A DNA stretch of 54,634 nucleotides from Candidatus Cloacimonadota bacterium (GTDB lineage: Bacteria > Cloacimonadota > Cloacimonadia > Cloacimonadales > TCS61). The DNA lies in contig JAIPGP010000013.1 in assembly GCA_021735645.1 (NCBI GenBank), positions 1 through 54,634 of the forward strand, given 5' to 3'. A program made the position numbers and the translations under genes. The stretch's first letter is position 1. The number at the start of each line of letters is the position of its first letter. Positions 1-54,634 of this stretch are shown in pieces. A model generated the notes under the pieces. That model did no database searches, was not told the origin of the DNA, and saw nothing but the letters and a program-made list of their open reading frames with translations.

Positions 1-34
1 CTTTTCCCATTTCACTAATATCTCTATCAATCTC

Positions 35-76
35 TATAGGGCTTATAGGAGTTATAGGACCTATAGGACTTATAAT
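35..76 (+). repeat. 9-bp-period array, TATAGG + variable triplet
   Basis: The hexamer TATAGG starts at 35, 44, 53 and 62, and a degenerate copy (TATAAT) starts at 71. The spacing is exactly 9 bp and the three bases between hexamers differ each time (gct, agt, acc, act). The same hexamer-plus-triplet design, in the opposite orientation, recurs at 49613-49645. The function is unknown. Confidence 0.85.
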
Positions 77-175
77 AGATATATAAAAAACGAGACAATA
101 GAATAATTATAAATTCCGCTTTGTGAAATAGAACAGAATCACTAAATGAAGTTTATAAGTGAATAAATTACCTAT

Positions 176-376
176 GAAGCCACAGGGAGGGTACAGTGGG
201 CAAGTATGAGACAAAACTGGTAGATAAAAGCAATGTATCATATACTTAAGCACAAAAAGGCATTATTGGGCTAAAAAACAGTATATTAACGATTGATTTA
301 GGCGCGAGACCATTCCAAAAGAGGAATAATATATGTAAACTGATTTATAACCTCTACGAGTTAGAGGTTTAAACTG
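176..376 (+). repeat. Dispersed intergenic element, copy A
   Basis: About 200 bp shared with 10591-10846 in the same orientation. Shared blocks include GAAGCCACAGGGAGGGTAC at the left edge, CATTCCAAAAGAGGAA in the middle, and ATATGTAAACTGAT followed by TATAACCTCTACGAG near the right edge. Copy A ends in a hairpin with AACCTCT (349-355) pairing with AGAGGTT (363-369). Both copies precede a gene for an exported protein on the same strand. It could be a non-autonomous mobile element or a shared 5' regulatory or RNA element. Confidence 0.75.
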
Positions 377-474
377 TCCAAACTCCAGAGGTTATTTAAG
401 ACCTTTCAGACCAATATCATCCCACACATATTCCGGCTCAAGCAACCAGCTATATAAGGGCTACTTAGTGGTAG

Positions 475-606
475 ATTTTAAGAGAAGAGGAAGTTGAGAC
501 AAAAAAGGTACGATTATGTACAGAGTGTGACGAATGTGGGCAATTGGACAAATATTCTTATAAATGTTGTCAGAAGACAGAACCAACAGTAAACAGAAAG
601 TACTAA
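475..606 (+). pseudogene. Zinc-ribbon-like reading-frame remnant
   Basis: A 43-codon open frame without ATG, GTG or TTG at its start (a TAG precedes it) reads like real protein. It has a charged run (EEEVETKK) and then cysteines spaced as in LCTECDECGQ and YKCC. This resembles a small metal-binding finger. It may be the 3' remnant of a decayed gene or a chance frame. No family can be named. Confidence 0.25.
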
Positions 607-757
607 TATGCAAGGAGTTACGTTGTAGCATAAACATTTAGGTTAATTTCACACTAAATGGAACCACTTTTGCTTATTGTATAGGTTGAAATAATTTAAC
701 TGAATAACATTAGTTATGTAAAGTTGATTAAAAAACTAAAAAACATGGGAGAAAAGA

Positions 758-3700
758 ATGAAGAAAATCGTAGTAATATTTTTGCTTTTTGCGGGAGTGC
801 TGCTATTTAGCAATTCAGCTTTTGAACAGGGATTGAAATCACAGTCAGAGAGTACCTCTGATATTTTTATGGAAACCGATCTGCGAACAGATGACCTCAT
901 GATCAATGAGATAAATTTTAACAGTCATGCTTCTATTGGACCAGAGGAAGAATTTGAATTTATAGAAGTACACAATCCCAGTGGAAGTGGCTTAGACCTG
1001 ACTGGACTTGCGATTGCTGGTTCAGTGGAATATGCTTTTGATGCAGGAACAATGATTCCCGGGTCAGGTTATATTGTAGTAGCCAGAGATCCAGAAGCAT
1101 TAATGGCAGCTTATGGGATTTATAATGTAGTGGGATCTTTTACGGGAGAACTGCCCAATGACAGTGGAACGGTTATTTTGCAGCAGGCTGATAATCAAGA
1201 GGTAATCGATCAAGTTGATTATGAAGGTGACTGGTATTATGATGCGGAAGACGGCTGGAGTTCACTGGAGCTGCGTAATCCTGGAATGGATAACAGCGAA
1301 ATGGAATCATGGTGTGCATCTTACGGCAGCGGCTGGGATGCGAATCTGGAGCATCTGGGTGGAACTCCCGGTGTGATAAATCTACATATTTACTCTATAT
1401 ATGACATTCAATGGGTTAATGGGGCTAATGGCTACACGTCAGAAAAAGAACATGAGATGGTGCAGTGTACTGGAATTATCACAGCAAAGTTCTTTGGAGA
1501 CAATGTGCAGCGTTATGTGATCCAGGTACCGGAATTTTTACTGAATGAATATCAATTTTCCGGAGTATTTGTTTATGCTAATGGCATGGAAGATTATGAA
1601 GAAGGCGACATTATTACAGTAACGGGTCTGGTAACAGAAGATGGTGGCGGATTTAGCGACACAGTGATCAATCCCTGGGAGATAACTTTGCAGTCAAGCG
1701 GTAATGAACTGCCGGAACCTGTAGAAGAAACAATCATGCATGTTGATGCCATGAATGAAAATTGGGAAGGAGTGTTGATCACCTGCGCTGGAACATGCAC
1801 CAATGGGAATGAAAACGGCACACCGTGGTTTTTATCAGATGGCTTATATAGCGCAACTATTGCCGGAGATGATGATGAGCATTATAGCGCTCCTGCTGGT
1901 ACAACTATAGAAGATAATGAATATACTGTACGCGGAATAATAGTGAGATATGAAATCTGGATGCGTTCTGAGCTTGATTATAATGACGGACTATATACCC
2001 TGCCGGGCATTCTGGCAGGAACAGTGCAAAGCCTAGTAACTGGAACAGGCATAGCCGGAGCAGAGGTAACTGCCCAGCTTCCTGAATATAGAGAAGTATA
2101 TACTGCCACGACAAATGAACTGGGTGAATATGAGATGGAGCTTCCCCTGGGACTCTATCATGTGAACTGCAGTGCTGTGGGTTATATTGATCCTGATTAT
2201 GAAATTGCAATAATAGAGGAAGAAGAAACAACCATTGTAGATTTTATCCTGGAAGAAGGCAATCATCCTCCGGTACTCAATCTGCCGGGAGTATTTGCTT
2301 TTAACGAAGACGAAACCCTCACCGTGGATATGAATGATTATGCCACAGATATTGATGGTGATGTGATGATCACGGGAATTGACGGCAATGTGGAAATCAA
2401 TGTGCAGGCAAACGGCATGGAGCTTTTCTTTAGTGCACCGGCAAACTGGAATGGAGAAGAGACAGTCACGCTGTGGGTGAATGATCAGCAGAATCGCGCC
2501 TTAGTGAGCGAACCAATTATCCTGGAAGTATATGCGATCAATGATGCGCCCTGGATTGATCTGCCAGAAGAGCTAACAATTAACACATATATAGATGATA
2601 TGCCTTATCTATTTGATATTGAGTCATATTACGGCGATATTGATGGTGACCTGTTAACTGGAGACGTGATGTTTGACATGGGCATAGAAGCTGTGCTTGA
2701 TGGAACAAACATCCAGATAATGGTCGATGAGGGATTTACCGGCACAGCTCAGCTTTGGGTAACCGTGTATGATGAAGAATTATCTGAAACAGATCAGATT
2801 ACCGTAAACGTGATTTCTTCTGCTGATGTAGGAGAACTTGTATTTGATATCACTGCTCTGGAAGCTGGACCTGCCTTTGGGGACTGGATGTTTGATAATG
2901 ATGCTTCACCTTTTTACCATAATCCCACAATTAATTCATATTATGCCTATAATGCTTTTAGCTGGAACGTGGATGGTAATGGAGATGGAACCTGCGGCAG
3001 CTTAGGCAGCGGTGTGGTCACAGAGCAGATATGCGTTGAGGAAAATCTGCCATTCGTTGCTTCAGTGAATGAACTGGAGCTTAATATTGATGATTTCACT
3101 CTTACATTCTTTGAACATATAAACACAGAAAATCCTGAACAGCCCTGGGACACCATGGGCGAAGCCGGAGACCACAGACAATATACAGAAGGCATCGGTA
3201 CAATATCACAAAACGGAAATGTTGTTCTAAGTGTAACGGGCATAATATTTGATATGATAGCCTATTATCCGGCACCTGTTGGTAATGGTGGCGGGACAGG
3301 TTATGGAACTGTTTCCGGCAGCGGAGTGATAGACGCCTATAATTCAGACCTGCAATGGGTAGAATACTTTGATGTAGATCAGACGGGGATGATATATTTC
3401 AGTTGTGATTCCATGTCACCAGTATTGCAGGATTGTTATGGCACTTATGATGTAGATAATCTGGTGGTATATGGCAGTGATTCTGGAAATCATGCTCCTG
3501 AACTTGAATTGATTGATGCTATGCTAATGCAGGAAGACATTTCGGCAGAGCTTGATATTGCGGAATACGCTTTTGATGAAGATGGAGATGAACTGACTGT
3601 GACCGTTGCCGGCAATGAGATGATCTCTGCGACAGTTGATGGCATGGTGGTTACTTTCACCCCTGCAGTGAACTGGTATGGTAGTGAGACAGTAACAATC

Positions 3701-6700
3701 AGTGTCAGTGACGGATTAGCATCTGCAAGCCATGAAGTTAATATATCAGTTTCTCCTGTTAATGATGCACCGTGGATAGACCTGCCGGATGAACTGACAA
3801 TAAACACAGCAGTAGAACCGATTCCCTATGCATTTGACATTTCAGAATTTTTTGGCGATGTGGATGATGATGAACTTGTCATTACAGTGAGCGGTTATAT
3901 ATATCTGACAGTGGAAGTAGATGATGATATATTATTGATAACTCCAGATCAGGGTTTCACCGATTATGACATGCTTATGGTAACAGTGACAGACCCAATG
4001 GATTTGAGTAATTCTGATACTATGACCATTGGAATAATTAATGAAGGTGGAACTCCGGAGCTGATATTTGATATTTCAGGTCTGGAAGCAGGGCCGATAA
4101 ATTTTGGAGTTGACTGGATGTTTGATCTGGATGATACACCTTTCATTGAAAATCAGGATATACATTCCAATTATGCCTATCAGGCATTTCACTGGAATAT
4201 AGACGGTCATGGGAACGGTTTTTGCGAAAGTGGTGGCAGCGGTGTGATCACAGAAGAAATTTGTGTTAGTGAAAGCGTGCCTTTTGCAGCCGATGTTTCA
4301 GAACTTGGTTTATTTATAAATAATTTTGCATTAACATTTTTTGAACACATAAATACTGAAAATCCTGATAATCCCTGGGATACTATGGGCGAAGCCGGAG
4401 ACCAGCGTCAATATATCGGTGGTATCGGAACAATCACTCATAATGGAAGTGTCGTGCTTTCTGTTACTGATATCCTTTATAATGTAACAACATATTATCC
4501 TGCACCTCTTGGCAATGGCGGAGCCAGCGGATATGGCACAGTAGAAGGTGAAGGATATATTGATGCAGCAAATTCTGATCCGCAGTGGGTTGACTTTTAT
4601 GACCAGAACGGATCAGGACTTATCTATTTTAGCTGTGGGTCAATGTCACCAGTACTTCAGATGTGTTATGGCACTTATGACGTAGATGACCTGATAATTT
4701 ACGGTAGTGAGCAGCAAAATCAAGCTCCAGTATTATATCTACCTAACGAGTTTACATTTGACGAAGATGATACGATGGTGATAAACGTTGATGATTATGC
4801 CATTGACCCAGATGGAGACCTGCTCACAGTTACTGTATTAGATAATGAGATGATCAATGCCCAGGTTATTGGCATGAACGTTATTCTTTCTGCTTCACCA
4901 AACTGGAATGGCAGTGAATTTATCACTATAATGGTTGACGATGGAGCTAATCGTGCAATAGCTTCTGATGATACAGAGATAATTGTGAATCCCATCAACG
5001 ATGCACCCTGGATAGAACTGCCAGATGAAATAACTATTGACCCCACTATCGATCCAATACCTTTCAGTTTTGATGTTTCAAACTATTGCGGAGATGTAGA
5101 TGGTGATGAGCTAACGATGACAGTGGTAAATTCTAATGAAGTAACAGTTACAATTGATGGATTAACGCTGATTATAAACCCCGTATATTATGATAGTCAG
5201 GCATTGATAACGATTACGGTTTCTGATCCACAATCACTGATTGACATTGATAATTTTAATGTTAATATTGGTAACTATATAACAGCAATTAGTGGTCAGG
5301 TATATGAAGAAGAAAGCCGCTCACCAATATCAGATGTAGAAATCACGCTTACTGATAATATTTATAGAGGTGTAAGTCGCCAAAATAGCAGCAGATTAAC
5401 ATATACTACCTATACCGATGAATATGGCACATATTATATAGAAGTAGATCCTGGCACATATAGCCTCATTGCTACTCATCCAGACTATGAAACAGTGACT
5501 GTAAACGATCTATTAATTGAAGAAAACACTACTTTGCAATATTTCTTCGGCATGACTCCTGCGGGTGCTGGTTACATTACCGGGGGACTTTACAGCGTTG
5601 GTTGCGAATATGGAGACGGAATAGTAAATTTAAATTTTGCTGATCTGGAGAACCTTGATTCCGGTTGCAGTCAGGATGATATTGGGTATGGTGATTTCAC
5701 GGATATGACAGCTACAGTATATGCCGGTCAGGAATTAGATGTATCTATCCAAAGTGGTTATAGCGGCAATTATGCCCGTATCTGGGTGGATTTTAACCAG
5801 GATTTCAGCTTTAGTGAAGATGAAATGATCATGGACACAGCTGAGATTAATAACTATAATACAACTGTAGTGCCTATAACAATTCCCATGGCAGCTGTTC
5901 CAGGTGAATACAGAATGAGAGTCAGAGCTGTGTATTTGCAGCAAATATTTGGTGCGGATGAACTGCAAACGTATGGTGAAGTGGAAGACTACACTATGAT
6001 AGTTACGGATGAAATAACCCCGGAGCTTACCCTTGAACTGCCTGTAGAAATTTATGCCATGATTGAAGATGACTCTGCTGAATTTGATTTGACTCCTTAT
6101 ATCACTGGTGAAAATTACACAATATCGGCTGAAGGAAGTGAGAATATCTCTGTTTCTTTAGATGGTCTTCTGGCTAATTTGACTCCAGCCGAAAATTTCT
6201 TTGGTTTGGACGAAGTTGTATTTACACTCAGCGATGAAATCAGCAGAACTACCGTCTCTGACACCTTGCTGGTGGAAGTGGCAGCAGTAAATGACGCCCC
6301 ATATATTGATCTGCCTACGCAGCTCTCTTTCTATACCTATGGACCCAAAGTGCGTGATATCTCAGATTACTTTGGTGATGTGGACGGTGATCTGCTTACT
6401 GTTTCCGTTACCGGCACAGATAGTATAGAGGTAGAAGTTCTGGGCTCAATCATCCACTTGATAATTGATGATGGCTGGACAGGAACAGATACCTGGACGA
6501 TCACAGTTGATGATGGAGTAAGTAGAGAATCAGCCTATGATATCGTTAATATCCAGGTAGGCGATGCTCTGATCCTCAATCTTGATAATGTCTTACCGGA
6601 AGAACAGGGTGGTTATGGCTGTATTGACTGGGAAGAAGATGGTGCCTATCTATCAATAATCCCGATTGCCGGAGAAGGCTGGCAATGTAATGGCGAAAAT

Positions 6701-8479
6701 GACCCATCCTGGTATTATTATCCCGGTGAAGTAACTATGTATCCGGGTCGCTTGTACGTTGACCTGAGTTATTTTGACCTGCACTGGTTCCAGGTGGAAG
6801 TTACCCTTACAGATTATTGTGATATCGGCTGCACTGAAGTAGTGGGAACCATGGGTCAAAATACATTTATTTCCAATAGCAACACTGTCTCTGGTGAAGA
6901 AACCCACGTTTCAATAGTTAACGGTATGGGCATGGACTTAGATGGCTTCTATATAAATACTCTGGAAGGCATAGTTCACGAAATCCATGTTTATTTTGCT
7001 AACCAGAATCCCACATATATAGGCGGACACATCACTGATGCACTCACAGAATTGCCTTTAGCTGCTGTAGAACTAACCGTTTCAGATATTTATGATTCCA
7101 CCATGGTTTATATTACCGGAACTGGAGCTGATGGTAATTATTATGTGGAAGTGGAACCATCTACTTATAATCTTGCCTTTGATTGTGCCGGCTATGAAAG
7201 CGTGTATTATGAAAACGTTACCTTAGCTGATGGTGATTTTGTGGATTACAGCTTTGCTATGACAGCCCAGATTACACCAGTCACAATCAGTAAATCATTT
7301 GTAGCCGGCTGGAACTGGTTATCCCTCAATGTTTATGCGGATGATATGGACATCAATACTGTGCTGTCATCAATTGGAGAACATGGGACTTCCATAAAAA
7401 ACCAAACCCAAAGTGCCCTTTATTATGAAAATATTGGCTGGCTCGGTTCCTTGCAGGAGTTTAATAACCTCACTTTCTATATAGTGCAGGCTGATGCTCC
7501 AGTGGAATTTGAGTTTTCTGGTTTGCCGGTAGATATTTATGAAACAAATTATGAACTGGTAACTGGTTGGAACTGGATATCTTACGCACCACAGCAATCT
7601 GAAGAAATCAATTATGCTCTGGCAGGTATTGCCAGCGGAATTAATATTAAAAATCAAACTCAAAGTGCGATTAATTATGATGACATGGGCTGGTTAGGAA
7701 GTCTTACTGACATGCAGCCCTTAAATGGATATATGCTCAAAATGGATAATGCTGAACAATTTAACTATCCAGAACCGCAGGGAGACATCCGGTCTCAGCT
7801 AACTGAACCTCAGTTTTCCTGTGTTGAAGCGGAATGGAGCGTCAATCCGCATGATTACGAATATAATGGCATAGTCATTACAGAAATAAATGCTGAGCAG
7901 CAGTTTACTGCTTCTGATTATGTCCTGGGAGTATTCTGCGAAGAAGAATGTCGCGGTATTGCTTCTGAAGAATCAGGCACTGTGCTGGATTACACGGAAC
8001 ATTTCGGTAAAACATACCATTCTTTGATGGTATATTCGAATAATGCTGAAGGAGAGACGCTAAGCTTCAAGCTGTATAACTTCCAGACTGGAGAAATTAC
8101 AGAACTGGATAACACCCTGAGCTTCCAGGCTGATATGGTAATTGGAAACTGGGATGAACCGCTGCCGATAACTGCTCCACAGACAGATGAAAGCGAAATT
8201 GCAGTATCTCAGCTTTTAAGTTGCTACCCCAATCCCTTTAATCCTTCCTGCTCGATATCATTTAATCTGAATAAGGAAGAGAATGTAGAAATTGCCATCT
8301 ATAATGTCCGCGGTCAAAAAATTGCCACTCTTATAAATGACAGACTGGTAAGCGGGCAGCATAGTATAGATTGGAAAGGAACAAATGAATCTGGTCACCC
8401 GGCAGCTTCGGGTATTTACTTCGTGAACATGAAAACTGCTGATTATCAGGAAATGAATAAAATCATCCTCCTGAAATAG
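758..8479 (+). CDS. Giant exported multidomain protein with sorting domain
   Basis: A 2573-residue secreted, probably surface-attached protein. Residues 1-21 form a signal peptide. Visible domains, roughly in order: a lamin-tail-like domain (about 45-150), an OB-fold-like region (about 215-330), a carboxypeptidase-regulatory-like domain (about 410-500), and many cadherin/Ig-like repeats marked by NDAPWIDLP. A ~200-residue module occurs twice (from about 690 and 1098, marker NTENPWDTMGEAGD with small changes). Then come a second regulatory-like domain (about 1508), a GEVED-type domain (about 1600-1750) and a third regulatory-like domain (about 2087). Two GWNW(L/I)S modules lie at about 2183 and 2267. 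The C-terminus (about 2486-2573) is an FlgD-like sorting domain beginning CYPNPFNPS, typical of type IX secretion substrates. The start is supported by GGGAG just upstream. A role in adhesion or extracellular polymer binding is inferred. Confidence 0.93.
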   Translation: MKKIVVIFLLFAGVLLFSNSAFEQGLKSQSESTSDIFMETDLRTDDLMINEINFNSHASIGPEEEFEFIEVHNPSGSGLDLTGLAIAGSVEYAFDAGTMIPGSGYIVVARDPEALMAAYGIYNVVGSFTGELPNDSGTVILQQADNQEVIDQVDYEGDWYYDAEDGWSSLELRNPGMDNSEMESWCASYGSGWDANLEHLGGTPGVINLHIYSIYDIQWVNGANGYTSEKEHEMVQCTGIITAKFFGDNVQRYVIQVPEFLLNEYQFSGVFVYANGMEDYEEGDIITVTGLVTEDGGGFSDTVINPWEITLQSSGNELPEPVEETIMHVDAMNENWEGVLITCAGTCTNGNENGTPWFLSDGLYSATIAGDDDEHYSAPAGTTIEDNEYTVRGIIVRYEIWMRSELDYNDGLYTLPGILAGTVQSLVTGTGIAGAEVTAQLPEYREVYTATTNELGEYEMELPLGLYHVNCSAVGYIDPDYEIAIIEEEETTIVDFILEEGNHPPVLNLPGVFAFNEDETLTVDMNDYATDIDGDVMITGIDGNVEINVQANGMELFFSAPANWNGEETVTLWVNDQQNRALVSEPIILEVYAINDAPWIDLPEELTINTYIDDMPYLFDIESYYGDIDGDLLTGDVMFDMGIEAVLDGTNIQIMVDEGFTGTAQLWVTVYDEELSETDQITVNVISSADVGELVFDITALEAGPAFGDWMFDNDASPFYHNPTINSYYAYNAFSWNVDGNGDGTCGSLGSGVVTEQICVEENLPFVASVNELELNIDDFTLTFFEHINTENPEQPWDTMGEAGDHRQYTEGIGTISQNGNVVLSVTGIIFDMIAYYPAPVGNGGGTGYGTVSGSGVIDAYNSDLQWVEYFDVDQTGMIYFSCDSMSPVLQDCYGTYDVDNLVVYGSDSGNHAPELELIDAMLMQEDISAELDIAEYAFDEDGDELTVTVAGNEMISATVDGMVVTFTPAVNWYGSETVTISVSDGLASASHEVNISVSPVNDAPWIDLPDELTINTAVEPIPYAFDISEFFGDVDDDELVITVSGYIYLTVEVDDDILLITPDQGFTDYDMLMVTVTDPMDLSNSDTMTIGIINEGGTPELIFDISGLEAGPINFGVDWMFDLDDTPFIENQDIHSNYAYQAFHWNIDGHGNGFCESGGSGVITEEICVSESVPFAADVSELGLFINNFALTFFEHINTENPDNPWDTMGEAGDQRQYIGGIGTITHNGSVVLSVTDILYNVTTYYPAPLGNGGASGYGTVEGEGYIDAANSDPQWVDFYDQNGSGLIYFSCGSMSPVLQMCYGTYDVDDLIIYGSEQQNQAPVLYLPNEFTFDEDDTMVINVDDYAIDPDGDLLTVTVLDNEMINAQVIGMNVILSASPNWNGSEFITIMVDDGANRAIASDDTEIIVNPINDAPWIELPDEITIDPTIDPIPFSFDVSNYCGDVDGDELTMTVVNSNEVTVTIDGLTLIINPVYYDSQALITITVSDPQSLIDIDNFNVNIGNYITAISGQVYEEESRSPISDVEITLTDNIYRGVSRQNSSRLTYTTYTDEYGTYYIEVDPGTYSLIATHPDYETVTVNDLLIEENTTLQYFFGMTPAGAGYITGGLYSVGCEYGDGIVNLNFADLENLDSGCSQDDIGYGDFTDMTATVYAGQELDVSIQSGYSGNYARIWVDFNQDFSFSEDEMIMDTAEINNYNTTVVPITIPMAAVPGEYRMRVRAVYLQQIFGADELQTYGEVEDYTMIVTDEITPELTLELPVEIYAMIEDDSAEFDLTPYITGENYTISAEGSENISVSLDGLLANLTPAENFFGLDEVVFTLSDEISRTTVSDTLLVEVAAVNDAPYIDLPTQLSFYTYGPKVRDISDYFGDVDGDLLTVSVTGTDSIEVEVLGSIIHLIIDDGWTGTDTWTITVDDGVSRESAYDIVNIQVGDALILNLDNVLPEEQGGYGCIDWEEDGAYLSIIPIAGEGWQCNGENDPSWYYYPGEVTMYPGRLYVDLSYFDLHWFQVEVTLTDYCDIGCTEVVGTMGQNTFISNSNTVSGEETHVSIVNGMGMDLDGFYINTLEGIVHEIHVYFANQNPTYIGGHITDALTELPLAAVELTVSDIYDSTMVYITGTGADGNYYVEVEPSTYNLAFDCAGYESVYYENVTLADGDFVDYSFAMTAQITPVTISKSFVAGWNWLSLNVYADDMDINTVLSSIGEHGTSIKNQTQSALYYENIGWLGSLQEFNNLTFYIVQADAPVEFEFSGLPVDIYETNYELVTGWNWISYAPQQSEEINYALAGIASGINIKNQTQSAINYDDMGWLGSLTDMQPLNGYMLKMDNAEQFNYPEPQGDIRSQLTEPQFSCVEAEWSVNPHDYEYNGIVITEINAEQQFTASDYVLGVFCEEECRGIASEESGTVLDYTEHFGKTYHSLMVYSNNAEGETLSFKLYNFQTGEITELDNTLSFQADMVIGNWDEPLPITAPQTDESEIAVSQLLSCYPNPFNPSCSISFNLNKEENVEIAIYNVRGQKIATLINDRLVSGQHSIDWKGTNESGHPAASGIYFVNMKTADYQEMNKIILLK

Positions 8480-8491
8480 TATTATTGTTAC

Positions 8492-8528
8492 GGTGGGAAC
8501 TGCACTCCGGTTCCCACCACTTTTTTTT
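8492..8528 (+). terminator. Rho-independent terminator of the giant gene
   Basis: GGTGGGAAC (8492-8500) pairs perfectly with GTTCCCACC (8510-8518) across a 9-nt loop and is followed by AC and eight T's. It lies 13 bases after the stop codon of the giant exported protein. Confidence 0.92.
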
Positions 8529-8655
8529 AACAATTAACTCTTCTTCTTTTCTTTCGCGTCATTTTGCGATTTTCGCGGCTGAAAATCTTATCCTTTTTTC
8601 CTCATAAGCAAAACCTTGTCACGATCATTTCTTTCTCAGATACAACGACATTTTT

Positions 8656-9882
8656 CTATTTTTGTAAATTTAAATGAGCCATAAGATATAAAAAAGCCAG
8701 TATTACTCCCGAGACTGCCAGGGCAATAGCTATGGAAAAGCTGTCTGCTAAAAAGCCTAATAGTAAAGCAAAAGCTGCTGTTATCAGTGTGGTCATCTGC
8801 GTTTCGGCGGAAAGCCCTGAAGCCATCAGTTTTGGTGGTATTACTTCTGAAAGCAGATGGACATTTAACGGACGACGGTAATTGTGAAATAGATAAAGAG
8901 TTAATAAAGCCAGTATAGAAATCAGCGGTAATTTCAGATAGCTGCCAAATCCGGCAGCCAGCAGCAGCAGAGCCCCTACCATGAAAGTGATATTGAGTGC
9001 CTGCTTATCTGACTTGAAAAAGGCGGTTATTCTCACTGCTTTTGCTGAGGCAGATACTGTCAGCATATAGATGAAGAAATATACGATACCGATGATGACG
9101 GCAGATCGCCGGGTTGCGGAATACAAGGTCAATAACGGCAGACTCAGAGCCCAGGCTTTGATCACGGGCTGCAGATAATCCTTGCTGGCAGTGAAACAAC
9201 CGGTGAAAATTGAACTATTTAAAAATACTCTTCTGTTATCAGAATGCTTGAAGATCAGCAGAAAGGAGCTAAAGTATTCTTTCATAACCTGCTTTTTCTG
9301 TCCCTTAATGCTGCTGATCTCATCAAGTTCAGCCGGATAGCCAGCCAGATTTATCAGGTCAAGCAGATAGGGCACGATTGCAGCCAGAAATATATAACGA
9401 TAATTTCCTGTATAAAAAACCAGTGCTGCTGCCAAAAGAGAATTTAGAGCAGAACCAGCCTGAGAGGCTGCCCGAGTATGTCCATAATAGTTCAGCCTTT
9501 CATTTAAACGGCCCGTAAGTCGCAAATGTGATAATATCAGAGCTTTATGCGTCCCGGAACGAAATGCTTCACCGCAGGCAAACCAGAACATTGCAGCTAC
9601 GAATAATCCAAACCGTGAAGTGAAACTGAAGATCAGAAAGGAAATGATGTAGGCAGAAAAGGAAAACAGCATGGAATTTTTACGACCATAAATATCTGCC
9701 AGAAAGCCAGAAGGTATTTCCAGAAGATTGGTTATAATTTCCCTGATGGCATATAATATCCCGATCTGAAAGAAGGAAAGCCCCACCTGGAGGAAAAACA
9801 GGATCAGGAATGGCTCAAAAAACCTCAGGTTCTTCAAAAAGCCATACAAGGCAAACCGGGGAAACATCTTATCTTTTTGCAT
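8656..9882 (-). CDS. MFS transporter
   Basis: A 408-residue inner-membrane protein with about 12 hydrophobic segments, the usual length for the major facilitator superfamily. The loop after the second segment carries SGFLADIYGRKNSM, matching the MFS motif G-x-L-a-D-r-x-G-R-k. The substrate cannot be read from sequence; the family includes drug and metabolite exporters. It starts 24 bases after the end of the broken flavodoxin gene, so the two were probably cotranscribed. The Shine-Dalgarno sequence is weak. Confidence 0.85.
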   Translation of the reverse strand: MQKDKMFPRFALYGFLKNLRFFEPFLILFFLQVGLSFFQIGILYAIREIITNLLEIPSGFLADIYGRKNSMLFSFSAYIISFLIFSFTSRFGLFVAAMFWFACGEAFRSGTHKALILSHLRLTGRLNERLNYYGHTRAASQAGSALNSLLAAALVFYTGNYRYIFLAAIVPYLLDLINLAGYPAELDEISSIKGQKKQVMKEYFSSFLLIFKHSDNRRVFLNSSIFTGCFTASKDYLQPVIKAWALSLPLLTLYSATRRSAVIIGIVYFFIYMLTVSASAKAVRITAFFKSDKQALNITFMVGALLLLAAGFGSYLKLPLISILALLTLYLFHNYRRPLNVHLLSEVIPPKLMASGLSAETQMTTLITAAFALLLGFLADSFSIAIALAVSGVILAFLYLMAHLNLQK

Positions 9883-9905
9883 ATTTACAGCATATAAATA
9901 TCATT

Positions 9906-10371
9906 CTATTCGAGGAAGCATCCGGCAATCTTAGTGATATTATCTTCTCTGATATTTTCCTGAGGAGTGGCTTTCATCAGTTTGAACATCAGGCGCATGA
10001 TGATATTTTCTTTTTCAGGGGAATATGCTCCACCTAAGGATTCCATAGCAACTGCCTGATCTATCAGTTCTGGTGGAAAACTTTTAATGAAGTAATCTTT
10101 GATCAATTTCATCAACACTCAGGCAACAGCAGAATAGAGCGACCTGACAGTTTTTTAGTTCACTAAGATTAGATACCGCAAATTTCCGCATGCCGTTTTT
10201 GATCTCACCAGCGAGCACAGCACCGCCTAAGATCACATTGTCATAGCCTTTTACTGATGGGTTTTCCTTAATATTGGCAAGTTTGGTCTCACCAGGCAGC
10301 TTATCAGCCAGCATCTTTGCCAGCTTCTCGGAAGTACCTTTCCGGGTGGAATATACAATTAAATTTTTCAT
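9906..10371 (-). pseudogene. Flavodoxin-like gene split by a frameshift
   Basis: The first frame (10371-10084) begins MKNLIVYSTRKGTSEKLAK, a classic flavodoxin FMN-phosphate loop, and continues into the second strand-loop (VILGGAVLAG). It runs out of frame at about 10,110, after CCCLSVDEI. The remaining C-terminal part (LIKDYFIKSFPPELIDQAVA to the end at 9906) continues in another frame overlapping by 35 bases. Joined, they give about 155 residues, the length of a flavodoxin or HemG-like protein. This is either a real frameshift or a sequencing error. Products of this family carry electrons or act on protoporphyrinogen. Confidence 0.8.
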
Positions 10372-10423
10372 AAGAATCCTTTATTTTTATTCGGGTAGAA
10401 ACCCGATATGAGAGAATAATCCT

Positions 10424-10456
10424 GTTAACAGTGTAAACGCAGTTAACCATGTCAAC
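10424..10456. repeat. 9-bp-period array, GTNAAC + variable triplet
   Basis: GTTAAC (10424), GTAAAC (10433), GTTAAC (10442) and GTCAAC (10451) are spaced exactly 9 bp apart. The spacer triplets all differ. It belongs to the same family as the arrays at 11782, 34189, 35002, 35711, 40842 and 49647. Confidence 0.85.
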
Positions 10457-10590
10457 AAGAAAAAACTCTCTGGTTAGACCTGCGTTTGGATATTTACCAA
10501 TTATCTATAGAAACGTTATAATAATATTGTATAACATTAATAACTAATAAAAAAGTGATTTTGGAGATTAGTACGGTTGTAACCCACAGG

Positions 10591-10846
10591 GAAGCCACAG
10601 GGAGGGTACTGGGGGTATGCTTGAGACAGAAAAGGTAGATAATAGTATATCTATCAGATATTTAAGTTAAAATGATCAAATTCGGGCTGAAAATCAATAT
10701 ATTGTAACGGTTGTTTTGTGGGTGAGAGCATTCCAAAAGAGGAACGATATATGTAAACTGATATATAACCTCTACGAGGAAAAGAATGGGCGGGGTAGCA
10801 AATTTGCTACAAATAAATAACCTCTACGAGGTAATGGTTTAAACAG
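10591..10846 (+). repeat. Dispersed intergenic element, copy B
   Basis: This matches copy A (176-376) over most of its length in the same orientation. It differs by an extra ~52-bp segment near the 3' side, flanked by two copies of TAACCTCTACGAG (10766 and 10818), as a tandem duplication or small insertion would give. The extra segment contains a perfect 16-bp palindrome, GTAGCAAATTTGCTAC (10795-10810). The element ends about 65 bases before the lipoprotein gene at 10913. Confidence 0.75.
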
Positions 10847-10912
10847 TTAATTTATTGACATATAGAACACATAATTTAGTTATTGTAATTAGAATAAATC
10901 AATGAGGTAAAA

Positions 10913-11746
10913 ATGCAAAAAATAGTGATATTACTTATTCTGGGGCTTTTATTAATGAGTTGCACAGATGATTCGGATAGTGGTGTATTATTCAGTCTTG
11001 ATGTTGTAGATAGTGCTGGTAATCCGGTATCCGGGCTTTTAGTGGATGTTAATAATGCCGTTTTTAATGGTCCGTGGGGAGGCAGACCAGAGACAACCAT
11101 CTCTTTTGAAGTAGGTGAAGAAAGTCAGATAAAGCTGGAAATTTTTGATCTGCAAAATGAACTGGTACGTACCCTGATTGATGATACTCTTGACGCAGGT
11201 CAACATAATGTTTGCTGGAATGGGCATAATAATGTTGATGAACCGGCAAATTTTGGGGGGACTAACATTTTCAGGTATCAGATGACTGCTATCAAAACTA
11301 CAAGTGGTGAGATATTATATCAGGAAAGTAAATATATGTGCATGGAGCTATTGCTGTATTCATACCTAAGTCAGGTTGGCAGCACGGATGAAGCAGGTTC
11401 TTTCAACCTTGAAAATATGCTGGCATTTCCTCATTTATTTAATTTGGGTGAACAGGAGAAATACGATGAAGATGGCAATTATTGTGGTAAATTTACTTTA
11501 TCTGACAGTATAAATATCAAACTTACTGATCCTGAAACAGAGGAATATATGGTAGCTACAGTTTTAATGGGCAGCTCAAAACATAATCATTACAGTTTCG
11601 TTTGGGAGAATCTGCAAACCGGCTGTCAAGCGGAAGAAACTGAAGAGATTGCCAATCAGGCAGTAATCATCGACCGCGGTATTGGTGATGATGAAGTACC
11701 TACAGGATTCTTTCTCTGGGGAAATTATCCTAATCCGTTTAATTGA
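10913..11746 (+). CDS. Lipoprotein ending exactly at the YPNPFN motif
   Basis: A 277-residue exported lipoprotein. The signal peptide has a lipobox ending LLLMSC, so Cys17 would be lipidated. Residues about 65-125 resemble the FlgD-like Ig fold normally found at the C-terminus of type IX cargo (IKLEIFDLQNELVRTL, then DAGQHNVCWNG). The protein stops directly after NYPNPFN, where a normal sorting domain would begin. So the FlgD-like part lies in the N-terminal half and only the leading motif remains at the end. A remnant with the same ending exists at 14993-15103. The middle is unrecognised. It may be a truncated cargo or a distinct short-tailed family. Confidence 0.75.
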   Translation: MQKIVILLILGLLLMSCTDDSDSGVLFSLDVVDSAGNPVSGLLVDVNNAVFNGPWGGRPETTISFEVGEESQIKLEIFDLQNELVRTLIDDTLDAGQHNVCWNGHNNVDEPANFGGTNIFRYQMTAIKTTSGEILYQESKYMCMELLLYSYLSQVGSTDEAGSFNLENMLAFPHLFNLGEQEKYDEDGNYCGKFTLSDSINIKLTDPETEEYMVATVLMGSSKHNHYSFVWENLQTGCQAEETEEIANQAVIIDRGIGDDEVPTGFFLWGNYPNPFN

Positions 11747-11781
11747 TTGGGATTATATTATAACCTAACCTGAGCGATTCC

Positions 11782-11814
11782 GTGAACGAAGTTAACGCAG
11801 TGAACACAGTGAAC
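11782..11814. repeat. 9-bp-period array, GTKAAC + variable triplet
   Basis: GTGAAC (11782), GTTAAC (11791), GTGAAC (11800) and GTGAAC (11809) are exactly 9 bp apart, with triplets gaa, gca, aca and gag. The array lies between the converging lipoprotein and beta-helix genes. Confidence 0.85.
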
Positions 11815-11827
11815 GAGAGGCTGTGGG

Positions 11828-14671
11828 TTATTTGATCAGCATGATCTTTTTACTTACAATGCCATTACTGCTCTTCAATCTGAGCAGATAAACTCCTGAA
11901 CTTACTTTCCTACCGGTTGTATTTCTTCCATCCCAGATCAGGGTGTTATTGCCTGAGGGGAGGATTTCATTAGTAAGAATTTTAACAAGCTGCCCCTTTA
12001 GATTATACACTGAGATATTTACCTGTTCAGCCTCTGGTAGATTAAAGGTTATTTGTGTTTCTGGATTGAAAGGATTTGGGTATATAGAAATTAATTTGTC
12101 CAATTCTGTGATATTATCTTCCGGCAGATATTCCAGGTCATAAGAATTTCCATTATCCTCTATCTGAAAGTGAATATTCCACGCTTCCGGATTTTCCGCC
12201 TGATAGGGTATCCTGACAATATTACCTGCGATCCCGGCAGCACTGATCAAAGCAAACTTATTATCATTATAGTTATAAAGACAATCATCATTTATTACTT
12301 CCTGCAAATCCACAGTCAGATTTTCCGCACTGGTGAGTTCATATTCGAGGCTGAAAATGGGGTTCAGGCTGTTAAGATAGATATATTCTGCATCATGCGA
12401 GATTGTGATCTCTCCTGGGGGGAGCCGCATAGCATTGACTACCGGCAATTGGCTGATTAGCCCTACAATATACTGCAATATATGAGCCGCATCAATGGCG
12501 CCTATATCACCGCTGAGATTTACGTCAGCTTTTTCCACACGCCAGTCTGACCAGGGACGAGGGTCAAGCTCAGGCAGCGGATCAAGTCCCACTACGTACA
12601 TAAGGACCAGGGAAGCATCCAGGCTTTCAACTAATTCATTATCATCAATATCGCCATATAGCAGCATTAAACCATATTCAAAAGCGCCCATATCAGGAGC
12701 AATTCCAGAATATTCATATTGACTTAGATCCACTAAGACTTCACCATCATACTCAAAATAACTGGTACCCGTATCAATACAGGGTGAATACTCTGTCAGA
12801 TGATAATCTCCTACTAAAACATCCATAAAAAAAGGATCAATATCAATATTACCTTCTAACCAGTTAGCTGTTCCATTTTCGTTGGTTTCTATTCCTTCTT
12901 CTCCTCCTGAAATATCAGAATAGGCAATTGTTACTGAACTTAAGTAAGAATAAGCCGATAATACAATGTCCTGGGGTAAATTATTCCAGACAATACTGTT
13001 CACTACAATCGGATTGGAAGTATAGCAATAAATCCCACCGCCATCAATATCAGCTACATTATCCGTAATCGTTACATTCTCAATAATTGGACTGGATTGA
13101 TTGCAGTAAATCCCACCGCCAAAAAATTCAGCCGAGTTACCCGAAATCGTTACATTCACTAAATTCGTAGAACTGGAATTCTCATAGAAAATCCCTCCAC
13201 CACCAAATCCAGCGGAATTGTTCCCGATCATCACATTCTCAAAACTCGGGTTGGAATGAAAGCAGTAAATCCCACCACCATTGGTCTCAACTGAATTATC
13301 CATGATCGAAACATTTAATAAATTCGGACTGCAAAAATTATAGTAAATCCCACCGCCATCCTCAGCAGCAGAATTATTCGTAATCATCACATTCTCTAAA
13401 CTTAAACTGCCTTGATTACAGTAAATCCCTCCGCCTTTAACCTCAGCAGAATTATCCGTAATTGTAATATCCTCTAAACTCGGGCTGGAATCTATACAGT
13501 AAAATCCACCGCCAAAACGAGCCGAATTATTTGTTATCGTCCCATTCACAAAACTCAGTTGGGCAGTCTCTTCGCAACAAATACCACCACCATTATAGTG
13601 AGCGATATTATCTATAAATGTAACATTCACTAAATCCAGATTAGAATAATTGCAGCAGTAAATCCCACCACCAAAGCCATGAAAAGTATAATAAGCTGAA
13701 TTCCCCGTAAATGTTACATTTATTAAAGTAGCGATAGAATTATCGAAATGAATCCCAGCACCTCTTTCCTCTACCGAATTACCGGCAAATGTAACTCCTT
13801 CTAAATCTGCACTGGAAGAAGAGAAGCAGATTCCACCACCCCTATCCTCTACCGAATTACCTGTAAATTGCACATTCTCAAAACTCATAGAGGATTCATT
13901 ACAGAAAATTCCTCCACCACTACTATATCCTCCTGTATTATCAGTAATTGTCACATTCTCAAAACTTGCACTGGAAGACTCACAGCAAATACCTCCGCCA
14001 TTATATCCAGACGTATTATCGGTTATCGTCACATTCGCAAAACTCAGAGCGGAATCATCAAAGTAAACCCCACCACCATACCAGGCGAAATTATCTATAA
14101 TTGCCACATTCTCAAAACTCGGACTGGAAGATTGGCAGAAAATCCCACCGCCACACGAAAGAGCGTAATTATCAATAATTGTGACATTCTCTAAACTCGG
14201 GCTGGAAGAATTGCAGCAATATATGCCACCACCATAACCATCATTGAAATCAGAAGTCGAATTACTCGTGATCATCAGATTCACTAAACCCGGACTGGCA
14301 TCATCGCAGTAAATTCCACCACCATCTTCATCACCAAGTCCATTAGTAATCGTAAATCCTATTAATACAGAAGCAGAATTTTCTCCGCTGGCAAATGTGA
14401 TTACTGAGCCATTTTGATTACCATCAATGATCGTTTGCTCAATATAGCTGCTATCCTGAGTTGTGTAAAACAGGGACCCCAGAATTATCGCTTTCCCGGC
14501 AAAATTGATATTCTCAAGGTAAGTGCCGGGAGATACAATAATCTCATCTCCATCTTCAGAGGCAGATATTCCCTCCTGAATAGTTGTGTAATCCTCCGGG
14601 ATGTATATTGTTGTCGCAAAAGCACCTGTCAGCAAAATTATAAAAAATATAAATATAGCCTGCTTTTTCAT
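11828..14671 (-). CDS. Exported parallel beta-helix protein with dockerin and sorting domain
   Basis: About 947 residues from the preferred start MKKQAIF at 14671, which has GGAG five bases upstream. An in-frame ATG also exists at 14689. After the signal peptide comes a DUF1565-like start (TIYIPEDYTTIQEGI). About 17 beta-helix turns of the form GGGIYC...SFENVTITDNSA follow, as in polymorphic outer-membrane proteins. Residues about 672-745 form a dockerin-like pair of calcium loops (GDIDDNELVESLDASLVLM and DVNLSGDIGAIDAAHIL). The C-terminus from about 862 is a type IX sorting domain with IYPNPFNPETQ. It is likely surface-exposed and involved in binding polymers or partner proteins. The 3' end converges on the lipoprotein gene. 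Confidence 0.92.
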   Translation of the reverse strand: MKKQAIFIFFIILLTGAFATTIYIPEDYTTIQEGISASEDGDEIIVSPGTYLENINFAGKAIILGSLFYTTQDSSYIEQTIIDGNQNGSVITFASGENSASVLIGFTITNGLGDEDGGGIYCDDASPGLVNLMITSNSTSDFNDGYGGGIYCCNSSSPSLENVTIIDNYALSCGGGIFCQSSSPSFENVAIIDNFAWYGGGVYFDDSALSFANVTITDNTSGYNGGGICCESSSASFENVTITDNTGGYSSGGGIFCNESSMSFENVQFTGNSVEDRGGGICFSSSSADLEGVTFAGNSVEERGAGIHFDNSIATLINVTFTGNSAYYTFHGFGGGIYCCNYSNLDLVNVTFIDNIAHYNGGGICCEETAQLSFVNGTITNNSARFGGGFYCIDSSPSLEDITITDNSAEVKGGGIYCNQGSLSLENVMITNNSAAEDGGGIYYNFCSPNLLNVSIMDNSVETNGGGIYCFHSNPSFENVMIGNNSAGFGGGGIFYENSSSTNLVNVTISGNSAEFFGGGIYCNQSSPIIENVTITDNVADIDGGGIYCYTSNPIVVNSIVWNNLPQDIVLSAYSYLSSVTIAYSDISGGEEGIETNENGTANWLEGNIDIDPFFMDVLVGDYHLTEYSPCIDTGTSYFEYDGEVLVDLSQYEYSGIAPDMGAFEYGLMLLYGDIDDNELVESLDASLVLMYVVGLDPLPELDPRPWSDWRVEKADVNLSGDIGAIDAAHILQYIVGLISQLPVVNAMRLPPGEITISHDAEYIYLNSLNPIFSLEYELTSAENLTVDLQEVINDDCLYNYNDNKFALISAAGIAGNIVRIPYQAENPEAWNIHFQIEDNGNSYDLEYLPEDNITELDKLISIYPNPFNPETQITFNLPEAEQVNISVYNLKGQLVKILTNEILPSGNNTLIWDGRNTTGRKVSSGVYLLRLKSSNGIVSKKIMLIK

Positions 14672-14790
14672 TATTACTCCCATATTCATTGATCTAATAT
14701 ATTAAATCTTGTTGTAATAGTGTTATAGTTTGTCAACTATTTTAGTGAAATTTCGCGTGCCCCTCCTCCGAAATAAAAATAATTTCTGTA

Positions 14791-14880
14791 ACTAAGTAAT
14801 ATGTGCACCGCTGGGTATTTTCAGGGGCGCAATGACGACCACTATCAACCGATTCCAGCTCGATTTAATTTCTTGGGTTG
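14791..14880 (+). repeat. Second dispersed intergenic element, copy 1
   Basis: It shares ACTAAGT, ATGTGCACCGC, GGGTATTT, ACGACC and CTATCA in the same order and spacing with 34247-34330. Both copies are on the plus strand. There is no open frame. The likely origin is a small dispersed repeat or intergenic spacer family. Confidence 0.65.
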
Positions 14881-14992
14881 AAATTTTGAATAAATTAGCT
14901 GATTGCTCGTAGTTCTCGCCCCACTTCCAGAGTACTGTTAGCGGTGCAAGTCCTACTTAACTGGTCAATTATCATTAAAACTCCTGCTATGA

Positions 14993-15103
14993 AAACAAGA
15001 AAAAACAGGGGGATGCCTGCTAATCTTTGACCGTGATGCAGGCGATGATGAGGTTTCGCTGGGATTTCAACTCAGGCAGAATTATCCTAATCCGTTTAAT
15101 TAG
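14993..15103 (+). pseudogene. Remnant of a lipoprotein tail ending at YPNPFN-stop
   Basis: An open frame of 36 codons lacking a start ends in FDRDAGDDEVSLGF followed by QNYPNPFN and TAG. The end of the gene at 10913 reads IDRGIGDDEVPTGF followed by GNYPNPFN and TGA. The two tails are therefore homologous and stop at the same residue. The upstream part of this second gene is missing. It may be a deletion remnant or a copy moved by recombination. Confidence 0.65.
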
Positions 15104-15187
15104 AAGGAAATAAGGCAGTAACACAAACCCAGACCAGGATGGTCTGGATACGCACCTTTTCCGGGCAATCCGTGACTAAAATTTCTC

Positions 15188-18100
15188 CTATTTCATGAGA
15201 ATCATCTTTCTGGATTGGACTGTGTTACCAGCTTTTAAATAAGAGAAATATACTCCGCTGCTTACAGCTTCATCGTTATTATCTCTGCCGTTCCAGACCA
15301 GCGAATGTTGACCTGCGGTCATATAACTATCCACCAGGTTACGCACTAATTGTCCTTTCAGGTTATAAACTTTCAGCTCCACTTCCATATTTTCGGGTAT
15401 CCGGAAATAAATCTCAGTTTCAGGATTGAAGGGATTGGGATAATTTCCTGTCAATTCCATAACCCCGCAGGCAGGTTCATCATCTTCTCCCACAATTTGC
15501 ACATCGAGCACGACATTAATGATTTTTGTATCCCAGCTTTCAGAGGTAATCACAATATCAGAGGTGTAGATACCTTGTGCGATATCATGCGAATCAAAGT
15601 TAAGGGTTATTTCCTGTGACTCTTCAGGTTCAAGATTTCCCTCTAACGTATCCAGATCAAGCCAGGGCGTAGTATCATTTAGATTGAGAAAGAAGTTTAC
15701 CGGCAAATCACCGATATTTGTCAAAGTGAAAACCTGACTACCGGTTTCCTCAGGTTCCATCTCAAAATGAATGCTGTCCGGATCAACTGTAAAAGTATTT
15801 ACCATGTATGCGATTAAAGGCAGTGTTCTATTTCCGCTATAATCTACGCAAGTGATATAAGCTTCTAAATGAAATTGATAAAAATCAGGAACATCTTCCG
15901 CTACTTCCAGGCAAAAAGCGTTTTCCAGTGTTCCCAGACCATTAGCTGGAATTTCCAGGCAGCCTCCTGCATTATCAATCACAGTAACATAAGGGTCTTC
16001 AATAGAAAGTTCCACTTCAATATATTGGGCAGTTTCTCCTCCTATATTCTCCAGAACCAGACTTATATAGGCAGTTTCTCCAGCTTCAATAAAATTATCA
16101 TCACCTGCCAGGGCATAATAATCACTAACTTCCAGAAAAGGTGCATCCACAGGTATCGGCGGTGTAGTAAATAAGAGTGCAGTTTCATTTTCCAGGACTT
16201 TGCAGGCTGCCGGAAATGTGTTATTGAAGCTATATTGCAACCCGATCTGAGAATTGCTGTTCTCCAATCCAATCGTACAATATTGCCCGTGGTTGCTTGG
16301 ATAACTTCCTACGTTATTATTAGTTACATCCAGATACTGCATTTTGATCATACTATCTCCCGTTGTCACGGGATAATGTCTGGCGTCATAGAGAAGCACT
16401 TCGAAATACTCCAGGGCAGCGGTATCTCCATTTGTTATGTTTGACCACTCTATTACATAATAATGAAGCTCAGCATTATAATACCAGAGAATATCTCCGG
16501 AACTGATGCTCAAATCATCCCAGAAAACCGCGATCATGGGACTTGGTCCTTGAGGTCCGGGAATCTGATAGTTCATGAAACTTCCGCTTTCATGATAGCC
16601 GGGAGCAATCCAGCCATTAGTGCATACACAGATTTCATTATATTCTTCACCATAAAAAGAGAAACTGAAGTCATCAGGTAAATCCAGGTTTGCATAATTT
16701 CCGGTTCCGGCTCCTGTACCTGTTCCTGTTGCCCCTTCCCAGATGATGGATGTACCTGCACCACCATAATCCGGATCAATTTCTATCCAGTCATAATCCG
16801 GACAAAGTTCATATCCCGCATCGTCATCATCATAGCACCAGTAACCATATTCATCCGGTCCATAGGGATCGGTAACTTCCGGGTCACCGATGGGAATATT
16901 CATCGTTACAAAACTATCATATCCATCCGCATCAGTGAGATGAATATTAAAGGGAATATATGTTCCCGGCAGAACCAGTTCACTGGCTGTGATTGTGAAA
17001 CTATTATCAACATTGCTGGAGGATCCGCCGGCAGCAATTGTGCCAAAATCACCCTGATTATCCTCTATAATTATCCGGTGGCTATTGCAGATTAATTGTC
17101 CTTCCACTCCTGCCGCATCCAGTTCTCCATTGTTTCCCAGAGTGAAATAAATTTCTTCTGTTTCACCCGGATCTATTATTCCATCCCCGGAAACCGTATA
17201 ATCGCTGGCAAATAGACTAGCTCCTTGCACCGGAATATACTGCCAGGTGATCCATTCATTATCATCTGCATCAGTAATCGTGAATTCCATCAAAAGTACT
17301 ACATCCCCCTGAATAGCGGGAGCAAATTCCAGTTCAAACCCGGATTCACCCGTTATTATTTCCCCAATTGCAATATCTCCAAAATCCACAATTGGCGTTA
17401 ATATTGTAACATCAGAATTGCTGCATGCCATGCTAACATTCACTTCGTGGACATCTGCATTTCCTCTATTTGCCAGGGTAAGCATTAGCTCCCCTGTCTC
17501 ACCCGGGTTTACAATACCATTGCCATTTCCATCTAAATCAATAAATTCTCGTGATTGAATTTCCATGAACTGATCAAGAGGATCTTTTCTGAGAGCCTCT
17601 CTGAAAGGGATGTGATTATGTTTGGTAGCTGTAAGAGTATAATTACCATCAGGAGCATGAGCCACATCCAGAATAACAGAACCATTTTCGTCACAAAATT
17701 CCGTTGCAGTATATCCTCCATCTACTTCATATAAGGTTACCCAGGCTCCTTCAGCAGCATTTCCGGTGGAATCAAAAACTGTCACTTCAAAAAAATTAGC
17801 ACCATCAGGGATCACATCATCACAGGCAACAGAAAGAATCTGAGGAATGCCAGTCCATAATTCCAGGCTGGCATCTCCCATCAAGGTATTCCAGTGAGAA
17901 AAGATATTCACATAACAGCCGGGATTTTGAGGAAAGCTCAGCCAGAGGTGATACTTACCCTGTAACACAGCTCCTCCCATAGTATAGATATTATCGCGAA
18001 ATATACCTCCCCAGACCCCTAAAGCAATAGCATTGTTAAAAGGTGTATGCGTTCCAACTGTGGCTGTACCCATAGCCCCGATACCGCCACTTGGCAGAGA

Positions 18101-19549
18101 TACTGTACCTGATTGATAGAAACCCTCCGCGGTACCAAGCCCATAATTCCAGTTATTTGAGCCACAGGTTGGTATCACGGCAAATGGCATCATACCGCCA
18201 TTTGTTGTAGCGCCGGCGGTCCAGTTTGAAGTGCCAAAATAACCACGGTAGCCAAAGTATGATACTCCCAGATCAATGGCATTATTCATCTGATAAGGAA
18301 ATGGGCCTAAATAAACCTCAAAAAAATTATCATCATCAGAGAAATTACCGGGATAATCCAGCATCATTTCCTTAAATGCTTTCATCACGGCAATGCAGGA
18401 ATATCCCGAATAAGAGGAGTCACCTGTCAATAATGCCCGTTGATACCATTCCAGATGCTCCAGATAAGGGCTTTTTTCATATGAAATTGCTTTACTGATA
18501 ACTGTTTGCAATACTGCTATCGTGTTAAAAGTCATTCTTCCTAATATCACGTCACCCAGAACATCATTTCCTTCTAATTGACTGTAAGGATGATCTCCTT
18601 CACCGCCGCTGGTAAACCAGGTAGCTATAGCAAAAGTGCCATCACCGTCTCCCATAATATTTACATATTCCGGTGGGTTTTCCCAGGTATCATAAGCATC
18701 CTGGATATAATCTTTGATCGAGGTATTCGTGATCCCCGTTTCTGCCGTAGTTGCCACAACAACATTGAACCCTTTCTGCTTTTTCCATTCCGTAAGATAT
18801 GCCAGATTTTCCAGCACGTCATCATTATCATTGCAGATAAATAATATTGTCGGTACCTGGTATTCGTCCCTCAGCGGCAATTGATCATAATTTAAAGAAT
18901 TCGCTCGAAACATTTCTGTAAATGCCCGAGAACGCTTGCGGTGGCTGTATCTGGCATTGATCCCACCACTGCCATCCACGGTTATCCTGACTCTGATACT
19001 GCTGCACACCCTTAATGTGCGGCTACCAGCATCATATTGAAAAGGACTGAAGGTAACCGGCAGCATTCGGAAATCTCGCATTATTGCGGGTTCTCCTGAC
19101 CAGACGGTTTCTGCCGGATATACTCCTCTTCCCTGATAAAATTCTGTATTTATAGTAAAATTATCTCTTGGTTCTTCACTTTCATACTGCAAGGCTTCCT
19201 GCGGATAAATCAGGATTTCCGGATATTCTCTCTGCTCATAACTGATTATTTCAATGGTTGCATTACCTTCATCGGGTATGATCAAAGCCTTTGTAAACAC
19301 CGGCAGATCAGGCATGCCAATATCCAGCAATTCTCCTGCTTCCGGATGGCTGATCACCGAATAAATCTCTCCATCATATTTCTTTTCTCCCAGGTCAAAG
19401 CCATCAAGAGTGAAAACTATTTCTGCTTGACCACGCGTCTGCTGCTCACAGGTGTATAACCCGGACTGCTGTTCGGGGTTCACCTCTATCCATCGCCCCA
19501 TTAAACTCAAACCTGCCAATAATAAAATGAACAATAATGAAATCTTCAT
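15188..19549 (-). CDS. Gingipain-type C25 cysteine peptidase with sorting domain
   Basis: A 1453-residue secreted protease. A signal peptide is followed by a gingipain-like propeptide (about 45-225). The caspase-fold C25 domain starts near VPTILFICND (232). The probable catalytic pair is His320 (EGDHPYSQ) and Cys462 (AVIPTCGSNN), at the spacing expected for the family. After the catalytic domain come Ig/CARDB-like segments with repeated GNGIVNPGETGE and GDGIIDPGETEE motifs, then an FlgD-like sorting domain from about 1366 (NYPNPFNPETE). Peptidases of this family cleave after basic residues or, in type IX systems, process secreted cargo. Either role is possible here. Confidence 0.92.
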   Translation of the reverse strand: MKISLLFILLLAGLSLMGRWIEVNPEQQSGLYTCEQQTRGQAEIVFTLDGFDLGEKKYDGEIYSVISHPEAGELLDIGMPDLPVFTKALIIPDEGNATIEIISYEQREYPEILIYPQEALQYESEEPRDNFTINTEFYQGRGVYPAETVWSGEPAIMRDFRMLPVTFSPFQYDAGSRTLRVCSSIRVRITVDGSGGINARYSHRKRSRAFTEMFRANSLNYDQLPLRDEYQVPTILFICNDNDDVLENLAYLTEWKKQKGFNVVVATTAETGITNTSIKDYIQDAYDTWENPPEYVNIMGDGDGTFAIATWFTSGGEGDHPYSQLEGNDVLGDVILGRMTFNTIAVLQTVISKAISYEKSPYLEHLEWYQRALLTGDSSYSGYSCIAVMKAFKEMMLDYPGNFSDDDNFFEVYLGPFPYQMNNAIDLGVSYFGYRGYFGTSNWTAGATTNGGMMPFAVIPTCGSNNWNYGLGTAEGFYQSGTVSLPSGGIGAMGTATVGTHTPFNNAIALGVWGGIFRDNIYTMGGAVLQGKYHLWLSFPQNPGCYVNIFSHWNTLMGDASLELWTGIPQILSVACDDVIPDGANFFEVTVFDSTGNAAEGAWVTLYEVDGGYTATEFCDENGSVILDVAHAPDGNYTLTATKHNHIPFREALRKDPLDQFMEIQSREFIDLDGNGNGIVNPGETGELMLTLANRGNADVHEVNVSMACSNSDVTILTPIVDFGDIAIGEIITGESGFELEFAPAIQGDVVLLMEFTITDADDNEWITWQYIPVQGASLFASDYTVSGDGIIDPGETEEIYFTLGNNGELDAAGVEGQLICNSHRIIIEDNQGDFGTIAAGGSSSNVDNSFTITASELVLPGTYIPFNIHLTDADGYDSFVTMNIPIGDPEVTDPYGPDEYGYWCYDDDDAGYELCPDYDWIEIDPDYGGAGTSIIWEGATGTGTGAGTGNYANLDLPDDFSFSFYGEEYNEICVCTNGWIAPGYHESGSFMNYQIPGPQGPSPMIAVFWDDLSISSGDILWYYNAELHYYVIEWSNITNGDTAALEYFEVLLYDARHYPVTTGDSMIKMQYLDVTNNNVGSYPSNHGQYCTIGLENSNSQIGLQYSFNNTFPAACKVLENETALLFTTPPIPVDAPFLEVSDYYALAGDDNFIEAGETAYISLVLENIGGETAQYIEVELSIEDPYVTVIDNAGGCLEIPANGLGTLENAFCLEVAEDVPDFYQFHLEAYITCVDYSGNRTLPLIAYMVNTFTVDPDSIHFEMEPEETGSQVFTLTNIGDLPVNFFLNLNDTTPWLDLDTLEGNLEPEESQEITLNFDSHDIAQGIYTSDIVITSESWDTKIINVVLDVQIVGEDDEPACGVMELTGNYPNPFNPETEIYFRIPENMEVELKVYNLKGQLVRNLVDSYMTAGQHSLVWNGRDNNDEAVSSGVYFSYLKAGNTVQSRKMILMK

Positions 19550-19822
19550 ATTCCAGCTTATCTCCCCGCTTTTCGGATTTTTTCTGCTTTTCTCTGATTC
19601 TATAATTACACATTGTTATAATTTTTTTTAGACGATCTTATTGGCAAGAAAAAATCTCTGCTTTAGTCAAATCGTGGGGAAAATAAATCAGGCAAAAATT
19701 GCCAGTTAAGCTCTCAGCCACCGCCATACCGTCTATCAAGTCTAATATTTTATAAACTGATGAAAAAAGTTGAGAAAAAAGTAAAAAAAAGGTTTACATA
19801 TTCTAAAAGGTGATTAGTTTAT
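19550..19822. other. AT-rich upstream region, no gene seen
   Basis: This is the spacer behind the start of the C25 peptidase. It is AT-rich with A and T tracts. No reading frame or repeat stands out. It probably contains the divergent promoters for the peptidase on the minus strand and the candidate small RNA on the plus strand. Confidence 0.4.
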
Positions 19823-19995
19823 TGTTACAGCCTGCCGAGAGCAAAAAAGTACTAAAGGGTAATTTCAATTAAATGACCCCAAATGGCAGACTTCTTATGA
19901 AACAAAAGATAGCCCGACCGGTTATCACAGGCTTCAATACAGAGAAGCCGCAGCAAATGAAGTGACGCAGTTAACTGCGTCACTTATTTTTTTTG
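19823..19995 (+). ncRNA. Candidate small RNA or leader ahead of pepD
   Basis: There is a strong plus-strand terminator at 19960-19995 but no upstream plus-strand gene in more than 3.8 kb, since the peptidase is transcribed away. The transcript it ends should therefore begin in this spacer. A GGCTTC/GAAGCC hairpin (19930-19949) precedes the terminator. A 30-codon ORF (19873-19965, starting MTPNGRLLMK) runs into the terminator stem, so a leader peptide with attenuation of the pepD operon is an alternative to a free small RNA. No known riboswitch core was recognised. The 5' end is a guess. Confidence 0.35.
19960..19995 (+). terminator. Perfect-palindrome terminator
   Basis: The 13-base half AAGTGACGCAGTT at 19960 is followed directly by its exact complement (to 19985), then A and eight T's. 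The T tract is only on the plus-strand side, so it terminates rightward transcription. It lies about 100 bases before pepD. Confidence 0.9.
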
Positions 19996-20029
19996 TGCTC
20001 CAGAGAAATGGGTGGGAATCACAATTACT

Positions 20030-20056
20030 TTGACATAATAACTGGATTTCTAAAAT
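20030..20056 (+). promoter_or_regulatory. Candidate sigma-70 promoter for pepD
   Basis: TTGACA at 20030-20035 and TAAAAT at 20051-20056 are separated by 15 bp, which is short. The -35 matches the consensus fully. It sits between the terminator and the pepD start at 20094, so pepD could be transcribed independently of the leader. Confidence 0.4.
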
Positions 20057-20093
20057 TTAACCAGAATAAAATAGTAGTGAAGGGCGAAGATCT

Positions 20094-21530
20094 ATGGAAA
20101 TTGTGATTGGGAAATTTTTGACAATATTTAAAGAGATATCAGCCATACCCCGGTGTTCGAAGCATGAGGAAGCAATCTGCAAATGGTTATGTGACTGGGC
20201 AGAAGAGCATAAATTTGCCTGCAAGCAGGATAAGGCAGGTAATATTGTAATAACAGTTCCGGCAACTCCTGGTTATGAAGACAGTCCAATAGTAGTCTTG
20301 CAGGGGCATACAGACATGGTCTGTGAGAAGTTGCCTGAAAGTGATCATGATTTCGCAACAGATGCAATCCGCCCGATACGGCAGGGTGACTGGCTGGTAG
20401 CAGACAAAACAACCCTGGGAGCAGATAATGGTGTGGCAATTGCTTTAGCACTGATGCTGGTGGAAGAGCAAAAGCCTCATCCGCAATTAGAATTGCTGTT
20501 TACAGTTGACGAAGAGACCGGCTTAACGGGAGCGAATCAGTTAGGCAAAGATTTTCTACAGGGTAAGATACTACTGAATCTGGATTCTGAAGGTGAAGGT
20601 AAGTTCACGATCGGCTGTGCAGGTGGAAAACATACAATAATCCATTTACCACTGGAATATGATCTGGCAGCAGAGAGCAGCAATTTTTTGAAATTAAAAG
20701 TTCATGGTTTACTGGGTGGACATTCTGGTGTAGATATCAATAAAAATCACGGTTCTGCCTTGAAGCTTCTTGCCCGGTCATTGTATCTTCTAAAAGAGGA
20801 ATTCAGTTTCAACATCGCAGATATTCTGGGTGGTACGGCTCATAATGCCATATCACGGGATGCCGAGTGCACTATTTGCATATATCCTGATGATCAGGCA
20901 GCAATTGAAGAATTTGTGGAGACCATCAAGCTTGCTTTCAGACATGAATATACCGGCATCGAACCGGGTCTGGAAATCACAATCGAGCCCGAAGATTCAA
21001 TAAAAGACATTTTAACAGAGGAAAGTACGCTGCAGGTGATCAATCTTCTGATGGCACTTCCGCATGGTGTGTCCGCTATGACTCTCAGTATACCGGATTT
21101 GGTGGAAACCTCCTGCAATCTGGCCAAAGTAGAGATTGAATCTGACAGTCTGCGAGTATTAATAAGCATAAGAAGTTCGGTAAGCAGCAGATTAGAGGGT
21201 TTATGCGGCAGAATAATATCAATCGGGGATTTAGCTGGGGCTGAAGTAGAAGAAAGTGACGGTTATCCTGCCTGGGAGCCTGATACAAATTCTGATTTGT
21301 TGAAACTGTGCACCAGCTGCTACCAGAAGCTGTTCGGGATAGAGCCGGATGTATTGATCATCCACGCTGGGCTGGAATGCGGCTTGATAGGAGAAAAGTA
21401 TCCGGACATGGAGATGATTTCCTTTAGACCAACTATCCAGAATGCCCATTCTCCACGTGAACGTCTGAACTTGCCGTCTTTTCAGCGAACCTGGGAATTT
21501 CTGGCAATTCTTCTGGAAGAAATGCGTTGA
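20094..21530 (+). CDS. pepD: Aminoacyl-histidine dipeptidase PepD (M20 family)
   Basis: A 478-residue cytosolic metallodipeptidase that cleaves Xaa-His and other dipeptides. Metal-site residues of the M20 fold are visible: His72 and Asp74 in VLQGHTDMVCEK, Asp111 in LGADNGVA, and Glu140/Glu141 in VDEETGLTGA. The C-terminal SFRPTIQNAHSPRERL matches the conserved final His motif of the family. Length is normal. AAGGG lies 11 bases upstream of the ATG. The next gene begins six bases after its stop, so they form an operon. It probably serves amino acid fermentation. Confidence 0.95.
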   Translation: MEIVIGKFLTIFKEISAIPRCSKHEEAICKWLCDWAEEHKFACKQDKAGNIVITVPATPGYEDSPIVVLQGHTDMVCEKLPESDHDFATDAIRPIRQGDWLVADKTTLGADNGVAIALALMLVEEQKPHPQLELLFTVDEETGLTGANQLGKDFLQGKILLNLDSEGEGKFTIGCAGGKHTIIHLPLEYDLAAESSNFLKLKVHGLLGGHSGVDINKNHGSALKLLARSLYLLKEEFSFNIADILGGTAHNAISRDAECTICIYPDDQAAIEEFVETIKLAFRHEYTGIEPGLEITIEPEDSIKDILTEESTLQVINLLMALPHGVSAMTLSIPDLVETSCNLAKVEIESDSLRVLISIRSSVSSRLEGLCGRIISIGDLAGAEVEESDGYPAWEPDTNSDLLKLCTSCYQKLFGIEPDVLIIHAGLECGLIGEKYPDMEMISFRPTIQNAHSPRERLNLPSFQRTWEFLAILLEEMR

Positions 21531-21536
21531 TCACTA

Positions 21537-23489
21537 ATGGTTCATAAGCTGATAAATACGACCCTGAAAATACCCAATTCTCTGGATTATTTACCGCTTT
21601 GTGCAACTTTTATAGAAAACAATGCCCAATTGATAGGCTTCATACCCGAAGAAGTGAGAGCCATTTCACTGGCAACCGAAGAGGCTATTTCCAATATTAT
21701 CCTGCACGCTTATGCTCCAGGTCAATATGACATCATTGAAATAAACTGCTGGCAGACACCTTTAGGTATCGAGATCATCATCAAAGAAAAGGGAATGCCC
21801 TTTGATTCCAGTCAGTTTCCAGAATATGACCCCGAAAGCCTGGATACTGAGTCTCAGGGCTTAGGGTTATATCTGATCAAGCAGACAGTTGATGAAGTGA
21901 TATTTACGAATCGGGGTAGTGAAGGCAGAGAAACCCATTTAGTGAAATATATCACTCAATGTCCGTTAGAAGATATTTTTCCTGCAGACCAGTCGGAAGA
22001 GACCAGCAAATCTGTAGAGCATCACAAGACTAATTTAGCGATCAGGCGATTAGGAGAAGGCGAAGCAATCGAGGTATCTCGGGCAATTTATCGGATATAT
22101 GGATATAATTATTTTAACGAGCATGCATATTATCCCGAGCGGATAGAAAGGCTAAATCTGCAAGGGCAGCTTGATACAGCAGTGGCGATCACAGAAAAAG
22201 GCATCTTTGCCGGCACCTGTGCAATCTATCGAGAGGATATCTCCGCTGAAATTGGAGAATTAGAGCAGGCAGTGATGCTACCGGAATATCGGGGCAATCA
22301 TGGCATGGAGCAATTGTTGCAATTTCTACGGGAAATAGCCCGGGGTAAAAATCTGCTGGGTTTATTTGCCAAATCAGAGACCAGTAATATATACGCCCAG
22401 CGTGCTTTGCACCGGCTGGAGGCACATGATTGTGCTTTATTGCTGGGATTTGCGGGTAATCTTGTGCTGAATAGTGATAAAGGTCAGAACCAAACCCAGC
22501 GAGAAAGCGTTCTGCTCAGTTATTCTCCCCTGCAGCAGGTAGAGAAAAAGAGTATATATGTACCGGAACATCATCAGGATATGGTTCACAAAATTTATAA
22601 AAATATTGGTTATGAGAGAGAGTATCTTCTTCCCAAGTGGGGAAAAAAGCCCTGGCATGATTCGTCGGAGCTTGATATCAAATATTTTTATAATACCGCA
22701 ACAGCAGTTATAAAAATATCCCGCTTTGGCAAAGATATAATCTCTAAACTGAAAGAAGCTAAGAAAGAAGTGAAGCTGAAGCAATTTGCCGTTATTTATT
22801 TATATTTGAACCTGGAGAATCCCTTTACAGTTACTTATTTTGAGAAAATAGAGAATCTGGATTTCTTTTTTGCCGGGATCCTGCCAAATGACCCTATCGG
22901 CGATGCAGTTATCCTGCAATATTTGAATAATATTGAGATCAATATCACTAATCTGGATTTGTATTCTGATACAGCCCAGGCACTGGCAGAATACATTCAG
23001 CAATGTAGAGTGAAAGACCCTCTGCGGATGCTGATAGACGCTGGAGAGAGTAATAAGCTGGAATTTAAATCAACCCTGCGCTGGAATCTGCGAGAAGGCA
23101 AGAAAGATATTTATATAGAGTATGCTGTCCTCAAATCAATTGCTGCATTTCTAAATTGTGAAGGCGGTACTTTGCTGGTAGGCATTCATGATGATGGCAG
23201 TGTGCAGGGAATAGAAATAGATAATTTTGCCAGTGAGGACAAATATCTGCTGCACTTTTCCAACCTGATTCACCATAATATCGGACTTGAAAACTCACAG
23301 TCAGTACATTATAGTTTAATGGAGCTGGAAGGGAAGAAGATATTGAAAGTGGATTGTGAGCCTTGCAGTAAACCGATTTTTATAACAATGGACGGCAAGG
23401 AGAAGTTTTATATCCGATCAGGTCCAGCCAGTAAAGGTCTGGCAATTTCAGAAGCAGTAAGTTATATTGCAGAACACTTCCAGGGATAA
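21537..23489 (+). CDS. Fusion of RsbW-like ATPase, GNAT-like and AlbA_2 domains
   Basis: 650 residues with three recognisable parts. Residues about 1-140 look like an RsbW/SpoIIAB-type GHKL kinase: N-box ATEEAISNIILHAY and G-box SQGLGLYLIKQTVDE. Residues about 165-330 resemble an acetyltransferase fold (IGELEQAVMLPEYRGNHGMEQLL). Residues about 495-650 form a Schlafen/AlbA_2 domain (ESNKLEFKSTLRWN, then FLNCEGGTLLVGIHDDG). AlbA_2 domains occur in transcription regulators and nucleic-acid-binding proteins. A stress-signalling or anti-sigma role is inferred. It lies directly behind pepD and 26 bases before the sirtuin gene. No STAS or sigma partner is visible in the window. Confidence 0.8.
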   Translation: MVHKLINTTLKIPNSLDYLPLCATFIENNAQLIGFIPEEVRAISLATEEAISNIILHAYAPGQYDIIEINCWQTPLGIEIIIKEKGMPFDSSQFPEYDPESLDTESQGLGLYLIKQTVDEVIFTNRGSEGRETHLVKYITQCPLEDIFPADQSEETSKSVEHHKTNLAIRRLGEGEAIEVSRAIYRIYGYNYFNEHAYYPERIERLNLQGQLDTAVAITEKGIFAGTCAIYREDISAEIGELEQAVMLPEYRGNHGMEQLLQFLREIARGKNLLGLFAKSETSNIYAQRALHRLEAHDCALLLGFAGNLVLNSDKGQNQTQRESVLLSYSPLQQVEKKSIYVPEHHQDMVHKIYKNIGYEREYLLPKWGKKPWHDSSELDIKYFYNTATAVIKISRFGKDIISKLKEAKKEVKLKQFAVIYLYLNLENPFTVTYFEKIENLDFFFAGILPNDPIGDAVILQYLNNIEINITNLDLYSDTAQALAEYIQQCRVKDPLRMLIDAGESNKLEFKSTLRWNLREGKKDIYIEYAVLKSIAAFLNCEGGTLLVGIHDDGSVQGIEIDNFASEDKYLLHFSNLIHHNIGLENSQSVHYSLMELEGKKILKVDCEPCSKPIFITMDGKEKFYIRSGPASKGLAISEAVSYIAEHFQG

Positions 23490-23515
23490 ACTAAGCAGGA
23501 AAAAGTAGAATAATT

Positions 23516-24256
23516 ATGTATGAGATTACTAAAGCGCTGGAAATTATCCGTAATGCCCGTCATCTGATTGCTTTTTGCGGAGCAGGAATATCTGTAGAAA
23601 GCGGTATACCTCCTTTTCGCGGGAAAGGTGGTTTGTGGAACAGATATGATGCAAGCTGCCTTGATCTGGACACTTATCTGAGACATCCGGAACGGTCCTG
23701 GCTCCTGATCAAGGAGATATTCTATGATTTTTTTGGTCAGGCAAAACCCAATCCGGCTCATTATGCTTTGGCAGAGCTGGAAAAGAATGGTATCCTGAAA
23801 ACCATAATCACGCAGAATATTGATAATCTTCATCAGGAAGCCGGCAGCCGAAGTATCGTGGAATTTCATGGTAATTCGCACACTTTTATCTGTACTGCCT
23901 GTTCCACAAAATATTATCTAAATGAACTAAAACTCAAGAACACACCACCTGAATGCCCAGCCTGTAAAGGTCTTTTGAAACCTGACTTCATTTTTTTTGG
24001 TGAAATGATACCTGCCCAAGCCAGAGAACGTGCTTTTAGTGAAGCAGAACTTGCTGATGCCATGCTGGTGATTGGCACAACCGGTGAAGTGATGCCGGCA
24101 AGTATGATACCATATATTGCCAGACAACAGGGAGCAAAAATTATTGAGATAAATCCGGGCTATTCTGCCTATCAAAACAGTGTGTCCCATATTCATATCT
24201 GCCAGCCAGCCGGAGTAGCCCTTCCACTTATCACAAAAGGTCTATTTGGTGAGTAA
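23516..24256 (+). CDS. cobB: NAD-dependent deacylase, sirtuin family
   Basis: A 246-residue Sir2 protein that removes acyl groups from lysines using NAD. The NAD-binding GAGIS is at 22-26, the QNID motif at 100-103 and the catalytic base His118 in FHGNSH. The zinc ligands are Cys126, Cys129, Cys147 and Cys150. The ribosome site AGGAAA lies ahead of ATG 23516. The following transporter gene begins inside its last codons, so the two are translationally coupled. The placement behind a protein with an acetyltransferase-like domain suggests linked acyl-lysine control, which is inference. Confidence 0.93.
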   Translation: MYEITKALEIIRNARHLIAFCGAGISVESGIPPFRGKGGLWNRYDASCLDLDTYLRHPERSWLLIKEIFYDFFGQAKPNPAHYALAELEKNGILKTIITQNIDNLHQEAGSRSIVEFHGNSHTFICTACSTKYYLNELKLKNTPPECPACKGLLKPDFIFFGEMIPAQARERAFSEAELADAMLVIGTTGEVMPASMIPYIARQQGAKIIEINPGYSAYQNSVSHIHICQPAGVALPLITKGLFGE

Positions 24257-25187
24257 CCAAAAAAAGGCTTATATCTATGGCTTGATTGCAATATTTTTCT
24301 GGTCAACGGTAGCTTCCGCCTTTAAAATTGCTCTGCAATATAATTCTCCGCCTGCCATGCTGCTGCTTGCCAGCTTTTTTTCTCTGCTGGTTCTGATAAT
24401 TATAGCTGCCAGCCAAAACAAGATTTCTCTGCTCTGGCAATCTTCTCCGCATCTGCTCCGGCAAGCCTCGCTACTTGGCGTCCTGAACCCATTTCTTTAC
24501 TATCTTATCCTGCTGCAAGCCTATAATTTGCTGCCAGCTCAAATAGCCCAACCTTTAAATTATACCTGGGCTATTATGGTTGCTCTGCTATCTATCTTTA
24601 TCCAGAAACAGAAGCTGCGTTATTTTGATATCGTTGCCCTGCTGCTGTGTTATAGCGGAGCTGCGGTTATTTCCAGTGGAGGAGGTAAACTTGGTGAGAT
24701 CAATCATACAGGGGTTTTTCTGGCTTTATTTTCCTCAATTGTCTGGGCATTTTACTGGATTTATAATGCTGGTATACGCCTTGATCCACTCATAAAACTG
24801 ATTGCTAATTTCTTCTGCGGAAGCCTGCTGATATTGGGCTATTGTCTAATAACTGGGGATCTGCCGATATTCAGTGTTAAGAGTATTTTGTCTGCACTAT
24901 ATCTGGGTATTTTTGAGATGGGTCTCACATTTGTGTTCTGGCTAAAAGCAATGGAGCTAACAGAAAAGACGGTTAGAATATCAAACTTGATCTTCTTATC
25001 TCCATTTCTATCATTTATATTTATCACACTCACACTAAAAGAGCCCATTGCCTGGACATCTATCGCCGGACTAATATTCATCACAAGCGGAATATTATTT
25101 CAGCACAGCAAAGCCGGAAAATTAAAAAAATTAGAGCAAAATCAGTTTTCTAACTCCTCGTCTTCTTCATCGTCAACGTCATCGTAA
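24249..25187 (+). CDS. EamA/DMT-family transporter
   Basis: About 312 residues with ten hydrophobic helices in two EamA repeats, the usual drug/metabolite transporter layout. The start is GTG 24249 or TTG 24246, both overlapping the sirtuin stop, with AAAGG just upstream. The tail is a low-complexity serine run (NSSSSSSSTSS). It is encoded by the complement of the acidic tail of the converging gene, overlapping it by 46 bases. The substrate is unknown; relatives export amino acids or other metabolites. Confidence 0.85.
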   Translation: MSNQKKAYIYGLIAIFFWSTVASAFKIALQYNSPPAMLLLASFFSLLVLIIIAASQNKISLLWQSSPHLLRQASLLGVLNPFLYYLILLQAYNLLPAQIAQPLNYTWAIMVALLSIFIQKQKLRYFDIVALLLCYSGAAVISSGGGKLGEINHTGVFLALFSSIVWAFYWIYNAGIRLDPLIKLIANFFCGSLLILGYCLITGDLPIFSVKSILSALYLGIFEMGLTFVFWLKAMELTEKTVRISNLIFLSPFLSFIFITLTLKEPIAWTSIAGLIFITSGILFQHSKAGKLKKLEQNQFSNSSSSSSSTSS

Positions 25188-25444
25188 TCTTCATCGTCAT
25201 CATCTTCATATTCATCATCCAGCATCCAATCAGGACAAAACAGAGAATTTTCTTTCTTATCCCAGCCGTCCACATTTTCCAGTCCGAATCTATCCAGCAT
25301 ATCTTCTTCCCAGATCGAATATCGTACATCATCATTGTAAATATCATAAACCAGTACCGGGTTAGTAAACTTCCGAAGTGAATACGGATTGCCTATCAGT
25401 TCAAAGAACTCCTTAATTCGCTTGCGATCACGTTCTGCTTTCAT
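25142..25444 (-). CDS. Small protein with very acidic tail, unknown
   Basis: A 100-residue cytosolic protein. The first 70 residues are mixed (KRIKEFFELIGNPYSLRKF) and the last 30 are almost only Asp and Glu. AGGAGA lies about eight bases before the ATG. Its 3' end overlaps the converging transporter gene by 46 bases. No family is recognised; acidic tails of this kind occur in nucleic-acid mimics, chaperones and metal binders. Confidence 0.7.
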   Translation of the reverse strand: MKAERDRKRIKEFFELIGNPYSLRKFTNPVLVYDIYNDDVRYSIWEEDMLDRFGLENVDGWDKKENSLFCPDWMLDDEYEDDDDEDYDDVDDEEDEELEN

Positions 25445-25526
25445 TATATCTTTCTCCTATTTTTTTATAATTTGACCAAAAACTCCACTCTATTAAACAC
25501 GTCCTCAAAAAACAGTGAGTGAATAT

Positions 25527-27023
25527 ATGTCAAATAAAATGAAAAATATTCTGATTATTATAATACTGGTTTGTCTGGGCACAACTGCTTTTGGCTTTGC
25601 GCCCCAGCGTCGGGATTTCAATTCCGAATACCAATACCGCCTATATAAAAGCTGGCTGGCAAGAGAAACTGTTGCAATTGATCTGCCTGCCAGAATCACT
25701 GCTGATTATGTGAAACGCAATCTGAAGTTTCAGGAGTCTGGAGAGGCTCAAGTAGTTTATATCTGGGACAACTGGAAGATCACCAGTCAGCGGGAAGACC
25801 TGCCGGCAATGCTGCCTTTCAGCAATTATGAAACAGAATTGATCATTGCCGGGGAGCTTCTATACCGGCTTAATTGCCGTCACAGGATATTCGTAGAAGA
25901 CTATCTGGAGAGATTGCCGGTTAGTATCACCTATCGGGGGCTGCGATCTTCTTTTGCCATTGACAGTCTTTTTGCGCACTACTCTGATACGAGACTTCCT
26001 CTGGATAAACTGCACCCCGTGATAAATAATGATAAACTGGTGCAATTGATTTTGCAAATGACTAATGGCGATGAATTGATTATCATTTTTGATGAACTCA
26101 ATCAATATCCTACTGCTCACATACAATTAGAGAAATACGAGGAAACTATCGATATAAACCATCTGCCAGATGATTTTAGCCGGCATTCAGAAGAAATCGC
26201 CACCTGGTATCCTCCCAAAATCGAACTCAAGATACCTGAGCTGAAAGTGCCTGACATTGAACCGGTTTACCCTCAGACTGATTCAACAGCAGATATCAGT
26301 ATTCCAAAGTATGAAAAAAAACTGCTTAACTGGGTGGAATCAAATCTTACTACTGCCTGGGGCTCGGAAATGATGAATAATAAAATACCCAATATTGCCG
26401 AATTTCTGCAGAATGAATTTAAAGAGCATTCTCTCCTGATCAAGGGAGATCATTACAATCTGAGCCATACGCCTTTCACTGGAAACCTGAAATCCAATCT
26501 TTATCTCCAGATTAATGATAACGAAGGCTGGTCTATTAAAGCTTCGGATGATATTACCATCTTAGATAAAAAAGTTACAATTGCCGGCTTTGAAGAATTT
26601 GATCTTTCAGACCTGGAAGGCTACGATGTACAGGTGATTGCTCCCTATCTTCCCCAGCTTTTAATGTCACATCGTGTGATGTCCAGCCGCCTTGCCGGCT
26701 TTATTCTGGAACCTGATATTGCGGAGACCACGCTGGTTGTGCATGGCTCCAGCCGGCATATTTTTGAATTGGCCTCTTATCGCGACCTACTGCTCATGCT
26801 GGGTAATTTCTGGAAAGATCGAATTATTTATTATAATATTGCTGATTTCCGGCTAATTAATGGCTATATAGAATTTAAAGGCTATCTGGCAGCAGAAAAT
26901 CCTCAAACAGGCAGGTATGACCTGGCTGAGATACGTTACCGCCTCGATGACGATTACACTATTGTCATCGCTATGGTCGTTATTTTCCCTGACCTGGCAG
27001 CGCAATATGAACAGGGTAGATAA
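25527..27023 (+). CDS. Exported protein of unknown function
   Basis: About 498 residues. The N-terminus MSNKMKNILIIIILVCLG is a signal peptide. ATG 25527 is chosen, while GTG 25515 and ATG 25539 remain possible. The body is globular with no recognised domain and no transmembrane segments. A short proline-rich linker (PPKIELKIPELKVPDIEPV) lies near residue 235 and divides it into two halves. The next gene, tatD, begins at the base after the stop codon, so both are cotranscribed. Periplasmic location is inferred. Confidence 0.75.
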   Translation: MSNKMKNILIIIILVCLGTTAFGFAPQRRDFNSEYQYRLYKSWLARETVAIDLPARITADYVKRNLKFQESGEAQVVYIWDNWKITSQREDLPAMLPFSNYETELIIAGELLYRLNCRHRIFVEDYLERLPVSITYRGLRSSFAIDSLFAHYSDTRLPLDKLHPVINNDKLVQLILQMTNGDELIIIFDELNQYPTAHIQLEKYEETIDINHLPDDFSRHSEEIATWYPPKIELKIPELKVPDIEPVYPQTDSTADISIPKYEKKLLNWVESNLTTAWGSEMMNNKIPNIAEFLQNEFKEHSLLIKGDHYNLSHTPFTGNLKSNLYLQINDNEGWSIKASDDITILDKKVTIAGFEEFDLSDLEGYDVQVIAPYLPQLLMSHRVMSSRLAGFILEPDIAETTLVVHGSSRHIFELASYRDLLLMLGNFWKDRIIYYNIADFRLINGYIEFKGYLAAENPQTGRYDLAEIRYRLDDDYTIVIAMVVIFPDLAAQYEQGR

Positions 27024-27773
27024 ATGAAAATCTTTGAATCTCATACTCACCTTGATAATCCCAAGTTTGCTCAAGACCGCCAGCAGGTGATCGCTAACTG
27101 CCATAATGCCGGGATCGAACGGATGATAAATGTCAGTTGCGACGCCCAAACTATGGCAGATTCGATTGCTCTGGCAGAAAAATATGACTTCATCTATGCT
27201 ACCGCCGGATTTCACCCACATGATGCCACTGAACTTGACCTTGAAATGGTGCGTAAAGCTGCAGCACATCCCAAAGTTGTGGCTATTGGTGAAATCGGGT
27301 TGGATTATTTCCGGGATATCTCTCCTCGAAACATACAAAGAGACGCTTTCCGCCAGCAACTTGAGCTTGCCATTAAGCTCAAAATGCCTATTATCATCCA
27401 TGATCGCGATGCACATGAAGACGTGCTCTCAATACTTAGCGAGTATAATCCCCTCAAGGTTGTGTTTCACTGCTTCGCAGGTGATTATTTTATGGCTCAG
27501 CGAATCATTGCCGCCGGCTGGCACATATCATTTACCGGAAATATCACTTATAAAAATTCCAAACTTACTGATATTATCAGAATGGTTCCAGCAGATAAAT
27601 ATTTCATCGAAACTGATAGTCCCTACCTTACTCCGCACCCACACCGCGGCAAAAGAAATGATCCCACCATGCTCCGCTATATCATCGAAGAAATAGCCCA
27701 AATCCGCTACCAAAGCCCTATAATGATCGCTCAGCAGACCTTTAATAACGCTTCTGATTTTTTTAATATTTGA
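27024..27773 (+). CDS. tatD: TatD-family metal-dependent deoxyribonuclease
   Basis: A 249-residue TIM-barrel hydrolase of the TatD/YcfH family. Metal and active-site residues are in place: His7 and His9 (SHTHLD), Glu90 (AIGEIGLD), His126 (IIHDRDA), His149 (VFHCF) and Asp198 (IETDSPYL). Family members act as 3'-5' exonucleases or D-aminoacyl-tRNA deacylases. Length is normal. The ATG abuts the upstream stop codon. Confidence 0.92.
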   Translation: MKIFESHTHLDNPKFAQDRQQVIANCHNAGIERMINVSCDAQTMADSIALAEKYDFIYATAGFHPHDATELDLEMVRKAAAHPKVVAIGEIGLDYFRDISPRNIQRDAFRQQLELAIKLKMPIIIHDRDAHEDVLSILSEYNPLKVVFHCFAGDYFMAQRIIAAGWHISFTGNITYKNSKLTDIIRMVPADKYFIETDSPYLTPHPHRGKRNDPTMLRYIIEEIAQIRYQSPIMIAQQTFNNASDFFNI

Positions 27774-27794
27774 TTTAACGGACAGTTAACTCCA

Positions 27795-29228
27795 TCAGCA
27801 TTTCCCGGTGAATGAACCTTTATCGCGAAGAAAGCGGATATTCCAGCGTAAAACCCGCGGTAATATCCTGATCTTATCAACTATGCAGGGATGTGAATGC
27901 AGGAAAATCAGAAACCAGATAGTCAGCAGAATCCCCTTTACAATACTGGTGAGCGTGATACTCCACCATACTCCCGCTAAGCCCAGTAAACCTTCTGAAG
28001 AAAGTATCAGTGCCAGAGGAATTCGCAAGCCCGTGAAAACCAGACTGACAACTGTGGGCGGTACAGTTCTGCCCATTCCCTTAAAAGCACCACTGGATAT
28101 GATCTCTATACACATGAATATCTGTGATACTCCCAATATTCTTAAATAAACTGCTCCCTCTGCTATAGCTTCTGCCTCAGGTATAAATATAGCAAAAATA
28201 AACTCCGGAAATATGAGAAATAATGCAGTAGATACACTTCCTACAATAAATACCATCTGAAATGCAGCCCGATAGCTTGCCCAAAGCCTGTCCCATTTCT
28301 TTGCCCCGAAATTCTGCCCCATGAAAGCACACAACGCTGTGGAAAAACCGCTCGCTGTCATCCATGATAAAGCTTCTATTTGTGAACCTACCCTTTGAAC
28401 CGCAATCGGCAAGGAACCCCAGCTTGAGATTATCCGTGCCAAGACCATGGCTATCACCGTGAATCCTGCACTCTCTAATGCTACCGGTAATCCCAGATGA
28501 AATACTTTTTTAATGTGATTTATTTCTATCTTCTTGACAAATCTGAAATCAGGAAATGGCGACCTGTTTGTGATAAATAACATGATAAATATCAGCGTTG
28601 ATGATAACTGGGCTATCACTGTGGCTATTGCTGCTCCCTTCACTCCCAGTTCCGGAAATATTCCAACTCCAAAAATCAATAGTGGGTCCAGCATCATATT
28701 CATCACCAGAGCCAGACCAGTAATATAAAACGGTGTCCGGCTGTTGCCACACCCATTGTATATTCCAGCAAATACGACACTTAAAGAACTGAATAATGTC
28801 CCGATTGCCACCAAAGAAAGATAATTATCTGCCATCTCTATTACTGCCAGATCCTCAAATCTGAAAAATCCTATCAGCCGACGACTGAATATCAGTAGCA
28901 CAGCAGTCCACAATAACGCCATTATCGTAATCAGATACAGAGAACTACGTGCATATTCCCGTGCTTCGCCGGATTCTTTTCTGCCCAAAGACTGCGAAAC
29001 ACTGATTTCTGCCCCCACTTTCGCTATCAAAATGAAGGCAAAACCAAACCAGGTAAAAAAACCTGCAGTTCCCACGGCTGCTACAGCCCCACTGCCTAAT
29101 CTGCCAATCCAGATCATATCCGTCATATTATAAGCCATCTGGATAAATGACGTCGCCATGATAGGCAATGCCAGTTTCAGGAGTGTCCCCCGAATCTCTC
29201 CCTGTGTAAGGTCCGTCTGAGCTGACAT
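27795..29228 (-). CDS. MATE-family efflux transporter
   Basis: About 477 residues from MSAQTDLTQGEIRGTLL, with GAGGAG five bases upstream of ATG 29228. An upstream in-frame ATG at 29300 would add an unlikely basic leader. Twelve hydrophobic helices in two related halves match MATE antiporters, which use Na+ or H+ gradients to export drugs or metabolites. The N-terminal region (KLALPIMATSFIQMAYNMTDMI) is typical of the DinF/NorM-like group. It converges with tatD, with 21 bases between stops. Confidence 0.92.
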   Translation of the reverse strand: MSAQTDLTQGEIRGTLLKLALPIMATSFIQMAYNMTDMIWIGRLGSGAVAAVGTAGFFTWFGFAFILIAKVGAEISVSQSLGRKESGEAREYARSSLYLITIMALLWTAVLLIFSRRLIGFFRFEDLAVIEMADNYLSLVAIGTLFSSLSVVFAGIYNGCGNSRTPFYITGLALVMNMMLDPLLIFGVGIFPELGVKGAAIATVIAQLSSTLIFIMLFITNRSPFPDFRFVKKIEINHIKKVFHLGLPVALESAGFTVIAMVLARIISSWGSLPIAVQRVGSQIEALSWMTASGFSTALCAFMGQNFGAKKWDRLWASYRAAFQMVFIVGSVSTALFLIFPEFIFAIFIPEAEAIAEGAVYLRILGVSQIFMCIEIISSGAFKGMGRTVPPTVVSLVFTGLRIPLALILSSEGLLGLAGVWWSITLTSIVKGILLTIWFLIFLHSHPCIVDKIRILPRVLRWNIRFLRDKGSFTGKC

Positions 29229-29484
29229 TTTGCTCCTCTTGCATTTTTTTTCTCTTTTCCTGATACTCCCGCTTTCAGTCAAGGATATCACTCTTTTCAA
29301 TTGCCCTAACCCTCCGATCTTAATTCACATGGAATGCTACTCATTTTACTTTTTTTCTATAATATTGATAATTTTTATATCTAAAACTTATATATTATTT
29401 CAATTATTACTGCATATAAATTCATTTTACTTGACGTTTAATTTTACATTTAGGAAAGTAGCAGAGAAGTAAATGTGAGGGAAT

Positions 29485-30219
29485 ATGAGAAAATGTCCGA
29501 AAAAAACCAGAACATTGGATCATATCCAAAAGTACTGCATTGAGATGCCAGCAATGCGTATTGTCGAAAAAATAATGGGAGCCGGACAGGAAAATCCTTT
29601 TGTGTCGCAATTCTATAGCGTCCTGATTTCACGTAAAATCGATCTTAATATCTTGCACGCACCTCTTAATTTCATTGTGTGTATGGATATCTTTAAGGCA
29701 AAAAGAGTCTTTGATATTAAGGGAAAAGACTATTATCCTGAGGAAAAAGCTCTGCTTCTTACCAGCTTTATCAATGCCATCATAGCTGCTCAAAACATTG
29801 TTCATGAAGCTAATAATCAGGACTTGGGAACTTTCTATATGAGTAATACTCTTGAACAGGTGAAAACTATCAGAAAAAGATGGAACCTGCCCAAATTTGT
29901 CATCCCGCTGGTGAATATAGCCGCCGGATACCCTGACGAGTCACCCAAAGAGCACTTTAACTTTCCACAGTCCTATATCTACTTTGAGGATGAATACAAA
30001 CCCATTGAAGATTACAACCTTATGGACCTTATCTACAAGCTGAATAATGATGAAGGTTTAATTGAGTACTATCGGGAGATCACTGAACAGGAAACTTCCC
30101 AGGTTCAACATTTTGCTGACTGGATGGAGCTTCTGCAATTCAATTGTCAAATCTGGGATGATAAAACCAAAGAATTTATCATGATTCTTAAGGAGTGCGG
30201 TGTAAAAATTAAATGCTGA
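29485..30219 (+). CDS. Nitroreductase-like FMN protein
   Basis: A 244-residue protein resembling the nitroreductase family. A helical N-terminal region is followed by DIKGKDYYPEEKALLLTSFI and the segment AAQNIVHEANNQDLGTFYM, which matches the helix and GLGTC-like strand at the FMN site. FVIPLVNIAAGYPDE matches the strand and G-x-P loop of the family. The usual N-terminal Arg-R motif is degenerate, so the catalytic role is uncertain. GAGGGAAT precedes the ATG. It stands alone, converging with the pseudouridine synthase gene. Confidence 0.7.
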   Translation: MRKCPKKTRTLDHIQKYCIEMPAMRIVEKIMGAGQENPFVSQFYSVLISRKIDLNILHAPLNFIVCMDIFKAKRVFDIKGKDYYPEEKALLLTSFINAIIAAQNIVHEANNQDLGTFYMSNTLEQVKTIRKRWNLPKFVIPLVNIAAGYPDESPKEHFNFPQSYIYFEDEYKPIEDYNLMDLIYKLNNDEGLIEYYREITEQETSQVQHFADWMELLQFNCQIWDDKTKEFIMILKECGVKIKC

Positions 30220-30222
30220 TTA

Positions 30223-30939
30223 TTAATGTGCCAGTTTTTGCAGTCCTGTTACCTCCGAAGGCTTCAGCAAACGCCACATACCAGGAGGTAGTTTGCCCAG
30301 GGTCACATTGCCAATCTGCAGCCGTTTCAGTTCCAGCACATCCGAGCCTACTGCTTTGATCATGTATCTGATTTGCCTTTTCTGCCCTTCATAGATCGTT
30401 ATCTTCAATTGCATCGAGTTTTCACCCCGCTGCTTAATATGCACCAGAGCGGGTTGTGTCTTGCCGCTTTTTATCTTCACACCCTTACGCAAGCGCTCGA
30501 TCTGTTCCTGCTGCATTTGCCCCTTCACAATCACCCGATAAACCTTGGGCAGCTTAAAACGAGGATGCATAATACGGTTGGCAAAATCTCCATCACTGGT
30601 GAATAAAAGCAGCCCTTCACTATTATAATCCAGTCTGCCAATGGCAAATAAATGTACTCCAAAATCAGGCAACAGCTCATAGACCAGCTTTCTGCCAAAA
30701 TCATCTCGAGAAGATACCAGATAATTTTTGGGCTTATTAAGCATCAGATATATCTTATCTTCTATCACATTGATCTGCTTGCCATTATAACTCACTTTAT
30801 CGATCTCAGGATTGACCATTGTTGATAGATCAATAGTTACTACTCCATTCACGGCGACCTTGCCATCCCGAATAAAATCTTCCACCTGCCGCCTCGAACC
30901 CAGATTACACCTTGCCAGAAACTTGTTTATTCTTATCAT
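30223..30939 (-). CDS. rRNA pseudouridine synthase, RsuA/RluB family
   Basis: 238 residues. An N-terminal S4 RNA-binding domain (INKFLARCNLGSRRQVEDFI) is followed by the synthase domain. The catalytic Asp lies in AIGRLDYNSEGLLLFTSDG, and the family motif PKVYRVIVKG follows. It converts specific uridines in ribosomal RNA to pseudouridine; whether 16S (RsuA) or 23S (RluB/E/F) cannot be decided here. The ATG lies four bases after the upstream LptE-like stop codon, so it is the last gene of a minus-strand operon. Confidence 0.93.
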   Translation of the reverse strand: MIRINKFLARCNLGSRRQVEDFIRDGKVAVNGVVTIDLSTMVNPEIDKVSYNGKQINVIEDKIYLMLNKPKNYLVSSRDDFGRKLVYELLPDFGVHLFAIGRLDYNSEGLLLFTSDGDFANRIMHPRFKLPKVYRVIVKGQMQQEQIERLRKGVKIKSGKTQPALVHIKQRGENSMQLKITIYEGQKRQIRYMIKAVGSDVLELKRLQIGNVTLGKLPPGMWRLLKPSEVTGLQKLAH

Positions 30940-30943
30940 TTAT

Positions 30944-31441
30944 TTACCACTGCTCCAGTGTGTTTTTCATTAATTCGTCAAATAATTTCTCATATACCGC
31001 TTCTCTTGCCTCTTCCTCTGACTGGTATTCTGCCATCTCGTCAGCATCGGAATATACCTCACTTAAGATCAAAGAATCCTTCTCCCAGATCACTTCTCCA
31101 GTCGTTAAATCCTTGAAACTCAATCTGAATAGCAGTTTCACATTATATTCCTCTATTCCGCTCTCATTATACGTGTCTATCTTGCGGCTATAGTCCATGA
31201 TCACACCCTCTAAGGCACAATCTGCCGCTAATGAAACCACTCGTAATCTACCATCAGAATTGTATTCCGAATTTAAGTAATTCCACAATTCCTCTTCCAG
31301 CTCAAACTGGTCAGATTTGTTCTCAAATCGCTCTATAGCTATCGTCTTTAAATGCGGCAGACTGTTGGAATACACCGAATAAGAACAACTATTTACTACC
31401 AGCATTGATAATATCAATACTATCATTAAATATCTATACAT
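30944..31441 (-). CDS. LptE-like outer-membrane lipoprotein
   Basis: 165 residues with a lipoprotein signal ending VVNSC, so Cys19 would be lipidated. The mature part begins with the pattern of LptE relatives (YSNSLPHLKTIAIERFENKS, then ALEGVIMDYSRK). LptE plugs the LptD barrel and helps place lipopolysaccharide in the outer membrane. This supports a diderm cell envelope. GAGGTGAT precedes the ATG. It is cotranscribed with the pseudouridine synthase downstream. Confidence 0.75.
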   Translation of the reverse strand: MYRYLMIVLILSMLVVNSCSYSVYSNSLPHLKTIAIERFENKSDQFELEEELWNYLNSEYNSDGRLRVVSLAADCALEGVIMDYSRKIDTYNESGIEEYNVKLLFRLSFKDLTTGEVIWEKDSLILSEVYSDADEMAEYQSEEEAREAVYEKLFDELMKNTLEQW

Positions 31442-31495
31442 CTATCACCTCTAAACAATGTCTTTTCTGCCGGTTACCTCTCCTGTCAAGATATA

Positions 31496-32035
31496 TCACG
31501 TCCCGCTTTTATTCAGTTCTTTCAACTGCTGCTTATAGAGATGCCTGATCTGCAGAAAATCATTCTCATAAAGACCTGCCTGGAAATCAGGAAATGCCCA
31601 CTCTGGGGCAATATATCTGCCTTTCCGGTAAAACAGCGTGATATCTGCATAAATCCCGACACTTAAATAAACCTTCTGATGATTATACTTTGCTGAAGCT
31701 AATACCAGCTTATCATAATCCAGATAACCTGGATCAAGATTCACTTTCCTGCCTTCGCTGCTCCTTAATTCCTGCTCTATCTGGTTCGTCCGCAGCTTGA
31801 TATCTGCCAGCTCACCCGGACTGATCAATCTGCTGTAGGAATTGAAACTACGGAATATCGGCTTGCCCATCTCTGTCTCATAATAATCTGTGAGATCAAA
31901 AAAATATTCCTCGCTCTGATAATCACTTTCGCCCCAGACTGCACGCACCCGCTCCAGTGCCTGCCGAAATACACCCCGCTCCCGATATAAAAAACCTATC
32001 ACCAGCTTCACGCTCTGCACTTCTACCGGCTGCAT
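31496..32035 (-). CDS. DUF4416 family protein
   Basis: 179 residues matching the DUF4416 pattern seen in anaerobes: KLVIGFLYRERGVF near the start, FDLTDYYETEMGKPIFRSF, and NLDPGYLDYDKLVLASAKY with HQKVYLSVGIYADITLFY. The biochemical role is unknown. It overlaps the upstream acetyltransferase-like gene by 13 bases, which indicates coupled translation. Confidence 0.85.
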   Translation of the reverse strand: MQPVEVQSVKLVIGFLYRERGVFRQALERVRAVWGESDYQSEEYFFDLTDYYETEMGKPIFRSFNSYSRLISPGELADIKLRTNQIEQELRSSEGRKVNLDPGYLDYDKLVLASAKYNHQKVYLSVGIYADITLFYRKGRYIAPEWAFPDFQAGLYENDFLQIRHLYKQQLKELNKSGT

Positions 32036-32850
32036 TGCTTCCCCCTTGACTTAGTAATACTATATGCCTCTTCTAAAAGTATTCCCGGTATCCCGAATAG
32101 CCGTTCTATCTCTTTTAACCAGTTGCTGTCTAATCTGCTTTTACGTACAGCACTACGGCTAACCTCCTTAAAAAATCTATTATGAATATAGATCATCCCC
32201 TCTTTCTGCTGCCTGGTCAAACATACGCCATTCATGCCCCGCTGCTCAAAAGATGCCAGCCAGTAATGCAAAAAATTTGAACGCTTACATTTACTGTCTA
32301 TAAAACTGTAACGCCACTTGATTTCTCTGCCGTGAAAGGTACCTAACCGGTATTTCAAGCCGTCAAATACTAATTGAATTCCGCTGCTTTCTGTCCTATA
32401 TACCTGCTGAAATTTACCGGAAAGTACCATTGGCGTCATTAATAGATAACCCGGATCACACCACCAGTGCACTCCTTCCAGTATTACAGCTAATCCACAA
32501 TGAACATTCCTGCCCCATTTCATATCAGCAGATACAGGATAACACTCAAATCCCAGATTAGATAGTATCACTTCCAGAAAAAAAGTCAGTGAATAACAGG
32601 TACCACCTAATTTATTCTCCTGAAAATCATTCCAGAGCACATCCGGCAAACGCAGCAGCAACTCATCGCCTCCAGTCCAGTTCTTCTGCCTGAGCAACTT
32701 TGAAACATTCTCATAAGGGATCTCCTTAAATGCTTCCAATACGGCTCCCAATCCCTTATAATCTGCCTTAACATCCGCTATCTGATGACGCTGCAAAAAT
32801 GATTTCACTGTGCTCCGGTATAGAGATGGCTCAAAAACAGCTAATTCCAC
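32023..32850 (-). CDS. Arylamine N-acetyltransferase-like protein
   Basis: 275 residues resembling the NAT fold. A cysteine-histidine-aspartate triad is readable: Cys85 in GGTCYSL, His117 in NVHCGLAV and Asp132 in WWCDPGYL. The N-terminal segment IPYENVSKLL matches the family's conserved IPFEN-S. NATs move acetyl or other acyl groups from CoA to amines. Divergence from textbook NATs is large enough that the acyl donor and acceptor are unknown. It starts five bases after the Zn-ribbon gene and overlaps DUF4416. Confidence 0.8.
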   Translation of the reverse strand: MELAVFEPSLYRSTVKSFLQRHQIADVKADYKGLGAVLEAFKEIPYENVSKLLRQKNWTGGDELLLRLPDVLWNDFQENKLGGTCYSLTFFLEVILSNLGFECYPVSADMKWGRNVHCGLAVILEGVHWWCDPGYLLMTPMVLSGKFQQVYRTESSGIQLVFDGLKYRLGTFHGREIKWRYSFIDSKCKRSNFLHYWLASFEQRGMNGVCLTRQQKEGMIYIHNRFFKEVSRSAVRKSRLDSNWLKEIERLFGIPGILLEEAYSITKSRGKQCSR

Positions 32851-32854
32851 TTAG

Positions 32855-33073
32855 CTAATCCGCTAAAAAATCAAAAATATTACCCAGTAAATTCGATTGC
32901 CGCTTGTAAAACTCCGTATATCCGCACCGTTCACAACTTATCGTGATAAACTTCTTGTTCTGTATATCAAATACTTTTGCCAGATAAGAGCCTGTTGCCC
33001 GCATCTCATCTCGAATATAACTCGTATTCCCACACTTAGGACACACATAGCTGATTAATTCTCTTTCTTCCAT
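32855..33073 (-). CDS. Small zinc-ribbon protein
   Basis: 72 residues from MEERELIS (ATG 33073); an ATG four codons upstream is possible. Two CxxC pairs, YVCPKCGNT and ISCERCGYTEFY, form a zinc ribbon of the type annotated as nucleic-acid-binding or DUF2072-like. It is the first gene of the minus-strand run that ends with the pseudouridine synthase. Confidence 0.82.
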   Translation of the reverse strand: MEERELISYVCPKCGNTSYIRDEMRATGSYLAKVFDIQNKKFITISCERCGYTEFYKRQSNLLGNIFDFLAD

Positions 33074-33090
33074 AAATACCTCCACACAAG

Positions 33091-33119
33091 CTCTTATTCA
33101 CACTCAGATTTCCTGTCAA
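33091..33119 (-). promoter_or_regulatory. Candidate promoter of the Zn-ribbon operon
   Basis: On the minus strand TTGACA (33119-33114) is followed after 17 bp by TAAGAG (33096-33091), a weak -10. It lies just upstream of the Zn-ribbon start. The 9-mer AAGAGCTTG occurs twice around these boxes. Confidence 0.35.
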
Positions 33120-33175
33120 GCTCTTTGCCCCGCCATCACTCGTTCCCTCTCCCCCTCGTTCCCTCGTTCCCTCTA

Positions 33176-33493
33176 TCACTCCCCTCCCTTCAGCATCTCC
33201 TCCAGCCTTGCTATATACTCCCGAAATGCTATCTTTCCCTTCTCCGTCAGCCAGTAGCGAGTCACCGGCTTCCTGCTGATAAACTTCTTTTCTACTCCAA
33301 TATATTCTGCTTCTTCAAGTTTCCGCAAGTGAGTGCTCAGATTACCATCTGTAGCACCCACCCTTTTTTTTAAATAGCTGAATTCTGCCTGCTCCACACC
33401 ATCAAGCACTGCCACAATTGCCGTCCGTATCCGAGAATGCAGAAGTTCATCTAACTGCTGATAATCAAATTGATCTTCGCCAGACATGATCAT
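33176..33493 (-). CDS. Winged-helix transcriptional regulator
   Basis: 105 residues of the HTH_27/MarR-like winged-helix type: RTAIVAVLDG at helix 1, GATDGNLSTHLRKLEEAEYI as the recognition helix, and a wing ending RYWLTEKGKIAF. Such small regulators sit with membrane-protein genes and repress their own operon. It overlaps the upstream membrane-protein gene by four bases (ATGA). The palindrome at 34104-34120 is a plausible binding site. Confidence 0.88.
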   Translation of the reverse strand: MIMSGEDQFDYQQLDELLHSRIRTAIVAVLDGVEQAEFSYLKKRVGATDGNLSTHLRKLEEAEYIGVEKKFISRKPVTRYWLTEKGKIAFREYIARLEEMLKGGE

Positions 33494-34074
33494 TGCCTCT
33501 TATAATAGCCATTCAAAATAAAACCTGGCAGAGCATGCAGCAGAAGCATCATTACCCCAAAAACCAGAAAATTCTCTACTGCTACCCAGAAAAAAAGCAC
33601 TATACTGCCTATCCACCACAATACACCCACTATCTGCTGCCATTTGAAATCATTCATCATTCCACTGATAAAATGCGCCATTCCCATTATCAGACCTATT
33701 AGAGGACAAATTGCCATAGGATTTAATACTCTGGAAAATGGTCCAGTGAACCCGATTATCGACATGCATACTCCTGCTGCCATCCATAAATATCCATACA
33801 CTTTGCCTGTCCAGTCACTATACCCCGCTTTCCGGTCTTCCTTGCGAGATGATATCACCGTAAATACCCAGCCGACCAAAACTATACCCAGCCATAACCA
33901 GAGTATCTTCCTGCCCAGTCCTTCTTTCACCAGGTAAAAATTTCCCAGCATGCCCAAAAATACTGCTATACCCCAAATAATAAAGTAAATCCCATTGGGA
34001 TAACTCACCTTCCGGTTCTCCTCCACGATCTTCTTGATAAAACTGATCTCTTCAACTGCTTTTTGCGATTCCAT
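33490..34074 (-). CDS. Membrane protein paired with the regulator
   Basis: 194 residues with a short cytosolic N-terminus (EEISFIKKIVEENRKV) and about six hydrophobic helices. No catalytic motif is seen. Genes of this kind often accompany winged-helix regulators of the neighbouring type in anaerobes, with unknown function. It is first in a two-gene operon, stop and start overlapping as ATGA. Confidence 0.75.
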   Translation of the reverse strand: MESQKAVEEISFIKKIVEENRKVSYPNGIYFIIWGIAVFLGMLGNFYLVKEGLGRKILWLWLGIVLVGWVFTVISSRKEDRKAGYSDWTGKVYGYLWMAAGVCMSIIGFTGPFSRVLNPMAICPLIGLIMGMAHFISGMMNDFKWQQIVGVLWWIGSIVLFFWVAVENFLVFGVMMLLLHALPGFILNGYYKRQ

Positions 34075-34103
34075 GTCGCCTCCTTCTTTTTCTAAGCTAA
34101 AGT

Positions 34104-34120
34104 ACTTTGTTATACAAAGT
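34104..34120. promoter_or_regulatory. Palindromic operator candidate
   Basis: ACTTTGT (34104-34110), a TAT spacer and ACAAAGT (34114-34120) form a perfect 7-bp inverted repeat. It is 30 bases upstream of the membrane-protein/regulator operon, where its own winged-helix regulator would bind. Confidence 0.65.
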
Positions 34121-34188
34121 CATTTGCTTAAAGAAGGCGGGAGCTGTCAATAACTTTTTTTTATTTTGTGATGCTTTGGTTAATTGCT

Positions 34189-34230
34189 GTTAACCAGGTA
34201 AACGCAGTAAACTCTGTGAACATGGTAAAC
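34189..34230. repeat. 9-bp-period array, GTNAAC + variable triplet
   Basis: GTTAAC (34189), GTAAAC (34198), GTAAAC (34207), GTGAAC (34216) and GTAAAC (34225) are exactly 9 bp apart, with triplets cag, gca, tct and atg. At five units it is one of the longest intact arrays in the window. Confidence 0.88.
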
Positions 34231-34246
34231 TTACTTAATTTTTACC

Positions 34247-34330
34247 ACTAAGTGCATGTGCACCGCCGGGTATTTCCAGGTGGGTCGCAGATAACGACCG
34301 CTATCATTAACCCGAAGTACAATTTCTTTA
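34247..34330 (+). repeat. Second dispersed intergenic element, copy 2
   Basis: It matches 14791-14880 in order and orientation: ACTAAGT, ATGTGCACCGC, GGGTATTT, ACGACC and CTATCA. It follows the 9-bp array. Near 34370 a further 9-bp-like phrase occurs (CCGTGTCATCTGTGG). The rest of the spacer up to 34402 is T-rich with no gene. Confidence 0.65.
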
Positions 34331-34402
34331 GTGACTCCCTTTTTTTTTAACTCTTAATTATCCCTGAAAATCCGTGTCATCTGTGGCTGAAAAAATACCT
34401 CT

Positions 34403-34972
34403 TTAAAGCTTCTTCAGCAGCCACCCCATATTCTCGCCTAATATCTTCATTGTCCTGATCCCTTCTTCATCTTCATTAACTTCACCCGGTGCACGACCGA
34501 TCCCCATATTCCAGTAAACCGAACCTGGCACGATCATCTGATTGATGAAAAAGAACTTATTGATCGCATCAAAAACATTCACACTTCCAGCCCGACGTAC
34601 TGCCACAACTGCAGCTCCCACTTTACGCCGAAACATATAACCATTAGCAATTCCCACCAGACCAGCCCGATCTATCAGAGCCTTGATCTCAGAGCTCACA
34701 TTACTGAAGTATGTGGGCGAACCAATAATGATAGCATCAGCATCCTTCATCTTAGCAATCACATCATTGATCACATCACTCTGGATAATGCATTGTCCGT
34801 CCTTATTCTGAAAACATTTATAGCAGGCTTTGCAACTCTTGATATCCTGACCTGCCAGCTCTATAAGCTCAGTATCAACCCCCACTTTTCCCAATTCGCC
34901 CAATACAACCCGCGTCAAAGCGGCAGTATTGCCATCCTTCCGTGCACTTCCCACAATTGCTATAGCTTTCAT
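34403..34972 (-). CDS. Iron-sulfur flavoprotein / NADPH-dependent FMN reductase family
   Basis: 189 residues with a flavodoxin-like fold. The FMN-phosphate loop is GSARKDGNTAAL (8-19) and the second FMN strand is IIGSPTYFSNVS. A cysteine cluster at 47, 50, 53 and 61 (SCKACYKCFQNKDGQC) fits the [4Fe-4S] site of archaeal-type iron-sulfur flavoproteins. Such proteins move electrons or reduce oxygen and quinones in anaerobes. It is monocistronic. Confidence 0.88.
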   Translation of the reverse strand: MKAIAIVGSARKDGNTAALTRVVLGELGKVGVDTELIELAGQDIKSCKACYKCFQNKDGQCIIQSDVINDVIAKMKDADAIIIGSPTYFSNVSSEIKALIDRAGLVGIANGYMFRRKVGAAVVAVRRAGSVNVFDAINKFFFINQMIVPGSVYWNMGIGRAPGEVNEDEEGIRTMKILGENMGWLLKKL

Positions 34973-35001
34973 AATTTCTCCTTTTTTTTCTAATTCACCT
35001 T

Positions 35002-35034
35002 GTAAACATTGTTAACCCGGTTAACCTAGTTAAC
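35002..35034. repeat. 9-bp-period array, GTTAAC + variable triplet
   Basis: GTAAAC (35002), GTTAAC (35011), GTTAAC (35020) and GTTAAC (35029) are exactly 9 bp apart. Its last unit supplies the final TAA stop (35030-35032, minus strand) of the interrupted four-helix-bundle gene. Because GTTAAC contains TAA on both strands, such arrays also act as stop signals for any frame that meets them in register. Confidence 0.88.
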
Positions 35035-35626
35035 GATCTGTTTGATCTTTCAGTTTATCTTTTCCCTGATTATTCTTTCTTGCTTCTTGCCACACTCGAT
35101 GTAATCTTTCAGTTAATCCGCCTTGCGATTCAAAATCTTCTGCAAGCCTTTCTACATGGGTATTCAATAGAGCTCGGGCTACAATAATCAGAACTAGGGC
35201 AGCGTTGGCAGAATATTCCGGATAATTAGCTTAATTAAGGCAATTTTCTTTTATCCAGTTTGCAACTTCATCTGCTGTCCGGCATCTAACATCGATTAAC
35301 TGTTGCCGGAGTGGGTTATTTCTCTCCCATAGAGTTAATTTTCTTTGACGCAGGAAATCTTCATAATCAAGTTTTAGTTCTTCCAGACTGGAGCGTGCTA
35401 CCTGGATAAGTTTTAATTCGGTTTTCTTTGAGGTTGCTGCAGCTTGCGAGACTTCGGCAATGTTTTGCACTCCGCTTCTGGCTGCCTGTACTATTTGATC
35501 CTTTGTCCTACTGAATTTATCTATATACCAATCACAAAATCTTACCGTCACATCATAAACCAGTTGCGCCATCTGAAAACTCATCATCTTGCGACAGCCC
35601 CCATGGTTTCCCAGCAGCTTTGACAT
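35030..35626 (-). pseudogene. Four-helix-bundle protein interrupted by an in-frame TAA
   Basis: The first 131 residues (MSKLLGNHGGCRKMMSFQMA... to WIKENCLN) match the S23/avd-like four-helix-bundle family in its version with a C-terminal extension. The stop TAA at 35233-35231 is followed in the same frame by 66 more codons (ANYPEYSANAALVLIIVARA... GGLTERLHRVWQEARK). These correspond to that extension, including the typical GGxTERLxR. The intact protein would have about 198 residues. It is most simply a nonsense mutation or base-call error. Related proteins occur inside rRNA intervening sequences or with diversity-generating elements, but no such context is visible here. Confidence 0.8.
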
Positions 35627-35710
35627 GATACCTCCAGAAATAAATTACTTGCATTATCAAAAGAAGCTACTTTTAAATTAGCAGTCAACCTCTTTATTTA
35701 CTGTATCTTA

Positions 35711-35767
35711 GTTAACACTTTTCCCGTTAACTATGTTAACTCGGTTAACCAGGTTAACAATGTCCAC
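35711..35767. repeat. 9-bp-period array, GTTAAC + variable triplet
   Basis: GTTAAC at 35726, 35735, 35744 and 35753 and GTCCAC at 35762 are exactly 9 bp apart. A further GTTAAC at 35711 is 15 bp before the first. It lies between the interrupted four-helix-bundle gene and the end of yedF. Confidence 0.88.
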
Positions 35768-35822
35768 AATTAAAGCACCTGGGTAGATGCTGGATGGCGG
35801 TATATTGCGGGGGAATGTGGAG

Positions 35823-36419
35823 TTAGATTTTGATTACCTGGGTGTCTGAGAGCAGGTGTCCGGCGATGTCATACATATTGCTGACTTTGCCGATGGCAAG
35901 TTGGTCTGCTACTCCGAAGAAATTGAGGCAGGTGCCGCAGACGAGGATGTCTGTGCCGCGTTCAGCCAGGATTTTAAGGTTTGGGAGAGAATCGGAGTCT
36001 TGGAGGCAGAGATAGACACCGGCATTCATGAAAAGTATTCTTTGAGGAAGATTATCGAGTTCTGTGAGTGTGAAGGTGAAGGCTTTCATAAGTTTTGCAC
36101 CGAGATCATCTGAGCCGGAGCCGAGGCAATTTGAGGCGATGAAGATGGTTTTCCCGGTAACATCAGCGGTGTTTTGCGGTTCAGGAGCTGTTTCAGATAC
36201 ATTTCCGGGAGTCACATAGAGTGTGAATTCACCTTTAACTTCGTTGATCTTATCAATTTTATTGCCGGTTTTTTCCAGGAAGCTGCTGACATTATCACGG
36301 GCAGCTTTATTATCGACGGTAATTTCCAATTTAGTAAAGCCTCCTTTTTCCAGGGCTTTTTTGGTTTCAAGGACAGGTTTAGGGCAATCAAGCCCTCTGG
36401 CATCAATCACTTTTTTCAT
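35823..36419 (-). CDS. yedF: YedF, sulfurtransferase-like selenium metabolism protein
   Basis: 198 residues from MKKVIDARGLDCPKPVLE (ATG 36419, GGAGG eight bases upstream). The N-terminal TusA-like domain carries the conserved Cys in GLDCPKP. The C-terminal DsrE-like domain includes ASNCLGSGSDDLG and LVCGTCLNFF. The family is associated with selenium use and is thought to handle persulfide or selenium. It is the last gene of the operon and overlaps DUF3343 by 17 bases. Confidence 0.93.
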   Translation of the reverse strand: MKKVIDARGLDCPKPVLETKKALEKGGFTKLEITVDNKAARDNVSSFLEKTGNKIDKINEVKGEFTLYVTPGNVSETAPEPQNTADVTGKTIFIASNCLGSGSDDLGAKLMKAFTFTLTELDNLPQRILFMNAGVYLCLQDSDSLPNLKILAERGTDILVCGTCLNFFGVADQLAIGKVSNMYDIAGHLLSDTQVIKI

Positions 36420-36663
36420 ATTCTTTTCCTCCATCAGTAAATTTTATTTTATAAATACTATCATATTTAATTTGATTCTGCTGGCAGATCAGGCTGATCT
36501 CAGCAATTTCCAGTCCCCGTAACAGCAGAGCGAAGCCGCATTCAGCAGAAATCTGGCGTGGCGTGGGGATCAGTTCAAAATCAAGCTTTAATTGCTTAAA
36601 AGTATCTTCTGCCGCCATTGCTGAATGGGTGCTATGAAAAGTCAGCACTGCCTGTAGTATCAT
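36403..36663 (-). CDS. DUF3343 protein, putative Se/S carrier
   Basis: 86 residues. DUF3343 proteins are small and commonly sit next to yedF and cysteine desulfurase-like genes; members are annotated as putative selenium or sulfur carriers. The pattern VLTFHSTHSAMAAEDTFKQ followed by ELIPTPRQISAECGFALL matches, with the conserved Cys in SAECGFAL. The ATG overlaps the aminotransferase stop by four bases and the stop lies inside the start of yedF, so all are translationally coupled. Confidence 0.9.
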   Translation of the reverse strand: MILQAVLTFHSTHSAMAAEDTFKQLKLDFELIPTPRQISAECGFALLLRGLEIAEISLICQQNQIKYDSIYKIKFTDGGKEYEKSD

Positions 36664-37790
36664 TTATGCAATTCCCGCAGCAGTTCTATAACCTGGTCGA
36701 TTTCTACGGAAGTGTTAAAATAGCCTGGAGAAAGTCGCAAAGTGCCACCTCTGGAGAAAGTGCCAAGCTGTTTATGGGCACAGGGAGCGCAATGCAGACC
36801 CATGCGGCAGGCAATATCTGCCTTGTCAAATTCCCAGGCTAATTCAGAAACACTGTATCTAGCTGACGTAAATGAGACGACTCCTGCCTGCAATTCCGGC
36901 TGTATGGGACTATGAAGGGTGATTCCCTCTATCTCAGTAAGCTGCTGCATCAATTGCATGGTTAGCTTTCGCTTTTGGGCAGCGATATTGTCAATTCCGG
37001 CATTGAGGATAAATTTCAGGCTGGCACGCAGTCCGGCAATTCCGGGAAGATTAGGGGTACCGCTTTCTAAACGGTCTGGCATCTCAAAAGGCTGATATTC
37101 GCTGGAACTGCGGCTGCCTGTGCCTCCTGTTATCAGCGGTTCCAGTTCAAGAGCTTGAGAGACATATAAACCACCAGTTCCCATAGGAGCCAGTAGTCCT
37201 TTATGCCCCGGGAAACAAATGATATCATAATCGGCGGCATTTATCGGCAAAGAGCCAATCGCCTGGGCAGCATCGAGGATTACCGGGACATTATAATTAT
37301 GGGCAATCTGAGCAATTTTCTGATAGGGCAATATAAAGCCATTCACATTGGAGGCGGCATTGAGTACCAAGAGGTCTGTGTTTTGGTCAAGCTGAGTTTC
37401 CAGATATTGCCAGTCTGTTTCATATTGATTGATCAGAAAAGAATTAAGCGAAATAAGACCTTTGCTTTCCAGCTGACGCAAGGGACGCATCACGGAATTA
37501 TGTTCATAGGGCGAAGTGAGAACTTTATAGCCGGGTTTCACTAAACCTTTGATAGCAATATTCAATGCCTGGGTGGTATTCATGGTGAAGCAGATACGCT
37601 CGGAACTATCAGTATGCAGGAGTTTTGCCATTAAGGAGCGGGTCTGGTAGATAATTCGAGCGGAGTCACGGGCAGTAGAATAAGATGATCTCCCTGCATT
37701 TGCACCTATTTCATTAAGGAAACGGCAGACGGCATCCACAACTCCCGGAGCTTTAGGGAAGCTGGTAGCAGCGTTATCCAGATAGATCAT
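36660..37790 (-). CDS. Class V aminotransferase, cysteine desulfurase/selenocysteine lyase-like
   Basis: 376 residues of the NifS/SufS type, PLP-dependent. The cofactor lysine is Lys197 in CFPGHKGLLAP, and LDAAQAIGS holds the PLP-ring Asp. A C-terminal RMGLHCAPCAH provides a candidate catalytic Cys, as in SufS-like desulfurases. It would release sulfur from cysteine or selenium from selenocysteine. Its coupling to DUF3343 and yedF points to delivering S or Se to those carriers. It overlaps the upstream activase gene by four bases. Confidence 0.92.
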   Translation of the reverse strand: MIYLDNAATSFPKAPGVVDAVCRFLNEIGANAGRSSYSTARDSARIIYQTRSLMAKLLHTDSSERICFTMNTTQALNIAIKGLVKPGYKVLTSPYEHNSVMRPLRQLESKGLISLNSFLINQYETDWQYLETQLDQNTDLLVLNAASNVNGFILPYQKIAQIAHNYNVPVILDAAQAIGSLPINAADYDIICFPGHKGLLAPMGTGGLYVSQALELEPLITGGTGSRSSSEYQPFEMPDRLESGTPNLPGIAGLRASLKFILNAGIDNIAAQKRKLTMQLMQQLTEIEGITLHSPIQPELQAGVVSFTSARYSVSELAWEFDKADIACRMGLHCAPCAHKQLGTFSRGGTLRLSPGYFNTSVEIDQVIELLRELHK

Positions 37791-38548
37791 ATAGCATCCT
37801 CCCGCATTTTATCAGCCAGGACGGCACAACCTAAGGCACCCATCAACTGGGCATCAGGCGGTACTATCACTTCAGAATCCAGGTTTTTTTGTAATAAATG
37901 AGCAACTGCACTATTCCGGGCAACCCCTCCGACAAAGATCAGTTTACCATTAATACCCACTTTACGAACCAGACCGCAGGCTCTATCGACAATAGAATTA
38001 TGAATGCCCAGGGCAACATCTGCGGGTTTTGCACCGCGAGATAAAGTGGAGATCACTTCACTTTCAGCAAAAACAGTGCACATACTATTAATCTTTTCTG
38101 CATAAGATGCAGTGAGAGCAATATCACCGAATTCAGCAATCTCCAGATTAAGAGCTGCCGCCATAATCTCCAGAAAACGCCCTGTGCCTGCTGCACATTT
38201 ATCATTCATTACAAATTTCTTGATTTTACCACGGTTGTCCAGAGATATTGCCTTAGTATCCTGCCCGCCGATATCTAAAATAGTAAGTTCACCGCTATGA
38301 ATATAGTTTACGCCAGCAGCAAAGGCTTTTATTTCACTAATAGTGGCAGCGTTCTGCCAGTTATCAAAATAATGTCTGCCATAGCCGGTAGCCACTAAAT
38401 AATCATAACTGCCTGCCGGCAGCATGGCTTGAACCTGCTTTTGGAAATTATACTGATTGGGCATAACCTGCTGCCAGACCAGTTTATCATCTTCCATAAT
38501 AACCAGTTTTAAAGTTCTGGAACCTAAATCAAATCCTGCATATCTCAC
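37787..38548 (-). CDS. yjiL: ATP-dependent activator of 2-hydroxyacyl-CoA dehydratase-type enzymes
   Basis: 253 residues of the BadF/BcrA/HgdC family. The ASKHA-fold ATP site is seen in AGFDLGSRTLKLV and LTILDIGGQDTKAI. Cys118 (MNDKCAAGTG) and Cys157 (NSMCTVFAESEV) ligate the [4Fe-4S] cluster shared across the dimer. It injects electrons at low potential into its partner using ATP. The partner here is the double-cubane protein just upstream, matching the E. coli YjiL/YjiM pairing. Confidence 0.93.
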   Translation of the reverse strand: MRYAGFDLGSRTLKLVIMEDDKLVWQQVMPNQYNFQKQVQAMLPAGSYDYLVATGYGRHYFDNWQNAATISEIKAFAAGVNYIHSGELTILDIGGQDTKAISLDNRGKIKKFVMNDKCAAGTGRFLEIMAAALNLEIAEFGDIALTASYAEKINSMCTVFAESEVISTLSRGAKPADVALGIHNSIVDRACGLVRKVGINGKLIFVGGVARNSAVAHLLQKNLDSEVIVPPDAQLMGALGCAVLADKMREDAI

Positions 38549-38568
38549 AATATAAACCTCATATTAAA

Positions 38569-38595
38569 GGGGAGGAACTGCTTGAGTACCTCCCC
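38569..38595 (-). promoter_or_regulatory. Intercistronic hairpin
   Basis: GGGGAGGAACT and AGTACCTCCCC form an 11-bp stem with one mismatch around a 5-base loop, between the reductase and activase genes. No T tract follows on the minus strand. An RNA processing or stability element that sets different levels of the two proteins is more likely than a terminator. Confidence 0.6.
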
Positions 38596-38603
38596 GCTGT
38601 AAA

Positions 38604-39878
38604 TTACTGTTTTAATCTCTCTATAAAAGCCTCAATGCGAGTGGAAAGCTGCCCCATATCCTCCTGACTGTAGTCAGTTTCAATATTGAGAACAGGAATG
38701 CCTGCTGCTTCGAGCTCCGTTTCATAAAGTCCGCTTTCAATTGTGTAGGGCTGACAGAATTGCAGATTATATTGCAATACGCCATCGGCTTGATATTCTT
38801 GGACCATTTTTTTGATGCTTTGCAGCCTATCTGTATTAGGAGTGAAAACGGCACAATCTATCTGCCAGTAGCGTTCTACCAGGCTATCGATTAATTCTTC
38901 CAGTGTTTCACCCTTGATCTCAGTCAACCAGCGTGCGCCACGTTCGCCAGTGCAAAGCTCTTCGCCCACGATCACTGCACCATTTTGTTCCACTATTGCT
39001 GGCAGTTTCCAGTTTGGCACAGCCATGGGACAACCGCTTACGAGTATGCGGGGTGCATCAGGCTTAGCCACTCCGGTTCCCTGTTCAATTCGCGCTTCCA
39101 GTTCATCGCAGAGTATATTAATATTTTCGGTGAAGCGTTGAGGGTTTTCATTGAAGAATATCTGGTTGATAAGCAGGCTGTCCAAGCCGGAAATGGGAGC
39201 AGGAGAAGCTGCTCTGAGCCGGGCAAGACGCGCTACTGATAATCTTTTGGCATTTACGATTTCAATCGCTTCTTTGAGATTTTTCACGGTAATAGTTTTG
39301 CCGGTAAGTTCTTCCAAACGCTTCATAAAGCGAAGATATTCAGCTTTGAGAAGTGCTTTTCCCGCTTCGCTTTTCATCTGGGGCAAATCCATCACGTAGA
39401 GGTCTTTCACCAGATATTTGAGATGTTCATAACTTTTCTTTTTGCCGTCACAGGTGTTTTCGCCCACGATCAGATCGCTGGCTTCTATATAGGGGCACAT
39501 TTTACCAAGTTTGAAACCAAATGAGGACTTGATGAGGGCACAGGTGTTGCGGGGCAGATACTGTTCTGCCAGGTCAAAGCCTACTTCTGCACCAGTGCAT
39601 AAGCCTACTGAGATGGCATCTACTGCTAAGATAAGCTCTTCCGGTACGAATACGCAAAAGGAGCCGACTACTTTTCTACCGGCTTTTTGAGCATCCACCA
39701 GTTCCTGAATCCGTAAGCCATGAATTTCTGACATCACGAAATCCAGATACTGCATACCGGTAGGACGGTTTTCCTGACTGAGAAATAATTGCTGATAGCC
39801 CTGGGAAAGGACTTGTAATAATTGGTCGTGAGCTTCCAGGTTCAAACCCAGCTCTGCCCACATTTTGTGATAAGACAT
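38604..39878 (-). CDS. yjiM: Double-cubane-cluster anaerobic reductase (HgdB-like)
   Basis: 424 residues from MSYHKMW (ATG 39878, GGAGGT four bases upstream). It belongs to the 2-hydroxyglutaryl-CoA dehydratase D-component family in the version called double-cubane cluster protein. Cysteines sit in RNTCALIKS, KMCPYIEA, ENTCDGKKKS, VSGCPMAV, EELCTGERG and LQFCQPY, as needed for a double cubane. With its activase it would carry out very low-potential two-electron reductions; known members reduce small molecules, but the natural substrate is open. Confidence 0.92.
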   Translation of the reverse strand: MSYHKMWAELGLNLEAHDQLLQVLSQGYQQLFLSQENRPTGMQYLDFVMSEIHGLRIQELVDAQKAGRKVVGSFCVFVPEELILAVDAISVGLCTGAEVGFDLAEQYLPRNTCALIKSSFGFKLGKMCPYIEASDLIVGENTCDGKKKSYEHLKYLVKDLYVMDLPQMKSEAGKALLKAEYLRFMKRLEELTGKTITVKNLKEAIEIVNAKRLSVARLARLRAASPAPISGLDSLLINQIFFNENPQRFTENINILCDELEARIEQGTGVAKPDAPRILVSGCPMAVPNWKLPAIVEQNGAVIVGEELCTGERGARWLTEIKGETLEELIDSLVERYWQIDCAVFTPNTDRLQSIKKMVQEYQADGVLQYNLQFCQPYTIESGLYETELEAAGIPVLNIETDYSQEDMGQLSTRIEAFIERLKQ

Positions 39879-39925
39879 AGTTACCTCCAGTTTATTTTGC
39901 AGCATCACTGCCAAACCGGGGGTAA

Positions 39926-40032
39926 TTATTCGATTATGGCAATCTTGCCGCTATTGTCTCCCTGACACCGGATCTACCTGATCCTGAATTATCTGCTCAG
40001 AGTCATCTGCGATATTGATTAGCCATAATCAT
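39926..40032 (-). pseudogene. Degenerate small ORF with a strong ribosome site
   Basis: AAGGAGAT stands before two in-frame ATGs (40032, 40026) that give only a tiny peptide (MANQYRR). After one frame change the sequence reads ADDSEQIIQDQVDPVSG, and after another DNSGKIAIIE, ending at 39926. A small gene of about 35 codons with two indels is possible. It could also be chance. Confidence 0.2.
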
Positions 40033-40145
40033 ATCTCCTTATTAAATCTGCTCCAAAAATCAAAGACAAAGTCAAGTTGTCCACTTTTTTTATTATTGCC
40101 AGTTTTTTAAGATATATTTTTTTATCAGTCCATTATGAAGGTAGT

Positions 40146-40769
40146 ATGATAAATATCATTGATAATAAGTTTATGACTTCACTGGTTGACCAGTTACGTC
40201 ATACCGGCACAGAGCCAGCGGAGTTTTACCGGATTACGCTTTTAATCTCACAATTACTCACCTATGAAGCGCTAAAAGATGAGGAATACAATATAGAAGA
40301 CATTCCCATGTGGACAGGAGAGCAATATCCGGCAACGGTTTTTGACCAGAAGCGAATAGTGATCATGCCTATTTTGAGAGCAGGAATCGGGATGCTGGAT
40401 GGAGCGCGGCATCTGCTGCCGGCTGCACAGGTGCAGATATTGGGGATGTATCGCAATGAGGAGACCCTGCAGCCGGTGTGGTATTATAATAAATTGCCGA
40501 AGAATATGGACCGTCAGCATGCAATCTTGATTGATCCGATGCTGGCAACTGGAGGAACCCTTGTAGATGCTGTGCAGGAGCTAAAAAAGCACAATTGCGG
40601 TCGCATAACTATTCTGGCAATAGTGGCATCACCGGAAGGAATTGAGCGGCTGGAGAAGGAAACGCCGGATGTGCAGGTATTTGTAGCTGCCAAAGATGAT
40701 CATTTGAATGATAATGGTTATATACTGCCTGGCTTGGGAGATGCTGGAGACCGGATATTTAATACCTGA
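40146..40769 (+). CDS. upp: Uracil phosphoribosyltransferase
   Basis: 207 residues from MINIIDNKF (ATG 40146, AAGG four bases upstream); the longer frame from 40077 adds a hydrophobic leader that the family lacks. It makes UMP from uracil and PRPP in pyrimidine salvage. Motifs are VIMPILRAGIGMLDGA, the PRPP loop ILIDPMLATGGTL and the uracil-binding end GYILPGLGDAGDRIF. It is transcribed alone. Confidence 0.96.
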   Translation: MINIIDNKFMTSLVDQLRHTGTEPAEFYRITLLISQLLTYEALKDEEYNIEDIPMWTGEQYPATVFDQKRIVIMPILRAGIGMLDGARHLLPAAQVQILGMYRNEETLQPVWYYNKLPKNMDRQHAILIDPMLATGGTLVDAVQELKKHNCGRITILAIVASPEGIERLEKETPDVQVFVAAKDDHLNDNGYILPGLGDAGDRIFNT

Positions 40770-40841
40770 TCAAAGAGATTGCCTATTTCACATATTAACG
40801 TTGCAGCAAATTTATTGAGCAGAGGTTCTTGATTGTGGACA

Positions 40842-40883
40842 GTAGACGTAGTGGACTAAGTGGACGCAGAGGACGTAGTGGAA
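40842..40883. repeat. 9-bp-period array, GTGGAC-like + variable triplet
   Basis: GTAGAC (40842), GTGGAC (40851), GTGGAC (40860), GAGGAC (40869) and GTGGAA (40878) are exactly 9 bp apart. One more GTGGAC at 40835 is out of register by 2. It lies in the spacer after upp. Confidence 0.82.
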
Positions 40884-40966
40884 ATAAAGGCAAAACCTGC
40901 ATAATAATTAGTCGCCACCATTGCGGAGGTGCAAGACCGCAAGGTAGCTTAGTGGGGAATTGAATT

Positions 40967-41226
40967 ATGGATAAGATGAAGATCAGGAAAGTAAAATCTG
41001 TATGTTAGCTGTATTTATTTTGTTGCTTTGTATCCCACTTTCCGCTGAAATTCATACAATGAGTTTGGATGGAACTGGGGATTATATATCAATTCAGCCG
41101 GCAATTGATGAATCGGTGACAGGTGATACGGTTTTAGTAGAGCCGGGGAGATATTTCCGTAAGACCAAGGCAGGGGGGCAGGGAAAGACACAGAAAATAA
41201 AATTATTGTCATTCACAGATGTGTAA
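40967..41226 (+). pseudogene. 5' fragment of a beta-helix exported protein
   Basis: The readable frame from 41002 gives a signal-peptide core (MLAVFILLLCIPLSAEIH) followed by SLDGTGDYISIQPAIDES and DTVLVEPGRYF. This matches the opening of the beta-helix gene at 11828-14671 (DYTTIQEGI, then DEIIVSPGTY). The basic start of the signal peptide (MDKMKIRKVKS, from 40967) is in a different frame, so there is a frameshift near 41000. After about 41155 the homology stops abruptly. It is a decayed, truncated gene. Confidence 0.7.
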
Positions 41227-41672
41227 ACTTGGTTCAATAATGGATGTAGAGCATTCTGTTCCTGGTTTTTCGAATTCCGGCTCACGAAGATTTGGGTGAG
41301 AATGGCCGTCCGGAAATCATGTCCGGAGTATAGTTCATAACTTCTTTCTTAGCTGGGTGGTAGGGTTATTCCCAGAAAGAATGCTTAATCTGGGAAGATT
41401 ATAACTTAATTGCCATCAAATTGAATGTAGCTTAATCCTCCCGGATTAAGACTTTTCCCCATCAAACTGGAAAGTTTGATCTACATCTCTGTCTTACCTT
41501 AGTTATTCACATTACATTTTTCAGGATAATTTCTCAATTATCATAATTTCTTGACAGAAAACAAGGTGATATCAAATTAATAAATAAGATGTGAATTCAT
41601 TGTTAATAGTTGTGGGGAGAGATAATTATATATTTCTCTGATTATTTTTTTGAGGGAAACAGGGAGAATTTG
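41227..41672. other. Spacer with two hairpins and a weak promoter
   Basis: No intact gene is seen. CTTAATCC/GGATTAAG (41431-41450) and ATCAAAC/GTTTGAT (41461-41480) are two perfect hairpins in a row. A TTGACA box lies at 41551 without a clear -10. Short protein-like stretches (GENGRPEIMSGV near 41300) suggest more debris of exported-protein genes. Confidence 0.5.
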
Positions 41673-42047
41673 ATGGCAGAAGCGAAAATGAAGCTGTTGA
41701 TTGTTGAAGATGAGGTAGTGATCGCCATGCGGCTGGAAGTTTTCTTTAAGTCGCGAGGTTATGAAGTGCTGAGCTATGTAACCACAGGTGAAGAAGCAGT
41801 GACTAAAGCCATATCAGAGAAGCCGGATTTGATATTAATGGATATAAACTTGAATGGTAAAATGAATGGATTAGACGCTGGAGAAGCGATCATAGCGAAT
41901 AGTTATATACCGATAATATTTATAACTGGTTACTCAGATGAGAGCTACCGTCAGCGAGCCAGCAAATTGAATCCTTTAGGATATTTTTTTAAACCAATTA
42001 ACATGTATGAGATTTTAACAGCCTTAAACAAGATAGATGAAAAATGA
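41673..42047 (+). CDS. Single-domain response regulator
   Basis: 124 residues from MAEAKMKLLIVEDE (ATG 41673, GGGAG five bases before the start). It is a CheY-like receiver with no output domain. The phospho-acceptor is Asp57 (LILMDINLNG), with the acidic pocket VEDE and the Lys in GYFFKPI. It overlaps the following kinase by 11 bases, so they form one signalling unit. Output through protein contact rather than DNA binding is inferred. Confidence 0.92.
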   Translation: MAEAKMKLLIVEDEVVIAMRLEVFFKSRGYEVLSYVTTGEEAVTKAISEKPDLILMDINLNGKMNGLDAGEAIIANSYIPIIFITGYSDESYRQRASKLNPLGYFFKPINMYEILTALNKIDEK

Positions 42048-43566
42048 TGAAGAACTAAGCCCTTTAGTAGAAAAGCGGTTAAGTTGGATAATAGAGCACA
42101 GTACAGATGTATTTTTTATTCACACAATAGATGATGAGATAATTTATATAAGCCCGCAGGTAGTCAATATACTGGGTTGCACCCAGGCAGAAGCACTGGT
42201 GAAATGGACAGAATTTGCAACCGATCATCCGATTAATCAAAAGGCTGTGATAAATACCCGGAAAGCAATTGAGACAGGTGAGGCACAACCTGCTTATGAA
42301 ATGGAATTGATCAGAGCAGACGGTAATAAGGTCTGGGTAGAAGTGAGAGAGACCCCGATTATCGAAAATGGGAAAGTAAATCTGATCACAGGTTCATTGA
42401 CAGATATCAGCCAGCGAAAGCGGTCGGAACTTATCCAGAGAACACTTTTTAATATTTCAAATGCCATGATAGAGACAGGGGATTTGCCGGAACTATTTCA
42501 AAGGCTGCATCAGCTTTTAAATGAAGTAGTGAAAGTTAGTGAAATCTATATTGCACTCATGGATCACAAAGAGCAAAAAATCCAATTTCCTTATTTCGAG
42601 AGCAAATATAATATCAAGCCAGAACCAGTGAATTTTGCAGAATCACGAGGGCTTACGCAGCTTGTACTGGAAAAAGGGGAGGCGATTCTGGTTGATAGTA
42701 CAGAGATCATGCAATTGCAAGCCAGAGGCTGGGTAAATTTACAGGGAGAAATACCGAGGCAATGGTTAGGAATCCCGCTGAAAACCGGGAAAGATGTGAT
42801 AGGAGTGCTCTCCGTGCAAAGCTATGAGGAATCGAACAGTTTTTCCGCTGATGATGTGGAATTACTCACCTTTGTCTCAGAAGAAATAGCTCTTGCCATC
42901 AGGAGTAAACAGTCAGAAAAACAGCTTAAAAGCAATTTGCGTGAAAAGGAGATATTGCTGCGTGAGCTTTACCACCGCACTCGCAACAATATGGAGGTGA
43001 TTGCCTCTATGCTGCAAATGAAAGCCGATCTATCCCAGGATGAGGAATTACGCGCCAGCTTCCGGGAAATAGTAGATAAGATATTTTCCATGTCACTGGT
43101 TCATAAAAAGCTCTATGAAGGGCAAAACCTTTCCCAGATCGAGCTTAAGGAATATATAGAGGATTTCACCGGGCACCTGCTGGATAAATTCGGCATGAGC
43201 AACAGGGTTAGTTTTGAGCTTAGTCTGGAAGAAGTAAAAGTGTCTATTGATTCGGCCATCCCGCTGGGACTTGTGATAGCAGAGCTGATAACCAATTCTT
43301 TCAAGCATGCTTTTGCAAAACAGGACTTTGGGAAAATCTGTATAAAATTACATCGAGACAGAAACCGATTAATCGTAGTTGAATATGGCGATAATGGACA
43401 AGGTATCGAGCCAGGGATCAATCTGAGGACTCTTGATTCGATGGGAGTGAACAGTGTGTTTGCCATCGTGAAATATCAGTTAAGGGGCAGTATATCATAT
43501 CATGTTTCGGAAGGTTTAAAATGGAACATAATCTTTAATGATGATTACCGGGAAACCAGAATATAA
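42037..43566 (+). CDS. PAS-GAF sensor histidine kinase (HisKA_2 type)
   Basis: 509 residues, no membrane segment, so a cytosolic sensor. A PAS domain (about 20-130) is followed by a GAF domain (about 145-290). The HisKA_2 region contains the phospho-acceptor His313 in RELYHRTRNNMEV. The ATPase domain shows AELITNSFKHAF (N-box) and YGDNGQGIEP (G1). HisKA_2 kinases often signal to single receivers, matching the gene just upstream. The second kinase follows 13 bases later. Confidence 0.93.
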   Translation: MKNDEELSPLVEKRLSWIIEHSTDVFFIHTIDDEIIYISPQVVNILGCTQAEALVKWTEFATDHPINQKAVINTRKAIETGEAQPAYEMELIRADGNKVWVEVRETPIIENGKVNLITGSLTDISQRKRSELIQRTLFNISNAMIETGDLPELFQRLHQLLNEVVKVSEIYIALMDHKEQKIQFPYFESKYNIKPEPVNFAESRGLTQLVLEKGEAILVDSTEIMQLQARGWVNLQGEIPRQWLGIPLKTGKDVIGVLSVQSYEESNSFSADDVELLTFVSEEIALAIRSKQSEKQLKSNLREKEILLRELYHRTRNNMEVIASMLQMKADLSQDEELRASFREIVDKIFSMSLVHKKLYEGQNLSQIELKEYIEDFTGHLLDKFGMSNRVSFELSLEEVKVSIDSAIPLGLVIAELITNSFKHAFAKQDFGKICIKLHRDRNRLIVVEYGDNGQGIEPGINLRTLDSMGVNSVFAIVKYQLRGSISYHVSEGLKWNIIFNDDYRETRI

Positions 43567-43579
43567 CCAGGAAAATAAA

Positions 43580-45055
43580 ATGGAAGACCAGGAAAAGAAA
43601 ACTTTGTTAGGTGAAATAGCAAAGCTTAAGAAGAAAGTAACAGAATTGGAAGCTGTAAAAGAATCTTTTGAACATCAGATTAGTGCTCTGAGTGAAAGTG
43701 AAGAGATGTTCAGGGTGCTTTCGGAAAACAGCCTTTTAGCTATGATGATTTATCAAAATGATATCTGGGTTTATGCCAATACAGCAGCCAGCCAAATTTC
43801 CGGTTTCTCCAATCAAGAGTTGATGGGAATGCCTTTCTGGAAATTTGTTCATCCGGATTTTGTGGAACAAGTGAAATTAATAGGGAGCAAGCGTCAGAAA
43901 ACTGAAGAAACGGTAAAAAGCTATGAATTCAAAATAATCACCAAAAAAGGTAAGGAAAAGTGGGTATGGTTAAGTGGCGCAAGCACTTTGTATCATGGCA
44001 AACCGGCTGGCATTGTATCAGTGCAGGATGTTTCAGCCCGGAAATCCGTAGAGCAGAAGTTAAGAGAAAGTGAAGAAAGGTTTAAATTTTTGACGCAGGC
44101 AACATTTGAAGGAATTGTGGTTCATAAAAACGGGATTGTACTTGATGCTAATGATGCTTTTATAAAAATGTGTGGTTATACGAGAAAAGAAGCGATAGGT
44201 AAATATCTGTTAGATTATATTCCCGGAATGAAGGATCGCGCCAGGATATTGATCAATATAGTAAAAACTTCCACTGAACCGTATATAGTACAGGCAAGAC
44301 GTGAAGATGGGAGTATGTTTATGGCAGAACTGGAAGCGAAAGGTGTGAAGCAGATGGGAAAATCTGTTCGAATTGTGGCAGTGCGTGATGTTACAGAAAG
44401 GCTGAAGTCAGAGGATGAACTGAGAATTGCTCATAAAAAGCTAAGAGTGATGAATTCCATACTCAGGCACGATATAGCCAATGATCTGGCAGTAATTGAT
44501 AGTGCCTTGGAATTATACAAGGAAACGTCTAAACCGGGAATGCTGGATGAAATTGAAAAAAGAGTGAAAAGGTGTATTGATACTATCAAAAAACAGCATA
44601 AGCAGGAATTAAACATCATTAAAGCTGACATTATTCCTGAACTGGTGATCAATGATCTGATAGCTGAGATAGTTCAGAGTCATCCGGAAATAAAAATTAC
44701 CGTCTCAGGCGCAAAGAACGTGGCAGTTTATGCTGATGATGGATAACATTCCGTATTTGAGAATTTTATCAGTAATTCGCAGCGTCATGCTCAGGCAGAT
44801 CAGATAGAAATAGATATCGCTAAGCAGGGAGAAGAATGTCAGATACGTTTTTCTGATAATGGTTCAGGGATTCCAGATGAGATAAAAAAACATGTTTTTG
44901 ATGAAGGGTTTCATTACGGCGATTCCGGTCATACCGGGTTAGGATTGCATATTGTGAAATCACTGATTGATAGTTATAAGGGAAAGATCAGTATAGAAAA
45001 TAATCAGCCTCAGGGAACTGTGTTTATAATCAGTCTGGCATGTAAATCAACTTAA
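43580..45055 (+). pseudogene. PAS-PAS histidine kinase cut by an in-frame TAA
   Basis: The frame from MEDQEKKTLLGEI (ATG 43580, AGGA upstream) contains a coiled coil, two PAS domains (about 45-170 and 170-295), the His-box RHDIANDLAV and the start of the ATPase domain. It stops at TAA 44744-44746 after VYADDG. The same frame continues for 102 codons with the expected N-box (FENFISNSQRHA), G1 (DNGSGIP) and G2 (GHTGLGLHIV), ending at TAA 45053-45055. One base change would restore a 491-residue kinase. Without the ATPase half it cannot autophosphorylate. Its natural end overlaps the converging nim stop by three bases. Confidence 0.85.
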
Positions 45056-45513
45056 CGGTGGGCTTTGCCTGAGAAGTGCTCAATAGTGATCTTGATTATT
45101 GCTACTCTGCTCAATGTTTCCATAATAGATTTTTTACCTGCTTCCAGATGATCAGGAGTATATTTTTCTAAAAGTCCAACCAGAGCATTGATTTTTTCTT
45201 CATTTTCCACTATACCGGCTTTGCCATAACAGATGACGCTTTCGTATCTGGTGGTAAACTGCTCAGCAATGACTTCATTTTTCCCTACTACACAAAAAGA
45301 AACCTGCGGATTACCCGCTATATTATCAATTTTATGCCCGGCATAAGCTGCATGAAAATATATGCTGCCATCCAGATATACATAATTTAAAGGCACTCCA
45401 TAAGGCTGAGCATCTTCATCAACGGTAGATAATACACCAAAATCTCCGGCAGTCAGGATATTTATGGCATCTAAGTCTGCTATTGCCCGGTCTTTTCTCC
45501 GTAATTCTCTCAT
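45052..45513 (-). CDS. Pyridoxamine 5'-phosphate oxidase-like flavoprotein (Nim-like)
   Basis: 153 residues from MRELRRKDRAI (ATG 45513, GGGGGAA upstream). The split-barrel FMN-binding fold is seen in GVLSTVDEDAQPYGVPLNYV, IYFHAAYAGHKIDNI and VSFCVVGKNEVI. This is the group that includes NimA nitroimidazole-resistance proteins and haem-utilisation relatives. The natural substrate is unknown. It converges with the broken kinase. Confidence 0.88.
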   Translation of the reverse strand: MRELRRKDRAIADLDAINILTAGDFGVLSTVDEDAQPYGVPLNYVYLDGSIYFHAAYAGHKIDNIAGNPQVSFCVVGKNEVIAEQFTTRYESVICYGKAGIVENEEKINALVGLLEKYTPDHLEAGKKSIMETLSRVAIIKITIEHFSGKAHR

Positions 45514-45611
45514 AAATTCCCCCTGCAATCCATACGGAGCGTTAAATAACCTCCGCCTGGGTTAACTCTTTTTTTATAATCACGTAGTTCACAGATTTTC
45601 CTGATGTTAAT

Positions 45612-46817
45612 TTATTTAAAACTCCCACCTAAAGAGAACCCGACTTTAAGCATGGAATAGGAATATTCTACAGTGTATCGTTCTTGTCCAATCAGAGTAT
45701 TGCGATCTTCTTCATAATTTAAAATTGAATAATTGCCATAGATATTAAATGTTAAGCCTGTGCCCATTTTTATGCCTAACCCCGTCGTTAAGCCTATTTC
45801 AGTTTGAGGACTTTGTTCATAAGCTCCATCCACCACCTTGTATTTGGGTACACTTTGCCCAAATAAACCACCCCTGAATTTAAACTCATTGCCATATTCC
45901 AGGCCAGTACGAAATGAAAAACCATTATCTGATAAGTCATATAAAAAATGATGATAATTACCATCTAAATATCCATAATCACCCAGTCTGCGAGTCAGAT
46001 ATTCAGCGTAGATAACAAGTTCTTCATTAGGCTTCACTTCTATTGCTAAGCCATGTTCTGGTGGTATGATATAATAAGTCTTATCAATGATACCTTCATC
46101 ATCTTCGCTTTTTTCACTAAGCTTGATCTTGCCTCTAATCCTCAGTCCCAGTTTGAAGATGCTGTTTGCCTGACAGCTGGCGCTTATTGTATAAAACTCA
46201 CCTCCAAGTCTGCTTTCTGTTTCGCTATATGCCTCGTCAGTGTTACTGTATTTTGCGGTGAGTGAACTCATGAAAGGAATACTCATTGTAATACCCCCGC
46301 TGATCTTATCCAGATAACTTATGCCTCCACCCATCACCAGAGTATTATATCCACCGGCATAAGTCCAGTCGGATTCATATCCCATTTCTTTGTCTTCATA
46401 GTGCTCTTTGATAGAGAAATCGTAAAAATTTCTATAACCTATACCTACCGCAGTTTTGATTGCCTGGTTTTCAAATATCTCAAAGGGCATGGCATAAGAT
46501 ATTCCATTGATCTTAAAATGTAACGGCATCTTGTATTCATCAGTCCCTTCTTCACTGCCGGTAAACTGGTCTTCTCTTTTACCCTTTTTGATCCTGCCGT
46601 TAAATTGAAAGTTCTTCTGTGATAAAAATCCCAGCATTGCCGGATTATTAAAAATATAATTAGCTCCTGATGATGATAAAATTGAGGTTCTGCCCAATGC
46701 TTCACCTCTGGCATCAGTGACCTCAGGATCAAGATCATTAGGGAAATAGGCAATAAAGCCCTGCAAGATCGACCAGGTGAACAACAAAATCATAGAACAT
46801 AAACTAATTCTCCGCAT
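45612..46817 (-). CDS. Outer-membrane beta-barrel protein
   Basis: 401 residues with a signal peptide (LCSMILLFTWSILQG). A short plug-like segment carries DARGEALGRTSILSSSGANYIFNNPA, typical of PorV/FadL-like outer-membrane proteins with N-terminal NPA. The rest alternates hydrophobic and polar residues in many strands and ends in an aromatic-containing strand (KVGFSLGGSFK). In Cloacimonadota and Bacteroidota such proteins serve type IX secretion or lipid uptake. PorV-like function is a guess. Confidence 0.78.
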   Translation of the reverse strand: MRRISLCSMILLFTWSILQGFIAYFPNDLDPEVTDARGEALGRTSILSSSGANYIFNNPAMLGFLSQKNFQFNGRIKKGKREDQFTGSEEGTDEYKMPLHFKINGISYAMPFEIFENQAIKTAVGIGYRNFYDFSIKEHYEDKEMGYESDWTYAGGYNTLVMGGGISYLDKISGGITMSIPFMSSLTAKYSNTDEAYSETESRLGGEFYTISASCQANSIFKLGLRIRGKIKLSEKSEDDEGIIDKTYYIIPPEHGLAIEVKPNEELVIYAEYLTRRLGDYGYLDGNYHHFLYDLSDNGFSFRTGLEYGNEFKFRGGLFGQSVPKYKVVDGAYEQSPQTEIGLTTGLGIKMGTGLTFNIYGNYSILNYEEDRNTLIGQERYTVEYSYSMLKVGFSLGGSFK

Positions 46818-46892
46818 TTCAAAGCCCTCCGGATATATTCAGTGAGTTATTAAATACATTTCAGCAAACTATAGTCAAGAAATTTTAAATTT

Positions 46893-46961
46893 GTCAAGGT
46901 ATCCCCCCCCCCTCTCTTCCTGTCAGCAGGGCGGCAGGAAGGGAGGGGGGGATGCGTTGAC
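46893..46961. repeat. Long C/G-tract inverted repeat
   Basis: GTCAAGGTATCCCCC at 46893 and the complement of GGGGGGATGCGTTGAC ending at 46961 frame a hairpin of nearly 30 bp. Its inner arms are CTTCCTG and CAGGAAG around a short loop (TCAGCAGGGCGG). There is no transposase. This fits a REP- or MITE-like palindromic element. Confidence 0.7.
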
Positions 46962-46975
46962 TTCAAATATAATCC

Positions 46976-47013
46976 CCTCATACGGCTTCGCCTTCGGAAG
47001 CCTTTATGAGAGG
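46976..47013. repeat. Second hairpin of the cluster
   Basis: CCTCATA followed by GGCTTC pairs with GAAGCC followed by TATGAG/AGG, with small bulges and a 6-base loop. It lies between the long inverted repeat and the third hairpin. Confidence 0.6.
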
Positions 47014-47042
47014 CTAAAAAGATATTATGCCTTCAGCATATT

Positions 47043-47074
47043 GCATCCCCCCCTTTTTTTTCAGGGGGGATGCC
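47043..47074. repeat. Hairpin at the host-prophage junction
   Basis: GCATCCCCCC (47043 onward) pairs with GGGGGGATGC (ending 47074) around a T-rich loop. It repeats the ATCCCCCC arm of the inverted repeat at 46893. The truncated portal frame stops inside this hairpin, so it lies on or beside the junction. Confidence 0.7.
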
Positions 47075-48029
47075 AGCTTAACTGCGAAAATCTTTGACAA
47101 TTGTGATATGCCAATACCTCATTCCTGATGTCCTCTTTCAGCTTCTGATATTCTCCGTCCTTCATGTTGCCCCGCATCGGAACCAGTTCGATTTTTGCAC
47201 CAGTCTCTTCTATCTCCAAAAAAATTGAGGAGTGTCCGCTCTTTGTCCCCGTGGCATTCTTCAGCATCTTCTCAAGCTTTGTATATCCGTCCCCGTCCTC
47301 ATCCTCAAGCTCGTCTACTGTTCCGCCCGTAAGAAATATGAAATAGTCTATCAATAGCCCGTTTTTGAAGTTGTTATGATCAAGTGTCTTGATCTCTTTC
47401 AAGGTCTCCAGCCCATAAGCCACCGGCAGGCTGCTCAGCCCCCAAACCTTGCTTTTATAGGTCGGCTTTTTAATGTGTATCATATCTCTATTCAATATTG
47501 GTAATAGTTTATTGTTATGTCTTTGTACGTAATTCGGCTTCATGAAGCCGTTCTCGTCTATGTTTTCTCGTATCTCAATTTCATGCGGAAGCATTAGTTC
47601 TATTCCCACCCACTTACCGGTTCTGTCTCGCAGTTTCATCAAAAAAGCATTGCCGCATGCCTGGTAATAATTCACTGCCGTACGCAGTGACCTGGTTAAA
47701 TTCATCGGATTCTGACTGTTGGCTATCCAGTCTTTCACGCACTTTTCTGTATTCTTAAAGTGCATAATTGTTCCGTCTGATATTGCCCCGCATGCCCCGC
47801 TGTGGTAGCCGTCCACGTCCAGTAATCCCAGCATTTTCCTTATACTCACCACCGGCGCTATCGCTTTCTGCTTCATCACTTTTGCCAAAGCGCCAGTGTC
47901 ATCTTTCTGCAAAATTGACCGTATTATTCTGTCTCTGCTGGTAGCTTCACTGGTATAACCATAAGTCTTCATCGTATCTTCCAGGCTCACGTAACCATAT
48001 CGCTTTCCTCCAAATTGGAAAACTCTCAT
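47061..48029 (-). pseudogene. Phage portal protein, 3'-truncated
   Basis: 322 residues. It resembles HK97-type portals: SLRTAVNYYQACGNAFLMKLRD, MLPHEIEIRENID and DMIHIKKPTYKSKVWGLSSL. It reads normally to NEVLAYHN, the point where portals usually continue with a PPRL-like motif. It then runs through an unrelated tail (CQRFSQLSWHPP) into the hairpin at 47043-47074. About a quarter of a normal portal is therefore missing. The ring through which DNA enters the capsid would not form. The break at about 47,095 marks the left edge of the phage DNA. Confidence 0.8.
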
Positions 48030-48455
48030 TTATACCCCCAGCCTGCTCTTGCAACGCACGTCAACCCGTCCGCAGATCAAGTCTCTGCCCCCGTCGCCGT
48101 CCATCGGATATATCTCGATCTTATCTGTATGTATCCGCTTACCCTTCAAACTCATGCTCAGGCTGCTCGCCTTTTCCCAGACGGAACCCCGCAGGTCGTC
48201 ACTGCTCTCACCCTTGATCCAGATGTCTCCCTGGTTGCCGTAATCGGTTATATCCTCTACCAAATATAAACTGAATAAAAGATCTCCGATCATCTGTCTG
48301 CTCTCTGTCTCCTTGCTGTTCTCATAGCCCTTAAATTCATAAGCTCCACACGGATAACTTGCCGGAATCACTTTAATGTTCAGATACACCGCCCCTCCGC
48401 AAATTCCTTCCAGTTCACTCAATAGCTCATTCTTGTAATATCCCAGTGTGTTCAT
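48030..48455 (-). CDS. Phage neck or tail-terminator-like protein
   Basis: 141 residues, directly upstream of the portal gene. It overlaps the previous gene by four bases (ATGA). The pattern (QMIGDLLFSLYLVEDITD, later GRDLICGRVDVRCK) and its place after an HK97-gp10-like gene suggest a tail-terminator or minor tail role. No specific family is certain. Confidence 0.5.
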   Translation of the reverse strand: MNTLGYYKNELLSELEGICGGAVYLNIKVIPASYPCGAYEFKGYENSKETESRQMIGDLLFSLYLVEDITDYGNQGDIWIKGESSDDLRGSVWEKASSLSMSLKGKRIHTDKIEIYPMDGDGGRDLICGRVDVRCKSRLGV

Positions 48456-48901
48456 TTTACCTCCCGCAATTGACTTAATATCCAGTCTTCTCTCTTATCT
48501 ATCAGCTCCTGCACGATGTTTCTCGCCTCTATGCCCTTCTCTTTATGTTTCCGAACAATCAAAAATATCATCTGCTTAGTGCTCATCTCTTTATTGCCCC
48601 GATACCAGACTATCCCCTTGTCCTTTATCCATTGCTCTAATGGCTCAAATGGCGTTCCGCTCGGCTCCTTGCCCCCCAGCACATATTCGGCATGATCCAC
48701 GTTGCTGCCTAACCGCAGAACAAAACCCTCCCCGGTCTCAACCAGTTCGTAACTCATGTTGTTGATGAAATCACCCTTTGCACGTATCTTCCGGTCACTC
48801 GCCATCTTGATCAGTTGACCCCGCAATACCAGCCCGATCTTATCCAAACGCTGCCGATATTTGCTCACTATCTCCCTGGCTAATGCCTCAAATTCATTCA
48901 T
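48452..48901 (-). CDS. HK97 gp10-like phage neck protein
   Basis: 149 residues with features of the gp10 (head-tail closure) group: an N-terminal helix with EALAREIVSKYRQRLDKI, then NNMSYELVETGEGFVLRLGSNVDHAEYV, which includes the conserved VxYAxxxEFG-like turn. It overlaps the next gene by four bases. This assignment rests on pattern and position. Confidence 0.55.
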   Translation of the reverse strand: MNEFEALAREIVSKYRQRLDKIGLVLRGQLIKMASDRKIRAKGDFINNMSYELVETGEGFVLRLGSNVDHAEYVLGGKEPSGTPFEPLEQWIKDKGIVWYRGNKEMSTKQMIFLIVRKHKEKGIEARNIVQELIDKREDWILSQLREVK

Positions 48902-48913
48902 ATCTTATTCCTC

Positions 48914-48941
48914 GACTCACTACTCACTACTCACTACTCAC
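48914..48941. repeat. 7-bp tandem repeat, TACTCAC
   Basis: One GACTCAC and three TACTCAC units in perfect tandem, between two prophage genes. It shares the ACTCAC core with 52691-52753. Confidence 0.85.
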
Positions 48942-48949
48942 GGCGAAGC

Positions 48950-49417
48950 TCACTCATCCACCGGTGCGGTTATCATGCTCACCCCCAAACCATGTCTTCC
49001 CTGCAAACGCTTCAATTCCTGCTTACCATATTCATTAAGATATGCCTTCAATGTCTCCAGGCTCTGCTGACGTAACGATTTCCGGTAGCTGTTCACGTCT
49101 GTGATCTTCAAAAGCTCTGTCGCATTGTCTTCTATCCCGGTTTTCTGAACGAAGCCCTTGCCTATCGTATGCAGGTTCATCACGCTCATCATTAGGTTAT
49201 AGGTATATAATCCAAAGCCTATCTCGCCTAATGTTTGCTTAGCTGCATCTATAACTGCCTCTCCCGTTAGATCTGCCAGATATTCATCCGTCACATATTC
49301 TCCAGCCTGTACAATTGCTGCCTGGTGCATACTCACCCATAAAGCATTAACCTTCATCTGCTGCGGAAGATTGCACACTTCCAATATCTTCTCCACACTC
49401 ATCGGTAATACCGGCAT
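48950..49417 (-). CDS. Prophage protein, unknown, probably structural
   Basis: 155 residues from MPVLPMSVEKIL (ATG 49417, AAGGAGA four bases upstream). The protein is largely helical (HQAAIVQAGEYVTDEYLADL, LKAYLNEYGKQELKRLQGRHG). It opens the minus-strand run that leads to the portal, so a head-tail connection role is likely. The family is not recognised. Confidence 0.6.
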   Translation of the reverse strand: MPVLPMSVEKILEVCNLPQQMKVNALWVSMHQAAIVQAGEYVTDEYLADLTGEAVIDAAKQTLGEIGFGLYTYNLMMSVMNLHTIGKGFVQKTGIEDNATELLKITDVNSYRKSLRQQSLETLKAYLNEYGKQELKRLQGRHGLGVSMITAPVDE

Positions 49418-49431
49418 ATTGTCTCCTTTCA

Positions 49432-49473
49432 ACTAACCACTAACCACTAACTTCTCACGACTAACGACTAACT
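49432..49473. repeat. 7-bp repeat, ACTAACN
   Basis: Units ACTAACC, ACTAACC, ACTAACT, TCTCACG, ACTAACG and ACTAACT follow each other every 7 bp. It lies just upstream of the prophage gene at 49417. Confidence 0.8.
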
Positions 49474-49574
49474 AATAGTACTAAAAATACCCTTGTCAAG
49501 GGACGCCTGTCATCTTATGTCACTCTATGGCACACTTTTTTCTGAATTATTACTTAAATGGTATTTTTTCCCAC

Positions 49575-49602
49575 AAAAAAAAGCCTGGCATTTCGCCAGG
49601 CT
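49575..49602 (-). terminator. Rho-independent terminator of the repressor operon
   Basis: On the minus strand AGCCTGG and CCAGGCT pair around a 7-base loop and are followed by nine T's. It ends the transcript of the repressor and the membrane protein at 49695. Confidence 0.9.
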
Positions 49603-49612
49603 GTATTTTCAC

Positions 49613-49690
49613 CCTATATCTCCTATAGGTCGTATATGTCCTATTTGTTCACTAAGCGTTCACCAGGTTCACTCAGTTTACTGCGTTTAT
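49613..49690. repeat. Double 9-bp-period array (TATAGG type and GTGAAC type)
   Basis: Read on the plus strand, CCTATA starts at 49613 and 49622, CGTATA at 49631 and CCTATT at 49640, every 9 bp (complement of TATAGG). Then GTTCAC at 49658 and 49667, GTTTAC at 49676 and GTTTAT at 49685, again every 9 bp (complement of GTGAAC/GTAAAC). One GTTCAC at 49647 is out of register. Both array families therefore meet in one spacer inside the prophage. Confidence 0.85.
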
Positions 49691-49694
49691 TAAT

Positions 49695-50195
49695 TCACAA
49701 CTCCTGATAATATACTATATTTATGATTATTATTGCTGCCGTTAATATCCCCCCTGATATATATATTGCATCCCTGATCTCGCTTGATTTTTTTGCAGCA
49801 ATATCAGCCTGTCTTTGCCGTTGTTCAAGCTCATATATAGCAAATTCCCTGTCAGACATATTACTTAATGCTTGATTAAATTCTATTTCTTTACTTTCCA
49901 ATGCGTTTATAAAATCATAGCTTACTATATCATAGTCATTACTGCTTAAATCTATTTTACTGAAATTATCTCTTTTAAGATGCTCACCAGTCTTATTATA
50001 AAAGCCATTCATAATCTTATTAACCTCATCTATTGGTAATTCATAAACCGTTTTACCATTGAGGATGTAAATATTACCATCTGACTTGGCTTCATAATAT
50101 CCCTCAAATTTCAACCCATTATTCATATAAACTGTTAAACTAAATAAAGGTAAAAATACCAATATTATTATTCCGGTTAATATAGCTTTCTCCAT
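49695..50195 (-). CDS. Prophage membrane-anchored protein, unknown
   Basis: 166 residues with a hydrophobic start (ILTGIIILVFLPLFSLTV) and a second membrane segment near the C-terminus (GGILTAAIIIINIVY). The middle is exposed and charged. GGAGGAAAGG precedes the ATG. It lies directly behind the repressor gene and shares its terminator, so it is expressed in the lysogen. A role in superinfection exclusion or host-cell change is plausible. Confidence 0.7.
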   Translation of the reverse strand: MEKAILTGIIILVFLPLFSLTVYMNNGLKFEGYYEAKSDGNIYILNGKTVYELPIDEVNKIMNGFYNKTGEHLKRDNFSKIDLSSNDYDIVSYDFINALESKEIEFNQALSNMSDREFAIYELEQRQRQADIAAKKSSEIRDAIYISGGILTAAIIIINIVYYQEL

Positions 50196-50204
50196 CCTTT
50201 CCTC

Positions 50205-50609
50205 CTATGTATTTGGTATTAGCTTCCGCTGTAATCCCACTATCTCTCTCAATCGCTCCGCTATCTCACCATTAAGCTCTTCATTCTTAATTTTAAGCGA
50301 AGCATTCTGTTCTCGAAGCCTCAGAAGCTCTATTTCCGCCTCTTTTAATTGCCCCCTTATGTCCTCTTTATCCTCTTTTGAACAACATCCCCCTAAAAAC
50401 ATATCACCATCACCAGTTAGTAACCAGTTTAAATTAACCTCAAAACGTTCACATATCTGTAACATAGCGTCAAAGGTGGGCTTACTATTATAAACTGGAT
50501 TAAGCCAATTTGACACGTTACCCGCCGAAACACCAATTTTTTCTGCAAATTTAGCTTGTGATAACTTCTTTGTTTTAATTATTTTAAGTAATCTGCTTCT
50601 AAAATCCAT
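50205..50609 (-). CDS. CI-like prophage repressor (XRE family)
   Basis: 134 residues from MDFRSRLLKI (ATG 50609, GAGGT four bases upstream). The XRE helix-turn-helix is LSQAKFAEKIGVSAGNVSNW. The C-terminal half is a coiled coil (AEIELLRLREQNASLKIKNEEL) in place of the peptidase domain of lambda CI, so induction by RecA self-cleavage is not expected. It is divergent from the early genes across the operator at 50633-50671. Confidence 0.88.
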   Translation of the reverse strand: MDFRSRLLKIIKTKKLSQAKFAEKIGVSAGNVSNWLNPVYNSKPTFDAMLQICERFEVNLNWLLTGDGDMFLGGCCSKEDKEDIRGQLKEAEIELLRLREQNASLKIKNEELNGEIAERLREIVGLQRKLIPNT

Positions 50610-50632
50610 ATTTACCTCACAAAGAAAATATA

Positions 50633-50671
50633 CATATTTCTGAATATTTATCTTGACCATTCAGAAATATG
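50633..50671. promoter_or_regulatory. Lysogeny operator: perfect 13-bp inverted repeat
   Basis: CATATTTCTGAAT (50633-50645) and ATTCAGAAATATG (50659-50671) are perfect inverted copies separated by 13 bp. Each arm is itself partly palindromic around TTCTGAA. The site lies between the repressor and the divergent early gene, where two repressor dimers could bind. Confidence 0.85.
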
Positions 50672-50741
50672 AATCTCTTTTGACCACGTACATAATCTGA
50701 CCCCAATAAACGGAGTCAAGAAAAAAAGAAAAGGAGACATT

Positions 50742-50930
50742 ATGCCAATCGAACCATTACCCTTAGACGCAAAAGCTTTGCTGACTTCTCCGGAAGATAT
50801 AGCAAAAGAGGTACTCGTTTTATTCAGCAATTATCCTACTCACATCGCCAAAAGTATCCTCGAAAAGTGCGCCGGTATGCTTGAAGAACCACCGTCAAAA
50901 ATGACGGTCGCTGATTTCCTCAAGTTCTAA
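50742..50930 (+). CDS. Small early prophage protein
   Basis: 62 residues starting MPIEPLPLDAKALL, with AAGGAGA four bases upstream. Helical and soluble, without a recognised domain. It is first in the rightward early region. Position resembles that of Cro- or Ner-like proteins, but no helix-turn-helix is evident. Confidence 0.65.
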   Translation: MPIEPLPLDAKALLTSPEDIAKEVLVLFSNYPTHIAKSILEKCAGMLEEPPSKMTVADFLKF

Positions 50931-50954
50931 ACCCAAAGGGAGCCGGGCTATGGA

Positions 50955-51122
50955 TTACTTACTGTTCTTCTTTACAGGTAGATCAAATAAAGATTTTGTC
51001 CTGATTGATGGTTTTAGCTTACTCTTATCATCATTACCATCATCAGGTTTCAGCTTCTTTAATATCTCATCTAGTTTCTTGTTTAGTTTCTTGAATTCTT
51101 TCATCATTACAGCATCTTCCAT
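50955..51122 (-). CDS. Small minus-strand prophage protein
   Basis: 55 residues starting MEDAVMMKEFKKLNKK, highly charged with a coiled-coil-like first half. GGAGGT lies four bases before the ATG. It follows the gene at 51207-51653 on the same strand. It is shorter than the usual cut-off for gene calls. Confidence 0.6.
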   Translation of the reverse strand: MEDAVMMKEFKKLNKKLDEILKKLKPDDGNDDKSKLKPSIRTKSLFDLPVKKNSK

Positions 51123-51206
51123 AAGCACCTCCTGTTCATTCCCCGGCTCCCATCTCTCTTTAAATTCAACAGACCCAAAAAGTCAAATAAAACCAATAGG
51201 AGTATT

Positions 51207-51653
51207 TTATGACTGATTTTGTCCCTTTTCCCAACCCAGAACAAATTCAAAAACCCTGCAGACTTCTTCAACATCATAGCATTGATTATATAGCTCTCCT
51301 GCAAGGTATATATTCTTTTCTGGAAAAGTCGTCCTGCCCCCAAGATATTCCACAAGAGCTCTCTGCACTTGAAGTGAGTATTTTACGTGAATTAGAACAC
51401 CGAACAAAATTTTTAGATCGCGAGGATAGCTGTTTTCTCTTAAAAATTCTAACACCCCCTCAAAACTGCAAAGCTTCTCTATCGAACCCCTGTTCCGGTG
51501 ATAATCATAAAATAGCTCTCTCTTGTCAGCAGATTGATAATATTCTTGAATTCTGCAAAAATTCTCATCCTCGCCCATTATCTCGCGAAGCTCTCTGGCG
51601 TGTTTCTCAGTATGTTCAAGCTCTTGTCTCAAAACATGAATACTTATGTCCAT
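51207..51653 (-). CDS. Minus-strand prophage accessory protein, unknown
   Basis: 148 residues starting MDISIHVLRQELEHTEKHA, mostly helical and charged. GGAGG lies five bases before the ATG. The composition is protein-like, unlike the overlapping plus-strand frame (51209-51787), which is rich in Ser, Pro, Cys and His. It is divergent from the antirepressor operon across a palindrome. Accessory or moron function is inferred from its opposite orientation inside the early region. Confidence 0.6.
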   Translation of the reverse strand: MDISIHVLRQELEHTEKHARELREIMGEDENFCRIQEYYQSADKRELFYDYHRNRGSIEKLCSFEGVLEFLRENSYPRDLKILFGVLIHVKYSLQVQRALVEYLGGRTTFPEKNIYLAGELYNQCYDVEEVCRVFEFVLGWEKGQNQS

Positions 51654-51703
51654 TTTTCCTCCATATTTTTAATGATAAAAAATCTCCGCTATATTCGCCC
51701 ATT

Positions 51704-51733
51704 AACCTTAATTATGTCAAACATAATAAGGTT
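51704..51733. promoter_or_regulatory. Second divergent operator candidate
   Basis: AACCTTAATTATG and CATAATAAGGTT are inverted copies with a one-base bulge around a TCAAA loop. It lies between the minus-strand gene starting at 51653 and the plus-strand gene starting at 51790. Confidence 0.6.
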
Positions 51734-51789
51734 ATCACAGATTGCCATATCACTGGCTCACCCCTCACAGATAAAACAAAGGAGTAATT

Positions 51790-52116
51790 ATGAACCTTAA
51801 ATCACTTTCCCGGCCCCATATCGATGAAATCACTTCCCTTGCTCTACCTGAGTATTACAGCCATCTTAACTACCTACCTATCATTTTAATCTCAGAAGGT
51901 TATGCCGCTTTCAAAGCCTGCCTGCAAATCACCTGCTTCCCCAAGGGAGATAATCCGGACTTCACCAAAGGTTATTATCAATTGCAAATCCGTGATAACC
52001 TCCAGATGAACCTCAAGTTCTTCCACTATGATCCCTATAATGCAATACCCAAAGACCCTGCAAATATGGCTGCCATCTACCGCCTGCTATTCGCAATAGA
52101 AGACAACCAGGAGTAA
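51790..52116 (+). CDS. Prophage early protein, unknown
   Basis: 108 residues, MNLKSLSRPHIDEI onward, soluble and globular, with AAAGGAG five bases before the ATG. It is followed two bases later by the antirepressor-like gene. No family is recognised. Confidence 0.65.
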   Translation: MNLKSLSRPHIDEITSLALPEYYSHLNYLPIILISEGYAAFKACLQITCFPKGDNPDFTKGYYQLQIRDNLQMNLKFFHYDPYNAIPKDPANMAAIYRLLFAIEDNQE

Positions 52117-52118
52117 CC

Positions 52119-52772
52119 ATGCAAATTACCAAAATCATCCCCTTCACCATCCGCACTACCGATTTGAGAGTAATTTCCTCCCCCATAGGTAAAGTTATCC
52201 CCATCGTTGATATCGCTAAAGCTATTGATTACGAAAGAAATAAACTGCATCATTATCTTAATCAATATTATGAGCTTTTTGAAGGTACCGTGGTTACCCA
52301 GAGAGTAACCACGGTTCAAGACAATCGAGGCACCGAGCAAACCCGTGATTATGATGTCAAAGCTCTCAATGTCTATGGTGTGATGATGCTGCTTGCCAAG
52401 CTGGATTACACCCGCATCAAAGACCCTGATAAGCGTGATGCCGTGCTCAGATTCCAAAAGTGGGCAATGCGTACCCTCGGTGATGCTGCCAAAAAGTCCA
52501 ATAGCTTTCAGGATATTCTCGCTGCTCCGCCTGCTGATCCAAATGGCTCATATCTCAGCCTGAATGAAGCTGCTGAATACCTCGGTGTCAGCACCAGAAC
52601 CATCCGCCGACACATCCGTAAAGGCATCATTAAGCCCTGCCATGACTTCACGTCCACCGGCAGCTATAAATACGCCATCCCCTTTGATCAACTCACGACT
52701 CACGACTCACGACTCACGACTCACGACTCACGACTCACGATTATCGACTCACATAATAAAATTGGAGGTTAA
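52119..52772 (+). CDS. Antirepressor-like protein with C-terminal HTH
   Basis: 217 residues. The N-terminal half resembles the P22AR N-terminal domain of phage antirepressors (PIGKVIPIVDIAKAIDYERN, then NVYGVMMLLAKL). Then comes a helix-turn-helix of the excisionase/MerR type (LSLNEAAEYLGVSTRTIRRH). The last 30 residues are encoded by a 7-bp tandem array and read THDSRLT repeated. GGAG precedes the ATG. It probably regulates the lysis-lysogeny switch or DNA processing. Confidence 0.75.
   Translation: MQITKIIPFTIRTTDLRVISSPIGKVIPIVDIAKAIDYERNKLHHYLNQYYELFEGTVVTQRVTTVQDNRGTEQTRDYDVKALNVYGVMMLLAKLDYTRIKDPDKRDAVLRFQKWAMRTLGDAAKKSNSFQDILAAPPADPNGSYLSLNEAAEYLGVSTRTIRRHIRKGIIKPCHDFTSTGSYKYAIPFDQLTTHDSRLTTHDSRLTIIDSHNKIGG
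52691..52753. repeat. 7-bp tandem repeat inside the antirepressor gene
   Basis: ACTCACG repeats seven times without error from 52691, followed by ATTATCG and ACTCACA. Because 7 is not a multiple of 3, three units make one 7-residue protein repeat, and gain or loss of a unit would shift the frame of the gene end. Confidence 0.92.
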
Positions 52773-52777
52773 AAACC

Positions 52778-52999
52778 ATGGAATTACAATGTTACACAAT
52801 TGAAGAAAAGCGCAAAGCGATGATAGACGCCGGTCATCTCTCTTATGCCAGTCTTGCGCGAAAGATTGGCTGCACCACGAGCGTTGTACGCCGGGTGATC
52901 GTTTCTGATACGCCCATACGCATGAGCCGTGTGGAAACCATGATCACCAACGAAATAGGCTCATTCCTAAGGAGTAATAATGAAAAAAACTCTAACTGA
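52778..52999 (+). CDS. Small helix-turn-helix prophage protein
   Basis: 73 residues with a phage-type HTH: LSYASLARKIGCTTSVVRRVI. GGAGG lies ahead of the ATG. It overlaps the next gene by 20 bases. A DNA-binding regulator is likely. Confidence 0.75.
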   Translation: MELQCYTIEEKRKAMIDAGHLSYASLARKIGCTTSVVRRVIVSDTPIRMSRVETMITNEIGSFLRSNNEKNSN

Positions 53000-53504
53000 A
53001 CAGTACAATTTTATCACAAAACTCCAAACTGAAAGTTATATCGAAATGCTGTCTGAACCTAACCCCTCAAAGAAAGAGAAACTCCAGGTTATATTTGATT
53101 CCTATATGTCAGTAGCTATCAGCTTACTCATACTCATAAGGCTTGAAGATAAGGCTCACGTAGGGCTACCCGAAGCCAAAGACAAATTAAGGAGAAACCA
53201 GTATAAAATTACCTGTGAAGCCGGTTTACGTCAATGCTTACAGAAAAGACTGGGTATCCGGGAACACCTGAATAATCCCAGACTGGAGAAAACTGAAGTA
53301 GATAAGGCAATATTCGATTACATGATGTCTGACCAATGGTTGCTTGATCGCAATCTCACTCCCGCAGACACGAGTCTCATCATTTCCCGTAAAACCCAGG
53401 AACTCACCCAGTGTAAAAGCACCTGCCTGAATGACCTTGTTCCCGAAGATTTCGGTGAAGACTACATCGAAGGGCATTATAAAGCAAATAAGGATATATT
53501 ATGA
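52980..53504 (+). CDS. Prophage early protein, unknown
   Basis: 174 residues, starting MKKTLTEQYNFITKLQ, with AAGGAG ahead of the ATG. Helical, with CxxxC (QCKSTCLND) near the C-terminus. It overlaps the preceding HTH gene by 20 bases and the following gene by four. No family is recognised. Confidence 0.65.
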   Translation: MKKTLTEQYNFITKLQTESYIEMLSEPNPSKKEKLQVIFDSYMSVAISLLILIRLEDKAHVGLPEAKDKLRRNQYKITCEAGLRQCLQKRLGIREHLNNPRLEKTEVDKAIFDYMMSDQWLLDRNLTPADTSLIISRKTQELTQCKSTCLNDLVPEDFGEDYIEGHYKANKDIL

Positions 53505-53845
53505 AAAAAACAATAATCCTCACCATACTGCTCATAATAGCAGCTACCCTGTTTCCCAATGAACAATTATCCAAATCCGACTGGCAGCATATCACTTATC
53601 CTGCAGCGGCATATATGGTATCAGAGCAAACCATGGAAAGCCTGGGTTTTGAGCGTGAAACAGCCGAATATGTAAGCTTATCCCTTGTCTTAGCTGCCAA
53701 TGTGGCAAAAGAATATTATGATTTGCATCGTGACGGCGTCAGCAGCATGAAAGATCTTGAACTATCGATAATAGGTGTAGCCACCTCCTATTACATTAAT
53801 AAAGGCATCAATTCCTTGTTCAGAAAAAATAAAAGCAGGAGGTAA
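53501..53845 (+). CDS. Small exported or membrane protein, YfiM/DUF2279-like
   Basis: 114 residues with a signal peptide (TIILTILLIIAATLFP). The mature part has DWQHITYPAAAYMVSE and NVAKEYYDLHRDGVSSMKDL, which recall the D..H and KE.YD patterns of YfiM/DUF2279 proteins. The function of that family is unknown. It overlaps the upstream gene by four bases. Confidence 0.6.
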   Translation: MKKTIILTILLIIAATLFPNEQLSKSDWQHITYPAAAYMVSEQTMESLGFERETAEYVSLSLVLAANVAKEYYDLHRDGVSSMKDLELSIIGVATSYYINKGINSLFRKNKSRR

Positions 53846-53849
53846 TACC

Positions 53850-54068
53850 ATGCAATTAAGGGGAGTAAACAAGTTAAAAACAATGCTGCAAAATCTGCAG
53901 AATCAGGCTGACGAAGTTACTTCGGCAATTGAAGAAAAACGGGACCGGCTATCTGACAATGAGAGTATGAACGAAGACCTCCAGGATGATTGGGAGGAAT
54001 ATCTAGATCGCTTAGAAGACGTTATTGCAGAAATAATGGCAATTGATATATCGGAATTGGAGCAATAA
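53850..54068 (+). CDS. Small coiled-coil prophage protein
   Basis: 72 residues, nearly all one or two coiled-coil helices (KLKTMLQNLQNQADEVTSAI). GGAGG lies seven bases before the ATG. It shares one base with the next gene (TAATG). Confidence 0.65.
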   Translation: MQLRGVNKLKTMLQNLQNQADEVTSAIEEKRDRLSDNESMNEDLQDDWEEYLDRLEDVIAEIMAIDISELEQ

Positions 54069-54304
54069 TGATAACCAAAACCATAACCAAGCGAAAAGAA
54101 CGGGTTCGTGAGATTAATTGTCTCACGGAAGGGGATGAAATAAAGGTATTCTGCTATTTAAAGAGCATTACCGGCAAGTGGCTTTATACCCATACGGAAC
54201 GTATCTTTTTCAATGATCATGAAGGTGCTGTCATCTTTTTCAATTCCATTAAACGCTGCCCCCGCTATGCATCGTTTAAAGCTTTGGGGTTAGGAGCTAA
54301 CTAA
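54068..54304 (+). CDS. Small prophage protein, unknown
   Basis: 78 residues, basic N-terminus (TITKRKERVREINCL), otherwise soluble. It is coupled to both neighbours by TAATG overlaps. No family is recognised. Confidence 0.6.
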   Translation: MITKTITKRKERVREINCLTEGDEIKVFCYLKSITGKWLYTHTERIFFNDHEGAVIFFNSIKRCPRYASFKALGLGAN

Positions 54305-54504
54305 TGGTATCAGTAATCATAGTATATGCAGTCATGCTCATCTGCGTCATAGCAGCCTCCGAAATCCGTGTCAACCGCTATAAAAAGCGTCTGCGTACTT
54401 CACATGACACCTTCCTGGCAGAAGAACGCAAATTAAAGCAGAAATTTGACGACCTGCACGGAAAGATCAAGCGCATTAAAGAACGCCTGGCAAATCGAGG
54501 CTAA
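54304..54504 (+). CDS. Membrane-anchored coiled-coil protein
   Basis: 66 residues with one N-terminal membrane helix (VIIVYAVMLICVIAASEI) and a charged coiled coil. This layout resembles inner-membrane spanins (Rz-like), but no lysis genes are seen next to it. Confidence 0.6.
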   Translation: MVSVIIVYAVMLICVIAASEIRVNRYKKRLRTSHDTFLAEERKLKQKFDDLHGKIKRIKERLANRG

Positions 54505-54505
54505 T

Positions 54506-54634
54506 ATGTCACAATTAACTGGAAATCAGATACGCAAGAAAATGAAGTTATATGGCATCTCCTTTGCCATGATCCGGGAAGAGGTAGCCGATCTCACCGG
54601 CGAAAATGTCACTATCCTCACCATCTGGTTCACC
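54506..54634 (+). CDS. Prophage protein, cut by the window end
   Basis: The first 43 residues read MSQLTGNQIRKKMKLYGISF, then AMIREEVADLTGENV. This resembles a helix-turn-helix start. The gene continues past the window. Confidence 0.5.
   Translation, partial: MSQLTGNQIRKKMKLYGISFAMIREEVADLTGENVTILTIWFT

Follow-up and report, generated by a model that had tools for sequence, protein, structure and literature searches.

The closest described counterparts of the repeats analysed here are the REP/REPIN-RAYT systems, in which dispersed intergenic repeats occur in inverted two-armed and in single forms, the cognate gene lies inside repeats of its own family, and the presence of the repeats correlates with that of the gene (PMC3116915, PMC2817692). 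Other points of comparison are the 23S rRNA IVS/IVP elements, the diversity-generating retroelements, with the protein family PF05635 being described as Avd-like in PMC10053308, and the bacterial minisatellites. The stretch of DNA under study, hereafter the window, comprises 54,634 nucleotides of a Candidatus Cloacimonadota genome (G000) and carries arrays of 9-bp units, in which a hexamer is followed by a triplet, together with a gene for a protein with a four-helix-bundle suffix domain (FHBS). Such arrays fall into four families in this genome and, in bacteria of several phyla, adjoin members of a small family of orphan genes, which points to a repeat-and-partner-gene system that appears to be undescribed; in the literature, as far as its accessible parts go and subscription journals and supplements aside, we found no description of the arrays or of their link to the gene. 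The features of the window are as follows.

35 to 76, plus strand: TATAGG array, four clean units and one degenerate unit (read directly; TATAGG mismatch scan)
10424 to 10456, no strand assigned: GTNAAC array, four units (read directly; pattern scans)
11782 to 11814, no strand assigned: GTNAAC array, four units (read directly; pattern scans)
34189 to 34230, no strand assigned: GTNAAC array, five units (read directly; sister-genome comparison)
35002 to 35034, no strand assigned: GTNAAC array, four units, on the 3' side of the four-helix-bundle gene
35075 to 35221, minus strand: four helix bundle suffix domain, TIGR04258 (52.2 bits, cut-off 40)
35231 to 35626, minus strand: four-helix-bundle protein, TIGR02436, with a weak match to Pfam PF05635 (23S rRNA IVP) (profile matches)
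35726 to 35767, no strand assigned: GTNAAC array, five units, the last being GTCCAC, on the 5' side of the four-helix-bundle gene
40842 to 40883, plus strand: GTGGAC array, five units (read directly)
49613 to 49645, minus strand: TATAGG array, imperfect, CCTATA on the plus strand (read directly; TATAGG mismatch scan)
49658 to 49690, minus strand: GTNAAC-type array, GTTCAC/GTTCAC/GTTTAC/GTTTAT on the plus strand (read directly; GTNNAC scan)

Like REPs and REPINs, the arrays are dispersed, intergenic, and either two-armed (hairpin-capable) or single, the FHBS gene is flanked by repeats of its own family, and array presence tracks the gene across genomes, with the exceptions of G124 and G139; unlike in RAYTs, the searches of the four-helix-bundle FHBS proteins returned no Y1/HUH domain, and unlike REPs, the repeats form arrays of phased 9-bp units, each with a loose triplet, and not single palindromes. 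FHBS recalls the 23S rRNA IVS/IVP elements through its N-terminal domain, a member of TIGR02436, and through a model that lies nearest to 2gsc and 2rld; unlike these elements, however, the window gene lies outside rRNA, bears a TIGR04258 suffix and is ringed by 9-bp arrays, and no 23S rRNA insertion was found at the locus (there is no Rfam match in the window, and the neighbours are protein genes). In contrast to diversity-generating retroelements, the window locus showed no reverse transcriptase and, on inspection, neither a TR nor a VR, and the triplets are not hypermutated. With bacterial minisatellites the arrays share tandem 9-bp units and whole-unit differences, from which they are set apart by recurrent hexamers, a conserved core and linkage to a gene family.

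The earlier note on this DNA had placed nine such arrays in spacers and treated them as one family; all nine were read where it had put them, although they fall into three families in the window (GTNAAC, GTGGAC and TATAGG), to which the genome adds a fourth (ATGGAC/GTCCAT). Its description of the hexamer as conserved within each array has to be relaxed for the arrays at 40842 (GTAGAC/GTGGAC/GTGGAC/GAGGAC/GTGGAA), 49613 and 49658, which carry variant or imperfect units, and its placement of arrays in both host and prophage spacers is plausible, with genes for a portal-like protein and a CI-type repressor lying near the last two. The array at 11782 sits between the ends of two convergent ORFs, an extra GTGGAC precedes the array at 40842 at 7-bp spacing, and the sequence of the array at 35 to 76 is also found at the start of contig C137.

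Chance does not account for these arrays. A period-9 scan of the window returned ten clusters, namely the nine arrays and one coding TCN repeat at 25170, vs none in each of three simulated sequences; three-unit GTNNAC gave 14 matches vs none in 100 shuffles, and TATAGG with up to three mismatches gave 10 vs a shuffled mean of 0.09. The genome-wide pattern check that had been proposed bore this out, with 41 overlapping four-unit GTNNAC matches (31 arrays by manual count of the list) and none for the reversed control, and with 130 forward and 106 reverse three-unit TATAGG matches at up to two mismatches, for which the control gave 2 and 4. The spacer location likewise held: 31 of 35 GTNNAC arrays of at least three units lay outside ORFs of at least 80 aa in 750 kb of the genome, a sample picked partly at arrays and with ORFs called by length only. 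Period 9 stands out with 85 arrays, followed by period 7 with 38 and every other period with 20 or fewer; an even sample of Oligosphaera ethanolica gave 50 arrays at period 9 vs 12 or fewer at other periods, with 33 of the 50 overlapping called ORFs, a variable remainder in only 4 of 50 by our own cut-off, and units that were mostly copied.

The reported pairing of a fixed hexamer with a free triplet stands for GTNAAC and fails for TATAGG. Within arrays of the 750-kb sample, identical triplet pairs numbered 3 of 101 for GTNAAC vs a shuffled mean of 5.4, 7 of 27 for GTGGAC vs 5.7, 12 of 90 for ATRGAC vs 6.1 and, with many arrays counted on both strands, 181 of 281 for TATARG vs 57.7; in TATARG, C occupies the centre of the triplet in 97%. 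Whole-copy units of the minisatellite kind are, by this count, seen for TATAGG, which looks like an ordinary copied repeat, and the triplets are nearly free in GTNAAC only, where they are nonetheless uneven (GCA 13 of 87, ATT 12 of 87). Comparison with sister species separates the two parts of the unit: in three orthologous arrays, one of whose alignments has a 9-bp gap placed by hand, 1 of 44 core GT..AC sites had changed, vs 13 of 46 sites in the middle and the triplet taken together (Fisher P = 0.0008). The stable core and drifting spacer of these three arrays support the selection on the hexamer that had been proposed from the sequence, and putative phased protein-binding sites would be compatible with the conserved core; the other proposal, a specific diversifying mechanism, finds no support, with 17 of 24 triplet sites unchanged in the same arrays and with species differing by whole units and by presence or absence. 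Thus the array at 35002 has four units both here and in its ortholog in the sister genome G001, the array at 35726 has five here vs three there, and for the array at 34189 no counterpart was found at the corresponding place in G001. Among 13 loci with a located sister spacer, 4 held an array of the same kind (manual count), and one spacer that carries a GTNAAC array in G000 and G002 holds in G001 a hairpin-like sequence judged by eye to be unrelated; orthologous spacers thus differ in whether they have an array, but none was seen as a clean empty site with insertion boundaries.

The gene between the arrays at 35002 and 35726, which the earlier note does not mention, is interrupted: a stop codon parts the TIGR02436 portion (30 bits vs a cut-off of 24) from the TIGR04258 portion, which is in frame by its coordinates, and the GTTAAC-linked FHBS gene is broken in both G000 and G001. 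Pfam, searched with the window protein only, returned PF05635, at a level below the gathering score. The curated cut-offs of TIGR02436 and TIGR04258 are also exceeded by five further genes, and the six FHBS proteins, when compared with NCBIfam, matched these two families and weak hypothetical-protein or topoisomerase I models, with no transposase family and no recognised catalytic domain. The PDB chains nearest to the FHBS model in Foldseek, 2gsc and 2rld, are both of S23/IVP type and deposited as hypothetical or of unknown function (weak matches, with E-values from 0.03 upwards), and FHBS had no match when PDB sequences were searched by profile. Xcc0516, one member of the S23/IVP family, assembles five bundles. 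The window gene has FMN reductase and YedF genes as neighbours, and neither a nuclease nor a reverse transcriptase could be recognised at the locus.

That the association between FHBS genes and arrays is real we regard as close to certain. The assembly of the window's own genome (95% complete) holds four TIGR04258 genes, each adjoining a different hexamer family: GTTAAC on contig C125, ATGGAC on C61, TATAGG on C89 and GTGGAC on C3, the last pairing having been forecast before the look-up, which then found arrays at 35204-35236 and at 35288-35329, some 40 bp away from the TIGR04258 domain. A profile scan of 256 loci found nine FHBS homologs, all nine at arrays when read directly, eight of these loci having been chosen for arrays and the ninth (L379) coming from the even Oligosphaera sample; in all of them the gene is flanked by repeats of its own family, in some with degenerate units on one side. 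Across the phylum, an array of a queried family lies by coordinates within about 650 bp of 12 of 20 TIGR04258 genes, for which a scale is given by the 17.7% of the array-picked 750 kb that lies within 1 kb of an array; the other eight, judged on the queried hexamers only, have no listed array on their contig (three in G015, two in G056, and one each in G093, G083 and G002:C249). GTNNACx4 or GTCCATx4 arrays occur in 8 of 11 genomes of the phylum with a TIGR04258 gene vs 3 of 113 without (Fisher 2e-8; 2e-7 with the own genome dropped). In another class, that of G128, at least one GTGGACx4 match was found in 20 of 148 genomes (a single match in five of the 20), all among the 94 gene carriers (P 5e-5), and with the five genomes reached through arrays dropped, 15 of 15 carry the gene (P 5e-4); gene and array lie within about 550 bp, among the matches listed, in G157, G195, G210, G201 (two loci) and G155. 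In Prevotella nigrescens, a gene identified purely through a protein search is accompanied by 9-bp arrays of its own: a CCTAG-N4 array lies some 45 bp beyond the stop, and at up to one mismatch the 568-kb record contains four CCTAG-N4 array places, with none in the control.

The association has its exceptions. G124 and G139, both MAGs, have 96 and 93 GTGGACx4 matches and no TIGR04258 or TIGR02436 match; G105 (59% complete) has 24 GTCCATx4 matches and no TIGR04258, and G105, G029 and G043 have plain TIGR02436 genes only. GTCCAT-N3 arrays are common in public MAGs, and in this phylum GTCCAT arrays occur in 10 of 124 genomes; G001 and G002 have kept theirs, with no ATGGAC-type gene identified among the genes read, G002:C249 not being one of them. 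Similarity among the proteins does not follow the hexamer in a simple way: the ATGGAC-linked proteins of G000 and G067 are 52% identical, and that of G067 is 70% identical to a GTGGAC-linked one. Of 981 ORFs, 10 pass a strict two-sided test (at least three exact units within 350 bp on both sides), and these include only 2 of the 6 FHBS copies of the genus (from G000, G001 and G002), namely L261 and the window gene; the four that fail are, by eye, fragments, or have an array that overlaps the called ORF, or show degenerate units on one flank. A comparable test in Oligosphaera is passed by 4 of 304 ORFs, one of them the L379 gene.

The reading that we favour, somewhat above even odds, takes the arrays as the dispersed partner sites of a single-gene FHBS system with one gene copy per hexamer family, each family being paired with a copy that sits inside its own arrays. 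The FHBS protein, through its S23/IVP first domain, would recognise the hexamer at 9-bp phasing and leave the triplet mostly uncontacted; that it binds the arrays we consider probable. It may also spread the arrays in trans, with solitary and two-armed arrays as non-autonomous copies, much as REPs and REPINs depend on RAYT transposases, a step of which we are less sure and for which we put the chances at slightly under even. More tentative still is the proposal that FHBS makes a new class of dispersed repeats, in which an oligomeric IVP-fold protein would copy or relocate 9-bp phased arrays without a known transposase, with hexamer specificity per gene copy, in several phyla. For the TIGR04258 branch, the adjoining hexamer-matched repeats offer a concrete nucleic-acid target, and they would explain why many of the Lentisphaeria, chlamydial, Hydrogenedentota and Desulfobacteria genomes searched contain tens to hundreds of array matches each.

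The strongest competing explanation, to which we give roughly one chance in four, is that FHBS is a resident protein that binds the arrays as DNA or RNA, with a role in the nucleoid, in silencing or at transcript ends, and thereby maintains selection on the sites, with slippage and local copying making the arrays and nothing being moved. The conserved core, the absence of a preference relative to gene direction, the A-rich side after the pyrimidine arm and the spacer that is an array in G000 and G002 and hairpin-like in G001 would fit a spacer element that is tolerated or useful; the high turnover between sister species, the several hexamer families per genome and a gene within arrays of its own family rather resemble a family of repeats and the gene it stems from. 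It is improbable, in our judgement, that another machine (an HUH transposase, a reverse transcriptase or replication) spreads the arrays with the FHBS gene as a passenger: the lack of a recognised catalytic domain in the six proteins speaks for it, as does the DRT10 reverse transcriptase, which makes tandem-repeat cDNA of 9-nt period (PMC12632851), yet in G000 each gene copy goes with a different hexamer, the window neighbours are FMN reductase and YedF, and DRT10-type synthesis, which was set aside, copies one template, whereas the GTNAAC triplets vary from unit to unit. Ordinary minisatellites, made by slippage of 9-bp units with mutating triplets, are already disfavoured and the least probable reading, since the identical TATAGG triplets, the whole-unit differences between species, the perfectly repeated 9-mers of many scanned genomes and the mostly copied Oligosphaera units are outweighed by the prominence of period 9, the recurrence of few hexamers at unrelated loci, a core conserved between species and arrays that track a gene family.

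Further roles were considered for the arrays and rejected. Promoter or activator sites are contradicted by downstream genes that are aligned in 22 cases and opposed in 21 (GTNNAC), and terminators by the lack, by eye, of a T-run after the arms of the two-armed elements read. Spread by phages was rejected on scans of viral contigs, which gave arrays, counted irrespective of triplet freedom, in many contigs among the matches listed, and one FHBS homolog (L403), with a weak TCGGAC repeat adjoining and a clear 9-bp array about 1.9 kb off; the 120 listed viral array loci had no FHBS match. In a wider scan of genome contigs, many arrays among the matches listed were perfect, ordinary repeats. Some arrays stand, by eye, directly before TTGACA-like boxes. 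The purine arm lies on the 5' side of the pyrimidine arm in all 23 two-armed elements, and a base-paired RNA hairpin was rejected on opposite-arm triplets that pair no better than chance (27 of 90 positions in G000/G001/G002, 13 of 57 in G130/G143/G140) and are fully complementary in 0 of 30 and 0 of 19, respectively; G126 is the exception, with pairing at 46 of 66 positions and 12 of 22 triplets fully complementary.

Among repeats with a 6-base core, a period of nine stands out in the window: it accounts for ten clusters, including a coding TCN repeat, as against at most three for every other period and none in three simulated sequences. All nine arrays described in the earlier note are present where it placed them, and the three-unit GTNNAC pattern matches 14 times in the window and never in 100 shuffles. 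Across the window's own genome, G000 (an assembly of 3.77 Mb in 151 contigs, 95% complete), the four-unit GTNNAC pattern gave 41 overlapping matches, forming 31 arrays, versus none for its reversal, while the three-unit TATAGG pattern with at most two mismatches gave 130 and 106 matches versus 2 and 4 in the control. In 750 kb of G000 chosen partly at arrays, 31 of 35 GTNNAC arrays of at least three units lie outside open reading frames of at least 80 aa, as do 6/8 ATGGAC, 6/10 GTCCAT, 24/27 TATAGG, and 21/24 CCTATA arrays; three order-3 Markov simulations produced no such arrays of at least three units. De novo, four 9-bp families were recovered from this sequence (GTNAAC, GTGGAC/GTCCAC, ATGGAC/GTCCAT, and TATAGG/CCTATA), together with a 7-bp set found at L282:13723, L298:1013, L303:14861, L288:207 (fetched locus:position), and elsewhere, some members of which combine related hexamers with a single free base (GTTCAC or ATTCAC followed by N, for instance). 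A 7-bp step opens the GTGGAC arrays of L298 and of window 40842. The TATAGG array at window 35-76 is identical to positions 35-76 of contig C137 (L301), at the same offset in both contigs, and probably represents a contig-end repeat of the assembly.

The description of these arrays as six fixed and three free bases fits GTNAAC, where 3 of 101 triplet pairs taken within an array are the same (shuffled mean 5.4) and triplet usage is uneven (GCA and ATT make up 25/87). It fits ATGGAC and GTGGAC less well and fails for TATAGG, since 181 of 281 TATARG pairs are identical (shuffled mean 57.7; many arrays entered on both strands) and the middle triplet base is C in 97%. The arrays are polar, because the ten bases that follow the pyrimidine-type arm are A-rich (0.46 A versus 0.28 before it in 62 GTNNAC arrays; 0.51 versus 0.31 in 18 GTCCAT arrays). 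Where opposite GGAC- and GTCC-type arms are separated by no more than 120 bp, the purine arm comes first and the pyrimidine arm second in 23 of 23 pairs; these come from five of six genome groups, Oligosphaera being the one with no pair. Opposite-arm triplets are complementary in the chlamydial genome G126, fully so in 12/22, and are fully complementary in 0/30 and 0/19 in the other genomes tested; the hexamers agree across arms even without a triplet match.

Two of the window arrays bracket a small four-helix-bundle-suffix (FHBS) gene, which combines a TIGR02436 first domain with a TIGR04258 suffix domain:

35002, array start
35231-35626 (-), gene with TIGR02436 at 30 bits (cut-off 24) and PF05635 at 27.1, below the 33.8 threshold
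35726, array start

The TIGR04258 domain lies further on in the same frame, and since a stop codon precedes it, the window copy is interrupted. A profile built from this gene found nine homologs in 256 loci, all nine at 9-bp arrays; eight of these loci had been fetched because of their arrays, and the ninth, L379, came from a single complete genome that had been sampled evenly. The hexamer family differs copy by copy within the genus.

Hexamers of the arrays at FHBS genes (G001 and G002 are genus mates of G000)
GTTAAC: window gene and its G001 ortholog L264 (fragment)
ATGGAC: L286
TATAGG: L293
GTGGAC: L261 (G001) and L269 (G002); outside the genus, L097 (Sedimentisphaerales) and L132 (Desulfobacteraceae)
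GGAC/GTCC 9-mers: outside the genus, L379 (Oligosphaera ethanolica)
GTGGAC with GAGGAC variants: C3:35204-35236 and 35288-35329, TIGR04258 domain at 35368-35514

G000 carries four TIGR04258 genes, on contigs C125, C61, C89, and C3; arrays at the first three were already known before the family search, and the GTGGAC array at the C3 gene was predicted before the look-up and then found. Four FHBS genes thus face four hexamer families in this genome, one each. A second profile scan added L403, L404, and L319, the last a locus chosen because of its array; in 120 viral array loci it detected no FHBS homolog. In L132 and L319, the array lies inside the called gene, between its two domains.

The association extends across genomes. 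In the phylum, TIGR04258 occurs in 11 of 124 genomes, and GTNNACx4 or GTCCATx4 (four-unit patterns scanned in 117 and 124 genomes, respectively) matches in 8 of these 11, as against 3 of the 113 without it (G029 and G043, one match each, and G105, 59% complete), all three of which carry plain TIGR02436 genes. An array of a queried family lies within about 650 bp of 12 of the 20 TIGR04258 genes, and none does so for the other eight (G015 has three of these, G056 two, and G093, G083, and G002 one apiece). Arrays in named records led to 22 genomes, of which 21 were searched, with GTGGACx4 matches in 19 and a TIGR04258 gene in 18; the search found neither TIGR04258 nor TIGR02436 in array-rich G124 and G139 or in G131, which is without GTGGACx4. 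In the class of G128, 94 of 148 sampled genomes carry the gene (93 above cut-off), and the 20 genomes that match GTGGACx4 at least once, five of them only once, are all among the 94; with five array-reached genomes removed, the count is 15/15 (P = 5e-4). Among the matches listed, the gene adjoins an array by coordinates in G157 (C36), G195 (C218), G210 (C14), G201 (C352 and C346), and G155 (C111). G195 has 14 TIGR04258 matches in 5.8 Mb. The reversed control CANNTG-N3 x4 of the phylum scan matched 8 times in G107 and 3 times in G113, two genomes of the same class, possibly as further hexamer families, and in the G128 class the control CAGGTG-N3 x4 matched 1 to 4 times each in G128, G154, G166, G180, G188, and G199, of which all except G154 have TIGR04258.

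Further searches started from the protein rather than from arrays. The one match in plasmid records, from Prevotella nigrescens, is annotated as a four helix bundle suffix domain-containing protein, and a 9-bp CCTAG-core array lies about 45 bp past its stop codon; the 568-kb record has this unit (three units, at most one mismatch) at four places and its reversed control at none. The single viral homolog, L403, is a weaker case: the TCGGAC repeat at its gene is imperfect, and a clear 9-bp array lies some 1.9 kb away.

Among eleven FHBS sequences, some partial and too few for a tree, the GTNNAC- and ATGGAC-linked proteins share 52-72% identity (91% for the G001/G002 pair) without sorting by hexamer, the two ATGGAC-linked proteins being only 52% identical, and the TATAGG-, CCTAG-, TCGGAC-, and Oligosphaera 9-mer-linked proteins show 30-52% identity to the rest. 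Foldseek placed an AlphaFold2 model built from three sequences (mean pLDDT 81) nearest to PDB chains 2gsc (Xcc0516) and 2rld (S23 family), the best of each at probability 1.00 but with E-values of 0.03 and 0.3. PMC10053308, a paper on DGRs, likens PF05635 to Avd, a DGR protein, and refers to the structure of Xcc0516 with its five bundles. The L379 protein ends C-terminally in a cysteine motif, read as a zinc ribbon, and has a topoisomerase I match (E 0.0035) far below cut-off.

Longer blastn matches between G000 and G001/G002 run at about 72-81% identity. In a comparison drawing on part of each genome, the sister spacer was located for 13 G000 array loci and had a same-kind array in four (35002, 35726, L286:9014, and L293:10153); arrays absent from G001 include those at L279:1619, L286:5553, L306:10055, and window 34189. 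The comparison of unit numbers proposed in the earlier note gave four units each at 35002 and five versus three at 35726 (G000 versus G001), and five versus four at L286:9005 (G000 versus G002). Over the aligned units of these three of the four shared arrays, changes affected 1/44 sites of the GT..AC core, 6/22 of the two middle bases, and 7/24 of the triplets (core versus the rest, Fisher P = 0.0008). The sample is small but the direction clear: the core is retained, other sites drift, and units or whole arrays are gained or lost. The L307:17177 spacer carries an ATGGAC array in G000 and a CCTATA-type one in its G002 ortholog; the G001 ortholog has neither and shows, by eye, a terminator-like hairpin (orthologs in L272 and L262).

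REPINs and RAYTs (PMC3116915 and PMC2817692) combine a gene that lies among repeats of its own family, repeats that occur singly or as inverted pairs, and a repeat load tied to gene presence. The FHBS system shows this same pattern; it is nevertheless not a REPIN-RAYT member, because the protein yielded no Y1 transposase domain and the repeats form phased arrays. In the model proposed here, the FHBS protein binds the hexamers with a 9-bp phase, and this would account for a core that is kept and a triplet that drifts. Less surely, the protein may also cause the arrays to spread; the strongest rival is a resident binding function without mobility. No description of the repeat-gene pairing, the feature that would be new here, turned up in the open-licence papers searched.

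L300:11540-11860 is a 129-bp tandem duplication bearing GTCCAC and GTNAAC arrays, and between its copies the GTNAAC array differs at a single triplet base and the GTCCAC array by one unit. The window also encodes:

758-8479, 11828-14689, and 15188-19549, large proteins with Por_Secre_tail/FlgD-type sorting domains
47061-52772, phage-like genes (partial portal protein, CI-type repressor, excisionase-like protein)

Among the sorting-domain proteins, one has a C25 peptidase and one has Chlam_PMP repeats.

What the first reader, a model, noticed from the sequence alone, without database searches (positions are those of the whole stretch)
21537..23489. Unusual fusion: RsbW-like kinase, acetyltransferase-like and AlbA_2 domains in one protein
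The GHKL N-box and G-box, a GNAT-like middle and a C-terminal Schlafen/AlbA_2 domain can be read in one 650-residue frame. It joins a phosphorylation-type switch to a nucleic-acid-associated domain, and is followed by a sirtuin. It may link protein phosphorylation, acylation and transcription in a new signalling protein.
Basis: partly seen in the sequence, partly recalled or inferred. Interest (0 to 1): 0.6.

Follow-up and report, generated by a model that had tools for sequence, protein, structure and literature searches.

The report
Partner-switch kinase fused to Schlafen domain
One bacterial protein joins a stress-signalling kinase domain, an enzyme-like double acetyltransferase-type module and a Schlafen-type (RNA-cutting or nucleic-acid-binding) domain; the first two parts are an existing, little-studied signalling protein found in several bacterial groups, and the Schlafen tail is a rare addition seen here in only two genomes.

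Summary
A homologue in another genus is 64% identical over the full length, with similar conservation in every domain, so the fusion is real and maintained. The RsbW-GNAT part is an older family: full-length in 19 of 125 Cloacimonadota genomes and in a few genomes outside that class. In four Cloacimonadota loci it lies beside SpoIIE phosphatase, RsbW and STAS genes, and a GNAT-only homologue has the same neighbours on a Thiodictyon plasmid. The AlbA_2 tail is on only two members; close relatives of that domain sit on restriction and membrane proteins. It keeps the four residues of the Schlafen RNase site. The GNAT acetyl-CoA loop is damaged in both fused proteins, and the sirtuin neighbour is not conserved, so the acylation idea fails. 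Best reading: a partner-switching kinase whose output (GNAT-type module plus Schlafen effector) is fused in cis instead of being a sigma factor. Activity and partner STAS are unproven.

The parts
21537..23489 (+). fusion gene, 650 aa: RsbW-type kinase + GNAT + GNAT-like + AlbA_2
21570..21944 (+). RsbW/SpoIIAB-type HATPase (residues 12-136): N-box E48/E49 and N53, G boxes with G86, G108, G110; Glu84 here where all 23 aligned core relatives have Asp
22029..22454 (+). GNAT domain (residues about 165-306); conserved YGYxY region kept, motif A damaged (R252-G-N-H255)
22494..23012 (+). second conserved domain (residues about 320-492) with the secondary-structure order of a GNAT core; hallmark FFFAGIxP...LQYLNN; no Pfam match
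   Evidence: (profile match to the first GNAT not significant, E 0.17)
23046..23435 (+). Schlafen AlbA_2 domain (residues 504-633); E504, E509, K511, D552 match the rat SLFN13 site E205, E210, K212, D248
20094..21530 (+). upstream PepD-type dipeptidase, 6 bp before the fusion; same order in the other fused genome
23516..24256 (+). downstream sirtuin (CobB-like deacylase); linkage to the fusion not conserved

Best explanation
The protein is a partner-switching kinase with its own output attached. SHOWN BY SEQUENCE OR MODEL: an RsbW-type ATPase with the kinase motifs, a tandem GNAT-type module, and a single AlbA_2 domain with an intact set of Schlafen active-site residues; the RsbW-GNAT core occurs in relatives beside a sensor phosphatase (Cache-HAMP-SpoIIE), a small RsbW and a STAS antagonist. 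INFERRED: the ATPase domain binds and phosphorylates a STAS protein encoded elsewhere in the genome; when a SpoIIE-type phosphatase dephosphorylates that STAS, its binding changes the conformation of the fused protein. The GNAT module, whose acetyl-CoA loop is degraded here but whose YGYxY pocket is kept, acts as a ligand-binding or coupling element more likely than as an enzyme. The AlbA_2 domain is the effector, probably an endoribonuclease that works as a dimer, held off or on by the kinase domain. In short, a sigma-factor-free partner switch that gates a Schlafen domain in cis.
For: Three domains above Pfam cut-offs; model and Foldseek support for the RsbW and GNAT folds; full-length homologue 64% identical with 70/66/65/64% in the four domains and 20% in the first linker, as expected if every domain is under constraint; SpoIIE+RsbW+STAS next to the unfused core in L056, L058, L063, L075, with the NMT1 solute-binding gene too in three of them, and the same set beside a GNAT-only homologue in a gammaproteobacterium; E/E/K/D Schlafen residues conserved in all aligned relatives of this AlbA_2 subtype; the host genome has STAS and SpoIIE genes, including a REC-SpoIIE/STAS pair with no RsbW-type gene beside it.
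Against: No STAS, SpoIIE or sigma-factor gene was recognised beside the fusion itself in either genome (limited set of probes; sigma factors not searched by profile). The REC-SpoIIE/STAS pair is also present in two congeners that lack the fusion, so co-occurrence does not single it out. Glu84 replaces the Asp of the ATP-binding G1 motif in this copy. Some Schlafens with partly conserved site residues show no nuclease activity (PMC8789055). Characterised Schlafen cores have two lobes; here there is one domain. No biochemical data.
Confidence: 0.42

Rival explanations
1. The AlbA_2 domain is a nucleic-acid-binding or targeting element, not a nuclease; the protein is a regulator that binds DNA or RNA when the partner switch flips.
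For: AlbA_2 is often described as a DNA-binding Schlafen domain, for example in Argonaute-linked proteins (PMC6299218); this subtype sits at the C-terminus of DUF262 and N6-methylase proteins, where an accessory role is as likely as catalysis.
Against: The E/E/K/D set is conserved in this subtype, which simple binding would not require.
Confidence: 0.25
2. It is an anti-phage or self-limiting effector: a Schlafen RNase under a GHKL-type sensor, in a lineage-specific accessory gene.
For: Relatives of the AlbA_2 domain are on restriction-type proteins; Schlafen RNases fused to a minimal histidine-kinase domain occur in BREX loci (PMC12839542); the gene is patchy and is missing in two congeners with a scar-like remnant.
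Against: The locus is a housekeeping-type setting (dipeptidase, sirtuin, transporter), there is no PADLOC match, and the core's relatives are tied to partner-switch sensors, not defence genes.
Confidence: 0.18
3. One reading: an active acyltransferase whose protein acylation is reversed by the neighbouring sirtuin.
For: The GNAT fold is clear; the sirtuin is 26 bp downstream; in some relatives the core lies beside an AMP-forming acyl-CoA ligase.
Against: Acetyl-CoA loop glycine lost in both fused proteins; sirtuin adjacency not shared with the other fused genome, while congeners keep dipeptidase-sirtuin without the fusion.
Confidence: 0.08
4. Sequencing or assembly artefact, or a decaying chance fusion.
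For: Only two genomes carry it.
Against: Two independent assemblies, 64% identity over 648 residues, no stops, similar conservation of all domains.
Confidence: 0.01

Closest known systems
RsbW / SpoIIAB anti-sigma kinases (Bacillus SigB and SigF partner switches)
   Same: HATPase_c_2 fold, N-box and G-boxes; best PDB matches by sequence and structure; relatives lie beside SpoIIE and STAS genes
   Different: Known ones are single-domain and hold a sigma factor; this has about 510 further residues of built-in output and no adjacent STAS or recognised sigma gene
Unfused RsbW-GNAT-GNAT core family (about 500 aa; no single Pfam or NCBIfam name)
   Same: Same first 490 residues at 26-37% identity, same conserved YGYxY and FFFAGIxP motifs
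   Different: Lacks the AlbA_2 tail; most keep the GNAT acetyl-CoA loop
Thiodictyon plasmid GNAT-GNAT protein WP_100922862.1 (L071)
   Same: Tandem GNAT-type module beside ATP-binding, SpoIIE, NMT1 and STAS genes
   Different: Kinase domain is a separate gene; no AlbA_2; 21-23% identity
Schlafen RNases (SLFN13 and relatives)
   Same: AlbA_2 domain with E, E, K, D site residues (PMC5862951, PMC8789055)
   Different: Single AlbA_2 domain, no second lobe; activity unknown
BREX-linked Schlafen fused to a minimal histidine kinase and wHTH (PMC12839542)
   Same: Schlafen plus GHKL-type ATPase in one protein
   Different: By that paper's description the kinase is C-terminal and a wHTH is present; here the ATPase is N-terminal and RsbW-like, with a GNAT module and no wHTH match
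DUF262/GmrSD-AlbA_2 proteins (L069; Sinorhizobium pSymA WQO97353.1)
   Same: Same AlbA_2 subtype at the C-terminus (37-41% identity)
   Different: N-terminal part is a restriction-type domain

Membership tests
RsbW/SpoIIAB partner-switch kinase | HATPase_c_2 fold above curated cut-off | tested here: met
   (68.3 vs 27.4 bits); Foldseek TM to RsbW 0.88 by target length
RsbW/SpoIIAB partner-switch kinase | N-box Glu/Asn and G-box glycines | tested here: met
   E48/E49, N53, G86, G108, G110 present; E84 replaces Asp
RsbW/SpoIIAB partner-switch kinase | NCBIfam equivalog score for RsbW or SpoIIAB | tested here: not met
   51.8 vs 145; 38.9 vs 155; 36.1 vs 135 bits: a relative, not an orthologue
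RsbW/SpoIIAB partner-switch kinase | Gene beside STAS antagonist or phosphatase | tested here: inconclusive
   absent beside the fusion; present beside the unfused core in L056, L058, L063, L075
RsbW/SpoIIAB partner-switch kinase | Phosphorylates STAS; binds a sigma factor | not testable with these tools
   needs biochemistry
GNAT acetyltransferase | GNAT fold | tested here: met
GNAT acetyltransferase | Motif A acetyl-CoA loop R/Q-x-x-G-x-G/A | tested here: not met
   R252-G-N-H-G-M in the window protein and R-G-N-H-C-M in L002; R-G-x-G in 18 of 22 unfused relatives
Schlafen AlbA_2 | PF04326 above curated cut-off | tested here: met
   69.1 vs 25.3 bits
Schlafen RNase | Carboxylate triad E205/E210/D248 plus K212 (rat SLFN13) | tested here: met
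   E504, E509, D552, K511 by alignment; geometry in the model not measured
Schlafen RNase | Two-lobed pseudo-dimer core | tested here: not met
   one AlbA_2 match only; homodimer not tested
Schlafen RNase | RNA cleavage | not testable with these tools
   needs biochemistry
Known anti-phage defence system | Match to a PADLOC model | tested here: not met
   no match

The most novel reading that the evidence does not exclude
A partner switch without a sigma factor: STAS phosphorylation state, read by an RsbW domain, directly gates a Schlafen-type RNase in the same polypeptide, so that an environmental signal is turned into RNA cleavage (translation control) rather than a change of promoter choice, with a degenerate GNAT module as a metabolite input.
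Probability: 0.22. Interest if true: 0.72.

Novelty: new variant of a known kind. Interest (0 to 1): 0.42.

Why it matters
Partner-switch modules (SpoIIE/RsbW/STAS) occur in many bacteria outside the Bacillus SigB setting, and their outputs there are often unknown (general knowledge). The RsbW-GNAT core described here, found beyond one phylum and next to such modules, is a concrete candidate output, and the fused version suggests which effector it may control. It would also connect bacterial Schlafen domains with a defined phospho-signalling input, which is testable with a few purified proteins.

Tried and rejected
Artefact or chance fusion: rejected (second genome, similar conservation of all domains). 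Sirtuin as a functional partner: rejected as conserved linkage. Second GNAT proven by sequence: profile-profile comparison of residues 163-310 with 320-490 gave E 0.17, and Pfam gave no match for residues 321-494, so it rests on predicted secondary structure; Foldseek hits for the tandem model cover only about 177 columns, that is about one GNAT domain. Orphan REC-SpoIIE/STAS pair as the dedicated partner: found in both fused genomes but also in two congeners without the fusion, so not supported by co-occurrence. Defence model library: no match. The genome-contig scan with the single protein found only the one close relative and could not be repeated with a profile; a sample of 387 genomes reaching beyond the phylum was used instead. 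Paper searches for a described RsbW-GNAT family found none in the held library, which lacks most subscription papers and preprints.

Full report
CHECK OF THE OBSERVATION. The frame at 21537-23489 (+) encodes 650 aa from ATG to TAA. Pfam gives HATPase_c_2 at 12-136 (E 8e-19), Acetyltransf_1 at 200-293 (E 2e-5) and SLFN_AlbA_2 at 504-633 (E 6e-19), all above gathering scores. By sequence the N-terminus matches PDB chains of RsbW and SpoIIAB. AlphaFold2 with a 29-row alignment gave mean pLDDT 83 and pTM 0.70. Foldseek returned RsbV/RsbW structures first and then SpoIIAB and many GNATs; a second model of residues 160-490 (pLDDT 87, pTM 0.86) again returned GNATs. AlbA_2 rests on the sequence match, which is strong.

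Residues about 320-492 are a further conserved block (FFFAGIxP...LQYLNN). Its predicted elements (strands 378-384 and 389-396, helix 401-414, strand 419-425, helix 430-439, strands 444-452 and 455-463) follow the order of a GNAT core, but sequence comparison with the first GNAT is not significant (E 0.17), so I call it GNAT-like. About 110 residues of it recur at the N-terminus of a TPR histidine kinase in another Cloacimonadota genome (L135; hmmsearch E 4e-25), so it can exist as a separate mobile domain.

REALITY OF THE FUSION. A second genome of the same family but another genus (G015; MAG contig JAIPGO010000028.1, Candidatus Cloacimonadota) has a 651-aa homologue, 64% identical over residues 1-648. 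Identity is 70% (ATPase), 66% (GNAT), 65% (GNAT-like) and 64% (AlbA_2), but 20% in the linker 140-164. All domains have been kept under similar constraint. The upstream dipeptidase gene is the same in both.

DISTRIBUTION. Among 125 Cloacimonadota genomes, 19 (the two fused ones included) hold a full-length RsbW-GNAT-GNAT core, some with two or three copies; unfused proteins are about 490-550 aa, and the AlbA_2 tail is on two only. A wider sample of 387 genomes found full-length cores of about 480-497 aa in three genomes of other groups (G220, G203 with two copies, G208), a core broken by a stop codon in G127, and GNAT-only versions in G147. In the core tree the two fused proteins form a third deep branch beside two groups of unfused proteins.

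GENOMIC CONTEXT. Four unfused members lie within a few kb of SpoIIE phosphatase, a small RsbW and a STAS protein, three of them also with an NMT1-type solute-binding protein (L056, L058, L063, L075; Pfam checks). They belong to both unfused groups. A gammaproteobacterial plasmid carries a GNAT-GNAT protein without ATPase beside ATP-binding, SpoIIE, NMT1 and STAS genes. Several of these phosphatases have Cache-HAMP-SpoIIE architecture. Other members lie beside an AMP-forming acyl-CoA ligase (L059, L060, L061, L084, L085), and in G147 a GNAT-only copy has both a ligase and a SpoIIE gene nearby. This ties the core to partner switching in distant bacteria. The fusion itself has none of these beside it; its genome has STAS and SpoIIE genes elsewhere.

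ALBA_2. The Schlafen13 nuclease site is E205, E210, D248 (PMC5862951) with K212 nearby (PMC8789055). The window protein has E504, E509, K511 (same spacing) and D552, the last placed by alignment with PDB Schlafens. All five other aligned members of this subtype in the phylum keep E, E, K and D. They sit behind a DUF262/GmrSD restriction domain (L069), on a protein beside a type I specificity gene (L068), on two related proteins, one with hydrophobic segments (L066, L067), and on an unknown (L070). On plasmids the subtype is at the C-terminus of DUF262 and N6-methylase proteins. So this looks like a mobile C-terminal domain from a partly restriction-associated repertoire that was joined to a signalling core. 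Schlafens that keep only part of the site can be inactive (PMC8789055), so activity is a prediction.

GNAT ACTIVITY. Motif A reads R-G-N-H in both fused proteins; 18 of 22 unfused rows have R-G-x-G. The YGYxY region is kept. I therefore favour a binding or coupling role in the fused proteins.

SIRTUIN AND SCAR. In G015 the sirtuin is on another contig. In two congeners the dipeptidase and the sirtuin are neighbours with a 99-100 bp gap and no fusion. In G001 that gap holds TTCCAGGGATAA, identical to the last 12 bases of the fusion gene, 27 bases before the sirtuin start (26 in the window). A 12-mer shared with any part of the gene appeared in 340 of 20,000 shuffled gaps, and the matching position makes chance less likely still; this suggests deletion from an ancestral dipeptidase-fusion-sirtuin order. 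The scar is short, so I treat it as suggestive.

PARTNER. Both fused genomes share an operon of REC-SpoIIE phosphatase and STAS with no RsbW-type gene beside it, an attractive partner for an orphan kinase. But G001 and G002, which lack the fusion, have it too, so the profile does not prove it.

VERDICT. A real, conserved, rare architecture: a new variant of a known kind (partner-switch kinase with a fused output).

Noticed in passing
window 43538-45028 (+): A PAS-PAS sensor kinase frame ends at 44746 while a HATPase match is open at 44759-45028 just behind it: a histidine kinase apparently split by a frameshift or stop.
   Followed up: no
L135:4018-6549: TPR-HisKA-HATPase histidine kinase with, at its N-terminus, about 110 residues of the GNAT-like second domain of the fusion core (E 4e-25): a domain without a Pfam match that moves between signalling proteins.
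   Followed up: partly
L059, L060, L061, L084, L085: Unfused RsbW-GNAT-GNAT genes followed by an AMP-forming acyl-CoA ligase, suggesting an acyl-CoA ligand or substrate.
   Followed up: partly
L066:1-1872, L067:1578-3185: Proteins beside tRNA-nucleotidyltransferase-like genes (by eye) that end in the same AlbA_2 subtype; L067 has two hydrophobic segments that look like membrane helices flanking an unidentified, possibly sensor, region.
   Followed up: no
window 24246-25187 (+) and 25142-25444 (-): Convergent overlap in which the Ser-rich tail of a DMT transporter and the acidic tail of an opposite-strand ORF are read from the same low-complexity DNA.
   Followed up: no
window 15188-19549 (-): 1453-aa secreted-type protein with a C-terminal sorting-like sequence, resembling a C25-type peptidase by eye.
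   Followed up: no
L063:1966-2643 and L052:9268-9939: A GPP34-domain gene precedes the core in L063, and a GPP34 relative also lies about 3.4 kb downstream of the fusion in G015.
   Followed up: partly
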